This document shows positions 1-64,000 of a stretch of DNA of 64,000 nucleotides, one piece after another. The stretch's first letter is position 1. Each line of letters opens with the position of its first letter. The notes below the pieces were generated by a model, which was given only the letters and a program-made list of their open reading frames with translations, was not told the origin of the DNA and ran no database searches. Source of the stretch: Thuidium tamariscinum (Eukaryota > Streptophyta > Bryopsida > Hypnales > Thuidiaceae); assembly GCA_947034885.2 (NCBI GenBank), contig OX344749.2, positions 13,345,501-13,409,500 on the forward strand, read 5' to 3'. Made by a program: the position numbers and the translations under genes.

Positions 1-779
1 ATATTTTCTCTAATGAGAGTGTAAGTGCTAAAAAATTCTAAATTGTATGTGCTATTGTAGTTACCAATTATAAGAGTATTAATGTGATTGCAATAGAATT
101 GTACTTCATATGTGCTATCATAGTCACAAAGTGTTTTCTCAATTAGTGTAATCATGCACTAGTTTGCAAGCAGGGTCATTAGAATCATCACAGACCCAAA
201 CCATTTTTAATGCACATCAATTTTTTTTGGCATGAGCAAGGTGAATAGAATTAGTTACTCTTTACATATTATCCTTGCCAATTGTATTAAGTCATTCTAT
301 AGTGTAATTGCACTCACAACATAAATGTGTCTTATAATATAAACCTACATTGAAACAATGATTTTCAATCATACCATGTATTTGATTTTGGTGTATCATA
401 GAAAAAAAATGTCATGATGACAACACATCTTTCATTTAGTTGACCATTCATAAAAGTGAGGATGCCCATTCATTGTATTCAAATATAGCTTAGTGGTTTT
501 CATTTTTTTGACCTATAAGAAGTACCTAGCTACTTGTGTTTGTATAGTATAAGATATGCCTAATCCTAAATCTTGAATAATAGACTCGAAAGTTGACTAG
601 AAGTAATGCTAGAATGAAATTGAAGTGACTTCATATTAGTCCCCCCTCCCTTGAAAGGCCTCACTAGTGTGCTACTTGTACTTGATTAAGTTACAACCTT
701 TCATTAGGCCTAGTTACATCCCAATATTTCAATATTTTATGTGTAATTGATGTCCTTATTAGTCACGTATCCTTCTCAT
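1..779. other. AT-rich intergenic sequence, no gene seen
   Basis: No reading frame of note and no recognised element ends. The sequence is AT-rich and low in CpG, like most of the window outside the two gene regions. Confidence 0.6.
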
Positions 780-1482
780 TTTTGTAGTGGACAATTGCAA
801 CATGGCCCTTACTATAAAAGGGCAGTCATTTTAAGATTACAAAATAGTAATTGGATGTTGCATCATAGTTGCCCTTGAATGACTGTTGATTATGTTAGCA
901 AAATGTCCTACTTGTCATTAGAGTAGAAAATTGTAGTATGGCCCTACGAAGGATCTAACAATCATTTTAAAGTTACAAAACAGTAATCAATAGTTGATTG
1001 CAATAATCACAAAATGACTACTAGCGATGTTAGCAAAGTGCCTTGCTTGTTCTTCAAGTGAAAATTGTAGTATGGCCCTATAAGGGATTTGATAGTCATT
1101 TTAGAGTTTCAAAATAGTAATCAGTAGTTGCATTGCAGTAGCTTCAAAATAACTATTAGCCACATAAGCAAAGTGCCTTGCTTGTCCATCAAGTGGAAAA
1201 TTGTAGTATGGTTCTATAAGGGATTTAATAGTCATTTTAGAATTGCAAAATAGTAATTAGTAGTTGCATTGCAATAGCTTCAAAAAGACTATCAGCCACA
1301 TCAATAAAGTGCCTTATTCATCCTTCAAGTGGAAAATTGTAATATGACCTTATAAAGTTTTTGATAGTCATTTTTAGAGTCACAAAATAGTAATTGTCAA
1401 TTGCACTACAATAGACCAAAATTAATTTTGTCTACGTAAGCACATTGCCTAAATTAATTTTGTCCATGTAAGCACATTGCCT
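780..1482. repeat. Tandem array, about 136-bp unit, five copies
   Basis: The phrase ATTGTAGTATGGCCC (or a close variant) recurs at about 794, 930, 1064, 1200 and 1336, giving spacings of 136, 134, 136 and 136 bp. Each unit also carries a TAGTCATTTTA-like phrase, a run like CAAAATAGTAAT and a GCAAAGTGCCTTGCTTG-like phrase in the same order. Copies differ by substitutions, so the array is not recent. At its right edge a 32-bp stretch (1419-1450) is directly repeated at 1451-1482 with two differences. No coding potential is seen. It could be a local satellite or the internal repeat of a decayed element. Confidence 0.85.
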
Positions 1483-1795
1483 TTTTCATCCTTTGCCCAA
1501 AAAATGAAGTCCCAACCTTCCTGTAAATCTTTAGTCATTTATTAGTTGTGAAATAGTGAAATTAAGTCACAGTTAATGACCAACACATATTAGTTAATCA
1601 TTCATAGCATTTGTCAATCTATAACGTTTTGAACAAAAAAAACATAAATGAATCTCATAGTCTATCACATCTACATTTGCAAGTCACAGTCACAACTACA
1701 AAGCGACTAGGATTCTCCAAATTCTAGACAGATTGGTGCAATTACAATTGCAAAATGACTTAAATTCTCCAAATTCTAAACAAACTAGTGCAATT

Positions 1796-3246
1796 GGGTC
1801 ATTGCAAGAAACACTTATGATTTTTGGCTCAAAATAGCCTATTTCAATGAGTCCTATGACTTTGGGAATAAATTTTCTTAAAATAAAATAAAATATGGAT
1901 AATTTGGTGAGCAATGAGAATATTGTGTCTTTTAACCCCTAAAGCCCTGAGGTGTGTTTTTTGGCATTATAAATTTTTTGGGCAGCTCACTACAAATGGA
2001 GTTTTTATTTTTTTTCTTTGAAATTTTTACACAAGATGGGCCCAAGGATTAGCTTTGAGGCCCAACAGTTTTCGTAACTTTTGACTTTGTGGTTAAAAAG
2101 TTATGGCATGATATGTCGTTTTCTTTACTTGGAGGGCAACCCGAGAAGCTGAAAAAAATTCTTTTAAAAACTTTTTTTTCAAAAGTAAAATTTCAAATTG
2201 ATTCTTTAGGTTTTTATAAATATGTAAAGCTTTGTTTCATTCCATTTGGATTAAGGAGTCAAAAGTTATGAATAATTTTAGTTTGCAGGTAGGTATCGTT
2301 TTTAAAAACTCCATACCTACCTACAAACTAAAATTGCTCATTACTTTTGACTCCTTAATCCAAATGGAATGAAACAAATCATCCTATGTCTATAAAAATC
2401 TAAAGAATCAATTTGGAATTTTACTTTTGAAAAAAAAGTTTTTTTAAAGGAGTTTTTTCAGCTGCCCGAGCTGCCCTCCGAGTAAAGAAAACGACATACC
2501 ATGCCATAACTTTTTAACCACAAAGTCAAAAGTTACAAAAATTGTTGGGCCTTAAAGCTACTTCTCGGGCCCATCTTGTGTAAAAAAACAAAGAAAAAAA
2601 AGAAAAAATCCATTTGTAGTTAGCTATCCAAAAAAATTATAATGCCAAAAAACACACATCAAGGCTTTAGGGGTTAAAATTCAAACCTAAGAGAATTTAA
2701 CTCTAAAAGTTATGCACAAAAAAATCACAATAGAAAATACAATGAAAATAGACACTTTGATGTTTGATTTTTTTTTAAATAGTGAAAAAATTCAATAAAA
2801 TTTGATAAAATAACCTATTTCTTCTAACCTCAAGATGCTTGCTTCAACAATTTTCATCTTCAAGAAAAATAAATTGTCTTCTCTACACATGTGCAAAGGT
2901 AGTTTATTTTGAGCACATGTGAAAGTTGGAAAATTTACTATTTTTTAAAAATGTCTTCATGGTCTTGTGAAACTATAGTAAAAGTCTTTGCATGCTAATT
3001 TTGACCTTTGCATTTTGGGGTCAAAAATAGAACTAAAACCCCCCAAAATGGTTAAAGTAGACATCCAATTGGGGGCTATTTAAAAATAGTAAAATAATTT
3101 AAAATTAAAAAAATTAGTTCTAGAACTATTATATGTACCTTCATTTCAAGTTTCATGTGAAATGAACAAACAACGTAAAAGTTATGAGTAAAAAACCACT
3201 TTTCCAAGGGGATAAAAAATAGGACAAGAGTTTCTTGCAATCACCC
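1796..3246. mobile_element. Family A element (GGGTGATTGCAAG ends), copy A1, with nested insertion
   Basis: The left end reads GGGTCATTGCAAGAAACACT and the right end is the inverse (GTTTCTTGCAATCACCC). The 4 nt outside each end are AATT, a possible short target duplication. The inner right part (about 3000-3100) matches copy A5 at 59.76-59.86 kb. A TTAA-bounded palindrome (1932-2677) sits inside, so without it the element is about 700 bp, the size of A3 and A5. No transposase frame is present, so this is a non-autonomous element. Confidence 0.8.
1932..2677. mobile_element. Family B (TTAA-type) foldback, copy B1
   Basis: A nearly perfect palindrome. The left arm from TTAACCCCTAAAGCC pairs with the right arm ending GGCTTTAGGGGTTAA. 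Paired positions sum to 4609 both at the outer ends and next to the loop (2297-2312), so the arms carry no net length difference. TTAA lies at both termini (1932-1935 and 2674-2677). Each arm matches the right-hand half of copies B2 (about 6.5-6.89 kb) and B5 (about 37.4-37.78 kb), so B1 is two right halves joined head to head. It lies inside element A1 and must be younger than it. Confidence 0.9.
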
Positions 3247-5947
3247 AATTATAGAAATATAGTCATATTTTAGTCATACCGGACAAATCAGACAAGCAAT
3301 CATTCTTTTTGGTAGTCATTTATACCCCCGATTTCTTATAGTGTCACCTCCTAAATGAGCCCCCATCCAAGGTAAACAACTAATTACTTTGTCTTTCCTT
3401 TAATTTTGTTGGTTGACTATTTCTACATGTAGCCATTACAAGTCCAAGTTAGAATGTTAAGATAGTGTGAATTCCAATTTTTAAATTTGAAATCTTATAT
3501 ATTATGTTTAGAGGTTTCCAAAAATGTATGACACTTAGAAATAGACTTAGAATGAGTAAGATATGAATAAATGAAGTTTAGTACTTAGAATGGATAAAAT
3601 CTAGTTAAACTTGGAAAGTTAGGACAAGATTAGAAAATTAGAGAGTAGCAATTGCCTAGAATGTATAAGTAAAACTGAAAAATATTTTTGAATTGCAAAT
3701 TAGGAGAAAATGGTGCATGAAGTTTTAAGAACTAATTAGCAAACAAACTTCATCCATGCATAACTTCTAGAAAGAAAATCCAAATTACAAATGTAATAGA
3801 GTTTTAGAAATATAAAGCTAGTATCTATAAGATTTTTTTTCTAGATATTGTAAAATTTTAAGAGTTGAACTAAGTCCTAAGATCAGAAGAACCCCAACCA
3901 ATTACTTAAAGTAAAAATGGAAGTAAGAATGGAAGTAAGAAGTTATGAATATAGGCTTTTAGGACTAGTTGATAGGACTTTATAGATACTTCATCATTAG
4001 AAAAAGACCAAAAATACAAGAAAAAATAGAAGAATGAATTTTTAATAAGTAATTGGATGAAAAATTAGGAAAAGTGAATAATTAGATCCAAACTTGTAGT
4101 TTAGGTATTAGCCTTGACTGTCCTGGCCGTGCTACACAGAGTTTGCCCTCTATGGACTACTTTGCAGGAAAAAATAGACATGTAAATCAGAAACTAAGAT
4201 TGGGACGACTCAATTGCTAAATTTGACTAATGACTACAATTTGTAGTGCTCATGAAATTTGTGGAACTTTTGATTGATTGGATTTAGAGAGCATAATAGT
4301 CAAAGCTGCATTGACAATTTGGAAAAGGTAGAATTTTGGAGGGGTTCATAACTTAGAAACACTTGCACAACCTGAAGAAGTAGTCCCTATCTTTCAAATT
4401 TTGCCCCAATATGTACAAAGAAACTTCCTTGAAGGCCACCAATTTTTACACTTTTTTGACATTTGAAAGATACATTTTCCAAGCCACAAATAGAAAAGTA
4501 AAACATTGCATTGTATACTCAAAATGCCATCAGCACTGGGTATGGGACTAATTTACATGTTAGAGCCTATCTTAGACGTATAGCTATAGATAAGCCAACC
4601 ACCTTAAGAATTCCCCCCACCATAGGCCAATTGTTGCCTTCAATGGAACCACCTACCTCAAGTACACCGTAACCAAAGCACAACCACAAAGGAGAGAAAA
4701 TGATGCAACCAATTTGACATTACATGATGTAATAAAAGTAAGGTGTCATGGAAGCAATTGAAAATTCAATATTCATGACTTCAAGTTTATATTACAAATA
4801 GAATGAATGACTATGTGTTCAAACAGAGATACTTATAGGATGGTTAAAGTAGTCAAAAAATATATAAAACAAAGAATAAAAGTCCTTACAAACCTAATAC
4901 TAGAAAGGTAGGCTTGTCTTGCCAAAAACCCTATGTTGAGTATAAAAAAAACGCATATTCAAGAAACCCTAATATCCAAATGGTCTTGCAATAGTCCCCA
5001 AAAGAATTGGAATGCCTTAGATGCCACTGCTTCAAAATCCTAAACAACTAAGCGCCTATTGTATCAATCACAAGTACCAATGTAAGCAAGAAACACCAAA
5101 ATGCCCAAAGAAGCTTAAAAAGACATCAACAATGAGTAAAAGAGTCTAAAACCACACACCCTCATTTCTCCCTCTAACATCACTATAATGTACCTATAAA
5201 TCAAAACTGATTGTACCATTTTGTAATGAACACTCATACTACAAAACCACTATGCCCTTCTTTTACACACAATCAAAGCCAAAAACAAAACCATTGTAGT
5301 GCCAACTAGGAGAAGCCCCATGCGCGCTAAAAAATCTCAATGACATTGCATTGGCCCTTACTAGTGGTCCCAGTCATTGAAATTTGGAATTCACTCGCCA
5401 ATAATGTGATTTCATTGTACCTCGCATTTCTCCTACGCACCCAAGCTGATGTATTGCAAGTCTCTCCACCATCATCCCATTCTAGGGCATCATTCTCATA
5501 CCCTTCTTCTATCATATACCTTTCCCAAGGTAATACAACCATCTTTGGACCCAATAAGCTGGAAATAAGATTTTGGATGCCCTAAATTTTCCTTTAGGTG
5601 CTTTCGGGTTAATCAATGACCTGAGTGGATAAAAAAAGTTTCAAGTTAAATTGGAATAGGGAACGAGGATAAAATTGTGGATGAAGTTATTAGCCTTTCT
5701 AAAGGCTAAACTTCATCCACCTATAACTTTGGCTAGGAAGGTTGGATAGGAGTAAAGTTTATAGTTTCGGAAAGGCCATAGAATTTTCTACAATTTTGCA
5801 TCATTAAATATAAGCTATCTTTATTTTCACAAAAAATCACTACGGCTTGATTTTTTGGCCTATAATCTTTTTTGTTGCATTTATGTCATATTTCTTGGTT
5901 GTTTTGCAAGTTTGAGTATACTAAGGTACACTATAAAGATCCATTGC
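3247..5947. other. AT-rich intergenic sequence, no gene seen
   Basis: No convincing gene. The reading frames at about 5.33-5.58 kb on both strands overlap each other and match no family I know. A short inverted repeat lies at 5677-5720. Confidence 0.5.
5677..5720. repeat. Short inverted repeat
   Basis: GTGGATGAAGTT at 5677-5688 is the inverse of AACTTCATCCAC at 5709-5720, and the stem continues inward through AGCCTTT/AAAGGCT. A related AACTTCATCCA phrase occurs near 3.75 kb, so it may be part of a dispersed repeat. Confidence 0.6.
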
Positions 5948-6893
5948 TTAACCTTTGAATGGTTTTGACTAAGTTTTCACCAAAACCACTCCAAAATTGC
6001 CATTTCTAATACATGTACCAAAACTTAGAAAAAATAACATTATTTGACACATATAACTATGGGATCCTATATTAGGTTTGTTTGTAAAGATGTAGAAAAA
6101 ATTTCAAATTTTTTCACTATGTAGATTGCAAGATATTAGCATTTGAAGTGATAAGAACCATTTTTTTGGCCCAGTAAAAAATTGGGTAGTTGTACTTCAC
6201 AAGGTCACATTTGTATTAAAAAAAATTTAATTGGTGGTTACTTTTTGGATTCATTCTTGAAGTCAAGTTTTCTATGTGATTAAAAAATTTGGAATTGTAC
6301 AACATATGGGAAAAAAATAGTAAATAAAGAGAAGTAGAAAATGAGTCAAAATACTAAATTGTAAGCAATTTATTTATGGAATTTTAAAATGTCAATCCCG
6401 ATGGTTTAAATGTTATAATAATTAAAAAATATACACCTAATGTTTTAATTTTTGTCCAAAAATATTAAGAATTTAATTAAACAAAGAATTTCAAACTTTT
6501 TTTTGTAGTATAGAGATTCTATAACTAGTTGTAAACTACTCCAAACTAAAAATCCTCATAAGTTTTGACTCATTGATCAAAATGGAATGATTCAAATTTT
6601 TCCACTTAGATAAAAATCTGATAAATCAATTTCAAATTTTTATTTCTTCAAAAAATAATTTTCAAATCAATTTTTTTGGCTACTCAGACTGCTTGCTAAA
6701 CAATGAAAACTACATATCTTACAATAATTTTTGAACTATGTACTCAAAAGCTATGAAAATTGTTGGGCCCTGAAGCTACTTCTTGGGCACATGTTTTGTG
6801 ACAATTTCAAAGAAAAAAAAAATCTCCATTTGTAGTAAGCTGCTTAAAATTGCTATGTTGTTGAAAAATGCAGTTTGGATGTTTAGGGATTAA
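5948..6893. mobile_element. Family B (TTAA-type) element, copy B2
   Basis: Left terminus TTAACCTTTGAATGG, right terminus GTTTAGGGATTAA, so TTAA lies at 5948-5951 and 6890-6893. The body aligns over most of its length with B5 (36829-37782) and the left part of B11 (60624-61194): shared phrases include GATTGCAAGATATTAG, GGAATTGTACAACATA and AATGTTATAAT-like text, in the same order. There is no coding frame. It is a non-autonomous relative of a TTAA-targeting transposon. Confidence 0.82.
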
Positions 6894-7910
6894 AAGGCAC
6901 AATGGACTAATATTTAGGCATCCTATTAGTTTTAAAAAGAAAAGATAACTAAGAACTTGGTTGTGTATGATTATTTTATCAATAGTGGGTAAATAAGCAC
7001 TCACATACACAAATCTAACTTTGCTTCTAAGTGCTCGAAGACCTTGTTAGCAAAAACTTTTGAGAACAAAGTAGTTTTTTTATATATGATACAATAGATC
7101 ATTCTATTACCAACAACAATTTCTCCACAATTATACTTGCAATGACACTTGGCATCTTTGTGAACAAGAGATAGCTACATAGCTATTTTTTTCATTAAAT
7201 GTTTTTTTAAGGTTCTAGGAGATTGTTTTGGGATTGTTTACCAAAACTGTTCCTTGTACCATTGACCAACCATTACTCATCTAATTTTTTGAATTTCAAA
7301 CAAAAATTAAAATTTATTTTATTCCAAGAATTTCAAAAGATATAAAAGAACTAAAGATTGATTAATTATTTTTCAAAAAAATATATTTCAAAAAAATTAA
7401 TAATTAATCTTTAAAAAAAATAATTAATATTACCTCATGAGGCAATATCTTGACCACATTAGATTGCTTATTTAGTAGAGTTCTTGGCATTCCCAATGCA
7501 TTTGCAATGAATTCCTACAATATGGGAACTTGCAATCTTCTAAAGGCCTTCAAAATGGATCAAATAATACCAAATCATCTTACACATGGAGGATGTCCAA
7601 AAATAAAATTAAGCAACTTCATAAAAAAGATTTCAAATTTTTTTGGAATATTCATTTTTTTGAATACTTAGAGTATCAAAGGTCAATATAAAGCTTTACT
7701 TCTCTAAATAAAGCCCCCCTTCTATGAATTTACATTAGAATTTGTAAAATTGGCTTTAAAATTGTTCTAAAATTACCATTTTTAGTGCATTGTATGAAAA
7801 ATTAGAAAAAAAATCTATTTTCAAATGCATATCCATTTTTTGAACTACTCTAAGAATGCATGGGAAAAAATTTAACCCATTTAGCTTCATAGACTGCAAG
7901 ATATAAGTGC
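6894..7910. other. AT-rich sequence with a family B fragment
   Basis: No gene seen. From about 7745 to 7910 the sequence resembles the left part of family B copies (ATTACCATTTTTAGTGCAT, then AGACTGCAAGATATAAGTG), so this is a decayed fragment. The D1 element interrupts it. Confidence 0.5.
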
Positions 7911-8190
7911 CATTAGAGGATTTTTGAGGCCATTGGAAGACTATGGGTTCTCGAATTGTGGGAACATAGTTTCTGCCATGTGAATAGAAATTTGATGTAG
8001 TCGAGAGAGTGCCATGTCGTAAAAAGAAAAATTTGAAATTTTTTTTTGGACTTTTTTTCATATTTCAGGACCCAGTTTTTTTTTTTTTTTTTTGGGTAAA
8101 TGTTGGCCTGACAGTGGCCAGAAGTTGCGGGAACAGTTTCAAGGAACAACCCCGAAACGGCCCTTTGGAGGCCTCAAATCCCCTCTAATG
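7911..8190. mobile_element. Family D MITE (CATTAGAGG ends), copy D1
   Basis: Begins CATTAGAGGATTTTTGAGGCC and ends with the inverse, GGCCTCAAATCCCCTCTAATG. Its right half, read on the minus strand, matches the left half of D3 at 53.88 kb (GGGCTGTTTCGGGG, then GGCCAACATTTACC). Length 280 bp, no coding content. It is inserted in a family B fragment. I could not fix the target-site duplication. Confidence 0.8.
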
Positions 8191-8968
8191 TCAAAGTTTA
8201 TGGAAAAAAATTCACAACTTCTTTAATAGCTTACTTCATTGCTTACTTGATTTAGGGATTTTTTTTTTCATTTTTTATGAAAAGCCAAAAAGGGTGGTAT
8301 TAAATGTTATAGTGGTGCTTCAAATTTCAACATTCATCCACATATTAGATAGGGTGTATCACATTAGTACATATCACAATATCACATGTCCATATTTCTA
8401 TTTTCATCCATAATCTAGTAATTTCATCCAAGAATTTTTTGATTTGAAATTTTCTTGCAAATTTTATCCAATATTGTACTGTTCAATGTTCCAAAGGCAT
8501 GGTGTAGGGCCCATTAGGGTTTGGTTCAAATGGTTGCAAAATTGAAAAAAAAAAAAAAAAGTTGGCTTCATTGCTTGCCCTCTTTGTATTGTTAGCACAC
8601 TACCTAAGTTGCCCCTCACCTTCTTATCTTCATAGCTTTTGATGTTCACACTTGATTGAATAATAATAAATAATAATTGACAAAGCTAATGCAAGGCCAC
8701 ATCTCTGGTAAGAATTTGACTTTCAATTTTTTCAGAAAGCTACACTAAAACTAATTGTCCTTTGTGGGTTACTCATGTGGATTTTCCTCAAAAGAATTTA
8801 ATCGCAAGTTGTTTATTCTAATTCTGACTTTCACTTTGGTTAGCAATATACTTTGGAGTACTATTTTATTAATACTGTTTGCTTATTAATATTGACGTGG
8901 TTTTGCACATAATAAGTTACATTAGTGCGATATTCACAATAATGCGACTGATGTGTCCAACATTTTTC
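8191..8968. other. AT-rich intergenic sequence, no gene seen
   Basis: Contains homopolymer A and T runs and no supported feature. Confidence 0.5.
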
Positions 8969-9120
8969 TTAACCCATTAAGGACCAGGTCGATGACTAGT
9001 TGATGACTCTAGGTGAAAATGACAGGTTTTCATTAGTAGTCACTTCAGCTGCTAATGAAAACATGTCATTTTCAACCAGATATTCATTTGCAGTCATCGA
9101 CCTGGTCCTTAATGGGTTAA
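8969..9120. mobile_element. Small family B-like MITE with TTAA ends, copy B3
   Basis: A 152-bp element. The left terminus TTAACCCATTAAGGACCAGG is the exact inverse of the right terminus CCTGGTCCTTAATGGGTTAA, and pairing continues through GTCGATGACT. TTAA lies at 8969-8972 and 9117-9120. An inner ATGACAGGTTTTCATTAG / CTAATGAAAACATGTCAT pair extends the palindrome, so the whole element can fold on itself. It lies about 1.07 kb upstream of the ABA4-like start codon. Confidence 0.88.
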
Positions 9121-10191
9121 GTCCTACAATAAATTTTTTTTTTCACATATAATAAGTATCAATGGAGGACCCCCTCTCCTCCCCGAGTCTTCCCCAGTTC
9201 CCAAACTCCTGCGAAGTTCTCCCAAGCTCAGCTACTGTAGCTCGCGACTGTGGATCCAGTCGTCCTGAACAGCACAGTTCGTGTGAGGGAAGGCATCTCC
9301 TTTACGTTAGCTTGCTACAGATCGATCGCGACACGCTACCGTTACAGGACCAAGTTTTTCACGCCACATCCGTCAAATCAAATGGTCGCCGGGTCCTAGG
9401 CTTGACGTATGATCGATCGGGAGCTGGAGTGTATCTGCAGCATTCGATCGATCGATCGATCGTCGCTTACTTGCTGTGCCGTGTGCAACGGAGTTTCCCA
9501 TGTCGATCCGATGGGTGCCATGGCTCAGGGGTGGCGTGGGAATTGCAATTGGCTTCCATTCAGCGCCGCGCTACCTGGCTATAGCGCTGATCGATCCAGT
9601 GGGTCAAAATTAATTCGAAGGCGGCTGCACAGGAGATACAGGTATCCGTCTCAAGGATTTTTGAAGAATTCCTTAGTCAATGATAGAGTAGGATCGGATA
9701 CACTAGGAATGGAATTTGGACGCAGAAGGACTTTGGTCCAATTTCCATAGACTCAAAAGGACATTTGTGCAAATTCCGTATTAGATTTTTCCTTGCGCGC
9801 GCAGGTTCTTCTAGCTCGTGGAAATTGTTGTCGGAGGCATCGATCGCCATTATTGGGTTCAGCTCAACCTGCATATGCATTGCAAGATCGATCCTTCTTC
9901 CAGTATCGGATCGGAGAATTTGCGATAGCAAGGGAGGGTACTCGTTTGTTTCTGATCATCGTCTCCCTCCTGCTCACATCTCTCTGTTGTTACTAAATTG
10001 CTGCAATTGCCGGAACTAAGATGACTGCGGGATGGATTGGCATGAAACCTTCAGTCACGCTAGTGCGTTCTTTTTGTTGTTTTTATCATCCTTTGTTCTC
10101 GTCGTTAAATGCTGTAATTGCAACCCTCATCTCAAATGGATAGACCCATTTGGATGCCGTCAGTCAGTGATTTCTTTGGGGGATTGCAGCT
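9121..10191 (+). promoter_or_regulatory. Upstream region and probable 5' leader of the ABA4-like gene
   Basis: Composition changes sharply here: GC and CpG rise and repeat content falls. GATC-rich text (CGATCGATCGATCGATCG at about 9446-9463) stands out. Several short frames open, the longest at 9162-9584 (140 codons), but none resembles a known protein and they overlap each other. I read the interval as promoter plus leader of the gene starting at 10192. The transcription start is not visible. Confidence 0.45.
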
Positions 10192-12344
10192 ATGGCAAAT
10201 TCGTCATGCGCTACGACGCGGTTGGTCGCTTGTCAGTCTCTGCAGGTGCGCCTTCTTGGGGCTTAGTTATCTTGGATTCAATCTTTAATTTCCGCATCTC
10301 TGAAGCAAGGATCTTTCATATTCTGTAAGAAATCAATATTGAAACATTGCTACACATGTTCAAAATGTCTTAAAATTGCGCATGTCTTGGATGTAGGGTG
10401 TGAAATTCAGTCCATGGCGTATCAATTTTAAAAACGGTGGATAATAATGTTGCCGCGGAGGTCATTTCAGACAACTGAAGTGCCAATTTTATATAATACC
10501 TGTAGGTCTCGAAATACTGTACAAGTGCGAGATCTCAGTGGGCAAGTAATAGAATTGGAAATGTTCCTCGATCAATTGCTGCAACGCGGTTACCTGGTGT
10601 GAGGATATGGGAACGGGGAGGGCTGCGGGCACCTCTATCGCCAAAACCAGAGATGGTGTTTCCATTGCTGCTTGAAGAGAAATTGCCTTTGAAGGTCGTA
10701 GTTTTTTCATGTAAGTATCGCGCTGCATTTTTTCTTGGATTATAAGATCTCAGATATAAGGATTACGAAGCTCGTCAGAAATTAGGGTTACTGGAAGATT
10801 ATTTCCTGCTTTCTTTAAACTCCCCATTTCATCTAATTCAAGGTCTGGATGGGGAGTTTCGGACATGCACATCTGCCTCACATACTTGTAAACACTCTTG
10901 AGAATTAATGGATCGAATTTTTATCGAATTTCTCACTGGAGTTGCCGTCTCAAGACTTGCCTGTGATGATATTCAGTGCCTGTGCAAGCTGCGGCCAGCA
11001 GTGTTCAGATAGCAAGTACAATTTTCACACTCGGAACGGTGTTTGTTCTCCCCGTCTATACTGCCATGATTTTTGCCCCTAAGTGGAAATGGGTACGTCC
11101 TCCTTGCTTTGAGCATTAACCTTGTGTTCGTTCAATTTCAGAGCACCGAAGGTTTTAGCCTGAATGGTCATACTTGTTATATTCGTAAGTTTTAGAGTGC
11201 CAAATATGTGGTGTTTTCAGTACTTCACGCTTTTAAAATTATGGCAAATATGGAACTATGGTTTCGGTTGGGCGAAAACTGCTCCAGTTATACTTGAGCG
11301 ACTCAAATCTGCGCCAGTTCCTAGTTGTTAGCCTTTGCCATGATAGCTTGGGGTTTAGGGTTTAGTTCCACTTAATGTAAAGAATATGACCATGCATTGG
11401 TAATAACTTTATGAATTGGTAGGTTCATATTATTGCCACTTGTGCAACCTCCTGTTGGAACATTTTGAAAAAGAAACTTCAAAAACACAACACTGGGATG
11501 TTGTTTCCATCTCCCGGTGGTTCCAAACGACATCCCAGTGTTGTGTTTTGTAATGTTATTTTAAAGAGGGGTTGCACTAGTCGATGCTGCCCATCGGTTA
11601 CTTACCTTACTTTAATACGCTTTTGAAACTCAACAGACGAAGAAGATTGTGGAAAGTAATCTGCCACTTACTGTGATGTGCGCGATGTATATCTACCTTC
11701 TTGCACTTTCATGGACCCCGGAGACTGCAGGTTGCATGTTTGCGAGCAAGTACTTACTTCCCGAGGCAAGTCGCTTTTATGCTTTCTTGTGCATCTGATC
11801 GCTACATCTTTGAGAAGATTTACTTATATATGCCCTTTTGTATGTATGTGTACATGAAGTCCGGTTTTTTAGGGGTTTTTTTAGGGTTTAAGGGTAATAG
11901 TCTGCTTGTTCACTTCTTTGGGTATGGGTTGATATGGGAAGCAGCTTCCAGGCATTACGCGCATGTTTTCGAGCACTATTGCAGTTGCCTCGGCTTGGAT
12001 CCACTTGCTGGCAGTCGACCTTTTTTGTGGCCGGTAAGTGCAGATGTATCAACTCAAATCAATCACGGTAGAATCTGTTTTGGCTATTTTTTGATTCTCC
12101 TTGTGGTTTGAGTTGAAATCTGGCTTGTCTTACAGAAATTCTACTTCTGTTGTCATGTAGAGGCGTATTTCTGGACGGTCTGCAACACAAAGTGGAGACA
12201 CGCCACTCTCTTGTGTTATGCCTCATGATGTGCCCTGTTGGCCTCATTTCTCACTTCGTCACCAAGGTGCACCCTCTTAGCCCAGCACTTCCATATTTCA
12301 CAAAGCTGATAATGAGCAACATGTTAATTTTAAGCCGAAGATAA
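10192..12344 (+). CDS. ABA4-like protein (DUF4281 family), neoxanthin formation, six exons
   Basis: I assembled this gene from splice sites and family motifs: join(10192-10245, 10506-10710, 10977-11092, 11637-11765, 11945-12033, 12161-12344), 777 nt, 258 aa. The N-terminus ([15 protein letters not shown], then Ser/Arg-rich exon 2) looks like a plastid transit peptide. Exon 3 gives [19 protein letters not shown], exon 4 gives [20 protein letters not shown], exon 5 gives [10 protein letters not shown] and [12 protein letters not shown], and exon 6 gives [20 protein letters not shown]. These follow the order of Arabidopsis ABA4, a chloroplast membrane protein needed to make neoxanthin from violaxanthin, upstream of abscisic acid. 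All junction phases agree. Intron 4 starts with GC (AG|GCAAGT) instead of GT. Intron 3 holds a small MITE. Exons 3-6 are well supported; exons 1-2 rest on open frame, splice sites and composition. The start is the first ATG in frame in exon 1. Confidence 0.88.
11438..11581. mobile_element. 144-bp foldback MITE inside intron 3 of the ABA4-like gene
   Basis: Left end ACTTGTGCAACC, right end GGTTGCACTAGT, and an inner pair AACACAACACTGGGATG / CATCCCAGTGTTGTG separated by a short loop. The arms pair over roughly 60 bp. It lies between the splice sites at 11093 and 11636, clear of both, so splicing should tolerate it. Confidence 0.75.
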
Positions 12345-13094
12345 TCACTAAAGGTATCCAATTTGAATCAGTAATTGTTCCAAGGGACTTCGTTGATCGA
12401 ACCCTAGAATTGATGAATGACGATGAGACATGCTCCATGCTGCTGTCTCATTTTTCATGTTTCGTTTTAACAAGAACAGAGCATTTGACTGAGGCAGTTC
12501 ACTTGAGCATAAATTATCCCTTTCAGCTGAGCGAGTAGTGGCTGTGTGTTTTTTCTACTAGAGTCGATCTTTCAAGCATTGAAACATGAAAGAATTCACT
12601 AGGAGATTCCGAATCGCAAACTCTCATTAATAGCTTGAAGAAGCAGCCCAATTTTATTACAATCTGTTCTATATGGCTAAGGTATCGGAAAAGTTATCGA
12701 TGTGCACCACAAGGTATGAAGCACCAGGTGATCAATGCATATACACTTGTAAGGTAATGAAGGTTTATGGCTAGCAGTCGCAGAGCAGGGAAGCTTAAGG
12801 TTTAGACTACCAAGTTAATTACACTTTTAATCAACACTACACACCTCTGCATGGACCCAAAGTCACACCAAAAATCTAGATATATTGATTACACAAGATG
12901 AACACAATCAAAACAATGAAAATCCATGAGACTAGTGTTGGGCAGTACTTTGAAAACTTATAACTTATTGAAATACATGCAAAAGTGCATTGGAATCCTC
13001 CTCTGTTTGCTAATAAGATATTTTTTTTATATGTATGTTTCGTGATACGCAGTTCTTTATTACTGTTTGGCAAGAGCAGGTTGTTGTAACTTAC
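12345..13094. other. Downstream of ABA4-like gene; no further gene recognised
   Basis: Starts with the likely 3' untranslated region of the ABA4-like gene; no clear AATAAA signal is seen. The rest is low-repeat sequence without a supported frame. A plus-strand stretch at about 12.67-12.75 kb is open but short. Confidence 0.4.
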
Positions 13095-13266
13095 TTCAGG
13101 AGAAATGGTACTGAATTTCCCCTCATTCTATTGACTGTCGTTCTAAGATGTTTCTGAGACACTTGTTCCCTCCAGGCAATCGTGTGTTTTTCTCGGCGCT
13201 TTGACGGTGGTGACAGCACAACAGACATGGGAAAAGTCTTAGGCGCAGCGAGTGTCTCTGCACCTA
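13095..13266 (-). CDS. Candidate internal exon of an unidentified minus-strand gene
   Basis: Read on the minus strand, an acceptor (ACTTCCCAG at 13267-13275) is followed by 57 open codons and then a consensus donor GTAAGT (13094 down to 13089). The peptide includes VVLSPPSKRREKHTIAWRE and QKHLRTTVNRMRGN, basic and without low-complexity bias. I do not recognise the family. An open frame of this length between two good splice signals can occur by chance, so this is a lead, not a gene call. Similar minus-strand candidates lie at 21344-21430 and 24474-24635. Confidence 0.28.
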
Positions 13267-13674
13267 CTGGGAAGTCCTCACATTTTTAATGATACTAAAA
13301 TGAGTATTTGATATCTGATTAAGAGATCTGAGTCGTAACCACATTGAGGTTACGTCGTTGTGCCACAAAATGAAAGATTCTGAAGTGGACATTCATGGCT
13401 TCACAAGATGGAATTTCACACCACGATTTCAAGGACTTTACAGACAACTAAACAGTACATTGAGAATTTTGAGTTGCGTTAGGACTTAGGAAGACTCGGT
13501 GGTCCTTTGCATCAGAGCAGCAATTCTAGATAGTTGTTTGATGATTTCTTAGTGCACAGTACAATTATTTGGAAGATGAATGTATGCATGCAAGAGGTAT
13601 CTTCATTTCCTCAATTAATAATGGTATTTCATCTGCAGCAAACTTTGCTGGTGACTTAGATTAATTTGACCTTG
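13267..13674. other. Low-repeat sequence, no gene recognised
   Basis: Mixed composition with scattered CpG and no supported feature. If the exon at 13095-13266 is real this would be its upstream intron. Confidence 0.35.
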
Positions 13675-14450
13675 AGGTGATTGCAAGAAACACTTGTACC
13701 ATTTGTGCTTATATGTTTTTTGGCCATAACTTTTGTGTTTTGACTCTAAATGACTCAAGATTTACAAGGAAGGTACTCATGACTATTATACACCTTGCCA
13801 ATTTTTTTGAAATTTAAAAAAAACAGTTAACTATTCAAAAATAAATCTCAATTTCATGTCCCACTTGCCACTTTTGAGGTATTTAGTACTATTTGACTCC
13901 CAACCCAAATTTTGAGTTGAAATTTTGAGGAGATGGTTTTCTAGTAGACTTTTAGCTAATGGCTCAAGAAAATTTAAAAATAATTGTTTTTATGAGGTGT
14001 AGAAGTCTACAAATTGAGCCTCTTTTTGCTTGCATTTTGAAACATGTAAAAAATGATTTTGGTGAGTTTTTTGGTGAATGGCCATCTCTATAAAGTTGTT
14101 ACAAATGGCCAATTTTTATTTTATTTTCAAAATTTGTTTCCTATTTTTTCTAATAAAAACATCAAAGTATATATTTCTTGAGATTCGAAACTTTTCTAAT
14201 TCTCCTACTTAGAGAAATTTTCTATACATTTCTTTTGTCTTATAGGTGTATACATTAGTCATATTTTTAAAATGAAATTTAAAATGAAATTTAATTTTTT
14301 TTAAATTTTAAGAAGAAATTTAATTTTTTTTTAAAAGATATTTTAAAAATTTTAAAGTAATCCTTAAAAAATCATGAAAACCCAACAAAATCAACTAGTG
14401 GTGAATTTCATTAAAATGGCAAAAATTCCATTACTATGACTCTTTTTATA
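13675..14450. mobile_element. Family A element, copy A2, right end decayed
   Basis: Left end GAGGTGATTGCAAGAAACACT. The first 400 bp align with the left half of A4 (TGGCCATAACTTTTGTGTTTT, ATGACTCAA, GAGTTTTTTGGT), and about 14.17-14.26 kb aligns with 42.27-42.36 kb in A3 (TTCTCCTACTTAGAG). The right terminus is not recognisable, so the end coordinate is approximate. Confidence 0.6.
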
Positions 14451-14699
14451 GTTCAAATTACATACTTTGAAATCTAAATTTATTGTAGATGTTTGAAATC
14501 TATATTTATCCAATATGTTTCAACTTTTAAACCACCTAGTGAGAAATTTACATCAATCATAAATTTTTTAAATCTATATGCATCCTAGATGCCTGAAAAT
14601 CTATACCTGCCTTACATGTCAGTTTTCGATTTAGGTCAATGGCCTGTGGAATGCCGCCATTTTTAATAAGATTTGCCATACAGGGTTTCATGCCATCAC

Positions 14700-15620
14700 C
14701 CCTTGTCAGATATTTTCCTCAGCACCGTCATTTCAGTATGAAAGGTCGGTGAGACATTTCGAGACATTTTGAGACATTCCAATCTTCCAGTTGAGATATT
14801 TGTCGAAAAATATCTCTTTGCATGACAGGCACGACGTAACTGATTAGTTTCTGCAAGTGGGAGATAACTTTACTCATCCTGCTGTCAGTAGGGCATCTGC
14901 CAAACGGGCAAGTCATGCAAGATCCGTCCTCGGATCCGTCTCACTTCGAAATCACCAAAGCCAGTGTCAAGGTCGAGTCTGATGCATTTTTGTTTTTACT
15001 GCTCTCTTTCACACCCTTTTAGCCGCTTTCACACTGACGGCTTTCATTTCGAGACAGGGTTACTTGGTTAAAACCTGACGTCACTTGAAACGGCCGGCAG
15101 CAAATTTCAATTGGTGGTCGTCATCTCATTTCTTCATATTATGAGGCGTGTAACTGCTCGAGAGAAGCACAGTTTCAGAATCTTTTAAACAAGGTATTAC
15201 TTGCATGATTTGATTCGGAAACGAGCAAGAAACTGCAGAAAAGGCAATTATGGAGTTGGTATATATATTTGTTGCACGATTTCAATTGCTTCCTGCAATC
15301 TCATTACTTTCAATTAGGAGGTGCAAATTAAAAAGAAGCGTGTTTGCAGTAGCTTTTCAAAATCATGTCACTCATAAAAATTGGTTGAGAAAGGAGGACA
15401 AGATTTGCCTTCGAAATTTTGGGAGATCGATTAACTTACGTCGTCTGGTTTGCCGGCCATGGGCGGTATACCTGCCAGTGCTGTTGCACCTCACATCTGT
15501 CATAGGCAAATATCTCGGAATGAACGTTTCTAGACTCACTAGACTACATGTGGATAAAATATCTCCCGCATGAATGAATTACGGTAGTTCAAAATATCTC
15601 TGATCTGACGTCAGTGACAG
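14700..15620. promoter_or_regulatory. Cluster of evening elements and CRE-like sites
   Basis: Evening elements (AAAATATCT), the binding sites of CCA1/LHY/RVE MYB proteins, occur as full 9-mers at 14708-14716 (minus), 14807-14815 (plus), 15556-15564 (plus) and 15591-15599 (plus), and as 8-base cores at 14794-14801 (minus) and 15508-15515 (plus). The sites at 14794 and 14807 form an inverted pair, and three lie within 92 bp (15508-15599). Two palindromic TGACGTCA sites lie at 15076-15083 and 15606-15613. This stretch is not as AT-rich as the repeat regions. It looks like a clock-regulated promoter, but I cannot identify the gene it serves; it could face either direction. Confidence 0.5.
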
Positions 15621-18600
15621 AAGTCTTGCATATCTCGGAGATTTAAAAAGGGGTCAATTGTAGCGTAGCATGAATACTGTACCAGGACTCAAGATTTCAT
15701 GATCATGCATTCTTGCTGACTAGTTGTTGCCGCTCTGAAGATAATAGGTATTTAAATCGTATTGAACTACAGTGGGGATACAACTAACCTTTTTGATCGA
15801 TCTTCCAGCCCAGTGTCCAAAAAATTTCTACACTTTTAATTACCCCCATAATCTAAATGTGAGTGTGTGGCAGGTGTCCCGACAGTCAAAAGTGACAAAT
15901 ATGCAGAATATTTCAATATATCGTTTATGAGAAGGCCACATATCAAAGTCAATGACAGTGACAAGCTGCAGAATGTTCGAGAATGTTGTCTTAAGAGGCT
16001 TAAAGTTTGAGTGTCCAATTGTAAAAATTGCAATGGATTCTGTAATCGATTGTGCTGAGCATTCAGATAAAAAAGTGATATTTTGTTTTTTCCGTAAGGT
16101 TTTACAAGTTAAGCTACAGTTGATCTCTGCGAAGTGGATCAGAGACTCGAAGTGGTGACGTGCCACTCAATTGGGAAATTCTTGGAGAAAATCCCCAGCA
16201 GCTATTAATTTTCCCACCTTTGTTTTTTTTTAATCTTAAAGAGCTTAGTGTCATCTTCACAGCTGGGAATGCGAATTCCTTGGTTTCACGTCTGAAGTAC
16301 GTCTCTTCGTTTTTCATAGCAATTGGCACATGGGCAACATGCAAAGTACCAGAATCCATTTAATTATTGCTTATAGAAGGACACGAAAGAATTTGTCGAA
16401 AAAAGTAATTTTGTTATTATGGGGTCGCAATGTATTTTACTGCCGTTTCCGATCTAACAAGGGGAAGATATAAACATTGGTCAGAATCCTTCAGTTCATG
16501 GAAAGAAATGGACCTACCGAAGCTCGAAATAGAATGAGACATTCGTGTGTGAACCGCTACTTGAGATATTCAATGAGTTCCATGTCCTCGCATCCCATGG
16601 TACTCACTGACATTTTCAGGTAGCTAGCGACATGAATGTCTCATGTTCTGAAGTAAAATTTTCCGTTGTGATCACATGGAACCTCTGCAATTGAAGCGAT
16701 CCACATTTGGCGATGCAGCTGGAGTATACAAAGCATTTCTTTGAAAGAGCTCTAGCCTCACGTCTGCTTGTGTTCTTGCATGATTTCACATAATCCCAAG
16801 TCCAAGTTTGGCGACAATTGTATCACTCTCTGGTTGATTCGTCCGAGGAAGGCAATCTTCTATGACCTCTTCATCTGCTTAGTGTGTGAGTCCTTGATCA
16901 ACCAAAATGTAAATATTTTAGACATTTGAGCATATGCCCTCAGGACCCCCGAGGCACCACACAAATGTGGGTTAACATTCACTATTTACGTGCCTGGAAC
17001 CTTGTGCCTCCGGGCTCCCTTTGATGATTTCGTTAATGTCTCGACGTTGCGTCTAATAAACTTCAATTCTCAAGCCTCCTGGCTCGAGCGAGGTTTTGTA
17101 GTTCATAATCAGCGGAATAAGGGTACATTGTCCAAGCAGGGAGAAAGGTTAGCTGTGCCACCATCCCATTGCAATTAATTGATGGTGATGGAGAGATAAT
17201 GAGATGATTGCAATTGAGGCCTTCCCTTGCCCCGCTCGCATACATAGTATCCCATGAGAGCTCGACATCCTCTGAACAACCTCACATAGGAATTCCTCGT
17301 AACTGTTCATCTCAGGGTATATGTCTTTGGTATGAAACTGATTTTTCTTCCACCTCGTAAGAATGACTACGAGGATTGGTTTCACTCGCACTGCTAGCAA
17401 GAACCTGCCTATAGGCACGTTCTTAGTATCTTACTGACTCGCAAAGAATAGTGCCACTTCTACGAAACGCAGCCCCCTATATATATACCGTTTAAGCTTG
17501 TCAATCATCGCATTCTCCTCGCCAAAGGCAAAAAACAAACGGATGGAGTGTCCACACTGACAGAAATATAGCTTCAAAGCTGTACATCGCGCAGTTTCAT
17601 GAAGATTTTCCTTCCCCATGCCAGAATGCACATTCCCTGCGAAGATGACAAACCTTGAGAGGCACCTGGCTTGAGGTAGAGTATATCATATACAGAATGA
17701 TCAGTCGGCCATAGAAGTGACTAATGATCTCACCTGATAAAAATTGCAGTCTTCTCCTGATGTATGATATATGTATCTGATCACGTGTTAAGGCGACCAT
17801 CCCCATACCGAAGGAGAAACCACTACGCAATGACCTTGTTCAGGATCAGAAATGGCCAACTTTAACGTTACTCCAACATATATTGCCCGCAGGAAACACC
17901 CTCGGAAGCCAGAGTTTGCACGCATTCTGAGTTTCCAAAATCACCCATACACATCACGTCCATCCTGCTAAAACCTGCTCAATCCTTCCTCATTGAAACC
18001 CTTCTGATCACCGCAGCCGACTACCCACCTGCTCCACAAGAAATCACCGATCGCCACAAGGTACTAGATACGTTCAGAAAGAGCCCACCCCCGGCCAAGC
18101 AGCGACTCTAAATCCTCAGGCATACACCTCTCAGCTTCAATTCCGCAACCCCCACACTCTCCAAGTATACGCCTTTCCATCATGTAGTGTGTACATATTA
18201 ATACCAGCGTCCACCTGACATAGATCTCTGCTCCAGAAAAAATCAGAATGGGCCAAGTCGTCCAAGAAAGATCAGTCACACAATCAATCGCCTCACATTA
18301 CAATACTCGATCTTTCCAATCTCCCCTGCTAGAAGATACAAATCTCCAGGGTCGTTCCGCAGGGCCATTGCTCGAGCTAAGACGACATCCATATGCAGTA
18401 TATATATGACATTCTCGCTCTGGCTCCCTGGAACATCGGTGTGCGCCATTGATCGATGCACATATATGAGTTCGACAGTTCCGCACCATTTGATTCCCCT
18501 TGGTGTAGAAAACGCTTCTTGAAAACAAGGCTTGCCGAGAAGAAATTCTGCACACCATTCGATTCCACCGTTTACCTGAGTGATTTCCAACAACAGATCG

Positions 18601-19568
18601 AGAAACTGGATTCCATCCCGGCCTGCATGTCGTCAAAACCAAACTCTGCCTGCATATATAAATATGGAGTAACTTACTGCAAACCCCACCAAAACCTATT
18701 CTCAACCTTGAACGCGCTTCCGCAATATTGCATCCTTCACAGCGTCGCCCGCACCGAGTCCATCGACAAAAATGATCAGTAAGAAACAAGCTGCAGACTG
18801 ATCACCCTCCCGCAGCCTCCGATACTTAAGACCCTGCTCTTTTCGCCTCCCATGCATGCACGGCAGCTCCGCCGGCCCTCGCCCAGCCTCTAGTTCGCCC
18901 GACGCCTTGCAGCCAAAAGCTTCGTTTTCATCCATCCATGACGTGGCCGGAGGTTCTCATTCACTCTGTCCATCCCAGCTGGGGGATGCAACGACCAGAA
19001 ACGGATGGAATCAGTTCCACATCCCAAGCTCCGCTTGTCGAACGGAGAGCGAGCGGGTTCACTTGGAGAGTATGGCGCCACGGGGCGGCCGGGGAAGAGG
19101 CTCCGCGTTTTCTGGTCGATGCAAGCTTAAGTTACTTGGCCCAGATTGCAGCGGACGGGGGAGCCATCTGAGCCACATGAGAAGAAACGGCTGAGAATGC
19201 AGGGATGTTGGGAGACGTCGATTCAGGGTCTGAGATCTGGGACGTCCGATGACGACTTGACGAGGGCTCGGGCGGTCTTTGGCCGGGTCTCGCGCATATT
19301 CCCGGCCCGTTGGCGATGGCGATTGATCTTTTGGGGGTTCTGGGAGATATATTGCAGATATTGCGTTGTCTTTTACTGTTGCGGGCATTACCGCATTCCC
19401 GCTTGCTTTCCATCAGACGGAAGCAGCTGAAGGGTGGGGTCACTCCACTTTCTTCCCTTGGCTCGACGGAGCCAAGGGAACTTATTACCGGCCCCGCTAT
19501 TTCTACATACTACCGACGTTACCTTCGGAAAAACACACACCAAGGAAACACTCTTATTATTTATGGCC
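15621..19568. other. 4-kb low-repeat region, gene content unresolved
   Basis: GC and CpG content are higher than in the flanking repeats, rising strongly from 18.8 to 19.5 kb. Many short frames open on both strands (the longest, 163 codons, on the minus strand at 18298-18789), but none matches a family I know and they contradict each other. A G-box CACGTG lies at 17782-17787. It may be a diverged multi-exon gene, a pseudogene or a non-coding transcript. Confidence 0.35.
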
Positions 19569-19797
19569 GGGGTGAACTGACTCCTCACTCGGCCACTTGG
19601 GGAAACACTGAAACTTTTTATTTGCCATATGTGCAAAAATTTGCAAACTTTTGAATTCAAATTTGCAATCGGAGTCCCCAAGTTAGTTAGAACAAGCATT
19701 CAAGGTAAATTAGTCAAGCACAAAATAGGGGGCTTTTTGTTTTACTTGCACCCTTGGAATTACTTAGAGTGGCCAAGCAAGGGGGCCAATTCACCCT
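19569..19797. mobile_element. Family G MITE (AGGGTGAATTGACC ends), copy G1
   Basis: Left end GGGGTGAACTGACTCC, right end GGGGGCCAATTCACCCT, inverse of each other with few mismatches. Copy G2 at 24188-24327 has the same ends, and its inner text (TTTTTATTTTTTGC on one strand, an AAAATAGGGGG phrase) also matches. No coding content. Confidence 0.7.
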
Positions 19798-20311
19798 AAC
19801 CTTATTATAGAAATAGAGGGAATATTTGCACTACAAGTATAAATTTAGAAAATATTGAACTCAAACCCTATGTTCAATACATTAGGGTCAATTCCAAAAA
19901 GAATTTAGAAAAAGTGGAAGGATGTCCAAACTAAAGGCTTGCTTTGTAATAAATGTTGGGGTGCAAAATAGAGCTATAGTAGGGGATCTTGGTCACCTTT
20001 AAAATGTATATTATTAATATAATTTTGCTCATGATAAGCTCCCTCACCTTCAATCTATTCTTTAAATCAAATTTCTTCTTTGTTTTGTACAGTATGTTAT
20101 ACCAAGATCTCTCAAACTATACATACCTTGGTTGCATTCTTAGTACAGTTAGAAATCCTTTCACAAGGAAGAATGCATGGGCTTTGTTTTATGATATTTG
20201 ATTATTTGAACATATTCATGAGAAAGTTATTGAATTTTAAACTTCTTCTTATAATTAAAATTTTTTGAAGATTCTTTTTATACTTCATTTAAGGAGATGA
20301 ATAGGGGATTA
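19798..20311. other. AT-rich sequence with a family N repeat unit
   Basis: No gene seen. About 20.12-20.28 kb (CTTAGTACAGTTAGAAATCC, then AAGGAAGAATGCATGGGCTT) resembles the two tandem units at 35.98-36.29 kb. Confidence 0.5.
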
Positions 20312-20770
20312 GAGCATTTCCATAGCTCATCCATTCAACCAACACGGCCAAGAATATAGGCTTGGTAAGTGCATCTATAGACCCTAGGTTGTATCTCCCA
20401 CTTTCACCCCACTGCAACACAAAATGGAAGGACACAACCTAGCCAATCTTCTATTTTTTAATTGGAAAGTAATAGATGTTGTCAAGTCATTGAGTATACT
20501 TGCATTTATGAAGTCTAGGCCCAATGCACTTTCTACTTGGAAAAGTGTGTCTTGAAAAAATGTGTCAAATTAAGTGGACCATAGCTTGAGAATTATCCCA
20601 AAGCACATACTACGCCTCATCCACAACTCTTCATTTTGCCATCTTTCAGGAAATTTGGTTGTTGCGGGGCATTTCTTGATCCCCATCCTATGCAACGTGG
20701 GGAAATGCCTTTGGCCCAACCCAACCAAATCCCCACTTTGCACCTTTGGCCGAGCAATGTGGGGATGCTC
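20312..20770. mobile_element. Tourist/Harbinger-like MITE, copy F1
   Basis: Left end GAGCATTTCC, right end GTGGGGATGCTC, flanked on both sides by TTA (20309-20311 and 20771-20773). A 3-bp TTA duplication and GAGCATCC-type ends are typical of PIF/Harbinger (Tourist) MITEs in plants. Length 459 bp, close to F2 (461 bp). No transposase. Confidence 0.78.
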
Positions 20771-21343
20771 TTAGTGATAACTTTTGACATCCCAATGACT
20801 ATGGCAACTAGTTTTTTATTACTTTACTGTGAATGCATATTATGGAGTATTTCAATATTAGATGTAGCTCCGTCTCCATGTTTCTATCTCGTCGTCTTTC
20901 ACGACTTCACGTGTTCTGTTCACTTCTTCGCTCTCGCCTAACTGAACTGCCTGCAACTTGCGAAAAGATCTTTCAGATTTTTTGCTTCCGTGGTTTGTTT
21001 TTTAATCATATTCACCTGCCCTGTGGAGCCGGCTTGTTCGCGAGTGCCCGGCTGCCCGCCAGCAACTGAAGTTTCCGTCGATCGCCGTGGAGGCATTCCT
21101 TTTGTGGAACTGGGGACTTGGGGCACTGGCTCATCTCCTCTCCAGCCTTGGGATTCAGTTGGGGATAAGGGTCCAGCCAGTCATATGGGAAGCATGTTTC
21201 GGTAGATTCCAAGGAAAGGAAAGGAGCCCACGGCACTCCCATTCATTATGAGGGGGCCTTTTTTCTTCATGAAACCAGCTCTTATTTGCGCATCTTGAGT
21301 TCTTGACTGATTGGACTTCAAGTTACAGCGGTGATAACTTACT
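20771..21343. other. Mixed sequence, possible minus-strand exons
   Basis: Two overlapping minus-strand frames are open between about 20.94 and 21.24 kb and could belong to the same gene as the exon at 21344-21430, but frame, splice sites and product stay unclear. A G-box CACGTG lies at 20908-20913. Confidence 0.3.
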
Positions 21344-21430
21344 GGAAGGTCTTTTTCATCCATGACTAAGTAAGGTACTGGAGGAATATCAAGAACTGTT
21401 ACTTCCCTCTCATGGCAAAGTAGGCTATTC
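21344..21430 (-). CDS. Candidate internal exon of an unidentified minus-strand gene
   Basis: On the minus strand the acceptor GTTGGCTTCAG precedes 87 bp (29 codons, phase 0 at both ends) and then a consensus donor GTAAGT (21343 down to 21338). The peptide includes LLCHEREVTVLDIPPVPYLV and MDEKDLP, which has ordinary protein-like composition. I cannot name the family. The frame also stays open past the donor for about 50 codons, so an unspliced reading is possible. Confidence 0.33.
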
Positions 21431-21991
21431 TGAAGCCAACAATAGCTGACTTTGAAAAAGATTGTAAAAAAAATCATTGGGTGGAAGAAAAAGAATTTAG
21501 GGCAACCACAATATATACCTTATTGCATACACCTTATTGCATAGCCAATTGCAAAGCAGGCGGGCTACAAGGCATGGGCAAAAGGATGTGCTAAGTCTCT
21601 GGTCACAAGCTTGTTGTATAGATTTTGATGTGTGATAATCATTGCCCTTCATGGGGGTATACAAAGAGGCTCTCCAAATGTAGTTCTCCATGTTTTCATG
21701 GCAAGTTAGCCTTCTAACCTCAATCTTGAAGATGACTATCCCTTGAAAAGATGCAATCCTTCCCGGCATAAAAAAAAGACAACTATAGATTAATTTTGAA
21801 TAAAAACAAGAACCCTTCTACTATCGTTGATCAAAATATTATATAAATATACGATTATATAAATTATATATATAGAGAGAGAGAGACACGCTAAATACGA
21901 TACAATTATGACTACGAAAATATGACTATGGGTATCAAAATATGATATGGTTACAAAAGTACAAATGCATTAGCCCATATGGTTTGGTCTT
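21431..21991. other. Mixed to AT-rich sequence, no gene recognised
   Basis: Contains a doubled CCTTATTGCATA phrase (about 21.52-21.54 kb) and a TA-rich stretch followed by GAGAGAGAGAG (about 21.84-21.89 kb). Confidence 0.4.
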
Positions 21992-22198
21992 GATGGTCAA
22001 TTTCGTTAAAATGGCGGTATTCCAATAAAATGGCACAACATTCCGTTAAAATGGCACATTTTCTTCCTCTACCTCTAGGCCTCTATGTCAAAATGGCACT
22101 TGAAGTTTGTCAAAGTGGCACATGGAATATGTCAAAATGGCATTGGAATTTGTCAAAATGGCACTTGGAATACCGCCATTTTAACAAAATTGACCATC
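21992..22198. mobile_element. Foldback element with 22-bp internal repeats
   Basis: The arms 21992-22025 (GATGGTCAATTTCGTTAAAA, then TGGCGGTATTCCA) and 22165-22198 are inverse copies with one mismatch. Inside, GTCAAAATGGCA-like words start at 22087, 22109, 22131 and 22152, a period of 21-22 bp, and ATGGCAC recurs elsewhere in the element. No coding content. Confidence 0.75.
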
Positions 22199-24187
22199 TT
22201 GAGAATACATTTGAAAATTATATAAGGGGGAGGCTGAAAATTGAACAAACCTCATAAATAAATAAATAAATAAACCTCTCTATAAATCCTCTTTTATGGG
22301 TGGATAGGAACCTCTCATCACTATTTACCCAAAAGATGGGTTACATTATTGAGATGACAAAGCTAGACAATTTGAATTCCTAGGTTTCTTTCATCAATTC
22401 TTCTTCAAGTGAAAAGCTTACCATCTAGATAAGGATTTGTGTTTTTTTTGTGAATTAGGACCAAAATCCAAGTATATAGCAACATGTTTCTTTGAAAAAG
22501 CCCTCTCCAACATTTTGTATAAGGTAGTAATAGCAACTACTACCAATTTTGAATGCATAGTGACAAAATGTCATTGTGCAATTAGAATTTTAATTAATTA
22601 ATTAAAATTTAAATTAAATCTTTACCCTCCCCCCTTCCCATGTACTTGTAATTTTCTGAAGGAGGTTGTTATGACAATCAATATGGGATATCTGTATTTG
22701 TATTTTGATACCATATCTATATTTATATTCATACAATATTTGTATCTCATAACCATATCCGCAACATATCTATATTTGCAGCATATTCATACTCATATTC
22801 GTAATCATATCTGAATTAAATCTCAAAGATCAACAGCTTGTGAATTTTTGAGAAATCAATGGTATTTTAGAGGAGAATTATTTTTTGTGAAAAAAAATCA
22901 ATGGCCTGTGATTTTTTTAGGGGGGTGCCAACTGATGACAAACCAAATGTGTGCTGCTTCTTTAGGGGCCATAGTTAGTTGGCATGCATGGGGTCATTTT
23001 CTTTTGTGGGCATGCCATTCTCCATTCGTTGAGGCCATGTTTGGCGTGTGCCCGTGAGGATGCTCTTACAGAAAGAAAAGTGAATGGGCCGCCTCTGGTC
23101 CTCCACCTCAGTCCCTAGCAAAATATCTGCCTCCCAACAAACAACTGAATACTACTCCGTAATCTTAAGTAAGGTGTTCGTCTCTGGGAGCTCCAATGTG
23201 CAACATCATGTACAGTATCTGCATGCCCTGTCAGATCCTAAGGGCGGTCCCCAGTCCCCACCACTTGGATAGAAAGTCCGAGGAATGTGGATAAGTGCAT
23301 CTAGGTTTTCTGCAGGAATCCAATTACATCACTCCCATCCAATGACCAACTCCGCGGAAGCCAGAGTACAGAGAGCAGTCGAAATAGGGACAGGCAGTTG
23401 AAATCTACACCAAGCCTAGATTTTGTAGCAGCTCTCTCTTGAGTGGGTCCTCTCAACTCACTCCAGCTCCCTTTGGCTGATGACTCGATTGAAATCCGTC
23501 CATTACATTTGTTTACCCGAGCGTAGTCCCAATTTCGTTCCCTTGCCGTGGATCCTAATTTACGAAGTCACTCATACTGCTTGTAAGTTAATACATTCGA
23601 ATTCACGCACGCTGACCGGAAGTGTTGCTGTAGTGATTGGGTTCCATCATTTTTCACCACCCCAATTCAATTTTCGTATTGACCCTCCATCATTTTTGCA
23701 CCCCAACTATAGTATTGTAACAAGCTTCTCTAAGTTGGCCTTCTATAAGCTAATAAACCTTTGTAAGTCAATGTGGTAAATGACTCTCAAACTCAACCAC
23801 ATTACATTATAAAGGTTACAACTACATGTGACATCCTACAAATCAATAAACCTCTATAAGTCAATGTATCAAACCGTTGGTGAAGCTATTGGATTATAGA
23901 GATTTTGTTCTACCTTAGTAGGATGCTCAATGTAAGTACAATACCTTCCTTCAGTTTTCACTTAGTATAACATTGTTAACCATAGCTGGAGGGGTCCCTT
24001 TTGCTCCTTGCAGAAGCGGGAGCCCCCAACGAAGCAACTTCTCAAACAACTTTACTGAAGCCAATCACATTCTACGGACTGACACTCTGCTCTACTTAGT
24101 GGTTGGCTTTTGCTCCCACCAACCATTAACCTCCTTTATAATACAACTAAACATTGAGCAGGGCATCCCGGGGGATTATCCCTAGGC
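22199..24187. other. AT-rich then mixed sequence, no gene recognised
   Basis: An ATAA microsatellite lies at about 22254-22275 and a CATATTCATA-like low-complexity stretch at 22.68-22.82 kb. A lone right end of a family F element (GAGGATGCTC then TTA) lies at 23055-23067. A full evening element AAAATATCT lies at 23120-23128. A plus-strand stretch 23316-23442 after a good acceptor is open and Ser-rich, but alone it does not make a gene call. Confidence 0.4.
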
Positions 24188-24327
24188 AGGGACAACTGAC
24201 CCCCTTATTGCCCCAGTCAACACCAGGTTGACTAAATTACCCCCTATTTTATGCCGTATATTTCGTGCAAAAAATAAAAAATTCCAAGGTTTACCCCGGC
24301 GGGCCAATAAGGGGGTCAATTCACCCT
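24188..24327. mobile_element. Family G MITE, copy G2
   Basis: Left end AGGGACAACTGACCCCC and TTATTG, right end CAATAAGGGGG and TCAATTCACCCT: inverted ends of about 25 bp around a 90-bp centre. It is 140 bp long and shares its ends with G1 (19569-19797). Confidence 0.75.
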
Positions 24328-24454
24328 GGCCGATTTGGCCGATTATCCCTCCTCTGACAGGGTAGGAACCCCGGGTAAACAATGTTATGAGCCAGGAACC
24401 AAAATATCCATTTCTTTTCTTTCCATGGAAGCGACGACACCTTTCAGTTTGTAA

Positions 24455-24472
24455 TAAGTTACCGGTAACTTA
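24455..24472. other. Perfect 18-bp palindrome
   Basis: TAAGTTACCGGTAACTTA reads the same on both strands. It overlaps the putative splice donor of the minus-strand exon at 24474-24635. Either a protein-binding site or chance. Confidence 0.5.
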
Positions 24473-24473
24473 C

Positions 24474-24635
24474 TCTGCTGTAAGCTCGCCATGCAAGGCC
24501 CGGCGCTTTTCACATGTGAAGGATATTCGCTTCTGGGCAAATGGCGGGGGCCATGCGGGGTCCGAGTTGAATGCAGCTGCATTGAAAGGCTCTGCTGCCG
24601 GCTTTTGACACTCGGGTTCGTTCAAGCCACATCTT
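24474..24635 (-). CDS. Candidate internal exon of an unidentified minus-strand gene
   Basis: Minus strand: acceptor CATGCTCTTCAG, then 162 bp open in one frame, then donor GTAAGT (24473 down to 24468). The peptide includes EPFNAAAFNSDPAWPPPFAQ and KRISFTCEKRRALHGELTAE. No family recognised. Another frame is also open across the donor, which lowers confidence. It could belong with the candidate exons at 21.3 and 13.1 kb if introns here are long. Confidence 0.28.
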
Positions 24636-27539
24636 CTGAAGAGCATGCAGACGGCTGGGACCCAGGGCCAGATCGCCCGCCCTCCGGCCGGCATCAATTG
24701 CTCCTGCCTTTTGCCACGTACTTTACGTTACTTACCACATAATTATGATGAGATTTGAAAAAAAGTTGAATTCGTACATTGATTTAGCTTAAACCGACTG
24801 GATTACTAATCGGAGGGGGGTTTGAAGTTTCGAATGAAAACGGTTTGAGACACTGCTCTCTTCTACAACATTTTGAAACATGGAATCTGAAGGTTCCACA
24901 GTTAATGAATTTCAAAGCTTGCACCCCTGCTTGGGACGTGTTTCGAATTTCTTTTTCTATGTGTGCTAAAAATTTGATTTTTCAATGGGCTAATGATTGA
25001 ATCAGAGGTCTTTGAATTCCGTTGAACGATCAAACGAAACAAACAAAGTAAAGCACATGTTCTACATTGAAGCGTTCTTCTCTCCGTGCCCCTAGAATTG
25101 TCCAAAACTGGCTTACGAAATTTTGGAATTCTCCTCACCGAAGTTTGCAGTAAGTTAGTTGCAAGAAGATAAGTAGCAGCCGAGGGCGACAACCACAATG
25201 TTTTCGTGGAGGATATTGTTGCCGATGAAGGGGAGGATGACAAATGTGAGCTGGTGCGACGAGACATGATGACAAGGCAAAGCTGCAGTTCTCCCTCCCT
25301 CGCTGCCTGGAAAAGGAAAGCTTGCTTGTTGTCAGACCTGTCCAGCGAGCTCATTAGTGGCCCAGATTTCTTCCTTCAGTCCCGCAAAGGAAGGGAAGAA
25401 AGGGAAGGGAACTGAACTCCGTCCCTGGGTGAGTGGGCTCCGTCTCTTTTCTGGGGCGGGCTTTGTGGACCCGAAAGCCCACGTGCGAACTCCTCCTTTT
25501 CGGTGGTTCAGCCTCTTCCCATTGGCCGCCGAGGGACTTTGCCCACAAGGCGCAAGCGGGCAAGCCAGGCCAGGCGAAGTCCAGCCCAGCGACGGACGGA
25601 CGGATCGACCCACGGACCGACGGAGGGCGTTCTTCTTACCAGCAACAGGAACATTCAGTTGCTGCTGACTTCCTGGGCCCACTCACTGGACTGCTTTCGA
25701 AGGACCGATCGGGGGTGGGGCCGGCCGGCAGTTTCCATTCGTCCATTCCACCTCACCAAACTGAACTCATGGGGACGGATGACGGGGAACTGTGTCCGTT
25801 CCACACACACCGGGGAAGGAACCACTGAAATAGAGAGAACCCCCGCGGGTGGTAATAGAGTTAAGGTAGAACCACCTACACTCAATCACTTAAGCAATTT
25901 TAGAACAGATCATGAGGAATATGTGGCTATGAAAATTTTTCCAATGTAGAAAGATAGGAAATATGGGGATTGCAAATTTTTTTAAATTTTATTTTCAAAA
26001 TTGAAATTACTATGATTTTTGGAAGCCAAAAAATGCTTTGAACTTATAGCCAATGCCTAAAGTCTTCTAATTTGGATCATAGTCAAGACTACTTTCCTAC
26101 TTGATACTTTTCACATTTTTTGACAATTTGGGACATGTGTCATGACCTTATTAGTACCAATCTTGAAAATAGGGCAAAAATACATTCCAAACTTTGATTG
26201 CAAATCTCTTCTAGCCTTGGTTGGAAATAGATGCATCCTAGCAGTTGGATATTGGTACTTGGTCAGAAATAGGTGGTTCTATCGTAATCGTAAACTCAGG
26301 GGGTTCACTATTCTGGGGGTTCATATATCACGTGTGAACAAGGGGGATTTTTAGGGGGGCTATTTTGATGGAGGGGACGAATTAAACACCCCCTATCGTT
26401 AGCTAATTTTCTAATTTAGCCTATTTTTTAGCACCCTACACTTACTTCAAATTCAAAGGAGAGGCAATTTTTTCACACCCTATCTTCATTATAAATATAT
26501 TATTTCCAATAGAAGATAATGTATTGAAATGGACTTAATTAGGTTCAAAATCCATATGTGGAGGTTTAGCATAGAATTCATTGAATTCACATGTCCGACT
26601 ATTAGAATTCCACCTAATCTTCCACCATTCAATATTCTTTATCAAACAAAAAATTCAAGGAAAATTTCCACTCAAGGGTACTCAAAACAAGATTTAAAGT
26701 TGTGAAGTTGCCTCGTGTGCAAAATGACAAGATTTTGGAAATTGAATTATGCGAATTACATGCTTTTTTGAATTAGAACTTTGAAGGACGAGCACAAATA
26801 ACAAACACAGATTTCTTCATCTGACACATACACTATACCAAAATATGGTAAAAAAACCGTAGTAAAAAATGACTATGGTTCTTTTTGCCACGTTTTTGTG
26901 CATGTGCGCGTAGTGGATATTCACGGGGGTTTTCAATTTTCCACTGCAATTTTTTGAATTTAGGGGTGTGTAATATACCATTGGGAAGGTCACTTGTTGG
27001 TGAAAAGAGTAGATAGATTTTTTTATAGAAACATCATTGCAAAAAATGGTGCAATAACTTCTATCTGGATACCTTTGTTGATTAGATTCTGTCCATTGAT
27101 GCAACATTTCTGGTGATGTAGTAGCTTCCATCACTCATTCATTCAAGTCCACAAAGTTTAGAAGCCGTTGAGGTGAAAAAAATTAACTCACTCAATTGCC
27201 AATTATAAGAAAAGGTGCTTCAAGTTTTGCTTGGCTATGTTTTGCAAGCCATTTGCAAGCTGACAAATATATGCTATTTTGCAAACCATCTTTGATTTTG
27301 TAGGCTAGTTGGTAAATAGGTCAGTCAAAATACTAAGTGGGTGGTGCTATTTTGTAGGCCATTTCATACAAGTCATCTATTTTGCCAGACGTGTGAAGAT
27401 ACTCTTAGTACCAAGTAAACCCACTCTAAACCTCAATTAATCAGTTAATGCAGGAAGTAACAAAAGTTGAGCTTCTCAGTCATCGCTGAAGGAGAGCGCA
27501 ATACTGTATCATTATCACATCCCAAATAAGTTAGAAAGG
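24636..27539. other. Mixed sequence, gene content unresolved
   Basis: About 25.2-25.85 kb is GC-rich with many CpG and a GACGGACGGACGGA run; frames open on both strands there but none is recognisable. A G-box CACGTG lies at 25480-25485. From 25.85 to 27.4 kb the sequence is AT-rich. A degenerate family F right end (GAAGATACTC then TTA) lies near 27.41 kb. Confidence 0.4.
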
Positions 27540-27614
27540 AATCTCGGGATGGCCGGGTAGGCCCCCAAGGGCTGACCGGGACGCCCGTCGTGACCGGGAA
27601 GAGGGAAAGCCGGC

Positions 27615-27622
27615 AGATATTT
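27615..27622 (-). promoter_or_regulatory. Evening-element core upstream of the clock gene
   Basis: AGATATTT is the inverse of AAATATCT, 8 of the 9 bases of the CCA1/LHY binding site. It lies 1.2 kb before the start codon inside the CpG-rich stretch, where such an AT-rich word is less expected. It could serve autorepression. Confidence 0.4.
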
Positions 27623-27782
27623 CACCACTGTCAAGTTACCTCGGGGGGGCTTTTTTGGAAAACCCCGGCCCTCTGACGGTCTTTTCACCCGCTGCGCTTT
27701 AGAGTGGGCAAGCCAGGTGCTTTTTCATCCACTCGCGGACCCACGGATGAACTTTATCATCCTCCCATCGGAAAAGCACATC

Positions 27783-27788
27783 CACGTG
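27783..27788. promoter_or_regulatory. G-box CACGTG upstream of the clock gene
   Basis: The core sits in CCACGTGG. G-boxes bind bHLH and bZIP factors and are known in CCA1/LHY promoters of flowering plants. Role here is inferred. Confidence 0.4.
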
Positions 27789-28834
27789 GGTCTGTGCGGC
27801 TGCAGAGCCCTGCTTCCCACCCTCTATTCCTTCCTCCCTTCGCGTTGGCTGCTACCCACTAAGTGATGTCGAGGCTCCTCCAGATCGTGCTCTGCTTGCT
27901 TTAGCGTCGCGCATCGTCTCTGTCTTCCCTTCCCTCGCCTTGCGCTCTGTCGTTTGACTCCTCTCTCGCCTCGTGAAGTTGCTTGTAGTGTGAGTTCGGG
28001 CTTGGTTGGCGCCGCTGTGGGGTTGCGATCCGTCGTGTTTCGGTGGTAGGGGGAATCGGTGTTAAGAGTCTCGGTTTGGGGTTTTGGGTTGTTTGGGGTC
28101 GAGGATTGGTGAATTCTCTTCGCCGTTTAGAGGTTTTCGGGTGGTTCTAAGAAGGTCGACATTTGAGGGGTTGTGAAATTTGACCCATGTCCTCCCTTTT
28201 TGCCAAAATTTGGGACGAGAAGAGTGGATCCGTGTTTCTGAGATTCTTTGACAATCTGCGTCTTTGCCATTCGTGTCTGCAATCTTCTGCGTGCTTGTGA
28301 GATTTTGGAACTGAAGAGCGGCATTTGGCGTCGAACATACTGGAGGCGGTTTCGTGTCTTTGCTGTTTCTGTTCTTCGAGTTCCGCTACGTGGGAGCTTG
28401 CCGTCTTCATCACTCGACTTTTGGTTGTGTCGGGGGTTGGTACAGGGACCGCGCTTCACGGGTCGGGAACCGACACTGAAGAGAGGATTTTAGTGGTGGT
28501 GCCTGTCGACCTCTTTGGATGGGTTTGCGAGCAGGAAGTGCACCGACGAGTGGTCCTGGAGACTTGCCATGTGAGCGACGATTCACCCAGGAAGAAGGTG
28601 GTGGGAGAAAAAGGATTTTCGGGTGTGAGTGAGAGATATACTGTAGTGGTCGGCGAAGAGGCCAATCGGTGTTGAGCGGCATCATCCAGTTTCAGGTTTG
28701 AAGTTAGCCTTCAAAGTTTCTTTTGCAGAGCTTGGCTTTGTCTTTGACCGATGGTACAAAGGACAACTTCGTTAAGCTTGGGTTAGGATTTTACGTGTGA
28801 GCTGCACAGAAACACTCGGCCTAAACCTCACGTT

Positions 28835-31750
28835 ATGATCACGATGACACCCAGTTCTTCCGTTGCCTATCGTGAGCTTGAAGGCGAGGAGGGTACTTAC
28901 TGGCCATCGTCCTCTCCTGGCGTTCCTCTCTCGACCTCCGGTGATGAAGGCACGGGCACCAAGGTGCGCAAGCCGTACACGATAACCAAGCAGCGCGAGC
29001 GGTGGACCGAGGAGGAGCACCAGAAGTTCCTGGAGGCGTTGAAGCTGTATGGCCGCGCGTGGCGCCGGATTGAGGAGCACATTGGCACCAAGACCGCGGT
29101 GCAGATTCGCTCCCACGCGCAGAAGTTCTTCTCCAAGATCGAGCGGGATGTTACTCAGCAAGGAGGTGCGGAAACAGGGGTCGCCCAAGTGATCGATATT
29201 CCTCCGCCGCGTCCGAAGCGCAAACCCACGCACCCGTACCCTCGCAAGGCCGGCCGGAGCTTCGGCAAAACCTCAGAGGACGAGTGTAGCCCGTTGGCGG
29301 CGGCGGGGTCCATCAGCTCTTCTTCCGGAATTTCCACCGTGAACATTGCCGAAGGCAGCTCCAAGAGCAGTGTGTGGGAGCAGGATGACGCTGGCGAGGC
29401 TTGTCACCAGGATGTGGTCACCAAAGACGCGGCCAAGGCGAACCCCACTGACGGCGCGCCCTGGGGAATCTCGAAGCAGGCCAACGCGGGTTCATCACCT
29501 GCCACCGTGGCTCCGATTGTCGCACCGCCTGTGAGCAACAATCAGTCGCCCGTGCCAGTGGCGTTCCCGGCGACCATGCCGTGGGCTCGAATTTTCGGTG
29601 GCGCCGTGAGCCCGGCGATGATGAATCCGGCCATGATGAGTCCGGCTCTGATGAATCCCGCGATGATAAATCCCGCGATGATGAATCCGCAGAGCATGGG
29701 CATGATGATGCCTTGGGCGGCGGCGGCGGCTGCTGCTGCTTCGGGAGCACCCAATGCGCATGGCGGAATGGAGAATGGAGCCGCGGCGTCCGCCATAGCG
29801 GCCACCATCGCCGCCGCGTCGGCGTGGTGGGCCATGCAAGGAGGCATGCCACCGGGGGTGATGCATCCCGCTCTGGGCGCCATGTACTTGAGCGGAGGTC
29901 CTCTCGCCATCCCCGCGCCATATCTCTTCTCGCAGTGCACGCCTCAAGAGGTCACTGTGGTGCCAGCCTCGTGTGGGGAGGCTAAAGAGAACAATTCCGG
30001 TTCTGCAGCAGCCCATGTTGCGGATGATGGCCAGGAGAGTCCGAGCGCGAACGGGAACACGTCCAGGTCGAGTGCGCTACGAAGGGCGGAGCGCGCACAG
30101 CGCGTGAAGGAGCTGAAGGCTCGCCGCATGGGGTCCGGCAACCATCTCTTGTCCGTCTCCTCGGACATTTGCGCCTCCACTTCAGGCGGAAGCGGGACAA
30201 ATCCCACAGCGGCTCAAGTGACCAATCTCTCTTCGGAGAGTACCGTCAGTTCTCTTTCCAAGGGCGTTTCGCTCCCCGCGAATTTGAACAAGGCGAAGCA
30301 AGCGCTCCACGACCTTGTTCGCAAGGACAGGGAGGCACAAGTAGATGGTGAGGAAGGTGGCGATGGCAAGCGGAAGCGCCTTAGATTTGGCGCAAGAGCC
30401 TCGACCGATACCGCCATGCTCGATGTCGAGAATTCTTCCCCGTCCACAACAGGGCAAGCATTGAATGCTCACTTGGAGAAGGTTCGCTCCATCAGTGGCT
30501 CCAACGACCTCTCCGGGAAGTTTACGAAAATCTTGAAACAGGTGGACCGATCCTCCTCTGATGAAGAAGCCATGCCCACGGATGCTTCACAATCTTGTGG
30601 AAGTGATGGGAGTGAAGGCGCAGGCGATGCGCTAGCAGTTGGGATCGAGAGACGAGGCCCGAGCTCGAACTCATCAGCATGTTGGAATGAGCCCGGCGGC
30701 ACTGACAGGTCGGGATCTAGCGACGGATCCTCGGAGGGGGAAGCGACTTGCAACCCCGACGAAAGGCAACGGGATGCTGCGCAGACGAATGACAGAAGCG
30801 CAGAAGAGAATGCGGAAGGTGCAAAGCAGTTCACTTTCAATGAGTTTCTGCCCGTTAATAAAGACGGAGAGAAGAACGAGAAGCTCGAGGGGGGTGGCTC
30901 GTCTCGGTTGGCGAGGACAGTCTCCATCGATGGCGAGCAGCGGAAGGAAGTCACAGAGCGAGGTCAGATTGCCTTCCAGGCTTTGTTCAAGCGCGACACT
31001 CTGCCCCGGACGTTTTCTCCTCCACCAGCACTGGCTCTTGTCACAGAGCCCAAGGAGGCTTTCCTTCCTGAGCAGCCTTCATCTGCCATCAACATGCCCC
31101 GGAGCAGAAGCGCCATCGCCATGGACGCTCTTGAGGTTCGTTCTCCACGGCGGAACCGCAATTCAGAGAGTGCTTTCAACTCATGGGACCATGTGCGCGG
31201 CACTTCCAGTGCTTCCAAACTGGATCGATGTGAGAGCGGCTTCTCTATTCCGTCTCCAAGGCCCACGAAGAGCTTGGAGGAGCTGCAGTCGTCCGAGCGC
31301 CGACGCAACAACCGCAAGGGACGCACCCATTCGAATGCTAACAACTGGCTGCAACTGGCGCCCACACCGTCCCTGGAGAAGGATGAGGAGGGAGACGAGG
31401 ACGAGAGTGCCGACTCGGGAGCTGATGATCGAGGGTGCCAGAAGCAGCTGCAACAACAGGAAAGTTTTGTCTGTAAACTGGATCTTTCTATGGCGGGGCA
31501 GAATGAGACTGAGCTGAACAGTGGCTCTGATACGGATGGTCCTGGCACAGCCAACCTTGATCTTAGTCCGCGCGCATCTACACAATCCTTGTCCCTGTCT
31601 ATAGGTTCTTGTTTGAAGCAGCCGAATGACAACAACGGCAGCACTGTTTCGAGTGTATCCAACCGGAATGTGAAATATAGTGGTGAAGGATTTGTTCCAT
31701 ATCAAAGGGCTCCTCCTCGTGCGGAGCCTCCTGTAGAGAAGAACTGCTGA
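28835..31750 (+). CDS. CCA1/LHY-like circadian clock MYB transcription factor, single exon
   Basis: 971 aa, uninterrupted. Residues 51-100 form the single MYB repeat ending in SHAQKFF (93-99), the mark of the CCA1/LHY/RVE family, which binds evening elements in the nucleus. PKRKPTHPYPRK (127-138) follows. CCA1/LHY-specific regions also match: an Ala-rich AAASAWWAMQGG segment (326-337), GQIAFQALFKRDTLPRTF (710-727) and the C-terminal GEGFVPYQR (950-958). The family acts as a morning repressor of evening genes. Odd points: the coding region has no intron, whereas angiosperm CCA1 and LHY are split even inside the MYB repeat; the protein is well beyond their 600-650 aa; residues 259-292 are a Met/Pro/Asn repeat (NPAMM-like) followed by eight Ala; a basic stretch ALRRAERAQRVKELKARR lies at 414-431. 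GKRKRLRF (511-518) may be a nuclear signal. The first ATG of the frame is used; a second lies three codons later. Confidence 0.96.
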   Translation: MITMTPSSSVAYRELEGEEGTYWPSSSPGVPLSTSGDEGTGTKVRKPYTITKQRERWTEEEHQKFLEALKLYGRAWRRIEEHIGTKTAVQIRSHAQKFFSKIERDVTQQGGAETGVAQVIDIPPPRPKRKPTHPYPRKAGRSFGKTSEDECSPLAAAGSISSSSGISTVNIAEGSSKSSVWEQDDAGEACHQDVVTKDAAKANPTDGAPWGISKQANAGSSPATVAPIVAPPVSNNQSPVPVAFPATMPWARIFGGAVSPAMMNPAMMSPALMNPAMINPAMMNPQSMGMMMPWAAAAAAAASGAPNAHGGMENGAAASAIAATIAAASAWWAMQGGMPPGVMHPALGAMYLSGGPLAIPAPYLFSQCTPQEVTVVPASCGEAKENNSGSAAAHVADDGQESPSANGNTSRSSALRRAERAQRVKELKARRMGSGNHLLSVSSDICASTSGGSGTNPTAAQVTNLSSESTVSSLSKGVSLPANLNKAKQALHDLVRKDREAQVDGEEGGDGKRKRLRFGARASTDTAMLDVENSSPSTTGQALNAHLEKVRSISGSNDLSGKFTKILKQVDRSSSDEEAMPTDASQSCGSDGSEGAGDALAVGIERRGPSSNSSACWNEPGGTDRSGSSDGSSEGEATCNPDERQRDAAQTNDRSAEENAEGAKQFTFNEFLPVNKDGEKNEKLEGGGSSRLARTVSIDGEQRKEVTERGQIAFQALFKRDTLPRTFSPPPALALVTEPKEAFLPEQPSSAINMPRSRSAIAMDALEVRSPRRNRNSESAFNSWDHVRGTSSASKLDRCESGFSIPSPRPTKSLEELQSSERRRNNRKGRTHSNANNWLQLAPTPSLEKDEEGDEDESADSGADDRGCQKQLQQQESFVCKLDLSMAGQNETELNSGSDTDGPGTANLDLSPRASTQSLSLSIGSCLKQPNDNNGSTVSSVSNRNVKYSGEGFVPYQRAPPRAEPPVEKNC

Positions 31751-32237
31751 TTGATGGAGAAGCTTCTTCTTTTCCATCTTCAATTAATTAAACACCTTAT
31801 TTCTTTGTGTGACTCATAAAAGTCATATTCCATCATATTTCCTCGGGTTTGGCACTCTCGTAATTCACAATTTGTATGAGCTCTATCCTGATGCTTTTTG
31901 GTTTCGACTTCTTGTTGTGCGAGGCTTGTTCACGTCTGTGTTGCGTTGCAAACTCGTTGAATGTGATGAGATGAGGCAGTGCTTCTTTATTCTATTTTGT
32001 AACATTTCAATTCACATGAGAATGCCACGTTTATCCAATCTTGCAAAAAAATTGGACATTTCTGTAATTGGATGGATCCTGCCTTCAGAGTTGTTTGCAG
32101 AAGTGCAAATGCTCGTGAAGAGAAGGTTGGCAGGCCAAAGCATACATACCTAAAGACAAAGCATTCGGAATGTGTCTTCGACGTGTATAGTAGACTAAGT
32201 GCGTCGAAAGGAAATCTGGCAGATATGCTGGAATGAT
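31751..32237 (+). other. Likely 3' untranslated region of the clock gene
   Basis: Non-repetitive sequence runs from the stop codon to the first TTAA element at 32238. A 114-codon frame (31809-32153) lies here but resembles nothing known and is probably chance. No clear poly(A) signal. Confidence 0.5.
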
Positions 32238-33274
32238 TTAACCTCTAAACACTCGAACCCATTTTTGAGCTTTTTGGAATTTGCTATAAACCTCTAAATG
32301 CTCAAGCCCATTTTTTATCTCAGCGGAATTTGCAAAAAAAGACAACATTTTGGTAAGGGAGAAACACCCATTCCCGTCCCTGTACCTTGCAGTGGAGTGT
32401 AGAGTCACTCAAATATGTCCCTAGAGTGTAGTTAATGTGTTTGACACATGTGTGAAAATAATTTGTTGACACAGGTGAAGGACACTTAAGAAAATCTGGT
32501 TGGCTCAGGGCTGATTTTCGCAGGGTTCAGTTTTGGGTGCACCTACTGGACACTTTCAGTGGTCTAGGCACCCATCACTTCAAAAAAACATAGAAATTAC
32601 ATACAATGCCCAAAAATTTTATTTCTTTTTTTGAATATTCATAATTTTCACTCGCTAATACTAGAAAAATATAAATTTTAGGAAAACCTCCCTCCAACTA
32701 TGCTGAATTCCTTAAATGGACGGTTTTGGGTGTTTCCACTATAAGTAGCATCAATTTTTTTGTGAATTGTAGTTGTACAAATTCAAACTACACATGTAAG
32801 AGATCACATAAGAAAAGAAAGGACAATGAAGTCACTTATAGATTGAAAGCTAATAATGTTTGATCATGAAGGTGTTAATCATTTTACACATCAAATCTTC
32901 ACCAAAAACATATGAGTTGTAAGGGCCTAGCATGCCAATAACCCCAATCAATTTATGGCTTCTCTAAATCTCTAAATTATTATTTTTTTAAATGAATTTC
33001 TAATGTAATTTTCACCCTAAGATCTAGTATATTTGAGGTTCATTTCTAAGAGCCTTCAACACAACAAAAAGTCAAGATTGTAATAACACCCTTGTATAAA
33101 ATCTTGAATAGAAAAATCATGATAAAAAAATTTCAAAATCAGATTTTTGATGCTAAACTAGACTTCATAAAAAAATTTAATATAAAACACTAATAATATC
33201 AACTTGGTTAGTTTTATTCAACTTCAAAGTATTGTCTATGCCAAAATTTGGTATGTCAAGCATTTAGGGCTTAA
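32238..33274. mobile_element. Family B (TTAA-type) element, copy B4, with nested element
   Basis: Left end TTAACCTCTAAACACTCG, right end CATTTAGGGCTTAA. The body after 32.79 kb matches B8 (44.49-45.0 kb): GGATTGAAAG-like, AAGGTGTTAA, CAATCAATTTATG and AAAAGTCAAGATTG in the same order. Its left end is duplicated in tandem (about 49 bp, 32239-32284 and 32288-32333). Element E1 (32357-32738) sits inside, so the element without it is about 655 bp. Confidence 0.68.
32357..32738. mobile_element. Family E MITE (GGAAACACCC ends), copy E1
   Basis: Left end GGGAGAAACACCCATTCC and CGTCC, right end GGACGGTTTTGGGTGTTTCC. Copy E2 (50942-51320) is the same element in the opposite orientation: the right part of E1 (CTAATACTAG, CCAACTATGCTGAATTCCTT) is the inverse of the left part of E2. 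No coding content. Confidence 0.8.
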
Positions 33275-35514
33275 TGTATAGGACATATTTCAAGGAGTTT
33301 TTGTTCATTGAAAACTTGACTTCTTCTTGAATTTTAACTTAGGATGAAAGATCACTATTTTATTTTTAACATATATCTTTGCAAAGTTGTTGGGAACTTT
33401 CTAATGGTACATCATACACTTAAATTTAGTGATAGCCTTACTTGCAAAAGTCTATAAAACCCTGTAACACCATTGCAAACATTAAGTATCATATAAATGT
33501 TAGTGAATCCTTCTATATAAGATAGAAGTGTAGATGTTCATCCTCAGAATCTTGTCTAAAAAAAGGAAGGTATTGCACAATAGTTTGACCTCTAATATGT
33601 GCTCTTGGTGTTTTTTAAGCCAATGATTTATATGATATTAATAAAGATGATTTCCAAGGTGATCAACAAGTCTTTCAAGTGTTAAAGAATTGACAACATC
33701 AAAATTCTAAATTTTGGTACAATCACTTTAGATTACTTTGACATCAAAACTTCAAGACAATCCTAATCTTTCACTTGTTTCCTCCATATACACATTGAAA
33801 TGAATGGCAATTGTTTTCACGGTTGATGTTAGAAAGAAAGCATTGCATTTCAAATAACCTCCATTGTAAGTGTAGTTGGTCTTTTTTTAATTTTTTACAA
33901 AGACGCTATAAAATGTTATAGTGGTGCTCCAAATTTAAACATTCATCCACATATTGGATAGAAAATATCACATAAATATAGTTTTCATGTACAATCTAGT
34001 GATTTTATCTAAGATTTTTTATTAATACAAAGTTTTCTAGCAAAAAACTTAATACTTTTTTTCTATTTTTTCACCAAATTATTTTTTTATGCACTCTAGC
34101 TCCAAAAAGAAAAAAGAAAAAAACTGGAGTATAGAGAAGGATTGGCACCTCCCTCTTTGAATATTTTTTGGTCTATAAAATTAGTTTTGGTCAATGCTAA
34201 AAATAGAATTTCCCCAACAGTCTTTTTTTCTCATAGAAAGAACGGTTTTTGAAAATAAATCCCCTTAAGTTTTGGCATCTATTTTAATACTACTTTCTGC
34301 CCAACTTGCCTACAACCACAGTAGTACTGATACCCTGATAGCCGATTGCACTTTCAAAATATTCACTTTCTGTGTTTCAATTTGAACATCAAAATGAAAC
34401 TTGCCAAGTTTATTCTCTATCTCAATTTACAATTTTGAAAATTACCAATAGTTCAATGAAATATTTCCAATAAAATTTCAATGAAGCATTAGCAATGAAG
34501 TTCAATATGTCAAAGTTCAATTGATTTTTATTCTTATTTTAAATTTTATTTTTGTATTTTAATTTTAATTTTGAAAAACTCTTTCATTCTGAACTCTATC
34601 ATCAGCAAGAAGTCAAATTCATTGAAAATATTTTGTAATTGACACAATTTCCATAGTAAATTCTATTTCAAGAAATCACTATCTCTTCCCTATACTAGCG
34701 ACTCTTTGCCTTGAAAATCCACAGGTCCTATATTAAGGGTAGTCACACCTTCTTCACTATTCTAAAGAATGGGGACATGGAGCTTAAGGATTGGCTTTCT
34801 GCAGGCTATGAAGAGCAAAATATATTTGTTTGAAGAATGCTTCATGATGTCTATTATTGTCTTCCAGAGGTGAATAATGGGCATTGTGAAGCATTCTCCA
34901 AACAAGTATATTCTACTCTATTTTTCACTCTCTTTTGTTGGTTGGTTCTTTCTGCTATACCTTTGTAGCTTTTGCATTACTTTCGGTCTCTTCATCCTCC
35001 ATTCTTCAGAAACCATTTGCTATATATGTTTGATGGGTGTGACATCTTCTTCATGGATCCACAATCTCCATTGGTTCCTCGTTTTTCTCATTCTTTAGAG
35101 AATTTGTACACAATGAAAAAGGTGTGACTACCCCTATTAACATCAAATTTTTTATATTTGGGATTTTTGATAGATATATAAATATGGTATACAATTCACA
35201 ACGGTCATATAGATATAGATACACAAATATGAATACAGTTTGATTCCTTATTAATAAGGACCACAAAGAAGAAGCCCCAACTTGTGAGTCCCAAGTATTG
35301 TACAACTAATTCAAAAGACTTAGTATATTCTTGTTTGATAAGAATAAATATTTATATAGTGTCAAATGTTGAAAATTTAGTATATGGCAATCTAATTTCA
35401 CTATTTTGTAGTAGTAGAAGTAGTATAATAATAAATAATTTGCATTCTATGATTTTTTTCTCTAGAAAGATTGAAAATTGGTTTCAATCTAGGTTTTCAA
35501 ATTTTATTTTAAAG
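33275..35514. other. AT-rich intergenic sequence, no gene seen
   Basis: Only short frames. Nothing beyond scattered similarity to other AT-rich repeats in the window. Confidence 0.5.
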
Positions 35515-35879
35515 TAGAGATTCTATAATTGAATGTGAACTAAAACTCCTCAATACTTTCATATGATAAATATAAATGGAATTATTCAATTTTTTTTATG
35601 TATATACAAATCTTTCAAAATTAAGTTCAAATTTTTATTTTTAAAAAGTGATTTTTTAAAGTTACATGTCTATGTTGAGAAAAGAACTATATAAGTATAT
35701 ATCATACAAAAACTTTTAACCATGTAGTCAAAAGTTATAAAAATTGTTGCACTCTAAGACTACTTTTTGCTCGCATTTTTTGTGAAACTTTTAAAGGAAG
35801 AAATTGAGAATCCTATTTGTTAATGGATGACCAAAAATGCTATTTTGGCAAGAAATGCTACTTGGTCCTTTAGGGTTTG
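35515..35879. mobile_element. Family B fragment (right half)
   Basis: Matches the right half of B2 and B5: AGAGATTCTATAA, then GTAGTCAAAAGTTATAAAAA and TTGGTCCTTTAGGG. The terminal TTAA is mutated (TTTGAA) and the left half is missing. Confidence 0.6.
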
Positions 35880-35974
35880 AATGGATTAACTATACCTTAA
35901 GACAAGTTATGTTTGTTTTGTTTGTTTGTGATGTTGAAATCTCCCAGCTCATGTGTCTTCTAGTTGTATGCTTA

Positions 35975-36290
35975 GTACCATCAGAAAGCTCTCAACAAGG
36001 AAGGATGCACGATTGTACGGGCTTGGTTTTGTGGCGTTCCAACCTACGGCGTGAAAGTTATAGATTTTTTAATATTTTTGGTTCTAGAAAATTGAAAAAT
36101 TACTTTTACTTTGATTTTGGTCGCGATCTTGGTACCATCAGAAAGCTCTTGGCAAGAAAGGGTGCACAACGTTTGTTTCATGGCATTCCAAGTTAAAGTG
36201 AGAGAATTATTGAATTCCAAAGTTTTTATACATTCAAAAAATTTTAAATTATTTCTATTTGATTTTGATTGTGGCAATGGCACAGGGCAC
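35975..36290. repeat. Family N tandem duplication, 157-bp period
   Basis: GTACCATCAGAAAGCTCT occurs at 35975 and again at 36132, followed in both by AAGG-rich text, a GCACAA/GCACGA word and a TTTGATTTTG phrase. A third, diverged unit is at 20.12-20.28 kb. Confidence 0.7.
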
Positions 36291-36828
36291 AATAGTTGTG
36301 GATGAAATGAAGTTTTTGAAGTCAACTATATATGTTATTTGAAATCTACTCTTGAAAATGAATATTTTGTTGCAAGTTGAAATTGAGAGTCTATACCCTC
36401 ATTTATCTACATAAAGTAGTATGGAAATTTTATTTAGGTTATGACATTCTATATAGTCTTTATAAACAATTAAAAATTTTTACAGAGTTTAAAATCATTC
36501 TCAAACAATAGGTATCGTTTTTCTTCACTATTTCTTTAAAAAAATTTCAAATTTTCAAATTTTCAAATCTTTTTAAAAAAAACACAAGAAGGCATTCAAT
36601 TTCATCTTCAAAATCTATATAGGATGACTATTGGTTATTGATACACTTACTTACACTATCTTCAAATTTATAACTTATCTTAACATATAGAAAATATGCC
36701 TACCTAGAATAAGACCTACACTTGGTCTAACTCATCATAAAATGAATAATTAGACCAAGCATAGGTTCCATGGCTTAGATTTTGTAGGCATGCTTTTCAT
36801 TAAATTAGGAAAGTCTTTTACCATTCAC
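36291..36828. other. AT-rich intergenic sequence, no gene seen
   Basis: No supported feature. Confidence 0.5.
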
Positions 36829-37782
36829 TTAACTGCTAAAGGTTTTTGACTTTGTTTTTACCAAAACCGCTTTTAAAATGTCATTTCTTAGACAACTACC
36901 AAATTTTAAGAAAAAAACATTTTTAGACAAAGATAACTTCAAAATCTTTTAGAACACAAGTTTAAGAAGATGTAGAAAACATTTCAGCAATTTCCGCAGT
37001 GTAGATTGCAAGATATTAGTGTTTGAAGTGACAAAAATCATGTTTTTACCACTGCGAAAATCCGGGCAGCTGCACTTTAGAAGACCATATTTGTATGGAA
37101 AAATGTCCAAAATGATTGTAATTCTTTGGATTCATTCTTCAAGTGAAGTTGTCTATATGCTTGAAAATTTTCAGATCATTTGGAATTGTACAACATATAG
37201 GAAAAAAATAGTAAGTAGATAGAAGTAGAAAATGAGCCAAAATACTAAATTATTAACAATTTATTTACAAAGTTAAAAGAAGACAATCCCAATGGTTGTA
37301 ATGTTGTGTTAAACAATATACACCCAATATTTTTATTTTGTTTCAAAAATATTTAAAATTGAATTAAATAAATAATTTCAAACTTTTTTTGCAGTGTAGA
37401 GATTCTATAACTAGCCACAAACTACCTCGAACTAAATATCCTCATAACTTTTGACTCATTAATCAAAATGGAATGATTCAAAGCTTTTCACTTAGATAAA
37501 AATCAAAGAAACAAATTTCAAATTTAAATTTCTTACAAAGGTAATTTTTAAAGAAGTTTTTTTTGGTACCTAGGTTGCTCACCGAACAAAGGAAACAACA
37601 TATCATGTCATAACTCTTTAACCATTTAGTCAAAAGTCATGAAAATTGTTGGGCCTTAAAATTACTCCTTGGGCACATGTTGTGTGAAAATTTCAAAGAA
37701 AAAAAATAAAACCTCCATCCTTAGTGAGTTGCCCAAAATCGTTATGTTGCCAAAACATACAGTTTGGTCCTTTAAGGGTTAA
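36829..37782. mobile_element. Family B (TTAA-type) element, copy B5
   Basis: Left terminus TTAACTGCTAAAGG, right terminus CCTTTAAGGGTTAA, TTAA at 36829-36832 and 37779-37782. Length 954 bp, nearly the same as B2 (946 bp), with which it aligns throughout. Its left half also aligns with B11. The short frame at 37019-37222 has a counterpart in B11, but it is just shared non-coding sequence. Confidence 0.85.
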
Positions 37783-38675
37783 ATCCTAAAGCCCCAAGGC
37801 CTCTTTTCCATCAATAAATACCCAAAACTACCATTTCTTTGGCAAAGAGTAAAAACCCTCTAAAAAAATTGAATATCTAACTATAGGATCTTGTACTAGA
37901 CTAGTGCAAGAATTTTTTAAATAAATTAAGAAAATTTTGACAACATGGATTTCAAAATATTTGCATTTAAAGTCACAAAGACAAAAACAAAATGCACCTT
38001 GGTAGTCTAGATTTTTGGCTTTGAATTTCTTAACTAAATATTTTATACAAGTAGATTATAATTTTTTATTATTTATCTTGAATAATTGAGTTGAGAGTCT
38101 AAGAATTTTTTTGAAAAAATTAAATTAAATTTCAGTCATCGAAAAATTATTAATTAGAAGTTTGTTCAAAATTGAAAGGAAAAATAAATTGTTGATAGCT
38201 CTTAGATGGAATTGAAACACACTAATGTCAACATGACATTGTTTTAGCTAAAGACCATGTTCTTGTTAAAAAAATTGAATTTTAAAATTGAATTCAAAAA
38301 TGAATCCTACAAGTTATATCTTAAAGAAGATGCTTTGATTGCCCAAATAATAGGAGTGTCTACAACTTTTATATATCAAATACAAATGGAATGAACCAAA
38401 GCTATTAATATAGATAAAAATACAGTTTGGAATTTTTTTTTTTTAATTATATTATTATTAGTTCTTTTTAGAGGGAGACTCTTCACCAAATTCAAATTTG
38501 GGCTTTTGTACCATTAGTTTTCCTCCTCAATACCAATTGAAGTAAAAACTATATTTCAAGAAAACTAATGCATTTATCTATCCTCACAAAAAGTTTCAAA
38601 AATGACAACAAATATTGAGACTAGAGGAGCTTGCTTGAAATCCATTTTGATTCCCAAGGGAACAATGGGGCTAAA
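37779..38675. mobile_element. Family B (TTAA-type) element, copy B6, abutting B5
   Basis: It uses the same TTAA (37779-37782) as the right end of B5 and starts TTAAATCCTAAAGCCCCAAGG. The body aligns with B9 (51937-52861): GAGAGTCTAAGAATTTTTTT-like, TAGATGGAATTGAAACACA, AATGGAATGAA. The right terminus (CAATGGGGCTAAATC) corresponds to the B9 end but has lost TTAA. Confidence 0.7.
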
Positions 38676-41600
38676 TCAATATATATTGGTGGAGTGAAAA
38701 TCACATATTTTTGCCTTATAGACAAATAAAAAATAATTTTATTTAAAAAATAAAAATTGAAGAATTGTGTATGTTAATGAATTTTCAAAGTCAAAACTAG
38801 AAGAATCTTTACAATGTTCAATAGATGTTTGAAGTGTCTTGAGAAAGACACATATACATTCACAAAAAACTTGTTGCTTTATGCTCTTAACGAAAGCACT
38901 ATATATAAACTAGGAGTCATTAAAAGCAAACTATTCTAGTTATATTGTTGACACTTCAATAAACACTTATTGATAAAAAAAAAATGGAGGAGAACACAAT
39001 CCAATAGTTCTAAGCTAGATGAACCCTTTATGAAATGCAACTCAATTTAGAGCTCTTTGTTTTGGTCCATTAATATTCTATTGCATTTTATAGTGTTTTT
39101 TATTGCATTGAATTTGCAATTGGAATTCAAAGTTTTGGATTTAAAAATGAAGGGGTTGGAATTGGATTAACTCTAGAAGAACCAAGGAACCTTTATGAAT
39201 GTATATTATATTAAAAATTTGGTGGTATTTTATCAAGATAGCATTGACCAAATACTTTTCAATACATAATAATTTAATGATTATGATAGTATTACAATTC
39301 ATATATTTAACCACATTGAAGAGCTATAATGTTAAATACATATCATTTAGAAGGATCCCAATGGTCTTTTAAGGTTAAGAAGTTACTATTTCATAAATTC
39401 TATAAAGCCACCCAGGATATAAGCTTCTACTGACAACAAAAAAGCTCATTTAATGTTTCAATGTACAAAAGGATGCTTTTGGATTTCTATTGATACCGTC
39501 TAGGGAAGTACAAATGCTACATTAGAATCCTATAGGGCAAGAATTGTTACCCTTTAGAGACCAAAAGGGAAAGTTGAATGTTTGTGTTTAGACTACCTAT
39601 AATATACTCCATATTGTTATTTCCAAAACTATGTTGACTTGTACATATGTGAAATAACTTCTAATCTATAGTTCTTGATAAAGAATAAAAATTTGTGAAT
39701 CCAATGATATATCTATGTATAGTTATAAAATAGCTAATAATAGAACTATAGTCATCCTAAATTTTTCATTTTTGACTATTTGTCTTATATAATGTAAATG
39801 TGGGCAATTTGTTGAATAGTTTTTACATTTGTAAAGGTTAATTCATAGACTAATTGTTAGATAGATCTAAAAGGTCTAATAACAAAAGATATGAATAGTG
39901 GCCAATTGACTTAGAGATTGTTCATTGTGAATAGTTGTCTACCTAATTAGATATAGCCAAAACAATTTGTTATTTCTATCTATTTCTCTTTTTCATTTTT
40001 TCTCTCCAATTTCTTCATAGCTCAAATTGTCTTCATTTTTTTCCTTGTAGTTTTTTTTATAACACTTGATTGTGATTTTATATTCTTTTCTATTAGCCAA
40101 CGATTGGCCGTTTACACTTTGTCAATTTGTCAATTGGCTAGTGATTGGCTTTATAAATAATAATTTATTAATTCTCTTTCCTAATCCAATACAAATTTCC
40201 CTACAAACAAACCTTTACTACTATACTATGATCAAAATAACAATTTCAACGGCGTTGTTAATTTTTGGCACAACATTTGGTGCCATTGCCTTTATAATGG
40301 AAGTATGTGAATGTTACTTAAGAAGCATGCAATTTGCTATTATGACATGAAATTGAGTCTAAGATTTAATTGTAATTTGATTTAAGAGTGAATTTTTGGG
40401 AAGACTTCTAAGGAGCATCAATTGGAAGGTGATCAAGTTGTCTAATGGAGTAAGTTACATGATCAACAATTTGTCAAGAGTGTGAATAGACTAGTGGATA
40501 CAACATCAATTTTCCATTTCTGCAATTCCATAAATCAAGGAGTTCTCCTATTTTAATATCTAATTTAAATGCGTCATTCAGTGAACATAGTTTAGTTAAT
40601 AGATTGTTTAGAATATGGATTGTAGAATAATTTATCATGTATAAAACTAATATGTGTAAATGATTTGAATCAAATTTAGTATCTTTGGAAACTTGACTAT
40701 AAGTCAAGTTGTCTATAATAAGTCCTATTTGAAAACAATTAGTGACTAGCAATTTGAATTTTGTCGATGAGTAATTAATAAGAATTTAAATTGACAAATT
40801 GTCCGATAGTTAAGTTCTGCTAAGTTCTATAGAATATCATGGTAAGTAATGTCTGATTTATAAACCAATTGCTAACAATTAGTCTATAGAAGGTACTTTT
40901 GAGTGTAGTCTAGCAGGACTAATTGACAAAGGATTCAACCAGGCCAGTAGTTTTAGGAAGAATTAGATTCTAGATAGAACTAATGCTATGGGTTCAGTCC
41001 ATAGAGACTAGAACCATAACAATTTGCCTTGGGTCTAGTATTTGAAGAGTCTAACAATGCGTATGGTCCTTGGATGTATCTATTGACAAATTGTTTCCTT
41101 ATCATTGTGAATTGGACAAATTGCCATTATTATTATCAATATTTTAAGTTGAAAATCAATCAATGGTACTAGTATGTAAGCATGAAAGTGTGAGCATGTG
41201 AGCCTTGAGCATATATATAAGTATATATCATACAATCATTGAAAGTGTTTATAACATAAACACTTATAATATACGTATTTACAACATATATACACTATTA
41301 ATATACAAGGTTACTATAATATAGACACTTATATCATAGGTGTATAGTTTTCTAGGCTCATAGACTCACACTTTTATACTCACATAATAGCAACCCTTGC
41401 ATTAGATAGGGACAAATTGACTTAGGACCGGGACTAGTTTGTTACTCATCTAAATTTGTGATTAGGCTATATAAATAGTGACTAAACAAATTGACATAGT
41501 AAAAGAACTTCATGGTAATTAAGGAATTTGGCCAAATGCTATTATTAATATTTGTATTATATATAACTTGTTGCAATGACTACGTTCACTAGTAGAAAAC

Positions 41601-41771
41601 GCAGGAATTTTGATAGAATTCTATTGATTTGGTCGCGTTGTTCCGGTCACTGTTTTGTTGAATTCAACAGAAATCTATTCATTTTTAGCACATTAGGCAA
41701 GAGTGAGATAGCACTCATGCATCAATAGCATTATTAATGAACTAACTACAAAATTATTTTGTAGAAATAAA
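38676..41771. other. AT-rich intergenic sequence, no gene seen
   Basis: Very AT-rich. Words such as GACAAATTG and CAATTGGC recur between 40.0 and 41.5 kb. A TATA-rich stretch with ACACTTATA-like words lies at about 41.21-41.34 kb. The frames at 40066-40350 and 40474-40752 resemble no known protein. Confidence 0.5.
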
Positions 41772-42479
41772 GGGTGATTGCAAAAAACACCAATCCTATT
41801 TCCTGTCACAATTGGAGTAATGTTGTTCTTTTTTGCTATAAATTTTGAATTAAAATATTCAAGAATATTAAATAATTATTGTACTTCTCTAACTTGATGA
41901 TTATTACATCCCTTATTTACCCTTAAAATTATTTTTTGTTAATTTGTCACAAACTGAGGTTTAGGGTTTTTTACTACATTAGGAGTACCCAAATTTAATG
42001 ATCTAAAGTTGAAATTTTTATGGTGCATTTGCATAGTAGGAAAGCATATTCCTATCAAAAGAAATCTAAAAATATATTATTTTATGGCCTCCACATACGT
42101 GCAAACAGCACTTCCAATGCACGCAATTTCTGACCATTGATAATGGAGCTGAGATTATTTTTTGGTGAAATTTCATCACCATCAACTCTTCCCAAATTTC
42201 CAAATTTTAGATTCAAGAAAAAAAAAATTTCCTATTTTTTACAAATTAAAATGTAAATACGCCCATTTTCATGAGATTTTCTACTTTTCTAGTTCTCCTA
42301 CTTGGAGAATTTTCCTAAGCTTTTACTTCATAAGATACCCTCTTCTTTAAGGTTTATGCATTGGACATATTTTTCATATTTAAAAAAAATTGATTTTCTT
42401 AATAAATAGTACTCCCAAAGAAAAAAAGGTTCATTTCCATAAGGCTACGGAAAATGGACGGTGTTTCTTGCAACGACCC
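41772..42479. mobile_element. Family A element, copy A3
   Basis: Left end GGGTGATTGCAAAAAACACC, right end GGTGTTTCTTGCAACGACCC. Outside the ends stand TAAA and TAAG. Interior text at 42.27-42.36 kb matches A2. Length 708 bp, no transposase. Confidence 0.75.
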
Positions 42480-42715
42480 TAAGAGTAAATCCCCAAATTG
42501 TCCATCAAGTTGCCTTATTTTATGAAATTAGTTAGTGTATTTCAATTTTTTCTAATTTGAGTGTGACTTTAGCCACAATACAGTAGACTACTTGACCATT
42601 CCCTAGATATTGAATCCCTATACTATAGTCTTGGGTTTTGTGGAAAATAGAAAAAATCTAGACAATTACAAGAACTCTAATTTTTCTTAAGGTAGGAAGT
42701 CCAAAGACTTCACAT

Positions 42716-43629
42716 TTAATCCCTTATAGACCATTATGTTTAGAGGCCCAAAACTACTAAAATAGTCATCTCCAAAACAAGGTCAAAATCTTTGTTGATA
42801 ATTTTATTTTAACAAATCCAACCATAGGTACTTTGATTGACTTGTTTAAGCACCGTATGTTGTTCTAAAATTTTAGAGCAAAAAGGTACCCACCGATTGT
42901 AAATTCAATAAGCCTAAATTCCAAAAAGTAGGCTTTTCTAGCCTTACTAAAATGTGAAGTTTTGTTTTTCAACATTTTTAGAAAAAAAAATCATATGTCC
43001 TACAATTTGTGCATTTTGTCAATAAGTTGAGGAATGGATTGAAAACATGTGAATTTTTTTAAGCAATAATGCTTTCATATTGACATTTAAAAAAAATGTA
43101 AAGTAGAAGGTTGTATTGAATTTTAAAAAATTGAATTTGTAAATAACTCTTAGAAGAAATTGAAAATTATTAATCTCAATGGTGAAATTTTTCTAATAAA
43201 AATTTAATATTCAATATTTAAATTCAAATTTCAAAATTTTTAAATAGGAAGTACACATCAATTTTGTATGTTTTGTCTACCTTCATTGCTTCCAAAATAA
43301 AACTCATGATAATTTTTACTTCATTATTTGGAACCAAATGGTTCAAATTTTTTGAGTAGATATCAATCTATACAATTCCCAATAGAAAACATTACATATC
43401 TTTTTGACAAATATTTGTTGTTGCCTAATTTAACATTGAAATCAAAAAAATTCTTCCAATTTTTGCAATATTTATTGGAATGACGCAAAACAAAGCTTCA
43501 CTTGTAGATTAAGATGAGTATCATCCATTCTAAAAAAATTCATGCAAAACTTCCAAACCATGAAGTCATTAGAGTCTGCATGAGTTTTCAAAAAATCCAA
43601 AGTGGACTCCTTAGTCCTTTAAGGGTTAA
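42716..43629. mobile_element. Family B (TTAA-type) element, copy B7
   Basis: Left terminus TTAATCCCTTATAGACC, right terminus GGTCCTTTAAGGGTTAA-like (TAGTCCTTTAAGGGTTAA), TTAA at 42716-42719 and 43626-43629. Length 914 bp. The interior is only distantly similar to B6 and B9, so it marks another subfamily. Confidence 0.72.
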
Positions 43630-44140
43630 GAGCTGAAAACTAATTTGGAAAGGTTAAAATACTTGAAATTTTTTTGAATAAATTTTCTTCAAAAGAAAAA
43701 TGTAATTGTCATCTAATCTAATTTGTTAAATATTTTTCGGAGCTTTATGAAATTAGTTATGAATTTTAAAGTTGAAATGCAATAGTCACTATAAACATCT
43801 ACTTCTTGAAATGTACACTAATTGTATTATTTAATACTCTAATCTTACAACTAGCCAATTTGAGCCTTTTACATTTTTTTGTACAATGTGAAATATATTT
43901 GATATATTTTGGTAAGCATAATTATCATTGCATCCTTACACAATTCCTGTCATGCATACCAAATTTCAATCTCAAAAAACCAAAATACATTTTTGGTGAA
44001 TTTTTGAAGTCAATTTTATGGTTTTACATAATATTCTATCGAGAAAAAATAATAATGAAATTTTAAAATCCAATTGCTTAGGTGTGTAGGGAACATCCAT
44101 ATGCACATCTTTCATATTAAGAAAACACCCACTTAATTAG
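43630..44140. other. AT-rich intergenic sequence, no gene seen
   Basis: An 86-codon plus-strand frame (43806-44066) matches nothing known. Confidence 0.5.
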
Positions 44141-44359
44141 TCAATGAAGAATTCAATGTGAGGTGTCATATGACCAAACTTTATAAATTAGATATTTTTA
44201 TATCTTAACTAGATTTTGGCAAAGTAATTGTACTATCATATTGAAAGGTATTGAAATAGTTATAATGCAAGGATCAAATAGAAAAATTTAGTTAAAGTAT
44301 AAAGATATCTATTTTTCAAAATATGGTCATATGATGCCTCACATTGAACTCTTCATTGA
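44141..44359. mobile_element. 219-bp foldback MITE
   Basis: TCAATGAAGAATTCAATGTG at the left is the inverse of CACATTGAACTCTTCATTGA at the right with one mismatch, and pairing continues for about 75 bp (GTCATATGACCA, TAGATAT, TAACTA). No coding content. It abuts the left end of B8. Confidence 0.75.
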
Positions 44360-44369
44360 TCATTTTTTT

Positions 44370-45009
44370 GGTACCTCTAACTGCCCAAGGCCTTTTCTAA
44401 GATTCTAGGAATTTTTTCTATATTGAATAAAAAGCCAACATTTTGATAAGCTTAATCAATTATTTTTTGAAATTTAACTGTATTAGATATGATAGAAATC
44501 ACTCAAGAAAAGAAAACATGAAATTCTCACTTATGGATTGAAAGATTATAGTAGTTGATGATAAAGGTGTTAAAAGTGCAAAAGTGACTTGAAGCCTTTC
44601 CATCCTCTTTTCACATGTCAAATCTAAAAAGTTGGTCACAAAAAAAAAATGATGTTATAGGGCCTAGATTGCATAATCCTAATCAATTTATGACTTCTCA
44701 AAATCTACTCCACAATTTTTTCAAATGAATTATGAGTGTGATTTTTTCTCCAAGATCTAGTGTATTAGAGGCTCATTTACAAGAACCTTCAATACTACAA
44801 AAAGTCAAGATTGCAATGAATACCAGCTTCTATCTTAATTAGAAAAATCACAATCAATCATTTTCAAGATTGGATTTTTGTTGCTTAAACTAGACTTCAC
44901 AAAGAAGTTTTAAAAAATATGAACTACTAAAAATAGCAATTTGGTTAGGTTTGATTTAACTTCAATATTGTGCAACCAAATTTGGGTGCCTTCAACATTT
45001 TAGGATTAA
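44370..45009. mobile_element. Family B element, copy B8, left TTAA lost
   Basis: Right terminus ATTTTAGGATTAA (TTAA 45006-45009). The left end GGTACCTCTAACTGCCCAAGG corresponds to the B4 and B6 left ends with TTAA mutated to GGTA. The body aligns with B4. Confidence 0.62.
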
Positions 45010-46973
45010 GGAAGTGTTTTTAAAATGAAAGATGTGCACATGGATGTTTCCTATATATCCATGCAATTAAATTGAAAAAATTCATCATCAATTGTTTTCA
45101 ATAAAATATTATGTAGAATCTCAAAAATTGACTTTCAAAATTCATCAAAAAAGAAATTTCTTTCGTAAAAATTGAAATATCGTATGCTTGAATTGGAATT
45201 GGATAAGAATTGATTGATAATTACTCAAGAAAGAGAAAACCTATTTTATTCTATATTAAAGTTAGTTGTAAAGTGGTAGTAATGCGGGACTAGGAGCTAG
45301 AGTTTAGGAAAAAGACAAGACATAACTTCTTAGAGCACCAAAATTAAGGTTTAATGGAGTTTAGTGTCGTGTTTGTTTTCAACTATTCTTAATTATACTT
45401 TCTCTCTACAATTAATTCTATTATATACAAATCTTTGAATGGATCTTAAAGGTAGTTTGTAAGCTTAGCAAGATGTTAAATCCTACCATCAAAGGTGGGC
45501 TAAGTAGGTGGATTCATCTTGAGGGAAAATGCAAGAATTTTTTCATTTTATAGTTCTTTTTTCAAATTCTGAATTCATACTTGGAATTAGAGTCTCCAAA
45601 TTAGCTTGGGGATTGTGGGTGCTTTATTCCCATCCTTAGAATAAAGTGTACACAACTCGATTCTTCTATGTTGTTCCTTGTTTGTAGTGGGTGTCTACCT
45701 ACGTGTAATCCAAATCTGCCTTCCAAGCAATTGATCTTTTTAACCGCTACTCTTACTTTGCCTTTTTTTTAAATTATTCTATTTTATAAATAATAATTGC
45801 TCAATGCCTTTTGTATGAATTCAAATGGCTTTGGCCAATGCTTGTCTAATTTTGAGAGTAATTCAATTAGTAATTGTTAAAGTCTTTTAAAGATGTTCTT
45901 CCTTCCTTTCCTAAGGGTGATTCTTGAATTGTAATTTCTTTTGGATAATCCTAATTTATTCTAATTAATCCGTTTTTAATCTTTTTCATGCTTAATTAAA
46001 TAATTCACGGAAAAAAATACCATTCCAACCTTAGCCTTTGATTGATAATATTTTTTAAATTGAATTTCTAATTCTAATTGATGTTTAATATTTTCTAATA
46101 TTTTTTTTACTTTTATTTTTATTCAAAAATCACACTCCTACTTTTACCTTAGCTATAATTTTCTATGATTTTAATCCTAATTGTAAAACAAATTTCTGAC
46201 ATTAAAAGCTAGCTCAAAGAAATTGTAAAAAAATAGGAGAAAACTTGGGTTTATAGACTTACTTCAATCATGTTAATATGAAAATCTTTATGGCCTCCAA
46301 ATATTTCTTCTCGATGCGTCAACTCTACCTCCATTTCGATAATCTTGTAGGTGAAGGTTGTATTTGGTACACCTTTACTATACCTTGAAGCCCTCGTATT
46401 TTCCTCTTGCTAGGTCTTTTATTTTATTTTTTGGGTGCTTTCTTTATCCTTTAAATTTTCCTCATCTTTTGGTAGGACTTCAAAGTCAACGTATAAAAAA
46501 TCCTAGTAAAATCTAATTTTCGATTACTAACTAAGTGGCTTCGAAAATCAAACCTTCCTACATCTAAACCTTCCAAACTTTACTCTAATTTGGCAAGCCT
46601 TTAAATCTCCCCTAAGTCGAATTATTCTTTTTCATGTCTTTTCTATTTGTTTTTTGTCAAACTAGAATATGGTTATCAAAGTCAATATGGCTCAAAGATT
46701 CCTTCATCTCTCTCTTCTTCTAAATCAATAGTAATGCTCTTCAACTTCTAGTTCTCTTAGTATTCTAGAATGAGATTGAAGTGTAAGTGAATTTTCAAGC
46801 AATAGGAGCCAAATTTTTTGCAAAATCAAAAGCTTACAGAAGATGGGCCTTTGATTTCGTGTTGAAGAGTGTTGGACTACTGGAAAATGTTGGAGCTTTC
46901 TTAAAGTGACCAGATCACTCAGTTGACCTTGTAGTTTATATTGGTTACCCTACCTTCTATTGATAGAGGTTGA
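45010..46973. other. AT-rich intergenic sequence, no gene seen
   Basis: No supported feature. Confidence 0.5.
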
Positions 46974-46976
46974 TTA

Positions 46977-47437
46977 GAGCATCCCCATGCCAACACGCTA
47001 AATAGGCAAAACACGCTCATTGGGCGGGCCAAGGTAGTGGGAGGGCCCCATGCTAGACTCACTAAATGGAAAAAAACAAATGTCAACTCCATACTTTGAT
47101 GGGGGCACGGCCAAATTGTATGTGCAAAGCATGGCACGCTATGTAATCTAATTCAATTTTCGAGGTACTATCTGTAGATCAGTTCTCGGTCCTTAGGCTT
47201 GTAAATGCAAAAAGGTGTGTATTGTGTGCAAAATCACTCATAAGATGCACCTCATTAGTAGAATGAAGCTTTTCCTGTTTTGGGTACTTGTGCTAAATTG
47301 ATGAACTCCTGTCTTGGCGTGTCAATTAAAGTTTCAGGAATGGGGCAAGGGAGAACCACAAGGCTTGGGCTAATTGACTAAGCACTCCAAATTAGGCTTT
47401 GGCGCCTCTCTTTGCCGTGTATGGAATGGGGATGCTC
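46977..47437. mobile_element. Tourist/Harbinger-like MITE, copy F2
   Basis: Left end GAGCATCCCCATGCC, right end ATGGGGATGCTC (GGAATGGGGATGCTC), flanked by TTA at 46974-46976 and 47438-47440. Length 461 bp. Same ends and length as F1 at 20.3 kb. A further right end of the same kind stands alone at 47931-47943. Confidence 0.82.
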
Positions 47438-47440
47438 TTA

Positions 47441-50400
47441 TCCCCGGTTGCTTGGGGGGTGTCTGACTTTTCCCAATCTGAATTTTGTAAGACCTTGGCC
47501 CTGATGTGAGTGCTGGACTTTGAGATCTAAAATTTGTGAGGCCTTAGAGCCTCCCCATGGGCTACGCACAGGAAAGGTGCCACCAAGGGATGCTTGCCGA
47601 GTCATTAAAAAAGCCCGGGTCCAACCAAAGAAATTCCCCCACCCTAACACGGTAAACAAGCACGGGGAACAAACAATTTCGGAAATCGAGGTCCTTTGTT
47701 GTGGATTCTAAAAAAATAAACTCATAGTCAATGCTAAAGTACCTCGAAAGGAGGATTTAAATTATTTTTAAAGCACACCAAACCCGACCAACTTCTCACC
47801 ATTTGGTCAAGCCATCATTGAATTTGGCTGGGCCCGGCCTTTCTTTTTGCTTGGCCATGCCTTCCGTAGGGCAAGTAGTGTGGCTTGGGTACGGCCAGTC
47901 CCCGAGTCTGCGGTGTTGGCAGAGTCTTGTGGGGATGCTCTTAGCTTCTAATGTGAGTGCTGGACTTTGAAATCTGAAATTTTGGAGTCTTTGGCCCTAA
48001 TTCCAAGCTTCATTAACCAAATCTAACTTTTTTGGAAAGCACTGGATTTCCTATGATTCTTAATTATACTCTCACTCTTCTCCTAACTCTCCCTATAGTC
48101 TCAACGTTAATTTTCAAAAGAGAAAATTATCACTAAGTGTCCTCTCTCTCTGTCTAAAGAAGTCTGACACCTGGCGTTCAAAAATTTAAAAAAAAAGGAA
48201 CCAAAAGGGGCCCTTAGGCATCCTCCCTGTTTGGTTTTCAATGGATGTGGAAAACTGGACATATGGCCTTGTGGCCAAATTGACTATATGGCCTCTGGAC
48301 TACCGAGATCACTATACCATGCCGGCCTTTGGTTTTTGCCGAATCTGATTGTACCCTGCCAAGGCCCTAGCTGTTGCCGGGCTCAGCTCTAAACTTTAGT
48401 TGACCAGGGTATTTTAATCTTCCCTTGCTGTTGCTCGCCAATTTTTGGGTCTTCCAACGGGAATCCTTTAATCAAACAAACACGAAAAATTACTTAGAAT
48501 AATCAAGGATTTGCCGTCCAGGCAATTAGTGGACAAGAATTCATTAGTATCTAAAAATTTGGCGATAGCTCTGCCGTCTATGGGATTCTAGCCTTAAATT
48601 CTGGAAGATTTGGCAAGAGGTTTGCCCTTCAAGAAGTTTAAGGACTTTGAACTCTCCTTTACTCTTAGAATACAATTTCCTTGTGGATTACAATTCAACG
48701 GTTAGGCCTGGGGGGAATTCTCAATAAGCCTATCTAGGTTGTAAATTCCCTGAAGAGACTAATCAAGAAGGATTATGATTTCAATTCCCACCAAAAATCA
48801 AAAGAATGATTAGTGTAAAATACTCAAAGAGTTTGAAAACTCCCAAAAGGACACGAAAGACTTCCAAAAAACCACAACAAATGCTCCAAACAATCTTGAA
48901 GACAATTTGTAATAGAGAAGAAGAAGGTAGAGAATACCAACAAGGTTGGAGTTGAATTGAGGTAGCAAGGTATGTGTGCTAGAGATTGAAATATAGCAAT
49001 GAATGCAAAATAGAAGAATGATTGTAAGGTTGTGGAATGATATAAATTTTGGAATATGGTTGTAATGGTGTGGAATGAGGGGAAGGGGAGGCCTTTCAAA
49101 CGTTTCCAAGGCCTCCCCCCCTCAAATTACTTGCTAATCTACCTAAAAAAATCAAAATTAACCTCTAAAATTCTACATTACTGCTATGACTATTCTAATT
49201 TTTGGAGAAATGGTTCGATCACCAAACGGGAAACACCATTAGCTTCATAAGATCCAAATTAGTCTAGAAGAATTCCTACCCCTTACTCCCGGAGCCTAAT
49301 TGCACTCAAAAGCTAACAATTACAACTTAATGAAAAGGGTAGAAAATCTATCTTTTGGAATTGGTTTTCCCCAAAAGTTTTGACTACCTAAGGTTGTCGG
49401 GAAGGTCCAAGAATGCTAGAAAAGAGTTTAAGTTGACTCAAATCGAACACCGTATGCTTCCCGTAAAACCATTAAAAGTTGTTGCTGCTACTAATGCAGG
49501 TACTTGCCTATGTCAAAATGTCTTGAAATTTGGCAAGGCGCTTATTTATGCTAAAAAAACACTATCCTTATTTTTAGTGGGATTTTTCCATCACCGTGGA
49601 ATTTTATACAAATTTCGAATTGCTAGTAAAAGCGGTTGACTTTCTATGGAGTCATTTTCACAATTCAAAAAATTATGAAACTTTTAGGGGAACTTTTAGA
49701 AATTATCCTAAATCCAAGTACAAAGTTTCGCTAAAAACTCACACTTTCTAAATAAAGTAGAAATTGGATTATAACGGAATTAATTCCTCCGGGGAGGAAT
49801 CATTCCCGTACTAGGGAATCTTCATGATCCGACTTCGCTAATGTGCTCCAAACATGTTTTCAAGCTAGAAAATCCTATCTTTTTCTCCATGGTTGCAAAT
49901 TGTCTTTATCCATGATATTCCTCCTGCATGTGTATATGTGTGTCCAATTCCTTCCAATTCCGTCGGAATGTATCATGGGAATCTCTTTGTTTAGAGTCCC
50001 GTCATTCTATCGGAATCCCTCTATCATTATCAAAACCCAAATAAGTTAGGTTTGTTTGTAAGAGAATTCCAACAAACTCCTATAGTTAGTGCTTTTGCAC
50101 TCATTTGTTTTAGGAAGGCCATTTGTTGCAAAGTCCTTTTGGACCACTAAACCCTACTTTAATATTGGATAAAACCTTAAAATTTAGTCCTAAAGAGTTC
50201 TTAGAGCATTCTTGGACAATCTTAACTAATTCCCCTTGGATATAGGGAATTCCCTCAATCCTTCTATGAACATTCTTTTTAGTTGTTTTTTTACCTATAA
50301 TTATCTTAAAAATGAGCATTAAGCGAAAAGAAAAGAAAATCTGAGGCCTGGATGACAACTATGAGATCTAAAATATACCCTAGACACAGCCCAAAATAGG

Positions 50401-50941
50401 GGACTTATTTTTCACTTTTACCCGGCTGATGGTAGGATTTAATGTCCAGCGTAAGCGTAAGCTTTCAGTACCCGACTGCCTGTACAGTAAGCTTACATTG
50501 CAAGATTTCCCCGCGCTTTACGTTCCAAGTTCCAACCAATCATGGAGTGGGGAACTCGGGAATGGATAAGCCGAGGTTTTTTTCATGCATCCGTTCGTCT
50601 CCTGGCATACCCAACATTCATCCAACGACCGCCCCTCATGAATGAATGCTGGCAGACGGACGGAAGTTTCACGACGAGCGGAGTCAATATTAGTTCAACT
50701 CATTTTGCCCCCGCCCGACAGAAAGGCTGACGGAAAAGGTCATGACTTCCCAACCACAAGCTCACGACTGGACGAGATTCGGCAGAAGGGCAGTCAGTCA
50801 ATCAATGTGCGGGGCAGTTCATTAGTTTCAGGGCTGCCCGCCATCTGGCCAGCTGCCAACCGCGGGCCCCCCACCCGCTTCCACTGAGTGAGCCCCGTCG
50901 CCTTTGCCGCACAAAGTTTTACTGAGCTTCTTTGGATGTCA
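47441..50941. other. Mixed intergenic sequence, no gene recognised
   Basis: Contains a lone family F right end (GGGGATGCTC then TTA, 47931-47943). From about 50.4 to 50.93 kb GC and CpG content rise and short overlapping frames open on the plus strand, but I recognise no product. It may be a relict gene piece or promoter-like island. Confidence 0.4.
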
Positions 50942-51320
50942 GGGGAAACACCCAAAACCGTCCAAATAAGGAATTCAGCATAGTTGGAGGCAGCTTTTGT
51001 TAAAAATAAAATTTTTTTAGTATTAGCAAGTGAAAATCTTGAATATTTTTAAGAAAAAAAATCAGATCCCATATGTAATTTTTATGATTTTCTAAAGTGT
51101 TGACTCTCTAGACCATTAGAACTATTCAATGGATGCACCCAAATCTGAACACTGCTAAAATCAGCAATGAGCCAATCACATTTTGGTATGTGTCCTTAAT
51201 ATGCATCAACAAATTAGAATTAAGCATTTCGAAAACACATCAATTGCAGTCTAGGGACGGTTTTGGATGAGTCTAGGGTCCACTGCAAGGTAGAAGGATG
51301 GTTTTGGGTGTTCCTCCCTT
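50942..51320. mobile_element. Family E MITE, copy E2
   Basis: Left end GGGGAAACACCCAAAACCG and TCC, right end GGTTTTGGGTGTTCCTCCC. Inverse orientation to E1 (32357-32738); length 379 bp against 382 bp. Confidence 0.8.
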
Positions 51321-51936
51321 TAGTTACTGCACTCCTAAATAGAAAATTTAGGTTTCCCCTCACTAAATTCTCAACATTCCACACTAGCAATCTCAAAATG
51401 GGTTCAAGGTTTTTAGCTAAATGTCCATTTTTGGAAGATTTTTTGAATTTACATTGAGGGCATGAAGAAATTAGGTAAAAGCTAAGCAAAACTTAGCCAA
51501 TTTTGGGATTACTATTCTACATTGTATGAATATCTATTGTCACTGCACAAGAATTCACTATTGGCTTTTGAACCAATTATTGATGTAATTAGGACTTATA
51601 TAAAAGTATTTGTGAAAATATTTGTTGACTTTAATCCTTGAAATTTTCAACAACTTTCAAGGTGTTTTGGATCGTGATTTTGTAAGTTACAAAGAGTCGA
51701 AGCTCAAAAGGCAATGACTAATTTTTACGTAGAAGTAATCATGGGATCTTGAAGAAAGCCATGTCCTTATTATCTCAACAAAGTTTGTTTTCAATCCAAC
51801 TCATATAATCCAAGATTATAACATAAAAGTGAAGATTTTTTCACAAGAATCCATATTTGGACATAAGTGAAATTGTTCTTTGATAGGCTTTTTTAGACAC
51901 AAAACATTTTAGAAAGTTGGCATTTTATATTCATTC
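51321..51936. other. AT-rich intergenic sequence, no gene seen
   Basis: No supported feature. Confidence 0.5.
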
Positions 51937-52861
51937 TTAACCCTGGAAGACCCAAGGCCATTTTTCTATCAAAAACCACTCAAAACTGCCATTTTTGCTC
52001 CATTCGTCTGAAAGATCCAAAAAGAGTGCTTTTATAGAATCTAACCATAAAATCTTGTGTTTTATTTTTTTGAAGTCATGTGGTAAAAATTTCATGAAGT
52101 TTGACCGCATAGATTGGAAGATATGAGCATTCAAAGTTGGAAAACATAGTTTTTTTAAACATTGCCTTCAATTTCAGATAACTTTGATTGCCATTTGTTG
52201 AATTTTTTTACACTATGGACTTTGAGTTGAAAAAAAATTGTATTTAAGAATTGTGTTGAAAGTCTAGGAATTTTTTTTTTTTTAAATGTTTGATTTTCAT
52301 TCCTTAAAAAATTATTAAGTAGAGGTAGGTTTAAGATTGAAAGAAAAATTAAATTGTGAATAGCTTTAAGATGGAATTGAAACACAATAATCCCAACCGT
52401 GAGATTGTTCTAGCAAGAAAATTTAACCTTGTCAAGCATTTTTTTTGAAAAATTGTAAAAAAAGCATTCAGAAATGAATCTTATATGTTATTTTTTCAAG
52501 AAGATGCTCAAACTGCCCAAAAAACAAGATTGTTCATAACTTTCACATAACTAATCCAAATGGAATGAATCAAAGCTTCACACATAGACAAAAATATAAT
52601 CTATAAGATTAAAAAAAAATTAATTTAATTTCAAGTTTTTGTGGATTTATTTTTTTGCTTGCTGAGTTAAAATCCGTACTTTTTGTTGTATAAATTTTGC
52701 TCTCGGGCACCAATTGAAATAAAAATTATATTCCCACAAAGCTAACCATTTTTCCTATCTTATGAAAAATTTTCAAAAATATTCATTAAAAATTGAGGTC
52801 TACGGAACCTATCCAAACTCCAAATTGTCCCTTGAGGGGACAATGGATTTTTAGGGATTAA
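51937..52861. mobile_element. Family B (TTAA-type) element, copy B9
   Basis: Left terminus TTAACCCTGGAAGACCCAAGG, right terminus TTTTTAGGGATTAA, TTAA at 51937-51940 and 52858-52861. Length 925 bp; aligns with B6. Confidence 0.8.
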
Positions 52862-53305
52862 GGTAACTAAGTTCCACATGTATGAAAACAAGTCTTATAT
52901 TTTCATAACTAAAAATGAGTGAGAAAATGATCTTATAATAGTGATTACTTAATTGTTAAACTAAAAAAAAATGAGATAAATGGAACCAATTTGTCACAAA
53001 TTTGAAGCCAAAATTCAAGATCAAATATGGTACAATAAAAGAACACAAAAAAAGACACAAACGGGATTTTTTCTTAAAACCCTAGCTAAAATCCAAGTGC
53101 AAGATGTGTATTTTAGTAATTGTGGATAAATATAGATCCAAAAGAGGTGAAAACAACAACAAATGCTTCTATCTTATTGACTCTTTACCTTTAGACCACC
53201 TACACTTAAATTTTTTTAATAAATTCAGTAGTGAATCTTTTTCTAAATTTGAATACCCTACTTCATAGCTAACTTTATTTTCTTGAGAATGAGCCCAAGA
53301 ATAAA
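52862..53305. other. AT-rich intergenic sequence, no gene seen
   Basis: No supported feature. Confidence 0.5.
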
Positions 53306-53596
53306 CATAAGAGGATTTTCAATTGGTTTAGAAGACCGCAAGTTCCCGGACTATGGGAACTCATTGAAAGCTGCCACAGAGGCGATCTAATGTAGCCAAG
53401 AGATTGCCACATCAGATATTAATATTTAATTAGTATTTAATTATTTTTTTGAAAAATATTTTAATATTTTCAAAATTTTCAATAATAATTTTTTAATAAT
53501 TTTTTTTAATTTTTAATTATTATTTAATTTGATTGGTTCACAAACTGGGGAACAGGGCTGAAACAGTCTCCCAAAGCCCTGGAAAATCCTCTTATG
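53306..53596. mobile_element. Family D MITE, copy D2
   Basis: Left end CATAAGAGGATTTTC, right end GGAAAATCCTCTTATG. Internal words (TTCCCGGACTATGGGAA, TAGCCAAGAGATTGCCAC, GGGGAACAGGGCTGAAACAG) follow the layout of D1 and D3. Centre very AT-rich. Confidence 0.72.
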
Positions 53597-53876
53597 AGTG
53601 ACTTTTTACATCCCTAAATCTAAAAATAGTTGTTCTATACATGGATTGATCATGTAGTAGTGGATGAAAATTTTGAGTACTAATGACTTGTAGAGTAACT
53701 TTTTTGGATTAAAGCAACCTAATTGTAAAGGTAACCAAATTTTGCTACTAGGTGTAGTAGTCTATTTCTGATATTTAAAAAATATTTGTTGAGAGCAAAT
53801 GAAAGAAAAAAACATGCATTGCTAGCTAGAATCAAAGAGAATGCATAATGAAACCTTGCACAAGAGTGTGGCTACA

Positions 53877-54139
53877 CATTAGAGGGGATTTGAGGCCTCC
53901 AAAGGGCTGTTTCGGGGCTGTTCCCGTAACTACTGGCCATTGTCAGGCCAACATTTACCAATGAAAAAAATAAAAAAATAGAGTCCTGAAATATGAAAAA
54001 AAGCCCAAATTTAAAAAAAATTAATAATAATGACGTGGCACTCTCTCAACCACGTCGGATTTCTGTTCATGGGGCAGAAATTGTGTTCATGCAATCTAGA
54101 AACTTGCAGTTTTCTAATGGCCTCAAAAATCCTCTAATG
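53877..54139. mobile_element. Family D MITE, copy D3
   Basis: Left end CATTAGAGGGGATTTGAGG, right end CCTCAAAAATCCTCTAATG. Inverse orientation to D1. Only about 280 bp from D2. No coding content. Confidence 0.82.
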
Positions 54140-55212
54140 CCTAGGCTAAATGCCTTTGAGTTTATAATTGAACATTGTTTCTATTCTTAAATTGGCCAAT
54201 TTATCTTAGTTGAAAGGTGAAAGATTATTTTAGATTGTTTCTTTTTGCATTTATTAAACACTAGATGAATAAACTATGAATTTTATAGTATTGAAGATAG
54301 GTGGATTCAAAATCAATCCTAGATTTACTTGAATAGAAGGAGAATATTTTAGACAAGAATTTGTAGGGTTTGGTTTTTGAATGGAATGACAATCAAATGC
54401 TATTATTGTTTTAGATGTGAAAGAAGCAAATGACAACTCTTATGGAGAATTAAGACTAAATGGACTTGGCTCTTTAAAATGACAAGAATAACAATTGTCT
54501 ATTGAACAAATGATTGAAAATGTGGGTAGATTCCTATGAAGTCAATTTTTATTGGCTATTCACAAAATTTAATTTAAGATGTGAACATGTACCTCCTAAA
54601 CGGAATCATATTTTGTTTTTGATCAAGTGCTTAGATCAAAAGTTATGCTATCCTAAAACTTTCCAAGGAGCTTGGATAGTTTTGACTAGCATGTATAAAT
54701 CCCTTCTTTAGGGCTGAAATTTAGTAGGTTTGTAAACTATATGATATAACATGAAATTTTCTTAAAACAAAGTCTATTGTAAAAATCTCATTCTAAGAGA
54801 AGTTGTAGTTTGTTAACCTTGATGGATAAGGCTAAAAAAAAACCTTTTCCTTTTAACTTAGAAGGTTATGATTTTTCAATTTGTGTAGTTAAAGTTTTTA
54901 AAATATTCTTTGCACATTTCCAAAGTACTCTAGTTAAATTTGTACAATTGAAATTTGAAAGAAAAAAATTTTCATTTTTTCATTTTTTCTTAGTGGCCTA
55001 AAAAGTAAATTTTTTTCACAATTTCTACTTAAAATATGCCTCTAAGCTTTACAGAATAAGTTCCACTAAATTATGAAATTCTTGTAGACAAATTGGACAT
55101 TGAAAAATTTGATTTCTACACTATTTAAAATCAAATTGATAAATTTTAAAAAAAAAATGCTTATAGCAATTGGACCAATATCTAAATGCGTTTTGATGCT
55201 AACTTTTTGTAG
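54140..55212. other. AT-rich intergenic sequence, no gene seen
   Basis: Short frames only, none recognised. Confidence 0.5.
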
Positions 55213-55488
55213 CATTACGGGGATTTGAGACAAAGGAGGGTTGTTTCAAGCTTATTCTCCTCGTTGTTCCCGAAACAAATAAAAAACGTTTGGTTGTTGT
55301 CAGGTTGTAATATTAAAAAAATTGGATCCTCAAATGTAAAAGAAAGTCAAATTTAAATTTATTTATAAATAAATAAAAAATGACGTAGCCAGGTCTCGAC
55401 TATGTCACATTCTTGCCACTCTGTAGTTTCCTCGTTCCTTGTAGTCTAGGAACTTGCAGTCTTGTTTTAGCCTCAATCTCTCCTAATG
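55213..55488. mobile_element. Family D MITE, copy D4
   Basis: Left end CATTACGGGGATTTGAG, right end GCCTCAATCTCTCCTAATG. Internal TGACGTAGCC and CTAGGAACTTGCAGT correspond to TGACGTGGCA and CTAGAAACTTGCAGT in D3. The most diverged copy. Confidence 0.7.
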
Positions 55489-55869
55489 TCTAAAATTCAT
55501 CTCATATTAGATTATTATATTTATTTGGACCATTAGACTCGTGATCAAAGCTTCTTGCATCCCATTTTGCATTCCTACTAATTCATAAAATTCAAACAAC
55601 TAGCCCTCTAAATAAAAACAAATGGTGGCATGGTCAATTACCATACATGTAGGTTAGTTTCAACAATTCAGGCCAAAATAGTTTCAGTATTTTTTGTATT
55701 TCAAACAATTATGTAGACAGATAGGAGTTTTTAAAAAAAAATGGCTCTTTAAGAGGATACTCCTAATTTTGGATTGATTTTTTCTAACTACGGGTAAATG
55801 TGTTTTTGTTTCTAATTTTTCTTAAGAACAATTTCTTTCAAATTTTTAGAAATAGTTGTAAATAATTTT
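55489..55869. other. AT-rich intergenic sequence, no gene seen
   Basis: No supported feature. Confidence 0.5.
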
Positions 55870-56859
55870 GGGTGATTGCCAGAAACTTTTGTACTATTTG
55901 TTGTATTTCGTCACATCCTAGTTTTGGATTTGTTTTAGCTATAACTTTTGTGTTTTAGCTCCAAATGACTCAAAATTTATAGGGAATCTACTGATAGCTA
56001 TTATGTATCTATAATAAATTTTGGAGATTTCTCAAAAATAGTTTATTATTTTTAAATAGACCAAAAAATTTCTCACAATACTTGATTTAGGGCTTTTTAG
56101 CACTATTTATCTCCAAAAAAACATATTTTGACCTAAAACTTGGAGAGGATGGTCTCTTAGTAGATTTATAGCTATTTTTTAAAGGAATTCTAAAAATACT
56201 TATTTTTGTGTGTTGTAGAAGCCTACAAAGAGAGCTTCATTTTGCATTTTTTTCCAAAGGTATAAAACATTATTTTGGTGAGTTTTTTGGTCAAATCCCA
56301 TCACCAAGAAGTTTTTTCAAGTGTAATATTTTATATGTATTTCTTTTTTAGATCATTTTTTTTACAAATTAAAATGTCACAAGTTGTGTTTTCTTCACCA
56401 AAACTTTGGACATAGAATTCTTATAGAATTTTGGTGAAGGAAATATAACTTGTGACATTTTAATTTGTAAAAAATAGGATTTTTCTTTTAAAAACATCCA
56501 TAAAAATATAACATTTGAAAAAACTTTTTGGTGATGAGATTTGACCAAAAAACTCACCAAAATAATGTTTTATACCTTTGGAAAAAATGCAAAATGAGCT
56601 CTCTTTGTGGGCTTCTACAACACATAAAAATAAGTACTTTTAGAATTCCTTTGTAAAGTAGCTATAAATTTTGGGTCTTTTTAAAAATAATAAATTATTT
56701 TTGGAAAATCTTCAAAATTCATTATAGATACATAATAGCTATGAGTAGCTTTATTGTAAATTTTGAGTCATTTGGAGCTAAAACACAAAAGTTATGGCCA
56801 AAAAAAAAATCAAAAACTAGAATGTGACAAAAAGCTTTAAGTGTTTCTTGCAATCACCC
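55870..56859. mobile_element. Family A foldback element, copy A4
   Basis: Left end GGGTGATTGCCAGAAAC, right end GTGTTTCTTGCAATCACCC, with TTTT on both outer sides. The right half is the inverse of the left half: for example ACAAATTAAAATGTCACAAG at 56364 pairs with its inverse ending at 56468, and GAGTTTTTTGGTCAAAT near 56280 pairs near 56.54 kb. Each half matches the left half of A2. It is therefore a palindromic dimer of family A left halves, like B1 in family B. Confidence 0.85.
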
Positions 56860-57218
56860 TTTTCTACATTTCAACATTTTCCAAATTTTCATGAGTTATT
56901 TATGAAATTGACCTACATGTATAGTAAATTTATTTTGATACTTATTTACTAAAGTCATTGCTTGATGGTGTGGTGAGAAGAATAAGTTACTTTGCTTCTT
57001 GAACTTGCTTTTAATCTTGCCGTAAGCTTGGAGCATCATCACCATGCCTCTATTGTTTGTATGCAACTATCGAATCAATAGACAAAGGATTTGTATTTCA
57101 TGTCATAGCATGGGCTAACTTAGTCCCTTAATGCCGCAATCTTTTTTTGATAGTTTTCTTACTTTTGTTTATATTTTTGTACAAAATATCATTTATTGCA
57201 ATTTCGTGAAATTGATCA
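56860..57218. other. AT-rich intergenic sequence, no gene seen
   Basis: No supported feature. Confidence 0.5.
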
Positions 57219-58482
57219 TTAACCCCTAAACGTCCCGAAGGCCCACTGTGGCCGTATGTGGGAGTTTTTACCGTATTCGAAGGTTAGGACGTAGGTATTA
57301 GGGTTTCCACTGCACTGGAGAGTTGCAATGGCCTCAATTGCGCATCGAATGCTACTGAGCAATTCGAAAAATACAACATTCAGCGATCAAGGGCCTTGAA
57401 AATACGCTTCTGTGCATACGAATGGTGGAAGATGGCGTAGATTGGGGCACCCGATGGGGCGCAGGGTTTCCGGACGCATACGTGGAGGTATCCGTTTCCA
57501 TGTCGGCGCGGGAGAGCGATGTTCTGGCGGGAGATGGCTCTGCTTTGGATTCTGACGTGAAGAAGGGGGGCTGGTTGTTGCCATCATCAACAGAATTCTT
57601 CCGCGACGAGGTGCAAGGTGCAAAATTTGATCATGAGCAATTGCGGTAAGTAGTTTGTTGTGGCAATTTTGAATGACAGGAGCATGAGATTATGGTAGCT
57701 TCAAATTTTTCAGTACTAGATGACACGTGATGCATTTTGAAGCCATGACAAAAGTACTAAATAGAATTTCAGGGAATTGTGTCTCCTATGAGATTATAAA
57801 ATTTTCTCTTTCACCAACATGTATGAATCTTGATGTAGACTTGAACTTGTTCAATTGTTGCAACGAAGCATTTGTGCTCTGTGCGGTGTGTGGCGAGTGC
57901 GAACAGTTGCTCTTGGCACAGAACATGGATACGATGCCAGCACGATGTTGCACTTGAAGTCGTTATGTTCCCGCCATTGCCACGACTATCTGTATTGCCA
58001 ACATGTCCGAATTGTCGTGTTCACAGACGCAAATGTCATCGAGTCAAGTGTCCGTAGTCCGCCTTTGCCCGTCGGAGGGCCGGGTGACCCGCAGGTTGGC
58101 CATACGAAGTTTGTTGCCGTCACCGTTCCTTCATCGCTTCAAATAATCAGCTGAAATTTTTTGTCCTCATTTGTGTGACCATTTACTGAGAAACCACCGT
58201 AGCGATCTTCTTTTGTCCCATCGTGGATTTTTTCAGGAAATGTAGAAACACGGACGCCGACCATTTCACGGCACAGGAAACGCATCTGTGCCTAATTCTC
58301 TGTGTCGCTTCTACCAAGCGCTCTGCGAAATTTTGTCCTCATTACTAGTAATACAACATCGACATCGAAATGGCGGATTTTGCAAATTGACGTGGATTTT
58401 GGCCTCTTTTTAATTTTGTAGCATTCGTAGTTGCTGCATACGGTACCGTATCCCCAGGTCCCGAGGGCCGTTCACGGGTTAA
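57219..58482. mobile_element. TTAA-type element with possible transposase remnants, copy B10
   Basis: Left terminus TTAACCCCTAAACGTCCCG, right terminus GGGCCGTTCACGGGTTAA, TTAA at 57219-57222 and 58479-58482. At 1264 bp it is the longest uninterrupted member and has more GC and CpG than the others, as expected if it keeps former coding sequence (see 57422-58057). Confidence 0.75.
57422..58057 (+). pseudogene. Possible remnants of a piggyBac-type transposase gene
   Basis: A 75-codon frame (57422-57649) begins MVEDGVDWGTRWGAGF, is acidic in its middle and ends exactly at a donor-like GCG|GTAAGT. Further on, a frame ending at 58057 closes with CPNCRVHRRKCHRVKCP, a Cys-rich tail. PiggyBac transposases have an acidic N-terminus and a Cys-rich C-terminal finger, so this could be an internally deleted gene. 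No catalytic Asp-containing core is recognisable, so the identification rests mainly on the TTAA ends of the host element. Confidence 0.3.
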
Positions 58483-59275
58483 GCAAGTTTTTTCTTAAAG
58501 ATTTAAATATTTCATTGGATGAATGAAAAGTCAATTGCACGAAACAACACTTGCAAACACTACAAGAGATGCGGTTATTTTAAAGAAGAAAGATTAGTAA
58601 GAAATTACTTAAAAGTGCTTCATATTGCTGAAATGTCATGTTAGAAAGTGGGAATAAGTAAATTGAAGGGCAGAATGCTGATTAGTCATGACAATATATA
58701 GAAACATGTCAGTTTTGGTTGCACAGTTGTTTGGATAGTCTTTGAGCTTACTCTACTTCTAATCCCTCTGCCTCCTTATCTTCTTCTTCTCTCCACTATT
58801 CCCTCTCTTACTCATTCTTCTACGTTTGATTATCATATAATTTGACCTTTTAACACACTGGCCTTTCTCTACACCCTTAGGCTCTCCAACATCATATCTT
58901 GGTATAGTTTCTGAACCTTGTCTATTTTCTCACAAATTTTTTGAACCTTTTTGGACTTGAATTTGTTGAATTCTTCTTCCTTTTTTCTCCCCTTCCTCTT
59001 CATTCATCCTTCTTCTTTCACATTGTACTCCGTTTCCTGTACATCCTCGTTTTTTCCTCCAAAAACGGTCAAGTGGCCAATTCGTCTCATTGGTTGTAGC
59101 AAGGGGCACCCCTAGGGTTGGAAGGACAAAGCCATTTGAAGTTTAGTTGGCTAAGGATTGTTTGTCTCAGTTGTGGATTGAGGTGTAGTAACAAGAAGGA
59201 GTCTGATTTGAAGAAGGTTGGAATCGGTAGTAGTGGATTTGGGCAACCCGTTGAGTTTGTTAGGTTTTGTGAGGA
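58483..59275. other. Intergenic sequence with a pyrimidine-rich tract
   Basis: About 58.74-59.05 kb is strongly CT-rich on the plus strand (repeated CTTCTTC and CCTCC words). No gene recognised. Confidence 0.5.
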
Positions 59276-60021
59276 GGGTGATTGCAAGAAACACTTCACG
59301 TTTTTGGCTCAAAACGTTGTTTTTGGACATGGTACTGGCAGTACTATACGATCGTGACGATACAACGCGTCTGACTCACGCCTACAAATCTCAACTGTTG
59401 ATTTCGCGCGCTTGTAGATCTAGGCCGTTAGTGTAGTACTATGCAGTATTATAGACTACTACAAGTACTTCACAAGCCACATGGAGCATAAAATAGCAGA
59501 AAAAGGGTCTGTGGACCTTTTTATTTTTAATAATTAAAAAAAATCAAAAAATTATTTTAAAAATAATCCATTTTTCTAAACATAATTGTGTTCATATTGC
59601 AACAAAAAATTCCTCTAAATTTTTTTCCCTCTTTGTAGCATTTGTGCAAAGGAAGGTCACTTTGACCTCATGTAGACAATAGATATTTTACTTTTTTTTT
59701 ATAAAAACTCAATGTCAATCCTTGAAATGTTAATAGACCTCCAACTTGTCTAATTTGTGGCTTCAAATTCGGATTTTTGAGTCAAAAATAGGACTAAAAA
59801 CCTCCAAAATGGCCAAGGTAGACAACCAATTGGAGGCAGTTTAAAAATAGTAAAATAATTTTTTTTAAATTGAATAAATTACATAATATATAAAACTTTT
59901 GTGTGCACGTTCATTACAAATTTCAAGTTTATAGGGCAAAAGATGCAAAAGTTATGAGCAAAAAACTACTTGTTGGAGGTCAAGGGGACAAAAAAAGGAC
60001 AAGTGTTTCTTGCAATCACCC
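59276..60021. mobile_element. Family A element, copy A5
   Basis: Left end GGGTGATTGCAAGAAACACT, right end AGTGTTTCTTGCAATCACCC: the best preserved ends of the family. The 4 nt outside are AGGA and AGGT. The interior matches A1 at both ends (TTTTTGGCTCAAAA; TAGACA and CCAATTGG words). Length 746 bp. Confidence 0.88.
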
Positions 60022-60623
60022 AGGTGCATTGGTTTTGATTGGGAATTGGCAAGGTCACGGCTTGCAATCATGGAGTTGCCTCTCGATGTGTGATGTTGAT
60101 CTTCTCCATTTTTTAAATTGTTGTTTGGAAGCAATTAGGGAAGATTCGTTGTGTTTTGTTAAATTGTAAAAATTTGTCGTATATAATTGCACATGGGGAA
60201 GTAGGTCAGTTGCAATAGGTTTCACATGTTCATGCAACTACATGAGTTATATGATCCATTGAAGGGATTCTTGGTGAATAATACCCTTGTTATTGAAGCT
60301 AATGTCAATGCTTTGAAGGTAGTGGACTACTCATCGCTTGATTCGAAGGAGACTAAGTTTTTGTGGGCTTGAAGAATTAGGGTGCCACTTGCTACATGAA
60401 TTGGCTATTCTTCAAACTTTGTACCATCTCCCATTCTTCTGCAAGGTTTGTATTCTTGCCTTTCTTTCCCATTTTGTGGTGTTTTTAGCAACATAAGATA
60501 ATGAAGAAAATCACATTTGGGACCACTACTAGCTAGGCAGATTCCACATAAGATCTGTAAGCAAAGTGGGTACCAAAGAATGTAATGGAAACATGCATGT
60601 CACTTCTTAACCCACGTTTTTTG
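60022..60623. other. Mixed intergenic sequence, no gene recognised
   Basis: Short frames only. Confidence 0.5.
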
Positions 60624-61194
60624 TTAACCCCTATAGGTTTCTGATTGTGTTTTCACCAAAATTCCTTCAAAACTATCATTTCTTAGATAAGTATCAAATT
60701 TTAAGAAACAAACATTTTTGGACAAAAATAAGTGTAGGATCTTTTAGTATACTAATTTGAGAAGATGTGGAAAAAATTTCAGCAATTTTCGCAATGTAGA
60801 TTGCAAGATATTAGTATTTGAAAGAGATATAAATCATTTTTTTACCATTGCGAAAATCGGGCAGTTGCACTTCAGAAGACCATATTTTTATGGAAAAATG
60901 TCCAAAATGATTGTAACTCTTTGGATTCATTCTTCAAGTCAAGTTGGCTACATGCTTGAAAATTTTCAAATAATTTGGAATTGTACAACATATAGGAAAA
61001 AATAGTAAGTAGAAAGAAAAACAAAATGAGCCAAAATACTAAATTATGAAAAATTTATTTATAGAGTTAAAAAGAGACAATCCAATGGGTTATAATGTTG
61101 TGTTAAACAATATACATCCAATTTTTTATTATTTTTTTCAAAAATATTAAAAATTGAATTAAATAAAGAATTTCAAACTTTTTGTAGTATATTG
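60624..61194. mobile_element. Family B (TTAA-type) element, copy B11, truncated
   Basis: Left terminus TTAACCCCTATAGG. Aligns with the left 570 bp of B5 (GATTGCAAGATATTAGT, CATTGCGAAAATCGGGCAG, GGAATTGTACAACATATAGG), then stops at about 61194 where unrelated sequence begins. The right half and right TTAA are absent. Confidence 0.78.
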
Positions 61195-61669
61195 GAAAAG
61201 TGTTGCAAAATTGTTGCAAAAATCTTGCACATGGATCCATTAGAGGTTGTCATAGCACCTCCAAAGTCCTTCGCATTCCCTGAGAAAGACCACGTGGTGT
61301 ACTTTGGTGCACCATGAGTAGAAGGTAGAGTTGAATTTCTCAGAGAATTTGGAGTGCCATTTCTTCTCTTTTGTAGGTGAAGAAATGACACTTTTGAAAA
61401 ATTTCTCATAGAATTTCTTGAAGTGTGTAGCTTGGCGGGAGTACTAGAGCTCCCACCCAACTTTGTGAGTTAGAATTTCTTAGAGAATCGCTCTGAATGG
61501 TAGAAAGGAATGTCACACCTCCTTCACTCGAAATGGCTCATGATTGGCTCCACTTTTGTCTCGCTGATTTCTCAAAGAAATTCGGTTCTCACAAGAGCTG
61601 TGACTACCCCTATTGCATATGTATGCCTAGAAATTGTTGCAAAAACTATTGCAATCTGGAATATTTGCA
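61195..61669. other. Sequence between truncated B11 and the palindromic array
   Basis: A 16-bp word GTTGCAAAATTGTTGC at 61202-61217 recurs as a direct repeat at 62726-62741, just beyond the array. No gene recognised. Confidence 0.5.
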
Positions 61670-62680
61670 AATACATTGTACAGTCAGGTCCAGCTCAATT
61701 ACGAATTTTTGCAGTCACAGTTAAAGAAAATTTCAGTACAGCCAACTTTGACACCCTCTCAAGGGCTGAAAATTAGTTTTTTACTATGAAATTTTTTGTA
61801 CAAGATCATTTCTAAGTTGATAACATATGTGGAAAATTTCAAGGCCAAAAGATTCACCCAAAAAAAGATATGCAAAATCTATCAACATGTGTAGTTGTAA
61901 GCTTTCACTGCTGTCAACTTTGCCAATGTCTCAAGGATTGAAAACTTTTTCTTTTGGCATGAAATTTTTGGAATGAAATCATCTCTATGTTGATTATATG
62001 TGTGGAAAATTTCAAGGCCAAAAGATTCACCGAAAAAAAGATATTCAAAATCTACTAACATGTGTAGTTAAGAAAAAACTTTCACTACTACCAACTTTGA
62101 CACCCTCCCAAAAATTGAAAAAAAAAGTTTTGGCCATGAAACTTTTTTCATGAGATCATCTTTGTGTTGATAACATGTAAGATAAATTTCAAGTTCAAAA
62201 GATTCACACAAAAAATATATTTGAAATCTACCAATATGTACATTGAAGTTGGCAATAGTGAAATTGTCCCTTATATTGACACATGGTAGTAGATTTCGAA
62301 TATCTTTTTTGGAATAAATTTTTTGAACCTGAAATTTACAACACATATAATTAACATAGAGGTGATCTCATGACCAAAATTTCATGGCCAAATTTTTTTT
62401 TTTCAATTTTTGGGAGGATGTCAAAGTTGATAGTAGTGAAGTTTTTTTCTTAACTACACATGTTAGTAGATTCTAAATATCATTTTTTTGGTAAATTTTT
62501 TGACCTTGAAATTTGTCACATGTGTTATTAACATAGAGAGGATCTTGTGAAAAAAATTTCATGTTAAAAAAATAATTTTTCAGCCCTTGGGAGGGCGTCA
62601 AAATTGGCAGCAGTGAAGTTTTGTTCCCTGTGTATGCAAGAATTCGTAATTGAGCTGGACATGACTGTACAATGTTGGCA
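61670..62680. repeat. Palindromic array of 172-177-bp units (three left, two right)
   Basis: On the left, units start with CAACTTTG at 61743, 61915 and 62092. On the right, the inverse of the unit occurs twice (about 62.28-62.45 and 62.45-62.60 kb). Outer arms pair exactly: TCCAGCTCAATTACGAATT at 61690-61708 with its inverse at 62641-62659, and AAGGGCTGAAAA at 61761 with TTTTCAGCCCTT at 62577, both with position sum 124349. The inner arms pair about a centre 85 bp further right, which equals one extra unit on the left. Recurrent words are CAAGGCCAAAAGATTCACC and ACATGTGTAGTT. Non-coding; purpose unknown. Confidence 0.85.
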
Positions 62681-63671
62681 GTACTAAACTATTGCAAAAT
62701 TGTTGTTGGATTCCAGGATGTCAATGTTGCAAAATTGTTGCTAAAACTATTCAGTGAAATCTCAGCCTTCTTCTTATCCTCAAACCATTTCCAGTGATCC
62801 GGGTTAAACTCTCGGCCTTAAAAAAACAGAACTCCGTGACTTCGGAATTCAACAAGATTGAAAGTTTCTCTTAAGCTTCGAGACTCCATGACTTTATGAT
62901 GTCAAGTAATGACATCGAATTCCAAGCCCGGCCTTTGGGCTTGAATAAAATAATTGAGAGTTGATCTTTCTTCCTCTCGGCGTTCAACTATACATACTCA
63001 GGTAGACTCCGAAACATTCTTGAACTTCAAGGAGTGAGCATCCCTGCCTCCGATGCATTACGACCATTTCTTACACTTGGAAACTGTGCAGATGGTTGTA
63101 TGGAAGCTTGCCCAAGACTCTTGCGTATCAGCAGATGGAATGTTATGTTATAATCTCATGTTCAAAAATGTTCATGGAGTGGGTGTGCCGGCATGAATTG
63201 CATTTAATTGCAACCGCAAAAGTGCGTAGTTGTTTTAACTCTCCTGTTAAGGCAAACCAGGAGAGTTAACACACTTCTACCTCTGCATACCCCAGAAATC
63301 ACTTAATTTCTTCTGAAAGCAAATTTTACTTCTAAAGGACACTCCTCGTGAGAAATCATTCTTATATACATTATTCCCTTCTTCTGTGGGAGCCAAGATA
63401 TGGAATTTGAAGCATAGTACCGATGTTTTCAGGGTCAATATTCAGTCAAGACAGATTAGTTCTGGTGGCTCACTTCAGTTGGTGATATTGGCAGACTGAC
63501 ACATGTCATTGCAGTTCTCTCGAGCTCCTGTCATACATGACTAAGTTAATCCGACTCATCCTCACTGTCCTGCCATCATGGAAACAGCAGCACGTACTTT
63601 CGGCAACTTAAATTTAGCAGCTGCTTGGGCAATCAGACTATCAGAGTGTTGGATCATTACCAAATCAGGGT
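62681..63671. other. Low-repeat sequence, probably downstream of the minus-strand gene
   Basis: Composition is closer to the gene regions than to the repeats from about 62.76 kb on. A plus-strand stretch at about 63.03-63.2 kb is open but unsupported. It may hold the 3' untranslated part of the gene ending at 63672. Confidence 0.4.
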
Positions 63672-63824
63672 TTAGATGAGTGGTAGAAGATGCCCGAGTC
63701 TTTCATGATTCAGATGGATTCTCTGTGCACTCATATACACTTGTGCCAGTCCGTCTGAACTCAAAAGTGGATCCTCATCTGAAGCTTTCTTCAGTTGGGC
63801 AGAGATAAGACTGACGGAAGCCAA
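63672..63824 (-). CDS. Probable last exon of an unidentified minus-strand gene (partial)
   Basis: Minus strand: acceptor CGTTCCTTTCAG (63825 upward) is followed by 50 codons and a TAA stop at 63674-63672. The peptide includes LASVSLISAQLKKASDEDPL, LAQVYMSAQRIHLNHER and ends LGHLLPLI. Residue use looks like an ordinary helical protein. I do not recognise the family. The gene would continue beyond the right edge; no further exon is clear in 63825-64000. Confidence 0.42.
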   Translation of the reverse strand: MASVSLISAQLKKASDEDPLLSSDGLAQVYMSAQRIHLNHERLGHLLPLI

Positions 63825-64000
63825 CTGAAAGGAACGCCCGCTTCAGGCCATGACATATCTTTTGGGCACCTCCAGCTCGGTTTTTGCCCCAGAGCTTTTA
63901 ATTTGCTATCAATAAAAATCCTGTAAGAAACATGCGATGAAACTTGCTGTAAGCAGGGACTGCAGAAAGTCCAAATATGTCTGGGTATTTTCTCAGGAAT

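Follow-up and report, generated by a model that had tools for sequence, protein, structure and literature searches.

Probable non-autonomous piggyBac elements in a moss genome that also encodes piggyBac transposases

Our analysis of a 64,000-nucleotide stretch of the Thuidium tamariscinum genome (the window) reveals TTAA-bounded elements that very probably belong to the piggyBac superfamily as non-autonomous members and depend for their movement on transposases encoded in trans, elsewhere in the genome. PiggyBac is a jumping gene known mainly from animals, and what we describe is a known superfamily in an unexpected and richly populated host. We give an even chance to a broader picture, comprising about six deeply diverged lineages, oversized N-extended transposases, at least one lineage still transposing, non-autonomous elements amounting to several percent of the genome, and possibly repeated horizontal acquisition.

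TTAA-bounded elements in the window

The window elements were delimited afresh, without the coordinates of the copies B1–B11 of an earlier note on this DNA. Nine elements of 0.15–1.26 kb extend from TTAA to TTAA and have CCCYTAAAGGACC-like ends, and four further elements are truncated, decayed, or one-ended (Table 1), in agreement with the note's claim of many such elements. The note describes the ends as inverted and CCC-rich, but several termini read TCC, CTC, CTG, CCT, or GCC. The consensus CCCCTAAAGGACC, derived in part from the window copies themselves, is present at a level of at least 9 of 13 bases directly after 14 of 968 TTAA sites and at 86 of 126,998 other positions (window, both directions), and is thus ~21 times commoner directly after TTAA than at other window positions. 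Boundaries set by homology, with query copies counted, coincide with TTAA at 9/9 left and 12/13 right ends for family F1, and at 3/3 left and 5/5 right ends for family F2 (the F2 left-end count leaves out two more rows, which are F1 copies). A scan for terminal inverted repeats (TIRs) only was rejected as proof because it is too weak: 12 TTAA pairs in the window have a 14-nt TIR (≤3 mismatches), only 3 of these are outer ends of window elements, and AAAA (20 pairs), AATT (19 pairs), and TTTT (15 pairs) each outnumber TTAA.

Table 1. Elements delimited in the window (coordinates are window positions)
Position	Strand	Element	Basis
1932..2677	.	Palindromic non-autonomous element composed of two F1 right ends, flanked by TTAA	F1 right-end homology
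5948..6893	+	Non-autonomous F1 element (946 bp) flanked by TTAA	76% to 36828-37783; ends
8969..9120	.	MITE, 152 bp, TTAA both sides, ends CCCATTAAGGACC	Inverted arms, copy in L012
32238..33274	+	F3 element (1037 bp) flanked by TTAA; CCC ends degraded	Ends; L009, L011 copies
35424..35877	+	F1 right half, left-truncated	F1 homology
36829..37782	+	Reference copy of F1 (954 bp), flanked by TTAA	Homology, ends
37779..~38690	+	F2-like decayed element, right boundary approximate	Homology to 51937-52861, L019, others
39167..39378	.	Short element (212 bp), probably a MITE, flanked by TTAA	L012 homologue
42716..43629	+	F2-like element, 914 bp, TTAA both sides, within another repeat	Uninterrupted paralogues L013, L027, L022
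~44134..45009	+	F3 relative, TTAA at right end, left boundary uncertain	Homology
51937..52861	+	F2 element, 925 bp, TTAA both sides	78% to L033 1630-2562; ends
57219..58482	+	Non-autonomous element, 1264 bp, TTAA both sides, ends CCCCTAAACGTCC / CCCGTGAACGGCC	Ends of L016/L026 autonomous type
60624..~61190	+	F1 left part, right-truncated	87% to 36829-37388

The earlier note had treated the copies as one MITE family. The window contains several families, including F1, F2, and F3 (copy number judged from a 40-kb sample alone), and F1, the commonest of them in the window, is old (K2P 0.12–0.17). F1, F2, and F3 measure ~0.9–1.0 kb, and for most window elements, at 0.7–1.3 kb and with short TIRs, the term non-autonomous element is more apt than MITE. 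The 152-bp element is, by its size, a true MITE; it has perfect 30-nt inverted arms that take in TTAA and one flanking base, and a copy at L012 7604–7737 matches 144 of its 152 bases at 90% identity.

Several elements have additional features. The palindromic element (inverted arms of 98 nt at 89%; self-complementary across 754 bp at 88.6%) sits nested inside a different inverted-repeat element (1792–3250), and the decayed F2-like element adjoins the F1 reference copy, with one TTAA common to both. The L009 copy of the 1037-bp F3 element stops at a TTAA at position 7837, and the L011 copy stops at the same query position (query coordinate alone); the homologue of the 212-bp element begins at the TTAA of L012:33, with 78% identity over the first 143 bases; and the left-truncated F1 copy has CAAA at the outer TTAA position (outward strand). 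The 1264-bp element has no second copy in the DNA compared, and its protein-level comparison with transposase-carrying loci yielded best E values of 0.011 to 0.059, which we took as chance. Scans of the window for tRNAs and Rfam families were empty. Consistent with the note's statement that the window contains no intact transposase, tblastn with 10 transposase ORFs disclosed no transposase remnant there (best E 0.10).

TTAA as the duplicated target

TTAA is palindromic and is present at nearly every boundary, and boundaries alone cannot discriminate a duplicated target from a TTAA that belongs to the TIR itself, the latter making the elements unclassified repeats. Uninterrupted sites, which the earlier note had proposed to examine in a related accession, were read at paralogous positions within the same genome. 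For three insertions, the uninterrupted paralogues have a single four-base target and align across the junction without a gap: a copy of a 5,096-bp autonomous family in L015 (paralogue CTAA), an F1 copy in L028 (paralogue TTTA), and the window element at 42716–43629 (CTAA in all three paralogues). In a fourth case, L020/L032, an F1 copy is split by a second F1 copy, with TTAA on either side of the insert; the interrupted copy picks up again at the same TTAA, and the matching site in the F1 reference copy is TTAG. The uninterrupted relative is one base off TTAA in 4/4 insertion tests, which we explain as an effect of ascertainment: a copy would be available as a target only after mutation to TTAA. 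These four insertion cases at paralogous sites show that TTAA is the duplicated target in these elements, and leave the assignment of TTAA to the TIR with a negligible probability.

For 29 of the 32 joined-flank queries (one of the 32, L012 7607–7737, being without a left TTAA), the DNA compared contained no uninterrupted site. The joined flanks of the palindromic element and its host-repeat relative at 59275–60022 are too diverged to read.

Autonomous elements and their link to the window families

The autonomous partner with a DDE_Tnp_1_7 (piggyBac) domain that the earlier note had proposed to seek is present in the same genome. A profile search yielded 657 candidates at first look; 116 matches, on contigs C1–C10, were scored, and 116/116 are above the cut-off. 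The domain is near full-length in 7 of 8 proteins scanned and starts at profile position 60 in the eighth (L026, ORF cut at the first ATG). Ten autonomous elements examined are 5.0–7.9 kb long and have TTAA-CCC ends, although the ends of nine came from a scan demanding TTAA and CC, and only the 5,096-bp family has independent boundaries, set by alignment. Where an element had several candidate end pairs, the pair with the fewest mismatches was used; a tie in L011 was settled in favor of 2963–8008, given that an F1 copy ends at 1131. The 5,096-bp family comprises 11 copies at 11 sites, flanked by TTAA in 11/11 copies and 99.94–100% identical, an identity that points to this family having been copied, and having moved, very recently.

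The transposases fall into six lineages with mutual identities of 26–47%. Three lineages were tested and match both piggyBat (9c0f) and the 6x67 transposase, with E values of 1e-22 to 5e-33, and the aspartates of the L016 transposase align with those of piggyBat. In all ten transposase sequences, conserved motifs contain three aspartates, the predicted catalytic DDD triad, and the C-terminal tail is Cys-rich. The four longest ORFs encode 1009–1180 aa, with 500–700 aa ahead of the domain (first ATG assumed as start), and this N-terminal part has no Pfam match. Judged by their sequences, the piggyBac elements of this genome are apparently intact. Viral contigs scanned with the L016 transposase yielded no confirmed relative.

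PiggyBac is reported mainly from animals, fungi, and protists in extracts of one paper (PMC12732532), and the transposases might be animal or fungal contamination to which the window repeats are unrelated. However, matches are present on every one of C1–C10, contigs of 24–54 Mb; the autonomous copy in L017 adjoins an F1 element, with one TTAA common to both; and LEAFY on C4 is moss-like, making contamination exceedingly improbable. The LEAFY domain also refines the earlier note's plant host, which is a moss and not a seed plant.

The window-type consensus and the autonomous ends have 7 to 11 of 13 bases alike, and 14 of 20 ends of the ten autonomous elements reach at least 9 matching bases of the 13; none of the ten has exactly CCCCTAAAGGACC ends. 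In comparisons with the autonomous elements, F1 matches only further copies of F1. Kolobok and Sola-like superfamilies also have TTAA targets, and the window families might belong to one of them, sharing the target by convergence, a reading compatible with the dissimilarity of F1 to the examined autonomous elements except at the ends. Window-type ends, however, agree with those of the genome's own autonomous piggyBacs at up to 11 of 13 bases, and CCCT, CCCTT, and CCCAT starts are on record for piggyBac in extracts of two reports (PMC10813416; PMC12732532), which makes that reading quite unlikely. The DDE_Tnp_1_7 partners, the TTAA-CCC ends of the autonomous elements, and the TTAA duplication argue for piggyBac membership, as the earlier note had claimed.

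In the piggyBac mechanism, the transposase would bind the short terminal repeats (CCCYTAAAGGACC type), would cut the element out at TTAA, and would insert it at a new TTAA site, so that each side of the insert carries TTAA. We infer that the genome's piggyBac transposases, of one lineage or another, moved the window families.

Comparison with known piggyBac systems

Among the matches listed from the open-licence literature, as far as their extracts go, there is no report of a native moss piggyBac: the match seen in one moss paper is the word piggybacking (PMC10619864), and extracts of two further papers, on piggyBac, simply list plants among its hosts (PMC10140906; PMC10813416). A moss whose piggyBacs are numerous, intact, diverse, and the product of very recent copying would place the superfamily firmly in land plants, would give tool development a piggyBac native to plants, and would make vertical versus horizontal origin testable across bryophyte genomes.

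The moss elements resemble members of the piggyBac superfamily such as Trichoplusia ni piggyBac and bat piggyBat in TTAA duplication, short CCC-starting terminal repeats, the DDE_Tnp_1_7 domain, three aspartates, and a C-terminal Cys-rich segment, and differ from them in having a moss host. Beetle piggyBacs, in extracts of their description, are 2.07–3.47 kb long and encode 500–725 aa (PMC12732532), whereas the moss elements are 5.0–7.9 kb long, with 1009–1180 aa in the four longest ORFs. PiggyBac is one of seven superfamilies named for angiosperm MITEs, which are grouped by TIR, target-site duplication, and interior similarity (PMC10004981, in extracts); the window elements are likewise non-autonomous and TIR-bearing, but, unlike what those extracts describe, the moss genome also has transposase-coding elements with similar ends. 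The C-fern genome, a second land plant outside the seed plants, has 1,230 PiggyBac-labelled entries totalling 122 kb, or 0.00% of the assembly, in the extracts available (PMC6890710); in the moss, by contrast, 116 domains close to full length were scored, and one family has 11 nearly identical copies.

TTAA-bounded elements in the window

The window occupies positions 13,345,501–13,409,500 of the 54.2-Mb contig C1, in a genome of 363 Mb and 19 contigs, and contains nine elements with TTAA on both sides, together with four truncated or decayed relatives. The nine bear out the earlier note's claim of TTAA-bounded elements.

Elements and other repeats of the window
Feature	Position	Remark	Basis
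F1, about 950 bp	36829-37782; 5948-6893; parts at 60624 and 35424		homology
F1 derivative	1932-2677	two F1 right ends, face to face	homology
F2, about 925 bp	51937-52861		homology
F2 decayed relatives	37779-38690; 42716-43629		homology
F3	32238-33274; relative near 44134-45009		homology
MITE, 152 bp	8969-9120		
Probable short MITE	39167-39378		
1264-bp element	57219-58482		
Second inverted-repeat family, ends GGGTGATTGCAAGAAACACTT	1792-3250; 59275-60022; arm 56811-56860	without TTAA bounds; one copy carries the F1 derivative inside	
Large palindromic repeat, about 0.9-1.0 kb	55906-56832	relatives in L026 and L016	
Large palindromic repeat, about 0.9-1.0 kb	61673-62675	relative in L012	
Tandem repeat, 136-bp unit	897-1394	3.7 copies	

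Across the window and the fetched loci of the same genome, the boundaries set by copy comparison carry TTAA at 9/9 left and 12/13 right ends of F1 and at 3/3 left and 5/5 right ends of F2 (counts that include the query copies themselves), and the DNA outside these boundaries is unlike between copies. At least 9 of the 13 bases of CCCCTAAAGGACC, an end consensus derived in part from the window copies themselves, are matched after 14 of 968 TTAA sites and at 86 of 126,998 other positions, which makes this end about 21-fold commoner after TTAA. Twelve of the 14 are previously named ends, and the 13th (37779) belongs to a decayed F2-like element. A blind TIR scan of the window was insufficient to reveal this excess.

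The host is a moss. The C-terminal domain of LEAFY on contig C4 scores 238 bits against 4bhk (presumably Physcomitrium patens; 100 of 106 residues identical by hand count) and at most 173 bits against the four other sequences found, including PROTEIN LEAFY 2vy1 (which we take to be Arabidopsis). The window itself contains a single-frame, 971-aa ORF with a Myb domain (28835–31750), which is probably of the clock type, plant CCA1/REVEILLE-like.

TTAA as target or terminus

The alternative named in the earlier note is that TTAA is part of the inverted ends. Flanks of 32 elements were fused around a single TTAA and searched against the window and fetched DNA: three matched a relative continuous across the joint, none with a gap at the junction, and 29 had no such match. 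Specifically, the uninterrupted relative of the 5,096-bp element in L015 has CTAA at the target (295/369 identical), that of an F1 copy in L028 has TTTA (164/214 identical), and all three uninterrupted loci corresponding to window element 42716–43629, whose left-flank alignment is limited to about 28 bases, have CTAA. In L020/L032, a second F1 copy, with a TTAA at either end, splits an F1 copy, which continues beyond the insert from the point where it broke off; the window F1 reference copy has TTAG at that site. In each of the four cases, the uninterrupted relative departs from TTAA at a single position, as would be expected if only copies mutated to TTAA could be targets. Together, the gapless relatives and the nested insertion show that TTAA is the duplicated target and not a terminus, contrary to that alternative.

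Transposase-coding elements

The search for an autonomous partner proposed in the earlier note was made through DDE_Tnp_1_7: of 657 candidates in the genome, 116 were scored, all above the curated cut-off and over nearly the whole domain, and 74 have no stop within the match (hand count). Twenty fetched loci yielded ten autonomous elements, running from TTAA-CCC to TTAA-CCC in a scan that demanded TTAA and CC, and measuring 5.0–5.9 kb, or 7.9 kb in L010. A 5,096-bp element is present in 11 of the 20 loci (L015–L025), 99.94–100% identical to the L016 copy, each time between TTAAs and in different surrounding DNA. Its 1009-aa product has the DDE_Tnp_1_7 domain at 519–918.

Transposase sequences from three lineages match piggyBat (9c0f) and also 6x67, which we take to be the T. 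ni piggyBac transposase, with E values of 1e-22 to 5e-33. Mutual identity is 26–47% among lineages L010, L016, L026, L013/L014, L027, and L028, 64–73% within the L016 group (L009, L011, L012, L016), and 56% between L009 (a 358-aa piece) and L010, all values being approximate and some ORFs fragments. Long ORFs of 1009–1180 aa are present in L016 (4097–7126), L014 (4148–7411), L027 (4104–7646), and L028 (2644–5847); the 500–700 residues N-terminal to their domains have no Pfam match.

The ten elements have 20 ends in all. Compared with the window-type consensus, 14 of these agree at no fewer than 9 of 13 positions and the remainder at 7 or 8, the closest (L013, L014, and one end of L026) reaching 11; none of the ten has exactly F1/F2 ends. 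The ends of the 1264-bp window element are like the L016/L026 type. In L017, a 5,096-bp copy abuts the right end of an F1 element at the latter's TTAA, and in L012, another piggyBac-type end adjoins a TTAA that lies within the terminal repeat of a copy of the 152-bp MITE.

Age, abundance, and comparison with known piggyBac elements

Seven F1 copies, two from the window, differ from their own majority consensus by K2P distances of 0.12–0.17; F1 is therefore old, in contrast to the 5,096-bp family. Ten 4-kb stretches at arbitrary round positions (40 kb total) contain six F1/F2/F3 matches, each of at least 387 bp, in five stretches and about 3.8 kb in total, and no match to the 152-bp MITE, the 1264-bp element, or the 5,096-bp family. 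Extrapolation from this sample suggests, very roughly, tens of thousands of copies genome-wide.

In the available portions of the sources, plants are named among piggyBac hosts (PMC10140906; PMC10813416), angiosperm lists include PiggyBac MITEs (PMC10004981), C-fern has a small amount of repeats labelled PiggyBac (PMC6890710), and a 2025 paper describes piggyBac as occasional in plants (PMC12732532). According to one moss paper, the animal piggyBac system had still not been tried in P. patens (PMC5505980), and no report of a native moss piggyBac was found in the available portions of the open-licence literature searched. PiggyBac is a well-known superfamily, and the mechanism is ordinary; what is notable is the moss host, the diversity of lineages, the size of the transposases, and the burst of recent copying.
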